From positions 1 through 42,245 of the forward strand of contig UZAE01012107.1 in the NCBI GenBank assembly GCA_900617975.1: a DNA stretch of 42,245 bases. The letters are read 5' to 3'. The stretch comes from Rodentolepis nana. Its lineage: Eukaryota; Platyhelminthes; Cestoda; Cyclophyllidea; Hymenolepididae. How positions within the stretch are numbered: the first letter of the stretch is position 1; the number at the start of each line of letters is the position of its first letter. Positions 1 through 42,245 of this stretch are shown piece by piece. The position numbers and the translations under genes are program-made. The notes under the pieces were generated by a model, which saw only the letters and a list, made by a program, of their open reading frames with translations, was not told the DNA's origin and did no database searches.

Positions 1-419
1 AGGGAGATAGGCCTATAGTTGTCAAAGTTGCTAGGGTCTTTGCCCTTTTTTAGTACTTGCATTACTATGGCAACTTTCCATTGGTTAGGTACAAGACTGG
101 TCTCCTAAATTTTGCTGTAAGGCGTCAGCATGGTTTCTTTGGCTTTTAGTCCCATTCTAATTAGAAATTTCGGATGAATACCGTCTTCGCCATGAGATCT
201 CTTGCACTTTAACTGTTTTATCGCAGCATTAAGTTTGCAAGGTCGGAATGGTTCAGTAAGTACTCTATTTGGTGTTGCTATGTTTTCCTTAATTTCACCA
301 AACTGTCTTACTTGTATCTTTAAATCTCTTGAAGATTTTCTGACAAAAGGGTTTTTCTTTAGCTTGTGAGAATAGAACCTCGCAAAGCAGTTAGCCATTT
401 CGGAGTCGGTGGTAATCAA
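1..419 (-). pseudogene. Reverse transcriptase fragment of the LINE
   Basis: Minus-strand reading from 419 to 1. It begins inside the pre-RT region (FARFYSHKLKKNPF) and continues through LNAAIKQLKCKRSHGEDGIHP, which matches the finger region of LINE reverse transcriptases (typically 'i..lk..kspG.DgI'). It then reads through one in-frame TAG near 104 into PNQWKVAIVMQVLKKGKDPS and NYRPIS, the canonical motif just before the RT palm. The palm with the YADD-type catalytic residues would lie left of base 1 and cannot be seen. Only one stop interrupts this stretch, so it is better preserved than the middle of the element. Confidence 0.85.
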
Positions 420-2450
420 TTTGCTGTTTAAGCGTATTGGTTCTTTCTTGGGTCTTTCCTTGTTGTTTTGGAGGTTAACCTATCGGTGGTAAGCAATTTG
501 CTGTTTAAGCGTATTGGTTCTTTGTCTTTCTCTGTTGTTTTGGAGGTTACCCAGGAATTTGAATTTTTTTGCGAGGTTACCCAGGAATTTGAAAGTGCTT
601 GGCTATCACTTTGATAGTTGATATTTGAGATGAACTTCCCAAAAAAAGTGCGTTGGCTATCACTTTGATAGTTGGTACTTGAGATGAACTTGTCGAAGGA
701 AGTCCGTTTTGCTTGTAATGTTTGCCTTAGGACAGCTGATTGTCGTCTCCAGGCTTGTACCGAAGTCCGTTTTGCTTGTAAGATGGCTTGCCTTAGGACA
801 GCTTAGGCTTGTACGTCTTCCGTTTTTCCAGTTTGATCAGCAGTTTTGCGAAGGGTGTCCCGCTTTCTTTTCAGTTCCTCAAGGTGTTTTGACCAAAATA
901 CTCGATATTGTTTAGCCTTGCCTCTGGCCAAAATACTCGATATTGTTTAGCCTTGCCTCGGGGGATAGTTTTATTTGCACATCTGATCATATTATTCGCG
1001 ATATCAGTGCAAAGTTTGTCAGGATGTTGGTTGACGTTGAGGGGACTTGTGTGAAATTCATTTTTCCAAAAGGCTTGTGAATCTAGGCCAGTCAGCCTTC
1101 TTGAATTTCCATGATAGCNATCGTGAATTATTTTGCGGCGTACATGCTCACTGATGTCACTTGGAGCCAATAGTGAATCAGGAGTTTTTATGGTTCCATT
1201 GTAGTGCAAATATGTAGCCGGATCCTCATTGCTGTAAGTTTCAGAGGGTTGCTGTTTAGCATGTCTTCAATTTCCTAGTTAAAGAGGGTTGCTGTTTAGC
1301 ATGTCTTTAATTTCCTTTCCAGATGGTTGCTGTTTAGCATGTCTTCAATTTCCTTTCCAGCTATGGTTTGCTGTTTAGCATGTCTTCAATTTCCTTTCCA
1401 GCTATGTGTTGATTAGCATGTCTTCAATTTCCTTTCCAGCTATGTTTGTATCTTTGTATTTCAATTTCCTTTTCAGCTATGTTTGTATCCTTGTAGCCCC
1501 TCCAGCTATGTTTGTATTCTTATAGCATCATCTGGTGGAATGGGCGTTGAAGTCTCCTAATACTAGAGTATTTGTGTGAGATGTTCAGAAAGTCAAAGTT
1601 TCGACAATTCTGGGGAGGATTATAGACTGCATATATCTTGACGATTCTGGGGTGGATTATAGACTGCATATACCTTGAAGTGAGACATTTCCAAACATTT
1701 AATCTGATTATTTCACATTTTTGACATTTCAAAGCATTTAATCTAATTATTTCGCATATGTCTTGTGGGCATTCCCAAATATTTAATCTGATTATTTCGC
1801 ATATGTCTTGCGTCGAGCCCCATATTCTGAGTAGGTCGTAGTGTGAGGTGAGGCCATCTTTTACTCCAATTAGATCGTAGTGTGAGGTGAGGCCTTCTTT
1901 TACTCCAGTAGAAATCTTTATTACTCCAGTCTAATCGTAGTGTGAGGTGAGGCCTTCTTTACATTAGTTAGATTTCTACTTGCAACCTGCCGGTATTTAG
2001 GTAGATTGTACAGGGTGGCCTGGGAATTGGTAGTACTTCAGTGTGGCATCCGAAATGTTAGCTTCCATAATTGTGAAAATGGCTACATCACTAAATGATA
2101 GCTTTCATAATTGGGAAACAGTTTGTCATCCGAAATGTTAGTTTCCATAATTGTGAAAATGTCTTTATCATAGTTTAGTAGGATTTTCTGGACTTGGACC
2201 TTTTTGTCCTGTGACATCCCTCCAGCATTCCACTGGAGGATCTAGGCGTTGTGATTGGCCTTAACGAGAGCAATTTCTCTTATAGCCTTTTTTAAAGCTC
2301 TGCGAGGGCGATTTTTCTTATAGCCTTTTTCAAAGCTAATAAGGGCGATTTCTCTTATAGCCTTTTTTCAATCTAATCATAATACGATTTTCTTATAGCC
2401 TTTATTAAGCTAATCATAATAAATTGAAGTCAGCTGTTTTGGGTGGCTCC
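420..2450 (-). repeat. Stuttered LINE interior with overlapping local duplications
   Basis: The LINE sequence here advances by overlapping steps: segments of roughly 30-70 bases are repeated with small differences before the sequence moves on. Examples are the 'ggttgctgtttagcatgtc' unit repeated about five to six times between 1247 and 1440, the 'ttggctatcactttgatagt' unit twice near 599-677, and the 'cttatagcc' unit several times near 2280-2400. Between 871 and 1209 a minus-strand reading is still recognisable as the ORF2 linker (NMIRCANKTIPRGKAKQY). From 1180 to 2410 the endonuclease domain is a second, scrambled copy of 2455-3090. No intact coding region remains. The pattern looks more like mis-assembly of a repeat than like normal decay. 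Confidence 0.7.
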
Positions 2451-2454
2451 CTGT

Positions 2455-3030
2455 TTCCANCAGGAGTTTTTATGGTTCCATTGTAGTGCAAATATGTAGC
2501 CGGATCCTCATTGCTGTAAATAAGTTCCAGAGGGTTGCTGTTTAGCATGTCTTCAATTTCCTTTCCAGCTATGTTTGTATCCTTGTAGTCCCATCTGGTG
2601 GAGTGGGCGTTGAAGTCCCCTAATACTATAGTTTTGTTTGAGATGTTCAGAAAATCAAAGTTTGGAAAATTCTGGGGTGGATTATAGACTGCATATATCT
2701 TGAAGTGGTTTTGACATTTCCAAACATTTAATCTGATTATTTCACATTTGTCTTGTGTCGAGCCCATACTATTGATTAAATCGTAGTGTGAGGTGAGGCC
2801 TTCTTTACATTAGTTAGATTTCTACTTGCAACCTGCCGGTATTTAGGTAGATTGTACAGGGTGTAACCTGGGAATTGGTAGTACTTCAGTTTGTCATCCG
2901 AAATGTTTGCTTCCATAATTGTGAAAATGTCTATTCATAGGTTAGTAGGATTTTCTGGACTTGGATGTTTTTGTCCTGTGACATCCCTCCAGCATTCCAC
3001 TGGAGGATCTGAAGACGTTGTGATTCGCTC
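2455..3030 (-). pseudogene. Endonuclease domain remnant of the LINE ORF2
   Basis: On the minus strand from about 3030 the reading begins with RLQILQWNAGGMSQDKN, the usual start of the apurinic-type endonuclease domain of LINE ORF2. It hits a TAG near 2936 and then, after a frame change, continues as MGSTQDKCEIIRLNVWK and TIVLGDFNAHSTRWDY. The GDFNAH motif is the conserved Asp/Asn/His core of this nuclease fold. The 117-residue open stretch at 2414-2767 covers the second half of the domain. It ends at an undetermined base at 2460, where the sequence jumps to GNREPPKTADFNLL, which resembles a different part of the element. This suggests that two pieces were joined there. Confidence 0.75.
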
Positions 3031-3092
3031 TGACGAGGACGATTTTTCTTACAGCCTTTTTTTAAGCTAATCATAATAAATCGAAGTCAAAA

Positions 3093-3170
3093 TGCCGAGT
3101 GATAGACTTTTTTGCCGTACGAAGATACGATGGCCAGGGTGCACCACGTGGAGGTAAGTCTACCGCGCAC
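3093..3170 (-). repeat. Short interspersed repeat, copy 1 (head only)
   Basis: About 80 bases match the head of the four longer copies at 10557, 14410, 31516 and 34797: cgcggtagacttacctccac and ggtgcaccctgg on the minus strand, then the AAAAAAGTCTAT stretch. The match stops at TTGACTTC, where the LINE sequence begins. The missing body could have been displaced by the LINE, or the LINE and the repeat could share this head. On the plus strand the head holds a perfect 5' splice-site consensus, GAG|GTAAGT, at 3151-3159. Confidence 0.7.
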
Positions 3171-3194
3171 TCCGTTTCTTTCAACATTTATTAT

Positions 3195-4740
3195 TATTAC
3201 ATTATTGCAAGTACAATTTTGACAACTATCGACTGTTTGCTGCAGATTTTACTGCAAACATATTTTTTAAATCAAAACAATATTCATTAACACAAGGTAG
3301 ATAGACACTCTAAATTCTTTTTTTCTGAAATCGATTATATTTCTTAAAAAGTGGTAAACATTTCACAATGTATAATGATAGATTTTTTTATAATCCCTAT
3401 CACATTTTGTTCCCTGTTTGTTACCTTAATAAGCTACATAGATTGGCGAATGAGGTAAAATCCTTTATGAAGCAAATTATAAAAATTGATTTATCTTTAT
3501 ATTTGACTAAGTTGATGATAACAGATTGACTCTAAAAAAGCATCGATATCTTATTTTAGAAAAAGCACGGATTTAACGTAAAAATATATATTCTATTTTC
3601 AATATAAATTTGGCAAATATTTTTTTCTTAAAATATAAACTAAACTTATAAATGCATTAAGATTATTTATGAATTAGCACTTCCTATTAACTAGAATATA
3701 TCTGTGCTTCATAGCAGCCGTATAATGTTTGCATTATGTATGCAATCATAAGAAAGTAACTTCCGATTGAATAATTTAGAAAAAAAATTATCTCTAAAAT
3801 ATTTACAAACGCATTTGAGAATGTTATTTGTCAGGGGAAGGAAGGCCATTTAATGTATTGCCAATGTGTAACAGCTTGAAAATTTTTGGCTTTTAAAATG
3901 GCTGGAAGTTTATTCAAAGCAGCAGAATTGTAAAACTCTCAGTAACAATTGCTAAGGATAAAAATGATTGATCATTTGCTGTATCTTTTAGTAACTTATT
4001 AAGAATATATAGGATTTAGATTAGCTTTGAACTGTTTTTGTTTTAAATTTGGCTTGTTTCAGTAAAATCCATAAAACACTAATCACAAATTATGGAATTG
4101 CAATTGCTAATAGAGATTGCTTTGATTCCGCACAAATAAAAAATATTTAAAATGTTTTTCATCTGAATTGTAAATTGATATAAGCATATTTATGAACTCA
4201 AATCAATATTGCCGTTTATCATTTAAAAATGTTAATGCTTATCTTGAAATAATTGAGAAAAGGTTTGACCATGACGAACGACGGAAAATTGCCATTGTTG
4301 AATCTATCATTCCTCCGTTTCTCAGTTTAACTGCTTTTCCTATTTTGATGCACTTAAACAGATCCTGACAGAAAAGTAATGTAACAACTCTTATATGCAA
4401 GTTATATTTATCTTCATTGTACCAAAGTAGAATTGTTAATGCATATCATGGACAAAACTTTCAAAACAAAATTTAGTTGCAAAAATAATCACTTTTTTAT
4501 CCTAATAGCCAAGATTCCATGCATTTATATCAATCGTTTGTTCATTAGACCATTCAATATGAACAGTAATAAGTCAATCTCAGATAAATCTATTTGTTAC
4601 CTTAAGGAAGTGTTAAATATTTTTGAATAATTCTTTTATAGAAATTGTTCTTCATTATAGTTCCATTAAATAATAAAGCATTGAGCTTTGAGCTTTTATA
4701 ATTTAATATTTATAAACAGTTGTATGAATTGTCTTGATCC
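3195..4740. repeat. Repeat block, inverted relative to 21655-23060
   Basis: This block is homologous, in inverse orientation, to 21655-23060. Clear anchors are 'gcaagtacaattttgacaac' near 3210 against its complement near 23020, 'aagtaacttccgattgaata' near 3756 against 22480, and 'atgaattgtcttgat' near 4726 against 21660. The plus-strand open stretch 4433-4630 is interrupted by a stop in the other copy, so I do not call a gene. There are no obvious terminal inverted repeats. In both places the block lies on the far 3' side of a secreted-peptide gene (A and C), so it is probably part of the duplicated unit or an old insertion in it. Confidence 0.7.
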
Positions 4741-6749
4741 TCAAGGTTTTGTTAAATTTGACAATAATTGAAAAATAATAAGGTCATCTGTGGAAAATTT
4801 CACTAAAAGCATTCGTTTCGTTTTAGTCATTCTCGCAGTTCTTGAGCAAGCTCTTGAATACCATGAAATTCAACATTTGGCTGTAATATATTCATGTAGA
4901 TGTTTGAACTTATTGCGTCCGCCAGTATAATTTTTACAGGCTTTAAAAGTAGGATCAATATATTTATATGAGATAATGTCTTAAAGCTATAAATATAATC
5001 AAAACGAGGAAACCCAATCATCTTGCTACATTACGGCATTACACGTGCTCTCAATTTCGTTGATTATTTCTGGTCATAAATAAATTATTTGTTTTTCCAT
5101 CAATTTGATGAAAAATAAACGTGGGTTAAAGAAAGCTCTTTTAATAAAGTCTTAACGAAAATATTGACAAGGGACATGTCAACATTTGAAGAATCACAAG
5201 ACAAATTTTAACAAAAACTGGAAGATTAGTTTGAAAGTACATTGACTTGGGATTTCAATCATGATGGTTTCGAATTTGATTAAAATGACGAGAATAATCA
5301 GTAAAATTTTTTGGGACAAATGCATATTACTTAAATGGTACTCCTCATAGCACACTTTCTCGTACATGATGTCCCAAATGTGTGACCATTCTACTGATAA
5401 GGTATTTGATTTTGGGGGAGATGAGTTTGGAGAAAACTTTACAGACACCCTTAACCAATCCAAATCTCATTATCCCGAAATGATCAAGGTAATCATGCCT
5501 CTATTTAATACGATAAATTACAAATTTCCCAATGGTTCTAATTGTGTTTATCTGGAAAACCCAGCCACAAATCCCAAGGAATATTAAAGTTAATAATAAT
5601 AATAATAATACTAAAGTACATGTTTATTCGTCGGCCAGAATTGAGTGCTCTATATGTGAATGAATGAACAAGCTTTGATATTTAGGGACTTGACCAATAA
5701 GTAATTTTTTATGTCCATGGAAAAGCGAAAGGCAAAACTGTGACTTTTCGGTTTTCGTGAAAGTTCAAATGGCTGTTGATAAGGCATGTTGTATACGATT
5801 TAAGTTTTGGATAATTATACAAATGATTGACTGAAATAAGAATTTAAATGACGGCTAATTTACAAATTATAATTTAGCAATCAAAATATACCCACTATTC
5901 TTCAAAAAAACAAACTAATAACGCAAAGAAGGGGATGGCATTAAACTCATACAGATCACATGGTACCAAACAGTTTTCTGCTTACGCGCGTTTATTTCTT
6001 TCTTCGGATTATAACGCAGTTTGCAGACCACCGTTTATTTCTTTTGTCTTATCACATCCATTGTCAACTTAATTCTTCTTGGCGTTGTAAGAATTTATCG
6101 AGCGAATATCTCACAGTTACCAATTTTTCGATTTTATTTCGTCACAAGAAGAGTTTTCTTCTTTACCATTATTCTCATTTTTTTACTAACAGACATCCAT
6201 TTCTTCCCAAAAATGTTGCCAAGAAAAAATTCATTTCAAATGTTTTATTTAGTGCACAAAGTCATCTTTTAATTCGTAAAACTGCAAAGAATTGGCAGTA
6301 TGCACTGTGACAGTAAATTTATATATTAAAGATTTTTNGTATACTGTAGAAAGTATCATTGATAAATCAAAAGGTTTGTGGTGGTGACCTGTTTCAAATA
6401 ATTTTTAATTTATATTCTTTCGTCGTGACTCTTTGATAATCACACTAAAGTATTTGAATGTTGTATTTTTGATGCGTTAATCAAATTGCAAAAAAAATGA
6501 AAACAGCAACAAATTTTAACGACAAAATTCAAGGACACAATAAATATTTTTTGACACGTCGAATGTTAAAGGTAGTGGCATCCAGATTAAATAATATAAA
6601 AGTGTATCCTAGGGTTTAAATTGGAATAGCGACTACATTTTTTTGAAATCAAATTTTATTTATGCAATGAAGCGTAATATTATTTTGAAAGAAATCAGAC
6701 AAAGGTCTGCTATTTTTTTAATTGAAGTTGATTTTAAAACGCTATGTGT
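4740..6749. repeat. 3' flank of gene A, matching the 3' flank of gene F
   Basis: Nearly identical in inverse orientation to 39420-41452. It holds open stretches on both strands (for example 4827-5021 minus, 5366-5587 plus, 5960-6310 plus) that are mirrored in the other arm. Because the two arms are recent duplicates, mirrored open frames are not evidence of coding. The part near 5960-6310 has diverged homologues at about 19500-19700 and 31150-31460, where indels destroy the frame. A short (TAA)n run is at 5591-5610 and an undetermined base at 6337. A polyadenylation signal for gene A (AATAAA on the minus strand) is at 6655-6660. Confidence 0.75.
6655..6660 (-). terminator. Candidate polyadenylation signal of gene A
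   Basis: AATAAA on the minus strand, about 90 bases after the stop codon of gene A. The equivalent hexamer follows gene F at 39509-39514. Confidence 0.5.
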
Positions 6750-7234
6750 TTACTGTTGTTTTTTATGCGGCCCTCTACCTCCGTTCTGATTTAATTCATT
6801 CTCGTCATTCTCCTCTGGCCCATTCATGTTTTCTTCAGTCGAAATTTTGAGATCATCTGTAGTAGGCTCTTCAGTTGTATCTCTGTCCCCTTTAAATAAT
6901 TATAAAATATAACTTTCCAAAAATGAAACGCTTTTCTTCATTTAAATAGGAAAATTTGAAAGGGTCATAGGTAAATAAGAAATAAAGTTTTCTAGCACAA
7001 AATGGAACATGAATTTTAAGGGAAAATTACTTATCAATAAAAATAGTTAACAAATAATGCAGCGCAATAAATAAATGACTCAACGAAACTAACTATTGTT
7101 GCCACAAGCCTTCACCGCCGAGATCAGAACGACGAGAAAGAAAGCACACGAAATCTGATGAGCAAACAAAGTAAAATTAGATTTGTTTAATAAAAATATT
7201 TCATGCAAAGCAGTTAAATTACTAGTTTTGCCAT
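6750..7234 (-). CDS. Small secreted peptide gene A (3 exons, intact, 70 aa)
   Basis: Exons on the minus strand: 7223-7234 (MAKL), 7094-7154 and 6750-6889. Introns of 68 and 204 bases have GT...AG ends (gtaatt...cag; gttagt...aaag). The spliced product is 70 residues. Residues 1-24 form a signal peptide with core ISCAFFLVVLISAVKA, likely cleaved before CGNN. The mature part begins CGNNRDRDTTEEPTTDD and is acidic, with a basic Gln-rich end (HKKQQ), one cysteine and no recognisable domain. Reading through intron 1 gives an immediate stop, which supports splicing after codon 4. The identical exon lengths in gene F (12, 61, 140) support the model. Function is not shown by the sequence. By analogy with gall-midge salivary families it may be a secreted effector, but this is an inference. 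Transcript evidence is not available here. Confidence 0.8.
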
Positions 7235-8047
7235 AGTCAAATAAGAGTTGAAGACGGACTTCGTAGATTTAACTCAATGTAGGTTGTTCAGCAAAAGTGA
7301 AGCGGAAATTTAAGTTACTTATTTTGAAAAATAACCAATGAAAGTTAAAGCTCATGGTGCAGTCATGTCAATCAATTGGCTAATCTTCTATCATTTCCAC
7401 ATGTTGTTATCATTAAGAGAATGACTTCAAAATTTATCATAAATATGAAGCAAGACAATTAAAATAAATTATGCCAATTATTTTGGTACTTGAACTACCT
7501 GATTGTTCCAATACTTTCTGTACTAAATTCACATTCAGTGACATTACTGAATTGTAGCGTATTCACAATGTGGCATATTTAGTAAGCATTTCTGTCATTT
7601 CTGATTTTCGTTTCTAAATTTGGAATTCATAGCATCCTAAACTCTTAATTTATTCTTACAACAATTTGGTTTAAAACAGAGCCGAATTGAAAACTCACTA
7701 TGCGTTGAAATATCGCTATAATCAGAGTTTGAATTACTACCAATGGATAACGACACTTAATACAGCAAAAAAGCAGTGCAACCGCAACTCTTTAACACTT
7801 TCCAATAAAATTGAATTAACATGTTTCAGCCAAATTTTGAGTAGAAGAAAATCGATATTTGAATTCTGCTTAATCCACGGAAATAAATATCATTTCTGGC
7901 TAAACACGGTCATCTACTATAATAACCTAATCGTCTGAAACATTATTATGCAATTTTGAGCAATTTGGACCCACAATGAAACAAGATTGACAAGAATATT
8001 TCTATCTTAATTGCTCTCATCAAGCAAGAGATTTTATTATTAATTTA
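7235..8047. repeat. Upstream flank of gene A
   Basis: Noncoding, near-identical in inverse orientation to 38100-38934 upstream of gene F, and more distantly similar to the upstream flanks of B and D. It contains the promoter block at 7314-7339. The open stretch at 7687-7938 is mirrored in the other arm but ends early there, and it has no coding character. Confidence 0.7.
7314..7339 (-). promoter_or_regulatory. Candidate promoter block of gene A (altered version)
   Basis: On the minus strand this reads ATTGG (an inverted CCAAT box) followed by TATTTTTCAAAATAAGTAAC. It aligns with the block before genes B-E, where the second part is TATTTGCGGAAATAAATATC. The TATA-like AAATAAATA of the others is changed here to AAAATAAGTA. 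It lies about 80-105 bases before the ATG. Confidence 0.4.
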
Positions 8048-9505
8048 TTGAGTGGGCAACTAAGTCATTGCTGTTTTTGTTGAAAGATTCACTCTATACT
8101 TCTTTTGTTTTGTTAACGTGGCCAGAGCATCTAACCTATATTTTTTTCTTACTGGATGGGCTTATAGGTTAATTAGTAAAAAATTTTTTTGTTTAGTTCT
8201 TTAGTTTTGTTTTTACCCCAATTTAAAAATGAAAGAACAGGACGTGCACTTCCGACACATTTTATCGTATTACTTCCGAAAAGGCAAGAACGCATCGCAA
8301 GCACAAAAGAAGTTATGTGCCGTATATGGAGATGAAGCCGTGAGGAAGAAAGGCAGTGTCGAAATTGGTCTGAAAGATTTCGTTCCGGTGATTTCTCACT
8401 GAAAAATTCACAACGATCTGGCCGCCCAGTCGAAGTGGATGAAACCCATATCAAGGCCATTATCGATTCAAATCGTCACAGCACAACACGAGATATTGCA
8501 GAGAAGCTCAATGTGTCGCATACATGCATTGAAAATAAATTGACATAACCCTTGGTTATGTCAAGAAACTTGATTTATGGATCCCTCACCAGTTAAAGGA
8601 AATTCATTTGACGCAACGGATTAGCATCTGTGATTCGCCGCTACTGAAACGCAATGAGAATGATCCATTTCTGAAGAACCTAGTTACTGGCAACGAAAAG
8701 TGGATAGTTTATAACAATGTTACTTGCAAGAGATCATGAGTGAAGCAAGATCAACCAGCCCAAACAGTATGAAAAGCAGAGATTCACCAAAAAAAGATTA
8801 TGCTGTCAGTCTGGTGAGATCACAAAGGAATTTTGTATTTTTAACTCATGCCGCAGAACCAAACGATAAAGTCAAATGTGTATGTTGAAGAACTCGAAAA
8901 ACTGAAGGATGCAGTTGGTGATAAGCGGCCGGCATTATCAAATCGGAAGGGTGTTGTTTTCCATCATGATAACGCAATGCCTCACACATCTTTGGTTACT
9001 CGGCAAAAATTATTGGAACTGTGTTGGGATGTTTTGTCACACCCACCATATAGCCCTGACCTTGCGCCTTCGGATTTTCATTTGTTTCGTTCCATGCAAA
9101 ACTCTTTAAATGGTAAAATTTTTAATAACACGGATGATGTTGGATCGCACCTTATTCAGTTTTTAATAGCAAAGAACAGACATTTTACGAAGTCAGTTTT
9201 TTTAATAGCAAAGACCAGACATTTTACGAACACTCTGCAATTTTACGAACGGGGAATTTTTACTCTGCCAGAAGGATGGTCGAACGGAAAATATTTACTC
9301 TGCCAGAAGGATGGAAAAAGTCGAACGGGGAAGTTTTACTCTGCCAGAACGATGGGAAAAGGTCGATCACAAGAACGGCTATTATTGAATAAAGTTGTAT
9401 TTTAAACAAAAATTCCGAATTCGCCTTCTTATTTGAAATATTTAAACAAAAATTCCGAATTTGCCTTCTTATTTGAAATCGGCAATGCCTTAGTTGCCAA
9501 CCTAA
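8048..9505 (+). mobile_element. Mariner-family DNA transposon, inactive
   Basis: The ends are imperfect inverted repeats: 5' ttgagtgggcaactaagtca and, at the other end read in reverse, ttaggttggcaactaaggca. The element is flanked by TA at 8046-8047 and 9506-9507, the target duplication of Tc1/mariner elements. The inverted-duplication partner at about 38118-38131 has the same flanks with a single TA and no element, so the empty site is visible. Length is 1458 bases, longer than the usual 1.3 kb, because of short internal duplications at about 9155-9480. The end sequence and the transposase resemble the cecropia/mauritiana groups; I cannot decide the subfamily. Confidence 0.92.
8229..9388 (+). 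pseudogene. Mariner transposase remnant
   Basis: The reading starts at ATG 8229 (FRHILSYYFRKGKNASQ, the helix-turn-helix N-terminus). It shifts frame near 8348 to continue as RFRSGDFSLK and SGRPVEVDE, then again near 8545 after NVSHTCIEN into LGYVKKLDLW. Stops interrupt the reading near 8738, 8770, 8817 and 8843. The C-terminal half is open from 8848 (HHDNAMPHTSLVTRQK, HPPYSPDLAPSDFHLFRS). The mariner catalytic triad is DD34D. The second and third Asp are present (HHDNA; YSPDLAPSD), but the first is replaced: VTGNEKW instead of VTGDEKW. Stuttered duplications disturb the last 80 residues. It cannot encode active transposase. Confidence 0.92.
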
Positions 9506-9507
9506 TA

Positions 9508-10556
9508 CATATTCATACGCAAGCAAAAGTACTTTCTATTTTTGTAGCTATTATGAAATTTAGCACCTTTTGTCATATAATATTTCATAGTACTTTGCCA
9601 CTTTAAAAAGTAAAGTGAAGTTAAGGAAACAATTGTTTTTAAGTTGATTGAAAACAAAGAACATATGCGGTTTCTTGATTTTTAAGTATCATTTTGCAGT
9701 TAACATGCGGATGTTTCATAATTATTGACAAGCATTTTAAGTTGGCTTGATAGTTGACATAAGAAGCAACTTTCCATAAATGGAATAAAGAGAACGCTAA
9801 TTTTTCATCATCATTGCTGAAATGACTGCAAGATAATTAATAATGCTTTTGATCAAGAACTTTCAGTTCGTCAGATTCATATTAGGTTTTAAGGGCCTAA
9901 TACAAATTGATTTGACGGCAACAGATATTATAGGCAAACGTCCGCATTTTATTCATTTGAATTTTCCCTACCTCTAAAAAATAAAATTCCTGGTTAAACA
10001 TTTAAAAGTATCTAAAAAAATAATCATATGGGACAGCATCTCTGCATTATACAGGAAATGAAAAAATATTAAATTCGACAGAAACATACAACCCATTTTA
10101 CTATTCGAAATTGAGAACTTACAAATGATCTATGACAGATGATATAAATATTCGTAGTCATTTAAATATGAGTTGATATCTATTTAGCGCATGCTAATAC
10201 GAAGTATTACTTAAATTAAAAGAGTAATATTTTAGTGCGAAGAAGTGTTAATGAAATGCACAATTTCGAAGCATTTAAAGAAGAAAATGGTAGTTAATAT
10301 AAGTTGAAAAGATTTCTTATTCCAAATTGTGATTAAACTCAAAATAAAGAATAAATTTTTGTAACATTTTAGCGTTCAAGTTGCCAGCTGTGATGGTTTG
10401 TATTTATAAACATATGACAAACAATTATAACATGGAGTGATCACTGATTCAGACTTTGTAACTATTACAATGATATTTAGATTGGTTTATTTGCAATTTT
10501 GAATATTAAGTCAACTTTGTTGACAATACTGATTTTAATGCAATCCATATATAAGA
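9508..10556. other. Noncoding stretch, little recognised
   Basis: The first 38 bases complete the inverted-duplication arm; its last matched base is about 9545. After that I see no open frame with coding character and no clear repeat relation. Confidence 0.5.
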
Positions 10557-10920
10557 GTGTGCGGTAGACTTACCTCCACGTGGTGCACCCTGGGCAACGT
10601 GTTCTCATACGCAAAAAAGTCTTTAAACCGGCAGTCAATTTCTGACTTCTAACTGTAAACCGGCAGTCAATTTCTGACTTCTAACTGCCATGATCCCACT
10701 GTATATCTTATTCGATCACTTCCACCATACTTATCCTAACTTGTCTCTGCCTTTGTGTCTGTCTGTCTCTTTAACATCTTTGAATCTCCCTTCTGTCCTC
10801 CCTCTCCACTTTTTCTCATTTTGACGTTCCCTCTTCCCACTGGGGAACCCGAAGTCAGCTATAGGGCAAATGATAAGTGTCATAAAGCACGCCATTTGAA
10901 ATAAATAAATATATATATAT
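10557..10920 (+). repeat. Short interspersed repeat, copy 2 (full length)
   Basis: The head gcggtagacttacctccacg with tggtgcaccctgggcaac is followed by a pyrimidine-rich body with ctttgtgtctgtctgtctct and a tail of cgccatttgaaataaataaa running into (AT)n. The head, the body order and the simple A/T tail are shared with copies 3 and 5. A fixed 5' head with a microsatellite tail is typical of retroposed short elements (SINE-like). I see no clear A/B box, so tRNA origin is not supported. A 33-base segment (taaaccggcagtcaatttct...) is present twice in tandem at 10624-10689, unlike the other copies. Confidence 0.75.
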
Positions 10921-10959
10921 TCACTTACAATTAACCTCGGTTTTTAATTTAGCTAGCAT

Positions 10960-11690
10960 AACAGTGGACTTTAACATCTTGAAAAAAGCCATTTCAGTGA
11001 ATCCATATAAAGCGACTAAATTTTGGGTAGAAGAAAAATGTTAAAAAGTATTTTAGCTTAAACACAGAAGCACGTTTCGTTTACAAATGAGGCTAATTTC
11101 ATTGGACGTTTCAAACAACATTGAAAACTCAACATCACGATTCTTAATATCTGAAATATATCTTTGTAATTTAGAGCAAGTTTGAGACACAATGAAATAA
11201 GATTGAAGGGAACACTTCTAGCTTAGTTGTTGTCATCAGGCAACAGGCTTCCTTATTGATTTGCAACGCATCTAATGAAGTGAATCTATACCTCCGACCA
11301 CTTTCTACTTTCGTAACTACTAGTTGTTTTCACTTAACTTAAGACCTTTGCTTAATGGTATCTTTTGATTGAATGCGCTTGATATTCCTACGTCATTAAT
11401 GAGCATACGTGGCAATGAATTAATTTTTATTCTCGTTCTTTCTAAGACTGACAGACGTTCTCGTTTACGGCAGCATCTTCAGTTTACGTTTGAAATTTAC
11501 TGCTCAACCGTAAAATCCGCCAATCAATTGAAGGCCATCAAACTTTGTTTATTTTCATATTCATTAATTTTAAGCAATTAAATAGATAATAACCTGATTG
11601 TAAACCGAACTTAAAAATAAAAGTAATGATTAAAATGAATTCAATACATCTGTTTATGAAAACTGGAGTCTTCCATTATATTTTGCCAGA
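10960..11690 (-). repeat. Orphan upstream block of the secreted-peptide family
   Basis: On the minus strand this matches the noncoding upstream flank of the family. Anchors are 'ctaaattttgggtagaagaa' near 11016, like 'ccaaattttgagtagaagaa' near 7831. Others are 'caatgaaataagattga' near 11190, like 7975, and 'aatccgccaatcaattgaag' near 11514, like 'aatccgccaattgattgaag' near 25439. No exon 1, 2 or 3 follows: the place where the gene would lie is occupied by short repeat copy 2 and unrelated sequence. It is probably the remains of a lost copy. Confidence 0.6.
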
Positions 11691-12780
11691 TTTCGAATTG
11701 TGATACTCCGTGTATCATATTTTTAATCCACGCACTTATTTTATTGAAACTGCTTGAATTAGTAAGTCGTTCTTTAACCCATTGGGGTCAAATAGATGCT
11801 AATTAAAAATCAAGATTATTTTATTTCTTTCTTGAAGTGAGGCAACACGATGGAGTTAATTGCAAATAAAGCCCCTCGTTTACAGGTCTAATAGCTTCAA
11901 GGCGATCGTGATTTTGAGATTTCCAAATGTGAGCTTGGATTTGGCAGGTTTAACAGAACATGGCATGTTGACGGTTTATAGGCAATTTATTTCTTCAGCT
12001 TAGAACCTAGACGCAAACTACATTTATAATCATTTTGATGTTACCTGTCAACAACTGTCATTGTTCGTGTTATGTTGATCTTGATAGCTATAATTGACCT
12101 TTTAGTATAATCTATTGAATAATTTTTGATTCAATATTCATAACTTCCGTCTTTCTATTACCAAGGTTTAGAGATGATCTGAGGTCAAACGAAACATTTC
12201 ATTTCATGAAGCTCGTTTCGGTTCACTATAACCTATCATCCCCATCGATAATACAAAAGCAAAGTATTTAACCTATGGAAGACATCCCTGAGTTAAGGCT
12301 TAGTCCCAAATGAAGAAAAACTGTAAGTATACATTTTGCATTTTAACCCTAAACAGCCTTTAACCTGAAGAATTATTTTAAAGTAAATAGCGTAGAAAAT
12401 GAGATAAAATTTCCGAAAGTAAAATAGTGAAATTTGTTTAGTCACTTTCGAAAACTTTATGCAAAAAACTGCAGATTGCATTTTAGAGCATCTTACTCAA
12501 AAACGATGTTTTTAAAAAAATTGGGAAATTTCTAAATGACGTTTTCTATTTTAAAATTGTTATTTTCCTTACCCACGAGATAAACACTATGAAATGTTAC
12601 GTAGACTCTTCATTCCTTCACTCACGGAAACCATATCGACATAAGTTTTGTTGGTTTAGTGAACTGTAAACTTGAATCAAGTTTAAATTTAATGAATTAA
12701 TTCTACATCTCACTAAATTTGGGGCAAAATTTCTTCAAGAAACTATTCCATCACTAACTAGGCTCGATTTGCAAGCCTTT
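11690..12780. other. Noncoding stretch, little recognised
   Basis: AT-rich with scattered short open frames, none convincing. The beginning may extend the similarity to 25600-25690. The end may be the start of the upstream flank shared with 36770 onward. Confidence 0.4.
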
Positions 12781-13189
12781 TTTATTCCAAAAACATAAGT
12801 TGTGCAAATTTAGTAAATGTCACCGGTTTGCTTTCTTTCTGCAATTTTCAACCACAGTACACGAATCATTCACTTTAGTTTTTTTCAGTTATTTCTGGAG
12901 TGCCATGTAAAATGGAAATCTTTATTTTAATCAACTTTTAAGTTTTACTTTAGAAATGAGTGCAAAACAAGAATTTATCGTTATATGTAAAAATAAACAT
13001 TGTAATATTCACTGGCTTATTGAGATAATTTGGTGTTTTTAGTGTATTCCATTGCCATTATTTTTAATATTAATTTTTGTAGTTCAAAGCATTAATATTT
13101 AACGGATCATTCATTAATAAAACATAAATTACGAAGATGCACAACGTAGTCAACTAAATTTATGACGTTTACTTAAAACAAACTTTAGG
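12780..13189 (+). repeat. Distal upstream flank of gene B
   Basis: Similar in the same orientation to 36770-37130 upstream of gene F: 'ccaaaaacataagttgtg' near 12787 and 36772, and 'ttcattaataaaacataaattacga' near 13110 against the 37045 region. It is interrupted at about 13190 by the LINE remnant and resumes near 13690 (anchor 'ccagaaatatctgcctgc' near 13728, 'ttagaaatatctgcctgc' near 37305). Confidence 0.55.
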
Positions 13190-13642
13190 CAATGTCTAAA
13201 AACGCATGTGGGACTTCTCCATTTCCTCCTGTAGGTTACATAGAGTATATGTGGGTTGAGTGTATACTCTCAATCTGTGAAGGTGTTTTGATGCAATCTG
13301 TCCGTACGTAGTCTAAACTCAGCAACGGCTTCGATTCTTGGCCAAAGTCTAAACTCAGCAACGGCTTCGATTCTTGGCCATTCGGCTATGTGGTAGAGTG
13401 CCACTCCTAAACTCAGCAACGGCTTCGATTCTTGGCCATTCGGCTATGTGGTAGAGTGCCACTCGTCTAAACTCAGCAACGGCTCCGATTCTTGGCCAGT
13501 CGGGTATGTCGGAGAGTGCCACTGTCGATCGTTTCTCCCTTGTTCGAGCTTTAAGTTCGTTGTACCTTGAGGTCTGAAACTCTCTCTTGATTAAGGTCCC
13601 ATTTAAATTTAAATAAAAGTTTAATTTATAATCTTGGTTCAC
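13190..13642 (-). pseudogene. 3' end remnant of a LINE ORF2, with stuttered repeats
   Basis: On the minus strand the reading runs NELKARTREKRSTVALSDIP, DWPRIGAVAEFR, then (after a frame change) KHLHRLRVYTQPTYTLCNLQ and EEMEKSHMRF before a TAG. Jockey/R1-type elements end in this kind of segment, with a Cys-Cys-His-Cys motif after the 'AEFRL.TGH..L...L.R' stretch. One Cys is replaced by Tyr (PTYTLC). The 58-base unit around DWPRIEAVAEFR is repeated about four times in tandem at 13311-13500. The upstream flank of gene F lacks this insertion, so it entered the B flank after they separated or was lost from F. Whether it is the same LINE family as at 1-3093 cannot be tested, because the two pieces do not overlap. 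Confidence 0.7.
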
Positions 13643-14409
13643 CTTATATTCAATTTTAAATAAATATTTAAAATGGCTTTTTACATATGTTTTCCACTTG
13701 ACATTTTATGCTTACAACTATTCAATGCCAGAAATATCTGCCTGCTTATTTGTTTAGTGCCCGTTGATGATTTACAATTTCAAATAAATATCGAAATTAT
13801 TCATTAAACTCAATTTTAAAGCATTTCAAACCTTTTAAAATGTAAAAAGTTACACAAATTTAATGTCTTGCAGCAATGCAAATAAAAGCAAAAGGATTGT
13901 CCTAAAGCATTACTGTTGAACCACAAGAGAAATTCAATTCCCATAGAAGGGTAGAAGACTTTGAGAGACTATGATAAACTGAATGAAACTCAATAAACAT
14001 TGGATGTTGTTTCCAGTTGTACACAAATGAATGCTAGGACTAGAAGATTGATTCAGGGAAATTGAATCTTAAAAGTTGAAAACCTTTAATTGAAAACGCC
14101 AGTTTGATATATAAATGAATTAAATCGTTATAAATCATTGTTTTTAGTTTGATTCGAACTCGACCTATTTGCAATTTAATTGGTTTAAATTAATAAATAT
14201 GAAGATTAACAAAATTTAATGGTCTTTAATTGATTTCAAACAACAACCAAAGATACTGAATACACAAAATGTCCGTCAATCTTAGTGATAAAGAAAATAA
14301 AATTATTTCATTACCACGTATGCACAATTATGACGTAGGGAAATGAATTGCATTTATTTGTAAATATAACATCAAGCAACGATCTTAAAAGGGTGAAAAT
14401 AACTTTTAG

Positions 14410-14728
14410 TTACAAATATATTTACATTCATTTCAAGTGGTAGACGTTTGGACAATTATCATTATCCCTTTAGTAGAAGGAACATAAAAATGAAAAAGAA
14501 GGTCGAGAGGGGGTCAGAATAAACACTAACAGATGTTAAAGAGACAGAAAGTCAGACACAAAGGCGGAAAAGTAGGTAAGATGAGTACTGTGTGAGTTGT
14601 CGAATATGACATACAGTCGGGCCAAGGCAGTTTGAAGCCAGATGCCAATTGCCGATGGTTAAACTTTTTGACGTATGAGAATGTGTTACCCAGGGTGCCC
14701 CACATGGAGGTAAGTCTCTATCGCGCGC
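14410..14728 (-). repeat. Short interspersed repeat, copy 3 (full length)
   Basis: On the minus strand: head cgcgatagagacttacctcc and ggggcaccctgggtaacac, body with ctttgtgtctgactttctgt, tail ccacttgaaatgaatgtaaa. It is inserted in the upstream flank of gene B. On the plus strand the head holds GGAG|GTAAGT, a consensus 5' splice donor, about 730 bases before the start codon of gene B. Confidence 0.7.
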
Positions 14729-15337
14729 CTTGTAGTTGCGAATATATAAGGTAGCTGAAGGTATATGGGTACTTAAGTAACTACGCTTTTAAATAAATCA
14801 TTAGACTATTAATAAGATCTGTATCTTGATGACATCAATTAGGATAAAATGGTCTAGGCAATTTTGTTGCGGTGTGACTCAAACTTGGTCAAAATTACAG
14901 AGTGGTGTTCCAGATGTTTAAGTCAGTAAAGTAGATGACACTGCGTAGTCTGAAACAGAAAACGAAATTGGCTTCTTTGGCTGCAGTAAAATCTAATTTG
15001 GCGATTTTCTTCAGCTCTAACTTCGGCAGAAATATGTGAATCTGATTTAATTGAAACGGTCCAAGTCAGTATTGTCAGCAAGGTTTACTAAATATGGTAC
15101 AATGTGGGTAATTGAAAGAAAATTCTATTCAGAAAGTATTGAATCAAACATGTCGCTCAATTCGCAATCTAATTTATACAAGTGTTCCTTTTAGTCAAAG
15201 ATCTAATTAAATTCAAATATATCTTTACACATTTAGGGTAAATCTTTATGTCATTCTTCTAACATAATCAGCATGCATAAAAGGTGGAAGTTTCGTAATT
15301 AATTGACTTTACTCTCCTAAAAAGGGCTTTTGCTTTT

Positions 15338-15363
15338 ATTGGATATTTGCGGAAATAAATATC
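15338..15363 (+). promoter_or_regulatory. Candidate promoter block of gene B
   Basis: ATTGG followed by ATATTTGCGG and AAATAAATATC, about 80-105 bases before the ATG. It is nearly the same before genes C, D and E, in a region where surrounding bases vary more. ATTGG is an inverted CCAAT box and AAATAAATA is TATA-like. The assignment is by motif only. Confidence 0.5.
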
Positions 15364-15442
15364 CTTACTGTCCCTTCAATTTTTTTTGAACAACAGGTAC
15401 TGAGTGAAATCCACGAAGTCCGTCTTCAACTCTGATTCAACT

Positions 15443-15946
15443 ATGGCAAAACTAGTAATATAGCTGTTTCATAGTAAATATTTTTTTATTGACCATGTCT
15501 AATATTATTTAATTTGTTTAACAGATTCTGTGTGTTATCCTTCTCGTCGTTCTGATCTCCTTTGTGAATGCTTGTGGAAACAATAGTTAGTTTCGATAAG
15601 TCATTTATTTAATGCTCTTTATCGTTTGTTAACTATTTTTCATTAATAAGGGCTTTACCATTAAAATTCAAGCATAATTCTGTGACTGAAGAAATTAATT
15701 TCTTAATATCAAATTTGAAACTACAAAATTATACTTTAAATTATGACATACAGTACATTCTTTGAAATTAAAATGGTATAATTGTTTAAAGTGAGCAAAA
15801 CTACAACAGAAAAGGCCACTACAAATGATCTCCCAATTCCCACTCAGTCCAGCAATGAAGGGGAACAGAAAGAGCCAGAGGAGAATGATGAGAGGGACGA
15901 AGGGAAGTCAAAGGAGGAGAAGAGGGGTCATAAAAAATCTCAATAA
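15443..15946 (+). CDS. Small secreted peptide gene B (3 exons, intact, 75 aa)
   Basis: Exons 15443-15454 (MAKL), 15525-15585 and 15792-15946. Introns of 70 and 206 bases are bounded by gtaata...aacag and gttagt...taaag. The product is 75 residues. The signal peptide ends ILLVVLISFVNA, with predicted cleavage before CGNNM. The mature part runs SKTTTEKATTNDLPIPTQSS and then a Glu/Lys/Asp-rich tail ending RGHKKSQ. It is strongly charged and probably disordered, with one cysteine after cleavage. It is first of a tandem pair with gene C (1.0 kb between). A candidate AATAAA lies at 16102-16107. No known domain is visible. A secreted effector-like role is inferred from the family pattern only. Confidence 0.8.
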
Positions 15947-16852
15947 ACACATTTCTCTTTTTTAAGCTAGATTTAATTGAAAAGATATTGAAAATTTGAC
16001 TAAAAACTTTCATAACAATGTTACGCTTCATAGCTTGTTTGATTTTATATCTGCTAAGAAAGTGCGTGTACCTTCATATATAACCATAATTTCTTTGTAA
16101 AAATAAATTATAATCATAATCAAAACAGTTGATATTGTTTGGGTATGTTAGATTTTAAAAAATGGTTTAATTAGAGCCAAATTTGTGCTTTAGAATAAAA
16201 GGGGAGTAATTTTCAATAATTATTTTGGTTTTTAAGAAATATTTGCATTGAAATAGGAATATGGTTGCCAATCTGAGGTCTGTTGAAAATACGAGGTCTC
16301 CACTAATTCTGTCTTCATACATTTCCTTAGTGCTAGATTTTATTTATATAACACTATCAAATCATGAAACTAATATCAAATATCCAGCGATTTTTGTTCT
16401 AATATAAATAATAAAGGTAGAAGATATTTGGATTTTACTAAATTTTAAAATTTGTTAATTATTTTATGTCTTGAGTGCTTTAATATCCACAGGGCCTTGT
16501 CATGGCAAACCTCTGCTTACTAAATATGAGTTAAGTTCGTTTAAATTTTAAATTTGGGAACAAAATCAGTTTTGATAGCAATGTTTGAATGATAAGCCAC
16601 AATGCAATTACTCCATAATTCAGTAAGGTCATTGCATAAAAAATTTTTCAGAAACAATTGAGCAGAAAAATTTGCCCTAAGAGCAAAATAATTTACATCA
16701 ATGCTTCTCTAAGTCAGGTATTAATTTAAATCATTTTTCTCTCATCACATTGAAGGTATATTTTTTAGCCATTCTCTAAATATCAACATGTTGAAATTGA
16801 GGAGGTTTAGCCAATTGAATAACATCACTCTGCGAAATGAGCATTTATTTCC
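15947..16852. repeat. B-C intergenic region
   Basis: The first part (about 15947-16110) is the 3' UTR of B. It resembles the 3' regions of C, D and E through the conserved 'catgtttgatttta'-like segment. From about 16500 it is the upstream flank of C, similar to 28900-29240 before E and 38510-38830 before F. No additional gene is seen. Confidence 0.6.
16102..16107 (+). terminator. Candidate polyadenylation signal of gene B
   Basis: AATAAA about 155 bases after the stop codon of gene B, after the conserved 3' UTR segment. Confidence 0.45.
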
Positions 16853-16878
16853 ATTGGATATTTGCGGAAATAAATATC
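16853..16878 (+). promoter_or_regulatory. Candidate promoter block of gene C
   Basis: Identical in its core to the block before gene B: ATTGG, then TTTGCGG and AAATAAATATC, 81-106 bases before the ATG. Confidence 0.5.
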
Positions 16879-16958
16879 CCAACTCCCCTTATCATTTTTT
16901 GCTACACAATCAACACTGAGCAAAATTCACGAAGACCGTCATCAACTCAGATTTGACT

Positions 16959-17439
16959 ATGGCAAAACTGGTAATATAGCTGTTTTTAAGCAATTTCTAT
17001 AAACATATCTTAAATTATTTCATTTGGTCAACAGATTCTGTGTGTTATCCTTCTCGCTGTCCTGATTTCCATTGTGAAGGCTTGTGGAAGCAATAGTTAG
17101 TTTTGAAGAGTCATTTATTTACTGCGCTACATTGTTTGCAAACTATTTTTTATTGATGAGATATTTTCTCTTACAATTCAAGCATGATGAAGCTTGATTC
17201 TTAATTTTAACTTCGAAAATATATTTTTTTTATTAAAGTCAAGATTCGTATTATTTTTTGCTATAGTGGACAAACCTTCAACTGAAGTGCCTACTACAGA
17301 AAGTCTTCCAATCGCTACTCAGGAGAGTGCTAAAGAGGAAACGAATAAGCCTGAAGAGAGTGAAGAGAAAGAGGAAGAGGAAGAGGAGGGGAAGAAGGAG
17401 CAAAATGGAGATGGAGAGACGCAAAAAAATCAGAGTTGA
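16959..17439 (+). CDS. Small secreted peptide gene C (3 exons, intact, 81 aa)
   Basis: Exons 16959-16970 (MAKL, last codon CTG), 17035-17095 and 17267-17439. Introns of 64 and 171 bases have gtaata...aacag and gttagt...tatag ends. The product is 81 residues, the longest of the family. The signal peptide ends ILLAVLISIVKA before CGSNM. The mature part starts DKPSTEVPTTESLPIATQES and then becomes an extreme acidic run of Glu with a few Lys (about residues 51-67), ending QKNQS. The acidic run is encoded by an uninterrupted purine tract at 17362-17400. An open frame can be read upstream of 17267 into intron 2, but the family comparison places the exon start at the AG at 17265-17266. Function unknown; secreted, probably disordered. 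Confidence 0.82.
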
Positions 17440-20400
17440 GTAAAGCATAGCTCTTAAAAGTTAATCACAATTGAAAAGACATTCAACATTTAATTGAAAA
17501 TCTTTCATAATAATATTACTCTTCATTGTATGTTTGATTTCATAACTGGAAAGAAATTGTGTGTAACTACATATGTAACAATAATTGTATTATTAACAAA
17601 TTAATTTCAAACAAAGTTGTTTTTAATATTTGGGTTGACTGATTTAAAATATGACACATTTAATGTCAATTAATATTTTCATAAAAAAGAAATAATGACT
17701 TAATTGTTTTAAGATAGAAATATATTTAAATTGAGAAAGGAAAGACAGTTTGAGGCTTATGCGAAATGATAAGAACTCGGGTTCAATCGATGCAGTCCTT
17801 ATAAATTTTCTTTAAGCTCCTCTATTTAAAAAACAATTCCAATGAATGGAAATTGGAGTTATCAACTATGGCTTGCTTAACCCAGGCAAGTCCCTGCTTC
17901 TTAGTGAAGTCTGGATTTTGAGACTGTGTTAATCATCGGGTTGGTGACTGATATTTGCAGAATTACATTTAATTCAGGTCGCTGAAGTTGATTTAATTTA
18001 AAAATTCTCTATTTATAAAGCAAATATCCCTAATCTTAAGCATGCGGAAATTTAAGCACTTGACGCAAAACCCTTGTTTCGGGTACAGATATTTATTACT
18101 TCGTAAGCCCTCGTCATTTTTTCTTATTTACTAAACGTATTTTGATTGAACCGCTCTTATTGCTTTGTTGATATTTCCTGAAATTGCCGACAAAAACTAT
18201 ACAATTAACACCATAGAGTCGAAACCCTCCAATTTCTAAAATAATTTGAATCGTTCTGGCGTTAAAGCATACTGGTTGACCTACATGTTTGTCATTAATC
18301 ACATATAATCATCTGGAGTCAAATATCCGCCATGTGCTACTATTTAAATTTGATCTGAACTTCTATTTAACATTCTTCATTTCATAATTTTAACTGAAAA
18401 ACATCGTTTTGATGCTTCTCAAAATCCTGAATGTGATTGATTATTGTTAACGAATAATAAATAAATGAAACTGTGGTGTCTACGACTTTTGATATGAAAT
18501 TGACACTCGATATCTTTTAGGATATGCCTTGGTAAGTTACAATCTAAATAATATTACTATGTGAATAGTGTACTGAATAGCATATCATCATCGAAAAAAC
18601 AAATAACTGAGATATAACTTAAAATTTAAGGTTTAAATAGCAAAATATGATGGCATACAATTGCTAATGGTGAATCATTGCGTGACGAATATTGTAAATA
18701 TTATAATATTTAAACGAATATTATGTTATTGTTCTTCCAAGGTCAATTTGGCGCCTTCATTTTATCACTGACAATCCTATTTCTGAATTGAGATGGAAGG
18801 GAAAATCACGTTTCATTGAAAAGACTAATTAAATTATTATTTTATGCAAATTTGCAACATGTCATTCAAATTTAGGCATTATAATTTGAGTCATTCTATT
18901 CGAAAAAACATTAGAGTACTTTGACACTTTGTAAACTTTTATCGAACGCTATTTAATGTCAAAAACATCACGTTACAAGGCAAATGTGACAAAATGCGAA
19001 GCATTTCTCTCAATCTACTTCTTGTCTCCAAAATTTGAAGGTTTTCATTTACGCTGGCTAAATTCAGTGGAGTTAGAATAACATTCCAAAGTTCGTTTAA
19101 GGCCTTTATACCAATTGAATTTCTTTATAATTGAAACTTAGTGTCTCTTATTTCGAACAGTAGATAATTCCACCATTGGCTTCTGTTTGAGGAAATTTGT
19201 TAAAACCAATTAAGTGATTTCAATTTGCACCAGAGGATTCACTTTGAGTTTAATCGGTCTGGATGCCACTTTCGTCAAGATCTTTTTAAAACAAAAATAC
19301 TTCCAATGTGTCCTTGAATTACGTCATAAAATATGCTACCGTTTTCAAGTTCATTTGAACAATTAGACTAAAAAATTAAAATACTATTTAAAACTCTTTC
19401 ATTTGAAAATCAAAGAGTCACAGCAGAAAATTAACATGGCCATGGTAGAAACATTCGAAAGCGGATAGCAAGAAAATCATTTAGAAAATTGTTTGAAATA
19501 GAACACCACCGCCAACCTGCTGATTTAGCAACGAAACTTCCTATGTTATAAAAATCAACGCGAAATTGAATAACATGGAGTAGTAGGACCATTACAAACT
19601 AGATACAACAACTGAAAGGGATTTTATTCTTGGCGATATGTGTGATAGGAAAACGGCAACATGTTTAGCCTTATATGTTCTCACATTGCAAATATGTAAA
19701 ATTAAAAAAAATCAAAGTAAAAAATGTTTTCAAGCAGGAGACAATACCTTGCTCTGTTTTAAATATTAATATTTACTAAAATTTAAATTTATATTGTAAC
19801 TTGACTGTTTTACTTATCTAAAATCAGTAACATCAATTGCCGATTTTAAATATTAGCATAACTGTACTAAATTTTTACTGTATCTGCTTACTTCTATAAT
19901 CGTTACTTTCAATTCGAAAAGAAATGCAGCACGTTTAGTCGACTTTGAAAGTTGTAACGGTAGATTATTCAATGAGAAATAGAATTTTATGAATTTAAAT
20001 TTCCAGGGAAGGTGATTTATGAAGTAAAACTAAGCTCAAGACGAATTTATTGACTGTCGTTTTGATTAAACTTCCAGGCCTGTCGAATCGTCTTCAACGA
20101 AATTTAAATTTGTTCGGCGAATAAGTAAAATGTATACTTATATAAATAAGGAAAGCATGTATTATCTATTCCATTCGATTTAATAGTTAATTAATTTTTT
20201 ACCGCCTAAAATTTAGTTCATATTTTGATTGACTATCCATTGAAAAATCTTATGTGGTTCCTAATAGCAGATGCACAAAATTCCTGCTAGCAGATCATAA
20301 TTTATTTTATTTTTGGGACGCGTCAACCTTGTCCTCTATCTATGGGAAATTGATAATCGATTGCTTTCCAACATTGTTAATGAAAATGAGTACAAAATAT

Positions 20401-20800
20401 TTTAGCTTATACAATACGAATACATTATACAATCAGACTTTACAGCAGCTAATTTGTAAGGTGAATGGCTAGGACCAACTCTGTTTCATCATTTTACTAC
20501 TTACTTATTAAAATTTTGCTGTAATTTGGTCTCACACTTGGACTCCTTCTAATTCAGATATATTTTGAAATTTGATTGATTTTGAGTACGAATCGTCACA
20601 TTTTGTTTTAACATCTCGCCACATACTATCAAAAGGGTTGCATCGATATCTAATACAAACGGCGATGTCATTTAACAAATTACATATAAAATTAAATGCA
20701 AATGACATGACTGAATTCAATTACAAATAATTTTTGGTCAACCTCCAATAAGAGATTTACAAATTTTTGTTCATTGCACTTAATAAATGTGACTTATTGT
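17440..20800 (+). repeat. 3' flank of gene C, matching the 3' flank of gene E
   Basis: Direct-orientation homologue of about 29870-32720. Anchors: 'aatcatcgggttggtgactga' near 17931, like 30400; 'cttgacgcaaaacccttgtt' near 18059, like 30540; 'accaccgccaacctgctgat' near 19504, like 31215; 'caataagagatttacaaa' near 20746, like 32668. The part around 19250-19520 also matches the 3' flank of F near 39580-39810. Short open frames (18114-18302 minus, 20254-20472 plus, 20532-20720 minus) are not conserved between copies, so no gene is called. Confidence 0.65.
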
Positions 20801-21654
20801 TAAAGGATACAAATTATTCCATTCCAATAATTTTACCACAGTTATCCAACTTTTAAAAAATATACCATAAGCTGCTTTTTTCACAACAAATGTAAATTTT
20901 TATGTTTTTATGAAACCGCAATGAGAAAATTGCTTGCTTAAAAAATTTTAAAACATTTAACGCAAAAACCCAGAGCTTCAATAAATATTCAACTGTTTTA
21001 CCAAAACGAGAACAAAATGATTTTGAAATTATTCCAACGTTTCAGAGTAGTTTTGATTTATAGTATTGTAATTTTTTAGTTAATGAAAGCCAGCCATAGA
21101 AGGTTAATTGGGTTTATTAAATTCAAAATTAAAAAATAAAGCAATTATGAAGTGAGCGATTAAACAAGCTAATGAAATAGACATCTTACAGTGTAGTAGA
21201 AATATAATAATAAAAAATATTAAGTAAAAAATGTAATAAATTTAAAAATTTTAAAAATGTTATAAATTAGTAAAATATGCTGGGACGGCTGTTTGGAAAG
21301 CATCTGCACTTTCTCACGCAATCAGTCACTGACTCTGTCGAGATTGTTAGTTTTAGCATTGGTATCGTTAAAGTTTCCACTCTAATTACTTTTTTCACAA
21401 AATGAAAAATATACCGTTGATCAAATCAAAGTTTACTCTTCTTTTACTGCTCAGAATGAAATAATTAATACTTCATTTTTATCAAAATATCAAAAAACGA
21501 GAATGTTTTAATCCATGCGCCGTAGAGGACATATAACTGAAGTAAGTGTATTTTTATTTAAAAATCCAAAATAGATCAGAGTAATTGAATGTGCCTTGCA
21601 TTTTGGCTAATTATTTATTTGCAAGTTCAACATTTCCTTCATTTTAATTCTTCT
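20801..21654. other. Noncoding stretch
   Basis: Very AT-rich, no convincing open frame. It may continue the similarity to 32720-33200 weakly. Confidence 0.35.
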
Positions 21655-23060
21655 CTGAATCAAGACAATTCATGCAACTGTTCATAAATATTAAATTATA
21701 AAGGCCTAAAGCTTCATGATTTATTATTTAGTGGAACTAAAATAAAGAACTATTTCTATCAAAGAATTATTCAAGAACATTTTTTCCCTTCGTTAAGGTA
21801 ACAAATTTATTTATCCGAGATTGATTTATTACTGTCCATATTGAATGGTATAATAAACAAACAATTGATATAAATGCATGGAAACTTGGCTATTAGGATA
21901 AAAAGTAACTCTTTTAAAAATTAAATTTTGTATTAAATATTTTGTCCATGATATTCATTAACAATTCTACTTTGGTAAAATAAAGATAAATATAATTTGC
22001 AAATAATAGTTGACACATTAATTTTCCGTCAGGATCTGTTTAAATACATCAAAATAGAGAAAGCAGTTAGCCTGAGAAATGATAATTTTTCGTTTTTCAT
22101 TCTCAAAACTTTTTTAAATTATTTCAAGATAATTATTAATATTTTTAAATGAGCAACGGCATGATTGGTTTGATTTCATAATTATACTTATATCAATTCA
22201 CAATTCAGACAAAAGGACCTTTTTAATATTTTTTTATTTGTTCGGAATCAAAGCTATCCCTATTGGCATTTGTAATTTTATAATTTGTGACAGGTGTTTT
22301 ATGAAATTGCTGAAACAGGTCAAATTAAAAAAAAACAATTCAAAACTAATCTATATCCTATATTTTTAATAATTTACTAAAAGATCCAGCAAATGATCAA
22401 TCATTTTTTTCCTGAGCAATTGCTACTGAGAGATTTAAATTTGTTTTGCTGTTCATCAACTCCGATCTTTTTCTAAATTATTCAATCGGAAGTTACTTTT
22501 TTGTAATAGCATACATTATGCGAACATTATGCGGCTGCTACGAAGGACAAATATATTCTAGTTAATAGGTAGTGCTAATTCAAAAATAATCTTAATGCTT
22601 TTATAGGTTTAGTTTATAGCTTATGAAAAAAAATATTTGCCAAATTTATATGGGAAATAGAATATATATTTGTACGCTAAATCCATGTTTTTTCTAAAAG
22701 AAGATCTTGATGCTTTCATAGAGTCAATCTGTTACCATCAACTTAGTTAATTATAAAGATGAATCAATTTTTTGGATATAAGGATATAAGCTCTTCTCAT
22801 TCACAAATCTATGTAGCTTTTTAAGATAAAAATAGAGAACTAAACGTGATAGTGATTATTAAAAATCTATCATTATACATTTTGAAATGTTTACCACTTT
22901 GTAAGAAATATAATCGATTTCCGAAAAGAAGTATTTATAGTGTTTATCTTTCTTGTGTTAAGGAATATTGTTTTGATTTAAAAATTTGTTTGCAGTGAAA
23001 TCTGCAGCAAACTGTCGATAGTTGTCAAAATTTTACTTGCAATAATGTATTAATAAGTGT
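21655..23060. repeat. Repeat block, inverted relative to 3195-4740
   Basis: Second copy of the block described at 3195-4740, in opposite orientation. It follows the 3' flank of gene C, as the other copy follows that of gene A when read on the minus strand. The E unit seems to lack it. Confidence 0.7.
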
Positions 23061-25049
23061 TGGAAAAAACGAAAAATCGCAAATGCAAGGTAAATTATTG
23101 AATTTCTAAATTAAAAAATTCCAAAATACTAAAAGAATTTTGAACGAATTGAATTTCCATAATTAAGAAGTATTTAAACTTATATATATTTAAATCGTTA
23201 TTCTTGTACTATAATTACAATAGCATATATATAATTTTATTTTTTCGCCATTTCAAAAAAGTAATATATTTGTGATCTTAACTCATAATACATCTTCGGA
23301 TTGAATGCCATCTCAAATAAAATTTTTATTTATTAGCGCATTGGTGAGCGAATTGGTTTGTCGAAACTTAAAATGAAGTTAATCGTAACCAAATTTAAGT
23401 GTGCTATTTTCTACGAACTGAAAAGTCGTGTTAACCGATGATAGGTGCATTTAAGAGAAAATTAAATTAAATCTCATCTAACATTTGGTGTGCAACTGCT
23501 AGCGTCCTGTAATCGTGATATCTTCATAATGAAGAAGCAAATGTTCGAAATCCGTTTTAATGCTTGAATCAAAGTTTAAAATCATGACTTTGAGTAGTGA
23601 ATCATTAATAATGTTACGAGATAAGATTAGCACAGTGGTTGGACTATAGATTCCTGTGAGCGAAATGGTTTGAATTGAAAAAAAAACAATATTTACGTTT
23701 CTACCTTTTGAAAGATGAGTTTTGGTAATCAAACATCCGAAATCACTTGGGTTTGCTCATTAAGTTAGATAACAAGATTGATATGCCATAAAAGTGAAAG
23801 TTCACATATTTTGCAAGCCAAATGAGCTAGGAAATATTTGTGTAAAAGCTATCATCTGCCACATTGGATTTTTCGACCGATGCAAATAGTTCATTCTTAT
23901 AAATTCAAATGGAATTTCAGACAAAAGTCGATCAAATGATGCGTTTTTCTTCCCAAATCTGTGTAATGATGAACCCACCTCCCATCAGTCTCTTAGCATT
24001 TTCTGTGTGAATAAGCTATGCGAATATTACGTTCTGAAATGCTAATAGTGGCAGCTATATTCAGAAATGACTTTTTTCAATATTTAACAACGCATGTCGT
24101 GAAAATTGAATATAATTTCTTTTCAAAGTGATGTCTCACGAATATTTATATATTTATCATTTTTGTTCAAAGTGAATAATTTAAATAAAGAAATTTTAAT
24201 TTTTTTGTTATTCTCAAACTTTCCATTAAATGAAGTTTACCATCTGCTTGAAGTAGTTATGAGCTTTATTGGGATCCATGAGTTAGCTGAGTTCAGTTCA
24301 TAATCAGATTCCTAGAGGTTAAAATGTTTCAAGAAGCAATAACTTGAATAGTGCAAACATTTGAAGAACAGGAAGTGTTACCTTAAATGCATTTTGATAT
24401 AAAAGAGATACATAAGAATTTTAATGACAAAATTTGCTTTTTCACTCTTTTAACAAATAACTCAAATGAGAGTTATTAGAGTAAGGATAAAAGGAACCTC
24501 GACTAGCAGTATAAATTTCATATGCACATTAATGATAAATATCGTAATATCAAAAGAAAATCTTGCCTAAAGTTGACCTAATAAATTAAAATGTAATAAG
24601 ATTTATGAACTATATTGAAAGGTGTTCGATATCAAGGATTTGGGTCCCAAGACAAAACATATATTTAAATTTATGTAAAAATTTAACTCATTTTATGCTA
24701 CAAGGCTCCTGCCAATAAAAGAAGATAAGCTAAGTACGTATTGATGCTATTGTTAAGGAGATTGTATATTTTTTCCATGAAAAAATGGTTACGTCTATTG
24801 ACGAGCGTATGATCCAAAGGTTAAAAGAATTCCCTGTAAGTTAAATTTTGAATGCTTTTCATCTTTAATGATATCTCTATATATAATCCAGTAAACACAA
24901 CAGTGCAATGAAACATCTTGAAACATGCTGGCATTCCGGATTTACATATTTCAGACGAGTTTTCAGTAGAAAATATCACTGAGAAGAAATTTAATCCTAG
25001 ACACACGAGCAAGTTTTGAATACAGTTGCATCAATTGTCATTAGTTGTT
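23061..25049. other. Noncoding stretch with one segment shared with 34380-34680
   Basis: No gene recognised. A segment near 23930-24050 (catcagtctcttagcatttt, gaataagctatgcgaatatt) matches 34570-34670 in the same orientation, extending the B-C/D-E duplication. From about 24850 a diverged upstream block of the family begins on the minus strand. Confidence 0.45.
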
Positions 25050-25660
25050 ACTGACAACACTGTATATTCCTCTTCAAGATTCTGAATACTTGAGATATCA
25101 CTTTGCAATTTAGAGCAAGCTTGAACCACAATTAAACAGGTTTTGTGTGACTATTTCAATCTTATTTGTTGTCTTCAAATAATAGGCTATATCACAGCCC
25201 TCCTTATTGATTTTAAAGGCACAATTGCTATCGATATTCGTAGATATAAGTTGTTTTAACTCTTTTAAGTTTTATGATTAATGTTACCTTTTCGACTGAA
25301 TGTACTTGATATTCCATCATCATTAATTAATATACGTTGCAATGAATTAATTTTATCAAATTTATCTCAAGATTGACAGGCCTTTTAGGGTATAGCAACA
25401 TCTTTGGTTTACGCTTGAAATTAAATATAAATCGTCGAATCCGCCAATTGATTGAAGGCCATTAAATGTTGTCTATTATCATATTCGTTAATTTATAGCA
25501 ATTAAATAGCAATTATGTCGAAATCAAATCAAAGTGAAAAATATAGTTAATGATTTAAGGAAATTTAATGCATCTGTTTATCAGTCTGGAGTCTCCCATT
25601 GAAATCTACCAGATTTCAAAAACGATTTTCCTTGAATTATCTTTTTAAATCCAAACACTA
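25050..25660 (-). repeat. Upstream block of the family, minus orientation, no gene attached
   Basis: It matches 10960-11690 on the same strand and is the inverse of about 25960-26360. Anchors are 'tttagagcaagcttgaacca' near 25111 and 'aatccgccaattgattgaag' near 25439. Where exons would be expected to the left (about 24300-24500) none is recognisable. Confidence 0.6.
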
Positions 25661-25687
25661 ATTTTTAATGTATCTGCTGAAATCAGT

Positions 25688-26125
25688 GAGTTTCACCTCC
25701 ACGAGGTAGACGACCATGAGAGAACTATGAATAGCTGAAAGAGTATCAATAAGCATTGGATGAACTCGCAAGTAGGGTAAGGATTAGGACAATGATTAAA
25801 AAAATGTTTCTTTAAATTTAATAAATTTTAATCAGAAACCTTAGTTTGATAGTTTGATGTGTTGAAGCCCTATAATTCATTGGTTTTTTGTAGGTTGTTT
25901 TACTTTCAACTTATTTACTGTTTAATTGATTTAACTTAATGTATACGATAATAGACAGCATTTAATGGTTTTCAATTGATTGGCGGATTTTGTGATTATT
26001 AGTTAATTTCAAGCGTAAATTAAAGATGCTGCTATGCATGAAATGGTCTGTAAGTTTAGGCGATGTATATAATAAAATTAATACATTGCTACGAATATTT
26101 AATAATGACGTAGTGATATCAAGTA
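25688..26125 (+). repeat. 440-base direct repeat, copy in the upstream flank of D
   Basis: Closely similar to 27265-27705: both start 'cctccacgaggtagacgacc' and contain 'gaagccctataattcattgg' and 'ttgctacgaatatttaataa'. It is the distal part of the upstream flank of gene D. Confidence 0.8.
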
Positions 26126-26941
26126 CATTCTATCGAAAAGATAACAATTAAAGACAGCTTGCAAATTGAATATTGAAAGTAGCTGGGGTATATGTGCACT
26201 CAAGTAATTGTGTTTACAAATGAATCAATAGATTATTCATGGAATTTGTTGCTTGATGATAGCAATTAAGATGAAAAAGGTCATTCTAATCTTGTTTCAG
26301 GATAGCTTAAAATTGCATTTAATTACAGAGTAATGATATTAACATTTAATATATTATAGTAAAGGACAATTTGTAGATCAAATTTATTGTAAATCTCCAA
26401 GGTAGTACCATCGCACTGCTGTTTTTTGATTTAAGTGACGATATCCACATCAATTTTATGCTCTGATTTACAATTTGTATAGATCTAGAAATTCGCCTTT
26501 ATTTTAATTTAAACTGTTGAAGGAATAAATTAAGAGTTTAAGTTGTTATAACTCATAAAAAAACAATTTTGCTAAATATGATACAATGGGAATAACCCGT
26601 GATTCAGTAGTTATTGGAAATAAATTTTACATAAGTTTTTGAACCAAACATGTCGCTGAATTATAAAAATAATTTGCATTAGTGTTGCGTCAAGTCAAAT
26701 TTCAATTCAATTCAACTTTCTTTTATCAAATTTAATTCAAAAATTTCAAGTCATTTTCCTAATAAAACAACTTATAGATATGGTAGAAGATAAGCCGATG
26801 GAATGACATTACAATGTGTCATGTGCTTTTACTTTTATTGGATGCTTGCGGAAATAAATATCTCAACTGTCCCCTTCACTTAATTTAAACAACAATCGCT
26901 GAGCCAAATCCGCGATATCTGTCTACAACTCTGATTTTTCC
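26126..26941 (+). repeat. Proximal upstream flank of pseudogene D
   Basis: Homologous to the proximal upstream flanks of B and F and, inverted, to that of A. The promoter-like block at 26837-26862 has ATTGG and GGAAATAAATATC. Confidence 0.6.
26837..26862 (+). promoter_or_regulatory. Promoter-like block of pseudogene D
   Basis: ATTGG then ATGCTTGCGG and AAATAAATATC, the same spacing as before B and C. It is preserved although the gene behind it is broken. Confidence 0.45.
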
Positions 26942-28023
26942 ATGGCTAAACTAGTAATATTACAATCTGTCATGCATTTTTTATTGACCAAATCTAAGAT
27001 TATTTCTTTTGTCGTTCGTTATCTTTTCTGTTGTTCTGATCTCCATTGTGAAGGCTTGTGGCAACAATAGTTAGTCTTATTGAGTTGGTTATTAAAGGCG
27101 ATAACTTATTTTTAGCTATTTTTCATTAATATTAATTTTCCGTTACATTTTAAGCATGCTTTTGGGTTGGAGAAATTTTTTATTTAATTCCAACCTTGAA
27201 ACCAAAAATATATACATTTAAATTATGAAATGCATTTCATGCTTTGAAAGTAATATGGTATGGCGAGTTGTTCCTCCACGAGGTAGACGACCATGAGAGA
27301 ACTATGAAAACTGAATGAGTATCAATAAGCATTGGATGCACTCGCAAGTAGGACAAGGGTTAAGACAATGATTCAAATAAATGCTTCTTAAAATTTAATA
27401 AATTTTAATCAAAACTTAGTTTGATAGTTTGATATGTTGAAGCCCTATAATTCATTGGTTTTTCGGAGTTTGTTTTACTTTCAACTTATTTACCGCTTAA
27501 TTGATTTAACTTAATGAATATGATAATAGACAGCATTTAATGGTCTTCAATTAGTTGGCGGATTTTGCGATTTTGCAGTTAATTTCAAGAGTAAATTAAA
27601 GATGCTGCAATGCCTGAAATGGTCTATCAATTTAAGCGATGTATATAATAAAATTAATACATTGCTACGAATATTTAATAATGAAGTAGTGATATCAAGT
27701 GCATTGTGGGTTGAAGAAATTTTTTTACTTAATTTCAACCTTGAAACCAAAAACAAATGCATTTAATTATGAAATGCATTTTATTCTTTGAAAATAATAT
27801 GGTATAATTGCTTAAAGTGAACAAACCTGCAACTGAAGCGCCTGCCACAGAAAATCTTGCAGTTCCGACATAGGCCAGCTCTGATGGGGAAGGGAAGAAA
27901 CCTGATTCGAGTGACGAGAAGGAAACTGAGCAAAGTGATGGGAAGGGCAATGAGAAATCAAAAGAGAAGGGAGGGACGAACGGAGATGATAAAAGTAAAC
28001 AAAAAAAACTAGTAAACATATAA
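26942..28023 (+). pseudogene. Secreted-peptide pseudogene D (composite, three lesions)
   Basis: Exon 1 is intact at 26942-26953 (MAKL). The exon 2 remnant at about 27014-27069 still reads FVIFSVVLISIVKACGNN, but a deletion removed its start and the AG acceptor. The nearest upstream AG (26997-26998) would give a 71-base exon instead of 61 and change the phase. Intron 2 is interrupted by a copy of the upstream flank (27265-27705), flanked by two versions of the same intron segment (27165-27257 and 27706-27806). Exon 3 (27818-28023) reads NKPATEAPATENLAVPT, then TAG at 27871-27873 where B and C have CAG, followed by an acidic stretch like the relatives' up to TAA at 28021. It may be the fusion of two neighbouring copies. 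Confidence 0.85.
27265..27705 (+). repeat. 440-base direct repeat, copy inside pseudogene D
   Basis: Copy of 25688-26125 lying in what would be intron 2 of D. It brings the far upstream flank of a family gene directly next to an intron 2/exon 3 segment. It is either an insertion or the remainder of a second gene whose exons 1 and 2 were deleted. Confidence 0.8.
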
Positions 28024-29344
28024 CTCTGTAAAGTTAAATCCAATTAAAAAAATATTGAACATTTAACTGAAATCTTTTTCCAAAATGTTTTGTTTCATTG
28101 CAGATTGATTTTTTGACTGAAAAGAAATAGTGTTTATTTAATTTTTTTATCATTATTATTAATAGTTTAAAAAAAATTTCAAACAAAATTGCTTTAATTT
28201 TTTTGGGTAGTTTGTTTAAGAATCAGCTGATTTTAGAGTCAAATTTATTTTCTGGATGCAATAGAAAGAAGTTCTAAATGCTTACTTATAAATGCAAATT
28301 TTTGAAAAATAGAAAATCAAATGGAAATCTTTTAGAACATTATGAAGACATGGTCTTTATTGATCATGTTCACATAAATTTGTTCAAAGCTCGACAATTT
28401 AATAAAAAATCCAATGCTTAGAGGTGACATAGCAAACCAAATTATTTGTGATTTAAGGTAAATACTAAAAGAAGAAAATAAGTTACTTTAATGTTTATTT
28501 TACAATATATTATTTGAAAAAGGTCCTGAGAACTTTAAAACTAGTAGAGTTAATGAGGAAGGCAATTTTATCTTGTATAACTCAGATAACTCCCTTTTTA
28601 CTGGTAAAGTCTAAAGGATACAAGCGTGTTATTCATCAGGTTAGTGACTGATAATTGCAGAATTACATTTAATTCAAAATACAGAAGTTGGTTTAATCAT
28701 AAAATTATTTATTTAGAAAACTAGTCAGCAGCAAAATGAAATCCAATTTAGCTATTTTCTTTGGCTCAAAGGTCGACTGCATTATGTGGATTCGATTTAT
28801 TAAAAAGTTGTTTTTTTATTGAATTAAGTGCACTAAGCCATTGGTAATAATTTTATACTCTGACAATAGTGATATTTCAATGCATATAGGTTTAAAAATT
28901 TGGCTTTGTCTGATAAAAATAGTTGTAGGCATATATTAAGAGCTTGCAATGCTATAAATTTTAAATATGGGAAAAAAATCAGTATTGACAGCAGCTTTTG
29001 CTTAATATGCCACAATTCAGAAATGCCGTAGGATAAAAACTGTGTTCAAAAAGTATTGAACCGACCAGGTAGCTTAAATACTTAAATACTGCGTTTAGTC
29101 AAATATTAATTCGTTTTAAATATCTCTTTTCATATTTAAGGCAAATTTTCAAGTCATTATTTTAATATTATCAACATGTTAAAATGGTAGAAGATTAGCC
29201 ATTTGATTGACATTACTTTGTGCCATGTGATGTTATTTTTATTGAATATATGCGGAAATAAATAGCTCATCTTTCTATTTAAATTTTTTGAGCAACAGTC
29301 TCTGAGTGAAATCTACAAAATTCGTCTTTAACTCTGATTCGACT
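28024..29344. repeat. D-E intergenic region
   Basis: The first part is the 3' flank of D, with 'catcaggttagtgactgata' near 28634 resembling 17935 and 30405. From about 28735 it is the upstream flank of E, with 'ccaatttagctattttcttt' near 28742 like 14992. The promoter-like block of E is at 29241-29266. No further gene. Confidence 0.6.
29241..29266 (+). promoter_or_regulatory. Promoter-like block of pseudogene E
   Basis: ATTGAATATATGCGG then AAATAAATAGC; the ATTGG motif has changed to ATTGA, unlike B, C and D. Confidence 0.4.
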
Positions 29345-29865
29345 ATGGCTAAACTAGTTGTATAGCTGTTTCTAAGCAAATGTTTTTACTGGCCATGTCT
29401 AATATTATTTCCTTTTTCTTAACAGATTCCGTGTGCTATATTTCTCGTTGTTTTGATTTCCATTATGAAGGCTTGTGGCAATAATAGTTGGTTTCGATGA
29501 GTCGTTTATTTAATGCTCTATTTTATTTTAAACAGTGCTTAATTGATTAGTAATATTCCTTTACAATTCAAGTATAATTTTGTGTTTGAAGAAAACAGTC
29601 TATCAATTTCAACTTTTAAACTCTAAATTGTTTTATATTAAAATCATAAACAGTTTATTCCTTGAAAGTAAGATAACATAATAAATTAAAGTGAACTAAA
29701 CTACGACTGAAGAACCTACTACAGATAGTCTCCCACTTTCCAATGAAGCCAGCTCCGAAGAGGAATCGAATCGATAAAGAAAATTTAAAAGATGAAAAGG
29801 GGAGGAGGGAATAGGCGAAAAAAATGGAGACAGATAGTCTCCCACTGCTTAAAAAACACCAGTAA
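29345..29865 (+). pseudogene. Secreted-peptide pseudogene E
   Basis: Exon 1 is at 29345-29356 (MAKL) with donor gttgta. Exon 2 at 29426-29486 is intact (IPCAIFLVVLISIMKACGNN) with donor gttggt. Exon 3 starts at 29692 after taaag, but its second full codon is TAA (29697-29699), where relatives have AAA. A second TAA in frame lies at 29775-29777, and the acidic tail is frameshifted. Spliced as its relatives are, it would give only 26 residues, little more than the signal peptide. After the stop the sequence still reads TTTEEPTTDSLPLSNEAS-like, so decay is not very old. A short segment (acagatagtctcccact) occurs twice, at 29719 and 29829. Confidence 0.85.
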
Positions 29866-29869
29866 TTAG

Positions 29870-32720
29870 TAATTGAACATAAAACGTTTGCCTGAAAATA
29901 CTTCATAATAATGCTTCGTCTTATTGCATGTTTGATTTTATTACTGAAAAAATTGTGGGTATCGACATATTTAACCATTATTTCTTTTATTGAAAAACAT
30001 ATAAATTTCAAATGAAACCAATATTATTGTTGGGTGGTTTGACTTAAAATGATGAATGTGAAGATAGTTTATTATAACGATGAAAAAATGGCGCAATTGC
30101 TTTATAAGCAATGAAATGGCTTGAAATTCGTAAGTGAAAGACAGTTTGAGTCTTAAAAATTGCTTAATGCTCGATATTATTATAAAACAATAGAACTTTT
30201 ACCAAAAATAAAGCGATTACTGTTCTAATGTAAAAAAATAATAGAAAAAATATTTAAATTTAACCTGCTTTTAAAAATATATTATTTAACATAAGTATTG
30301 AGAACTTTCAGATCAATAGATTTTATTGAAGAAGCTACGTTAACTTGCTTAAACCAGGGAATTTTCTGCTTACTTGTTAATTCTGCACTTTGCGACCCTT
30401 CTAATCATCGGGTTTGTGACTGATATTTGAAGATTTAAATTTTAATATAGATAAAAGAATTTGATTTAATTATAAAATATTTAAAAATATTTTTTTTTCA
30501 GTGCTAGGCAAACAGAAAGGCTCAAATATTATCTTTTCTCAAATTATAAGCACATGACGCACAGATATTCCTTTTATCACAAACCCTTGCCATTTCCCTT
30601 CCTTTAGTAAATAGCCTTTTTATCGCACTATTTAAATCCTGATAAAAATTGAAAATTAAAAAAGTACTGAACAATAGTACAAAAACTCTCAAGTGTCTTA
30701 GTCGTTCAATAATTAATATCATCCGAAATGATCTGGCGTTAAACCTTTCTAGTTTCACTAGCTGCTGATCATTCACAAAATGTTTTTCTGATGTCAAATA
30801 TCCGTCACATGCCACTCATATATTTGATCTGAACTTCTTATTAATATTTCCCATTATTGCATTTTATCTACCAAAGATTTATCTAATTTTAAAACTTTTA
30901 TAGGCAATACGATGAAAATACCATCTAGTTACTTATCAAAATCCTGATATGGATGGACTATTGTCAACAAATAATAAACAATTACTTTTGAAGTCACAAA
31001 TGAAAAGCACTCTGTCAGAATACAAAAAATTTATCTAAATTTATTTTTCCATTGAGTTTATTTTCAGATGCTCAATAAGTCGCAATTTCAGCAAAATTAA
31101 TATTTTTGTCGCATATATTTGATTGCCGTTTTTTTTATTTTAAATACAATATATTAAAATACATATATATATATACATGTATTTCAATTATCCAGTAATT
31201 ATTTACAATAAGACACCACCACAAACCTACTGATTTGATAATGGAACTACCCATGATAGATGTCATCTTTACAAAATCCAGTACACAGTGTGCAACAAGA
31301 TTGTCTTTCCACTGACGCTGTGTTGGCGGTTTAACTTTTGTAGTCATAAGAATCAACAAGAAATATGATACAACAAAAACGAACATTGAGCAAATGGCAC
31401 ATTCCAAACTAGATAAAACAACTGAAAATGATTTTTCTTGGCAAAATTTGTTGGAGGAATGGGATGCCAGATAGAGAAGAAACGAAAAAATGACTTCACG
31501 ATTTTTGGTTATTTTGTGCGATAGACTTACCTCCACGCGGGGCACCCTGGGCAAAGTATATGCATGCGGCAAATAAGTCCATTAATCGGCAGTTGAGTTC
31601 TCACTTCAAACTACCATCTTACTCTATGGCATATTTGACTGCTTCCATTGAACTCACATTCGTCTTTGAAACAATCTTCTGCCACCCTTCCCTTATGTGA
31701 AGCCTGCCATTTGATATAAATGAATGAATCTTCTTTTTACATAGCAAATTGGCAAAATTGAAAAATCTAGGTATTACAAAAGTGTTTTTACTAAAAATAT
31801 TTTTTAAATTTCAAATTGTAATTGTAATTTATCTATTTTACTTATCTAGAATCAGTAATATTAAGATGTGATTTTGAAATATTAGCTCATCTGTATTATT
31901 TAAATACATTATCTACTAGCTTCCTTTATCCCCATTTCCAAATCGGAAGGCCTCAAACGTAAAGATGACAACACGTTTGATCCCGCTGGATTGTTTATTC
32001 AGTGGCTTATTTGATAATTCCTAGAATTTTATTAATTTGATTTACAGGACTTTACATAATTATAAAAGTGTAAAAAATGACTATTATGAATTTCAATTTA
32101 ACTTTGAGGTTTATTTAGTCAGCGATTTTTACATCAACACTTAATTTTGCCATGTAAATACACAAAATGTACACTAAAATAAGTGAAGCATGTATAATTC
32201 TTTCTATTAGATATGATTTTTATACAAATATCTTGAAACACAAAATTGGGTTTACCTTTTGTTTGACTATATTTTGAAAAATCTCTAATAAGGGCTGCAC
32301 AAAATTTTCGCTAGCAGCATAAAATGTGTTGTATTATAAAGTTTTGCTTTCAACATCACTTAACAATACATATAAATCTTCAGTCAGACTTAAACGCATC
32401 TAATTTTTAAGATAAATGGTTAGGGCTAACTCACTTTCATTATATTTTTTCCGTTACCTTGGTAACGAATTCAATTAAATTTGGTCTTCTTTTAAGTTTC
32501 ATTTTTATTCCATTTTATTTTGAAATGAGATTAATTTTGTAAGCAAACCATCTCATTTAGCTCTATAATATTGCAGCATACTTGAATATAAATTTGATTG
32601 CTCGTTAACTTCACTTCGGATAATTATATAGTAAGATTAAAAGTAATTATAAACGCTCCACTCGATCGCCAATAGGAGATTTTTAAAAACATATTACTCC
32701 ATATATTAAAAGTATCAAAC
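29870..32720 (+). repeat. 3' flank of pseudogene E, matching the 3' flank of gene C
   Basis: Direct homologue of 17440-20800, interrupted by short repeat copy 4 at 31516-31730. The minus-strand open stretch 31135-31572 spans the repeat head and flank, and it lacks a conserved frame in the C and F homologues. An (AT)n run is at about 31162-31176. Confidence 0.6.
31516..31730 (+). repeat. Short interspersed repeat, copy 4 (shortened body)
   Basis: Head gtgcgatagacttacctcca and gcggggcaccctgggcaaag, then a shortened body without most of the tgtctgtctct segment, and tail gccatttgatataaatgaat. About 215 bases against 320-365 in copies 2, 3 and 5. Confidence 0.7.
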
Positions 32721-34782
32721 TGATGAAGAAAACCCATCATGATATTTCCCACTACTTATATAAATGGTTTCTGAAATTTCTCCTCTAACAGATGAACATT
32801 GAGGCAGGCAATACTAAATCTTTAATAAATAAAGTTAATTTGCGTAATAATTTAAATAGAAATGACTGTCCTGAAATGACATGCTTTGAAAATAATATGA
32901 TTTTGAATTACAATTGTTTCGAAGTAAATTATATTTTAATATGCATAAAAACTTAATACAGAAACGTAATAAATTTGATATATTTATTTTTAAAATCTTA
33001 TTATACCTCTTGGAATTCGAAATTCCATTTTGCTATTGTACTTTCTAAAATTCAGTAATGCTAGAGTTGATCTATCTGAAGATATTTTCAAATACAGACA
33101 ACTAAGCAAAGACTTTAAATTTGAAAGGATAAATTGCAACACGTTCAACTATTGCTTATTATTGGAGAATAACCATTTGCCTGGAAAGTTAGTTTAAGAG
33201 TTAGAGAAAAATATCGAGTCATGTAATTACGTTTTTGTCATGATCTTACCAATTACAATTTCAAGACCTAAAAACCACATTTTGGTAAACTCGCAACTGT
33301 TACCCCAATCGGCTAAGATACTAAATACTCTGGACCTGGGCATAGTTATAAGTAAAGCATATTTGGTGGGACCAAAAATGTGACAAAGTTTTGCTAGGTA
33401 AAGTGCCTTAATCTTTTGTTATAAAACTAATGTGAAGGAAAATCATTGCATTCATTCGACATTTTCGTTAATTTTGGTCACAGTTTGAGAGTCTATTTTG
33501 TAATTTAAAGTGACTGGAACAAATTTTTATACTTTTTTAGATTTAATGATACCTTAAAATGGCTTTAGGCAGTTTAAAAAGATATTAATACGGAATATAG
33601 TCTTTTTAATTTTGCTTCATAGCTTTTCGCATTATTAAATTTACAGTTATTTGTACTTTCATAATTTGTAAAAATAAATATTGTAAAAAGACTTTTCTGC
33701 ATTTTCTTGAAGGAAAATTAGTTTTTCGATATAAAATGATTTCTCTGTAAAACGTTAAAATTTTATTCTGTCCGCCATATAGAAATGACTGAAGATGGAC
33801 CAAGATATTTCAAAACCTTTGCCATGTTTCAAATGAAGTGTTAATAAAAGATACTCTCTAGGATTTGGGTGTGACGAATATGTGGATGTAAAAAGATGTG
33901 TTGCTGAAAATTTTTATTCATTCATATTTGGTGAGTTATTCATTTATTTGAGCACCAAACATAATATGTAGCTATTCCTAGTAATTATTTTCCACTGTTG
34001 TAGCCTTTTAGTTGGAAAGAAGCCCTCAAACGATTATTTTATAAATACAAGGTTAAATAATCTATTTAATATATGAGCATATTATTTTCGAACTGGCATT
34101 GTTAACTTTATATAAATTTTGAAAAAATTTCATTTTTTTTCTTAATTATAATGGCTATGGTAAAATCATTTTGTTGGTTATAACTTTTTTTCAATCTCTG
34201 AAATTAATCAAAATGATGTTATCATAAAAAAAGTCGATACAATATTTGCTATCTATTTGATTTCAATTTGGTGTTAAACATCTCCGAATATTGCAACGGA
34301 CCTTATTGCTTTCTCACATTACAAATATTCCAGAGGCTAGAAATCTACTTCGTGCCAATTTCACTATTTTTGGAGTTCAAGTAGTCGAATGGTTAGATAA
34401 TGATGAATGCAGATATCTATTCAATTTTTCCTCCGCGTATACTAATTGTTTAATAAGACTACAATTAATTCCTTCAGACCGTGCTTTATTTACTCTTAGT
34501 TTTTTTTATTTTTCCAGGTGAAAAATTCGAATGTATCCAACGATTGTGTGGAATTTTACGCAAAAGTCGGTTCACTGATGTGTCTTCCTTCCCGAATTAG
34601 TGTAAATACGAACACGTCTTTCATCAGTCTCTTACCAATTTCCGTGTGAGTAAGCTGTGCAAATATTACGTCGAACAAATTGAAAAACCGAACATTGTCT
34701 TAATGTTAAAATTTAATAACAAATAAATAATAATAATGTTTAGGCAAAAAAATATGATTCAATTAATAAGCTTCAGTTGATT
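32721..34782. other. Noncoding stretch
   Basis: AT-rich and without a convincing gene. The end (34380-34680) matches 23750-24050. The plus-strand open stretch 34291-34521 has no signal, no domain I recognise and no conserved frame in the homologous segment. Confidence 0.4.
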
Positions 34783-34796
34783 ATATTATTTTAAAA

Positions 34797-35122
34797 TTGT
34801 GGTGTGCGATAGACTTACCTCCACGTGGTGCACCCTGGGCAACGTATACTCATACGGCAAAAAAGTCTATTAACTGGCAGTTGACTTTTGACTTCAAACT
34901 ACCCTCACCCCATTGTATGTCATATTCGACTACTTCCAGATTACTCACCTCACCTTTTTCCACTTTTGTGTCTGTCTCTTTTACATTTTTGAAACTCTCT
35001 TCTGTCCCCCCCTTCCTCTTGACTTATTTCACTTTGATGTTCCTCCTCCTCTGTGAGGCCTGAAGTCAACTAAGGGGCCAATGATAACTTTCACAACGCC
35101 TGCTATTTGATATAAATAATAA
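34797..35122 (+). repeat. Short interspersed repeat, copy 5 (full length, target duplication)
   Basis: Head gtgcgatagacttacctcca, body with ttttgtgtctgtctctttta, tail ctatttgatataaataataa. It is flanked by ATATTATTTTAAAA at 34783-34796 and ATATTATTTTGAAA at 35123-35136, a 14-base target duplication with one mismatch. This supports retroposition. Confidence 0.8.
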
Positions 35123-35136
35123 ATATTATTTTGAAA

Positions 35137-36769
35137 GGTTAATCTTTAGTTAGATTCAAATATATTTACTTACTATTTTAATTTATGATTTATCAATTAT
35201 AAATGCACATTATTCTTTTTGTCTTGTTTCAATATCTTCCTACCCTGCGTCGATATTACAACAATAACAACACGGACATTCACTTATCTCCAAATTAGGG
35301 ATTAGCTGAAAGAGTGGAAATGGTATGCCACTAAGTAAGTATGAAAATTCGTCCTGTAAAAGTTTATGTAATTTCTGATTAGCATAGAGATAACGAGTAT
35401 GTTGTAATTAGAGATTTATAAAGTGAAATGATACCATGGCTAAACCGGCCAATCGCCTGTGCCCTCATGAAGTCTGGAGAATGCGAAATTGGTACTGATC
35501 GCTTCGATGATTGCCTGTGGTAGATATTGCGTTGACCATCCAACCAACCAATAATATATACCGGTACATAGTCTGTGTTGCCAACTCTATCTCTAAATAA
35601 ACTAATTCCAGATTTTAATAATTTTTTTAATCCGTTTATGAGAAGAACCTACCGAAAATCTCATTGTGTATTGATAATGAAATTAGTATCTGATGGAGTA
35701 ATTTATCAACAATATATGTGGGTTTTTAAAGGTAAGAGAGAAGTTTCTTGCAGGAGTTTGATGAAGTAATAATACACCAAGTTTGTTGTTTACAATGTTT
35801 AGACAAAGGGCAATGCAGCGTTACTTCTTCTTCAGTTTCATTTAAGTTAAATGACTCACAATAACTTTAGATTTCATTTCAACAATGTTAGTTCCAGTAA
35901 AACAATATGCATTGTTTTTTTTCAATATGCAAGAGAGCATACCGGAGATGGATTAAAGTAAAAATTTATAAATACATTAATGAAGTGCAGACAAATGCTG
36001 CATCCAATCAATTAGACAGATGCTATTTATTATCTAAAATCCTAAATCTAAAATTTTAAAAGGTATTCATTTTCATATCCACTTGTGGTCTACTTTGGCA
36101 ATTAATTATTTATTAGACTAATTATGACAAAGATCTCTTTTGATTTGGGTAGGTACTAGGGGTAAGGAAGAAAATAATTAAATTAATAAAAGACAAGCCA
36201 TCATTTAAATCAAGACAAATCATCTGCAATTTCGTACTTTTGTTTATCAAAACTAAACTTAAAATTTGCTTGTGAGAACGATAAAGTCAATTGTAGAATG
36301 GCAAGATAATTTGGAAAAGGCCAACCTAGTAATGATAGTAAATTCATAAGTGAAGTGAAATTATATTGGGGGTGGCAAGTAATTGGATATAAGACAACCT
36401 AAGGGAATATGTATTTTTTTCTAAACACTCCTTGAATAGTTTCACGGAAATTTAGAAAGCTTTTCTCAAGCAATAAAATTATAGATTATGTACAAACATT
36501 TATGACGAATAAGCGTCCATACAACAGTGCTTATTGGAAGCACTATTTGAGGATACCAATTAAGGAGCTAGTGAATATAACTCAAGCGGTGTAGATTAAT
36601 TATATTACCAAAAATCAAAAGGTCTGATTAATAATATTTAAACACAAATATTTTCACAATCTTCATGAAATATTGTAGGTTACAATGGTATATTTAAAAT
36701 TTGTATTTGGAAAATCCCATTAAGCGTTAATTAAGTCATTTTCTTATACTAATTTCAAGTCCTTTGTCG
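35137..36769. other. Noncoding stretch
   Basis: No gene recognised. A GC-richer patch at about 35436-35520 begins ATGGCTAAACCGGCC but stops after 20 codons and has no hydrophobic core, so it is not called as a family member. Confidence 0.4.
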
Positions 36770-38934
36770 GTCCAAAAACATAAGTTGTGATGATTTAGGA
36801 AATATTGCCGATTAAAGAGTCAGCATAGCACAATTAATTTTCATTTTTTAATTTGTGACCGTACGCGTACCATTGGCTTTAGTTGTATTTCAGTTTACTC
36901 TGTTATGCCATGCTAGTTTGATATCACTAATTAAACCGGATTAAGTTTTTATTCTTGAACAAATTAGACTTTTAATATAAATTATTTCACATCAATTAAT
37001 TTCAATAAAAATTTTTATTCCAAAGCAACAATATGGATCAAGTCATTCATTCATAAAATATTAATTATGATGGTGCACAAAGTAGTAGCCATCTTAATTT
37101 ATGGTATCTAAAAAAACAGATTTATAGGTACTCCAATCCCAATATCAATAAAACCCCAAGTTAATGTTTGAGCAAATTGTTCATTTAAGTTTAAAAAATT
37201 AATTAATCGTTTTCCATCTTATACTTAAATTTGATTATTTATTTAATATTACTATTTAAATATGTGATCGCAATTGGGATTTTAAGAATTAAAACTACTC
37301 AATGTTAGAAATATCTGCCTGCCTGTAAAGTGCCCTAAAATGAAGTTCGAATTCACATAAATAACTATTTTTGTTATTAAATTCAATTATAATGCTTTTC
37401 AAAAACCCTTTTTAAAATTCAAAAACTCTCGTCTTTTTGAAATGCAAGGACAAATCAAAAGGTGTTTTGAAATTGCATTTTCATGGGCATGTGGATGTTT
37501 TGATAGAAATAAAATTTATTTTTTAAATTTAGGAAATTTTGAAGAGAGACTCCTGCTTAATATAAAGATGCATTAAACCCCCATATATCATTAGTTTTTG
37601 CGAGTTTGAATGTCATTAGTCTGAATTATCTTTAATTTATTTTGTCATTGACTTCTCTGAATAAGCAATTATTAAAATAAACAATTTAATAGCCTTCAAT
37701 TAGTTTGTAGATTATGCAATTGTGTAGACGATTTCAAACGTAAATCATGGATACTACAATACACAAATGGTAAAAAATAGCCTATTGCTACGTATGTTAA
37801 ATGATAACGTAGGTCTTTAAGTGTATACTACCAAAACTCTAACATTAAGCAGATGTGTTAATAAAGGTGAATACGGCTTGAAGTATATAGAAAGTAGTTA
37901 AAACACATAGTTGCTAAAATACTTATGTTTCCGAATGATCAGTAATAGAATCTGTTGTTTGGCGACAGCAACCTTATTGCATTGTTGATTGCACTTGCTC
38001 TAAATTAAGTAGGGTGTTAAAGTGCGTTCAATCAAAATATTAAAAAACGGTGAATACGGCTTGCTGAAGCGATTCTTAAAGCTAAAAAAATAGAAAGTAC
38101 TTTTGCTTGCGTATGAATATGTAGATAAATAATAAAATCTCTTGCTTGATGAGAGCAATTAAGATAGAAATATTCTTGTCAATCTTGTTTCATTGTGGGT
38201 CCAAATTGCTCAAAATTGCGCAATAATGTTTCAGACGATTAGGTTATTATAGTAGATGACCGTGTTTAGTCAGAAATGATATTTATTTCCGTGGATTAAG
38301 CAGAATTCAAATATCGATTTTCTTCTACTCGACATTTGGCTGAAACATGTTAATTCAATCTTATTGGAAAGTGTTAAAGAGTTGCGGTTGCACTGCTTTT
38401 TTGCTGTATTAAGTGTCGTTATCCATTGGTAGTAATTTAAACTCTGATTATAGCGATAGTTCAACGCATAGTGAGTTTTCAATTCGGCTTTGTTTTAAAC
38501 CAAATTGTTGTAGGAATAAATTAAGAGTTTAGGATGCTATGAATTGTAAATTTAGGAACAAAAATCAGTAATGACAGAAATGCTTACTAAATATGCCACA
38601 TTGTGAATACGTTACAATTCAGTAATGTCACTGAATGTGAATTTAGTACAGAAAGTATTGGAACAATCAGGTAGTTCAAGTACCAAAATAATTTGCATAA
38701 TTTATTTTAACTGTCTTGCTTCATATTTATGATAAATTTTGAAGTCATTCTCTTAATGATAACAACATGTGTAAATGATAGAATATTAGCCAATTAATTG
38801 ACATGACTGCACCATGAGCTTTAACTTTCATTGGTTATTTTTCAAAATAAGTAACTTAAATTTCCGCTTCACTTTTGCTGAACAACCTACATTGAGTTAT
38901 ATCCACGAAGTCCGTCTTCAACTCTTATTTGACT
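36770..38934 (+). repeat. Upstream flank of gene F
   Basis: Homologous in the same orientation to 12780-15442 before gene B. From 38084 it is also near-identical, inverted, to the flank of gene A. The minus-strand open stretch 38270-38482 mirrors 7687-7938 and is not taken as coding. At about 38118-38131 it shows the empty site of the mariner. Confidence 0.7.
38830..38855 (+). promoter_or_regulatory. Candidate promoter block of gene F (altered version)
   Basis: ATTGG then TTATTTTTCAAAATAAGTAA, as in gene A and different from B-E. Confidence 0.4.
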
Positions 38935-39419
38935 ATGGCAAAACTAGTAATTTAACTGCTTCGCATGAAATATTTTTATTAAACAAATCTAATTTTACTT
39001 TGTTTGCTCATCAGATTTCGTGTGCTTTCTTTCTCGTTGTTCTGATCTCGGTGGTGAAGACTTGTGGCAACAATAGTTAGTTTCGTTGAGTTATTTATTT
39101 ATTGCGCTGCATTATTTGTTGACTATTTTTATTGATAAGTAATTTTCTCTTAAAATTCATGTTACATATTGTGCTATAAAACTTTATTTCTTATTTACCT
39201 AATACCCTTTCAAATTTTCATATTTAAATGAAGAAAAGCGTTTCATTTTCGGAATATTATATTTTATAATTGTTTAAAGGAAACAGAGATACAACTGAAG
39301 AGCCTACTACAGATGATCTCAAAATTTCGACTGAAGAAAGCAAGAATAAGCCGGAGGAGAATGACGAGAATGATGTAAATCAGAACGGATGTAGAGGGCC
39401 GCGTAAAAAACAACAGTAA
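38935..39419 (+). CDS. Small secreted peptide gene F (3 exons, intact, 70 aa)
   Basis: Exons 38935-38946 (MAKL), 39015-39075 and 39280-39419. Introns of 68 and 204 bases are bounded by gtaatt...atcag and gttagt...taaag. The product is 70 residues and is the closest relative of gene A. Signal core ISCAFFLVVLISVVKT is followed by CGNNRNRDTTEEPTTDD. The tail is acidic and ends CRGPRKKQQ. It has a second cysteine (Gly in A), and Thr instead of Ala just before CGNN, which may weaken or move the signal-peptidase site. Compared with A, I count about ten amino-acid changes and three silent changes over the coding exons. AATAAA follows at 39509-39514. No known domain. Confidence 0.82.
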
Positions 39420-39508
39420 ACACATAGCGTTTTAAAATCAACTTCAATTAAAAAAATAGCAGACCTTTGTCTGATTTCTTTCAAAATAATATCACGCTTC
39501 ATTACATA

Positions 39509-39514
39509 AATAAA
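39509..39514 (+). terminator. Candidate polyadenylation signal of gene F
   Basis: AATAAA, 90 bases after the stop codon, at the position equivalent to that of gene A. Confidence 0.5.
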
Positions 39515-41454
39515 ATTTGATTTCAAAAAATGTAGTCGCTATTCCAATTTAAACCCTAGGATACACTTTTATCTTATTTAATCTGGATACCACTACCTTT
39601 AACATTCAACGTGTCAAAAAATATTTATTGTGTTCTTGAATTTTGTCGTTAAAATATGTTGCTGTTTTCAATTTTTTTGCAATTTGATTAACGCATCAAA
39701 AATACAACATTCAAATACTTTAGTGTGATTATCAAAGAGTCACGACGAATGAATATAAATTAAAAATTATTTGAAACAGGTCACCACCACAAACCTTTTG
39801 ATTTATCAATGGTACTTTCTACAGTATACTATAAGATTGAAAAAAATCTTTAATATATAAATTTACTGTCACAGTGCATACTGCCAATTCTTTGCAGTTT
39901 TACGAATTAAAAGATGACTTTGTGCAGTACGACCGGTGCTATCTAAATACAACATTTGAAATGAATTTTTTCTTGGCAACATTTTGGGAAGAAATGGATG
40001 TCTGTTAGTAAAAAAATGGTAATAATGGTAAAGAAGAAAACTCTTCTTGTGACGAAATAAAATCGAAAAATTGGTAACTGTGAGATATTCGCTCGATAAA
40101 TTCTTACAATGCCAAGAAGAATTAAGTTGACAATGGATGTGATAAGACAAAAGAAATAAACGGTGGTCTGCAAACTGCGTTATAATCTGAAGAAAGAAAT
40201 AAACGCGTGTAAGCAGAAAACTGTTTGGTACCATGTGATCTGTATGAGTTTAATGCCATCCCCTTCTTTGCGTTATTAGTTTGTTTTTTTGAAGAATAGT
40301 GGGTATATTTTGATTGCTTAATTAAAATTTGTAAATTAGCCGTCATTTAAATTCTTATTTCAGTCAATCATTTGTATAATTATCCAAAACTTAAATCATA
40401 TACAACATGCCTTATCAATAGCCATTTGAACTTTCACGAAAACCGAAAAGTCACAATTTTGCCTTTCGGTTTTCCATGGACATAAAAAATTACTTATTGG
40501 TCAAGTCCCTAAATATCAAAGCTTGTTCATTCATTCCCATATAGAGCACTCAATTCTGGCCGATGAATAAATATGTACTTTGGTATTATTATTATCATTA
40601 TTAAATTTAATATTCCTTGGGATTTGTGGCTGGGTTTTCCAGATAAACACAATTAGAACCATTGGAAAATTTGTAATTGATCCTATTAAATAGAGGCATG
40701 ATTACCTTGATCATTTCGGGATAATGAGATTTGGATTGGTTAAGGGTGTCTGTAAAGTTCTCTCCAAACTCATCTCCCCCAAAATCAAATACCTTATCAG
40801 TAGAATGGTCACACATTTGGGACATCATGTACGAGAAAGTGTGCTATGATGAGTACCATTTAAGTAATATGCATTTGTCCCAAAAAATTTTACTGATTAT
40901 TCTCGTCATTTTAATCAAATTCGAAGCCATCATGATTGAAATTCCAAGTCAATGTACTTTCGAACTAATCTTCCAGTTTTTGTTAAAATTTGTCTTGTGA
41001 TTCTTCAAATGTTGACATGTCCCTTGTCAATATTTTCGTTAAGACTTTATTAAAAGAGCTTTCTTTAACCCACGTTTATTTTTCATCAAATTGATGGAAA
41101 AACAAATAATTTATTTATGACCAGAAATAATCAACGAAATTGAGAGCACGTGTAATGCCGTAATGTAGCAAGATGATTGGGTTTCCTCGTTTTGATTATA
41201 TTTATAGCTTTAAGACATTATCTCATATAAATATATTGATCCTACTTTTAAAGCCTGTAAAAATTATACTGGCGGACGCAATAAGTTCAAACATCTACAT
41301 GAATATATTACAGCCAAATGTTGAATTTCATGGTATTCAAGAGCTTGCTCAAGAACTGCGAGAATGACTAAAACGAAACGAATGCTTTTAGTGAAATTTT
41401 CCACAGATGACCTTATTATTTTTCAATTATTGTCAAATTTAACAAAACCTTGAA

Positions 41455-42245
41455 GATTTCCAACCTCACTATCGCTTGGTCACGCTTATAACTTCTAGTT
41501 AACCTTGTCATTTAAAAAGTGGTACATTGTACTCAAACATTTTCACAATTATAAGTTTTTTATTGTAGTTTTCATTGAAATCAATACCAAAGTTTTCGGT
41601 CTACGTAATGTGCTATTCGAAATAAGCAAATCACTTTCTGATGGGGGAAGGGAGGCGGGTAAGGGTTCAGATAAGTAGTGAGAATGTTGGCAATGGTCTC
41701 GAGAGAATCAAAATGTCACTAAAATTGTTTAATTTTTTCATCAAGAAATAGTTAGTTTTCAGAGAAATGGAACGCCTATTGAACGGCCTGTAAAAAAACA
41801 TTTAAAAAAGCACGCACTTTATTGTAATAAATTGTGAACATTGTTTTATTACGAAATCCTACCTTCCTCAAGCATTTATAAAAACTTTTATTCATATTTC
41901 ACCTTCATGGATTACTTAGCATGAATATTTTTATTCAAATTTCCGTTTTGTGAACTAAACATGTTGCTGTCAGCAATTCGAAGCCACCAATTGAGACTGC
42001 TGTGGATTGCTCACTAATAAGCATTGACCACACACTCTAATTTCTTTGGCAAAGCTCTAGAGTTAACAGACTTATGACGGATTGGTTAGTGACGGGGAAG
42101 TTCCGACATGATAACCACGTAATGACTTCTGTCATTGATTGAGCGGAAAATCTTTGGCCTAGGTCTAATAATCTCATACAGGTTTTGACCGCTGTTGGGT
42201 TTAGAGGCCTCTAGTTTTGTCATAATAAAGTGGTCTTAACCACAA
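41455..42245. other. Noncoding stretch at right edge
   Basis: Beyond the inverted duplication the sequence is unrelated to the rest of the window. I see no open frame, repeat or RNA gene that I can support. Confidence 0.4.

Follow-up and report, generated by a model that had tools for sequence, protein, structure and literature searches.

The window analyzed here, which is the whole stretch of DNA at its full length of 42,245 nucleotides, carries six loci of a tiny three-exon gene (locus A on the minus strand, loci B to F on the plus strand), four of which are intact. This six-locus family is real, beyond chance. It probably (at a probability of roughly 0.6) represents a lineage-specific family of small secreted disordered peptides that evolves by birth and death in a parasitic flatworm and whose products are possibly host-facing. 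The family is perhaps undescribed, though of a familiar kind, and automatic annotation could easily overlook it since its exons are so short. The features of the window are:

7223..7234, minus strand: locus A exon 1 (MAKL)
7094..7154, minus strand: locus A exon 2, 61 bases, remaining leader and CGNN
6750..6889, minus strand: locus A exon 3, 140 bases
15353..15361, plus strand: TATA-like AAATAAATA, 90 bases upstream of the locus B start codon
15443..15454, plus strand: locus B exon 1 (MAKL)
15525..15585, plus strand: locus B exon 2
15792..15946, plus strand: locus B exon 3, 155 bases
16959..16970, plus strand: locus C exon 1 (MAKL)
17035..17095, plus strand: locus C exon 2, ending CGSN
17267..17439, plus strand: locus C exon 3, 173 bases
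26942..26953, plus strand: locus D (broken copy), remnant of exon 1
27011..27069, plus strand: locus D, remnant of exon 2 that lacks the acceptor region
27818..28020, plus strand: locus D, remnant of exon 3 with an in-frame stop (approximate end)
29345..29356, plus strand: locus E exon 1 (broken copy)
29426..29486, plus strand: locus E exon 2
29692..29853, plus strand: locus E, remnant of exon 3 with a stop at its second full codon (approximate end)
38935..38946, plus strand: locus F exon 1 (MAKL)
39015..39075, plus strand: locus F exon 2
39280..39419, plus strand: locus F exon 3, 140 bases
4737..8047: inverted duplication, left arm, 95-99%, with locus A on it (given as four pieces)
38122..41457: inverted duplication, right arm, carries locus F

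In loci A, B, C and F, exon 1 has 12 bases and exon 2 has 61 bases, the introns are in phases 0 and 1, and exon 3 measures 140, 155, 173 and 140 bases, respectively. The initial annotation had described six such loci (exon 1 made of ATG plus three codons, exon 2 of 61 bases, the same phases, exon 3 of 140-173 bases in the intact genes), and both its coordinates and the junctions that it named are correct. It also had exon 2 ending in CGNN, but in locus C the end reads CGSN.

The family extends beyond the window. A query of 275 bases from locus B retrieved 14 places in the 107-Mb assembly, with E values from 7e-140 for locus B itself to 1.7e-34 for the weakest. Six of them are loci A to F and the eight others lie on five other contigs of the same assembly. 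A second leader query retrieved the identical 14 loci, and all six places found with locus F (from exon 3 to the 3' side) are among them. The exon 3 peptide of contig C790, a query with little power for distant members, retrieved only itself and two broken copies. The search covered one assembly and the count is at least 14 loci; since the smallest contig met has 11,389 bases, short contigs may be missing from it. The loci are clustered on three contigs. Ten of the 14 are intact and share one splice plan, six on three other contigs repeating that of A, B, C and F: exon 1 of 12 bases, intron 1 of 64-71, exon 2 of 61, intron 2 of 171-209 and exon 3 of 137-188, all introns having GT and AG ends. 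A pattern match on contig C4240 was taken as due to chance, since no leader was seen by eye around it.

Putative signals also flank the genes. The TATA-like AAATAAATA is found at -76 to -92 in seven of the ten intact loci (it is absent from A, F and one C790 copy), and AATAAA lies within 350 bases 3' of the stop codon in eight. Loci A and F are near-alike and lie on opposite arms of the 95-99% inverted duplication. Two of the copies in the window are broken, their stops having been read by eye. Locus D has lost the acceptor region of exon 2, has an in-frame stop in exon 3 and contains, between the remnants of these exons, a second copy of the sequence at 25735-26129. Locus E has a stop early in exon 3, at the second complete codon. 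As read from the sequence, this inverted duplication and these broken copies demonstrate a birth-and-death process.

Exons 1 and 2 encode a signal-peptide-like leader, suggesting that the products are probably secreted. It consists of a short basic start, then a hydrophobic stretch (mean hydropathy 2.41-3.70 over 14 residues in the ten intact loci), then CGNN (or CGSN, CNNN). Valine at -3 and A, T, S or G at -1 are found in all ten; the N-terminal signal peptide is recognised by its composition and the -3/-1 rule only. The peptide encoded by exon 3 appears as a charged, apparently disordered tail: in a charge-hydropathy plot, all ten fall on the disordered side. The acidity attributed to these peptides at first holds for nine of the ten intact loci, the remaining one having a pI of 8.97. 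What is retained of the initial view is that several related genes encode small, probably secreted peptides whose leader is conserved and whose tail end varies more.

According to the classical rules of secretion, the leader would send the product into the secretory pathway and would be cut before the cysteine, at a V-x-[A/T/S/G] site. Cleavage would release a peptide of 49-66 residues, mostly acidic, rich in Ser, Thr, Pro, Glu and Lys and probably disordered, whose last part would tolerate change. This peptide might be secreted by a gland or at the surface and come into contact with the host; there, a disordered and possibly glycosylated tail could perhaps change at little cost. Such host contact is a guess from the organism and the composition, and an effector role is possible for the family. 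The peptides may instead have an internal role in the worm, as adhesive or eggshell secretions or as products of gut or reproductive glands, without being aimed at the host; this explanation seems to us possible but distinctly less probable. It rests on the identical sequence evidence for secretion, and tails that are charged and rich in Ser and Thr would suit structural or mucin-like secretions as well. No sequence feature separates an internal from a host-facing role, but the turnover of copies, some of them broken, suits a changing target slightly better.

Divergence and codon changes were counted in nine of the ten intact loci, locus A being omitted as a near copy of F. Mean pairwise identity is 80% in exon 2, 76% in intron 1 and 71% in intron 2, while in exon 3 it falls from 72% over the initial 60 coding bases to 56% over the remainder, where indels are numerous. 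Hence, the contrast first described between a conserved leader and noncoding parts and a different mature part is true of the last part of exon 3 (56% versus 71-80% elsewhere in the gene), but not of its first part, which is comparable with the introns. Exon 2 has no indel, its pooled dN/dS is 0.41 (36 pairs) and Fitch changes number 19, 11 and 28 at the three codon positions. Over the first 30 columns of exon 3, dN/dS is 0.65 and the changes number 50, 28 and 45, whereas the tail gives a dN/dS of 0.28, a value that is saturated (dS 2.48). These figures suggest a modest coding constraint on exon 2 and the first part of exon 3. Since the introns show about the same degree of conservation as this part of exon 3, the product itself is weakly constrained.

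Positive selection was sought by dN/dS among the nine loci and in the young A/F pair and was not established. In the mature region this pair differs by nine nonsynonymous changes on 109.7 sites and one synonymous change on 25.3, too few to tell. Differences between A and F amount to 0/12 in exon 1, 1/68 in intron 1, 3/61 in exon 2, 13/204 in intron 2, 11/140 in exon 3 and 26/1138 downstream; therefore, exon 3 has diverged further than the downstream flank, whereas an excess over intron 2 is not clear. The upstream comparison (266 differences in 1295) was left out because the stretch passes the arm end at 8047.

These data also bear on whether the loci might be a decaying or non-coding family, that is, duplicated remnants without product and with residual open frames. 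Four of the 14 loci are broken, similarity among the introns equals that in the first part of exon 3, and the dN/dS of this part is not far from neutral. Exon 3 is free of stops in all ten intact loci despite about 56-72% identity, and intron 2 has 0-9 stops per frame; however, five of the ten have another exon 3 frame without stops as well, so that openness alone says little at such length and composition. Against decay, ten of the 14 loci have, at 56-80% identity, retained both the reading frame and the complete plan, exon 2 lacks indels, and changes are unequal among codon positions. We regard decay as improbable.

Among flatworm systems, two are close to the family that we propose. Antigen B of Echinococcus has a separate short leader exon, introns of 68 and 89 bases and a mature part of 65-71 residues (PMC2919375). 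Like the present genes, it is a multigene family with short introns; unlike them, it is described there with two exons and one intron, the first exon corresponding to the signal peptide (PMC2919375), whereas here three exons are found and the leader is split over exons 1 and 2. The micro-exon genes (MEGs) of schistosomes are described as having short exons of 3-81 bases among introns of up to 5 kb (PMC10526429). They share with the present family a constant signal peptide and secreted variable products, disordered in some MEG cases (PMC10526429), but differ from its three exons of 12, 61 and 137-188 bases and its introns of 64-71 and 171-209 bases.

Membership in a described flatworm family of this kind is very unlikely. 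Both systems resemble the present family in that their secreted products are small and, apart from a conserved signal peptide, variable (PMC10526429; PMC2919375), but the exon plan matches neither. Moreover, a Pfam scan of exon 3 pieces from six of the ten intact loci and of two exon 2 pieces, scanned apart, gave nothing over a cut-off, including for antigen B; the pieces of locus C gave two chance-level matches only. The exon 3 piece of locus C had no match among solved structures better than E 1.1 and no relative in a protein search. No description of the family was recognised in a literature search for a flatworm equivalent (titles and abstract openings). If expressed, the family would add a further secreted-peptide family to those of parasitic flatworms.

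The source is very probably a neodermatan (parasitic) flatworm. Of the two COX1 matches in the assembly, the only one above the cut-off is of the flatworm type. It is open under table 9 and also under table 5. In our own reading against chain 8ugh_4A, three of its seven AAA codons fall at Asn and the others at Glu, Leu, Ile and Ile, none at Lys. The 11.5-kb mitochondrial contig fits the flatworm code (AAA=Asn, TGA=Trp). Its genes, named by our own reading of the ORFs, lie on one strand in the order cox1, a 1.8-kb gap, cox2, nad6, nad5, cox3, cob, nad4, atp6 and nad2, which is the common neodermatan type. The genes nad1 and nad3 lie off this contig, and rRNA genes were not found on it with Rfam. 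A polystomatid flatworm (e.g. Protopolystoma) is disfavoured, since in the two polystomatids of PMC10324467 cox3 does not lie between nad5 and cob, as it does here. A nuclear HDAC8 fragment on contig C25 matches best the chains of Schistosoma mansoni, at 145.9 bits, compared with 113.1 bits for the human ones. A dihydrolipoyl dehydrogenase fragment gives no information on the phylum. The 5S rRNA copies, compared with those in PMC12294053, and the GC values in PMC12677651 and PMC6739440 did not discriminate between flatworm classes or species.

The initial annotation had placed the genes in the salivary glands of a gall midge, a setting contradicted by the COX1 type, the mitochondrial gene order and the HDAC8 scores; a gall-midge origin is thus rejected. 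This correction of the organism matters most: the setting is very probably a flatworm. The combination of a conserved leader and a variable tail does not in itself point to a gall midge. In PMC2955719, SSSGP-1 of the Hessian fly forms a cluster of small genes with a conserved upstream region, leader and intron and with tandem and inverted copies, and diversifying selection is reported for gall-midge SSSGP (secreted salivary gland protein) genes. A true SSSGP cluster is hardly tenable here, the least probable of the explanations: the conserved promoter, leader and intron, the variable mature part and the tandem and inverted copies do resemble SSSGP-1 (PMC2955719), but the mitochondrial contig and best HDAC8 match are of flatworm type, a high-copy repeat of about 310 bases ties the window to the HDAC8 contig and to all five other family contigs, and the tail stands out less than in SSSGP, dN/dS above one not being established.

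As an analogy, the likeness to SSSGP-1 covers small clustered genes, tandem copies with one inverted copy, and a more variable mature part (PMC2955719). The differences are the phylum, the two introns of the flatworm genes, the first after four codons, compared with the one intron given for SSSGP-1 in that text (PMC2955719), and a mature peptide whose first part is conserved to the same degree as the introns. Tentatively, the flatworm genes could be an undescribed, fast-turning, host-facing family of disordered secretory peptides in which a conserved promoter-leader-intron cassette is joined to an exchangeable tail exon, an independent counterpart of the SSSGP design.

The anatomy of the six tiny three-exon genes (loci A-F), as described in the initial annotation, is good. 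With both strands read and exon limits computed for the intact loci, exon 1 consists of ATG plus three codons and exon 2 of 61 bases in A (minus strand) and in B, C and F (plus strand). The introns of these four loci are in phase 0 and phase 1 with GT/AG ends, exon 3 falls within the announced 140-173 bases (A and F 140, B 155, C 173) and the junction coordinates are exact. The CGNN motif proposed at the end of exon 2 was found in A, B and F, whereas C carries CGSN. By eye, the acceptor region of exon 2 is missing from D, whose exon 3 is also interrupted by an in-frame stop; in E, exon 3 runs into a stop at its second complete codon.

The contig from which the window is taken (C2305, bases 1-42245) is 62,859 bases long; it is one of 4701 in an assembly that totals 107 Mb. 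An assembly search with a 275-base piece of B, extending from upstream to exon 2, matched 14 places (E 7e-140 for B itself to 1.7e-34), and a second query taken from contig C790 recovered the same 14. Besides A-F on C2305, C236 carries three loci, C790 carries two, and C1820, C3839 and C4381 carry a single locus each, so that 11 of the 14 are clustered on three contigs. Because scoring was limited to the best candidates and no contig shorter than 11,389 bases was met, the family has at least 14 members. Ten share a single plan:

Computed plan of the ten intact loci
Exon 1: 12 bases
Intron 1: 64-71 bases
Exon 2: 61 bases
Intron 2: 171-209 bases
Exon 3: 137-188 bases

The other four (D, E and the C3839 and C4381 copies) are broken. 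The last two are without an open exon 3 of at least 36 codons at the expected place; in the C3839 copy, sequence is also inserted in the region of exon 1 and the second donor is GC instead of GT, and the aligned start of the C4381 copy is not ATG. Family loci have a GC content of 28-33% vs about 37-43% in the gene-bearing loci sampled. Seven intact loci have a TATA-like AAATAAATA at 76-92 bases upstream, and in eight AATAAA occurs within 350 bases after the stop. The family is real and coherent, and its members are probably genes for small secreted peptides.

The leader begins with M-x-K-L from exon 1 and continues in exon 2 with a strongly hydrophobic stretch whose last residues are V-x-[A/T/S/G]-C-[G/N]-[N/S]-N. 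Judged by the signal-peptidase rule, this leader end would fit cleavage, leaving a predicted mature part of 49-66 residues. The peptides encoded by exon 3 are charged and contain much Ser, Thr, Pro, Glu and Lys; by charge and hydropathy, all ten fall on the disordered side of the boundary. Their announced acidity applies to nine (pI 4.05-5.09), the tenth being basic (8.97), and five intact loci have an N-glycosylation sequon at the start of exon 3. With exons searched apart, no Pfam family exceeded its cut-off for six exon 3 and two exon 2 pieces; for the exon 3 piece of locus C alone, a protein search gave no relative and solved structures nothing better than E 1.1.

The exon 3 reading frame has no stop in any of the ten intact loci. 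However, the next frame has 0-2 stops (none in five loci), the third 3-11, and intron 2 has 0-9 per frame; at such short length, openness of exon 3 alone is therefore only moderate evidence. Exon 2 contains no indel, with a pooled dN/dS of 0.41 and pN > pS in one of 36 pairs (Nei-Gojobori, nine loci). In exon 3, the first 30 columns give 0.65 and 6 of 36 pairs, and the remainder is saturated for dN/dS. By parsimony, the changes at the three codon positions number 19, 11 and 28 in exon 2, and 50, 28 and 45, then 57, 48 and 79, in the first and second parts of exon 3. These substitution patterns indicate modest coding constraint rather than hypervariability. The initial annotation opposed a conserved leader and noncoding parts to a different mature part; the identity profile limits this contrast to the end of the tail, as the start of exon 3 is as conserved as intron 2.

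Mean identity among nine loci (A left out as a near copy of F)
Exon 1: 81%
Exon 2: 80%
Intron 1: 76%
Exon 3, first 60 coding bases: 72%
Intron 2: 71%
Upstream 100 bases: 71%
3' flank: 65%
5' flank: 62%
Rest of exon 3: 56%, 31% gapped

A and F lie in the arms, 30-34 kb apart, of a 95-99% identical inverted duplication:
4737-8047, arm with A
38122-41457, arm with F
Between them, 11/140 positions differ in exon 3; intron 2 has 13/204 differences and the downstream stretch 26/1138. The exon 3 changes comprise nine nonsynonymous and one synonymous in whole codons, plus one in a split codon. Taken together, these counts are suggestive of diversifying selection, short of demonstration. The presence of four broken copies among 14 points to birth and death of family copies. 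A second, older inverted pair occupies 3191-4738 and 21659-23056 (pieces 81-93% identical).

The cluster had been read as an effector-type one, with a contrast known from gall-midge secreted salivary gland protein families. A nuclear HDAC8 fragment (contig C25) matches best chains 7p2s, 4bz5 and 6gx3 (145.8-145.9 bits), which we take to be Schistosoma mansoni HDAC8, vs 113.1 bits for other, presumably human, HDAC8 chains. COX1 has two matches in the assembly, of which only the one on contig C1797 is above cut-off. The part matched there contains seven TGA codons and can be read without a stop under the flatworm mitochondrial code and likewise under the general invertebrate code, so AAA is the distinguishing codon: in the alignment read by eye, it stands at three Asn positions of chain 8ugh_4A and at no Lys position. 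Genes named from ORF reading follow on one strand of C1797 as cox1, gap, cox2, nad6, nad5, cox3, cob, nad4, atp6, nad2, which is, we assume, the common neodermatan order. That reported for two polystomatid flatworms (PMC10324467) is unlike it. The window shares an interspersed repeat, about 310 bases long, with C25, C101 and the five contigs that carry the other family members. Together, COX1 code, mitochondrial order, HDAC8 and common repeat make a neodermatan flatworm very probably the source; the first three contradict the gall-midge setting, and the predicted peptides may have an "effector" role.

The gall-midge clusters (PMC2955719) are alike in design but differ in organism and intron number, and selection is not established for the present family. 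Antigen B genes have two exons instead of three (PMC2919375), and micro-exon genes, with exons of 3-81 bases and long introns (PMC10526429), are also unlike the present plan. In a literature search for a flatworm equivalent, no paper among those listed was recognised as describing this family, which is perhaps undescribed.

The 310-base repeat lies at 34801-35110 (plus strand), with copies at 10557 and 31515 (plus) and at 14724 and 3170 (minus); 4503 first-look candidates were found genome-wide, of which 40 were scored. Its start is the exact start of a match to the HDV-like self-cleaving ribozyme RF02682 (44.5 bits against a gathering score of 44). Another copy, L021:1850-1919, reaches 46 bits, the remaining copies in scanned stretches being below gathering. 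By eye, UAGACUU/AAGUCUA could form a mismatch-free P2 helix in 16 of 22 aligned copies. The repeat is an abundant, SINE-like element with a predicted 5' HDV-type ribozyme, in a genome that is probably a flatworm's. Partial copies form a tandem-like pile at 3376-4732 of L055 (G000:C4240). 5S rRNA-like sequences are also widely dispersed in the assembly: among 2172 first-look candidates, 47 were scored, giving 39 matches (37 over the gathering score), mostly full length and on different contigs. Other remnants in the window are:
1-3010, non-LTR retrotransposon remnants with internal duplications
2417-2767, minus strand, frame of endonuclease domain PF14529 in the non-LTR remnant
8848-9402, plus strand, remnant of a mariner-like transposase (PF01359 at 19.2 bits, under the cut-off of 24)
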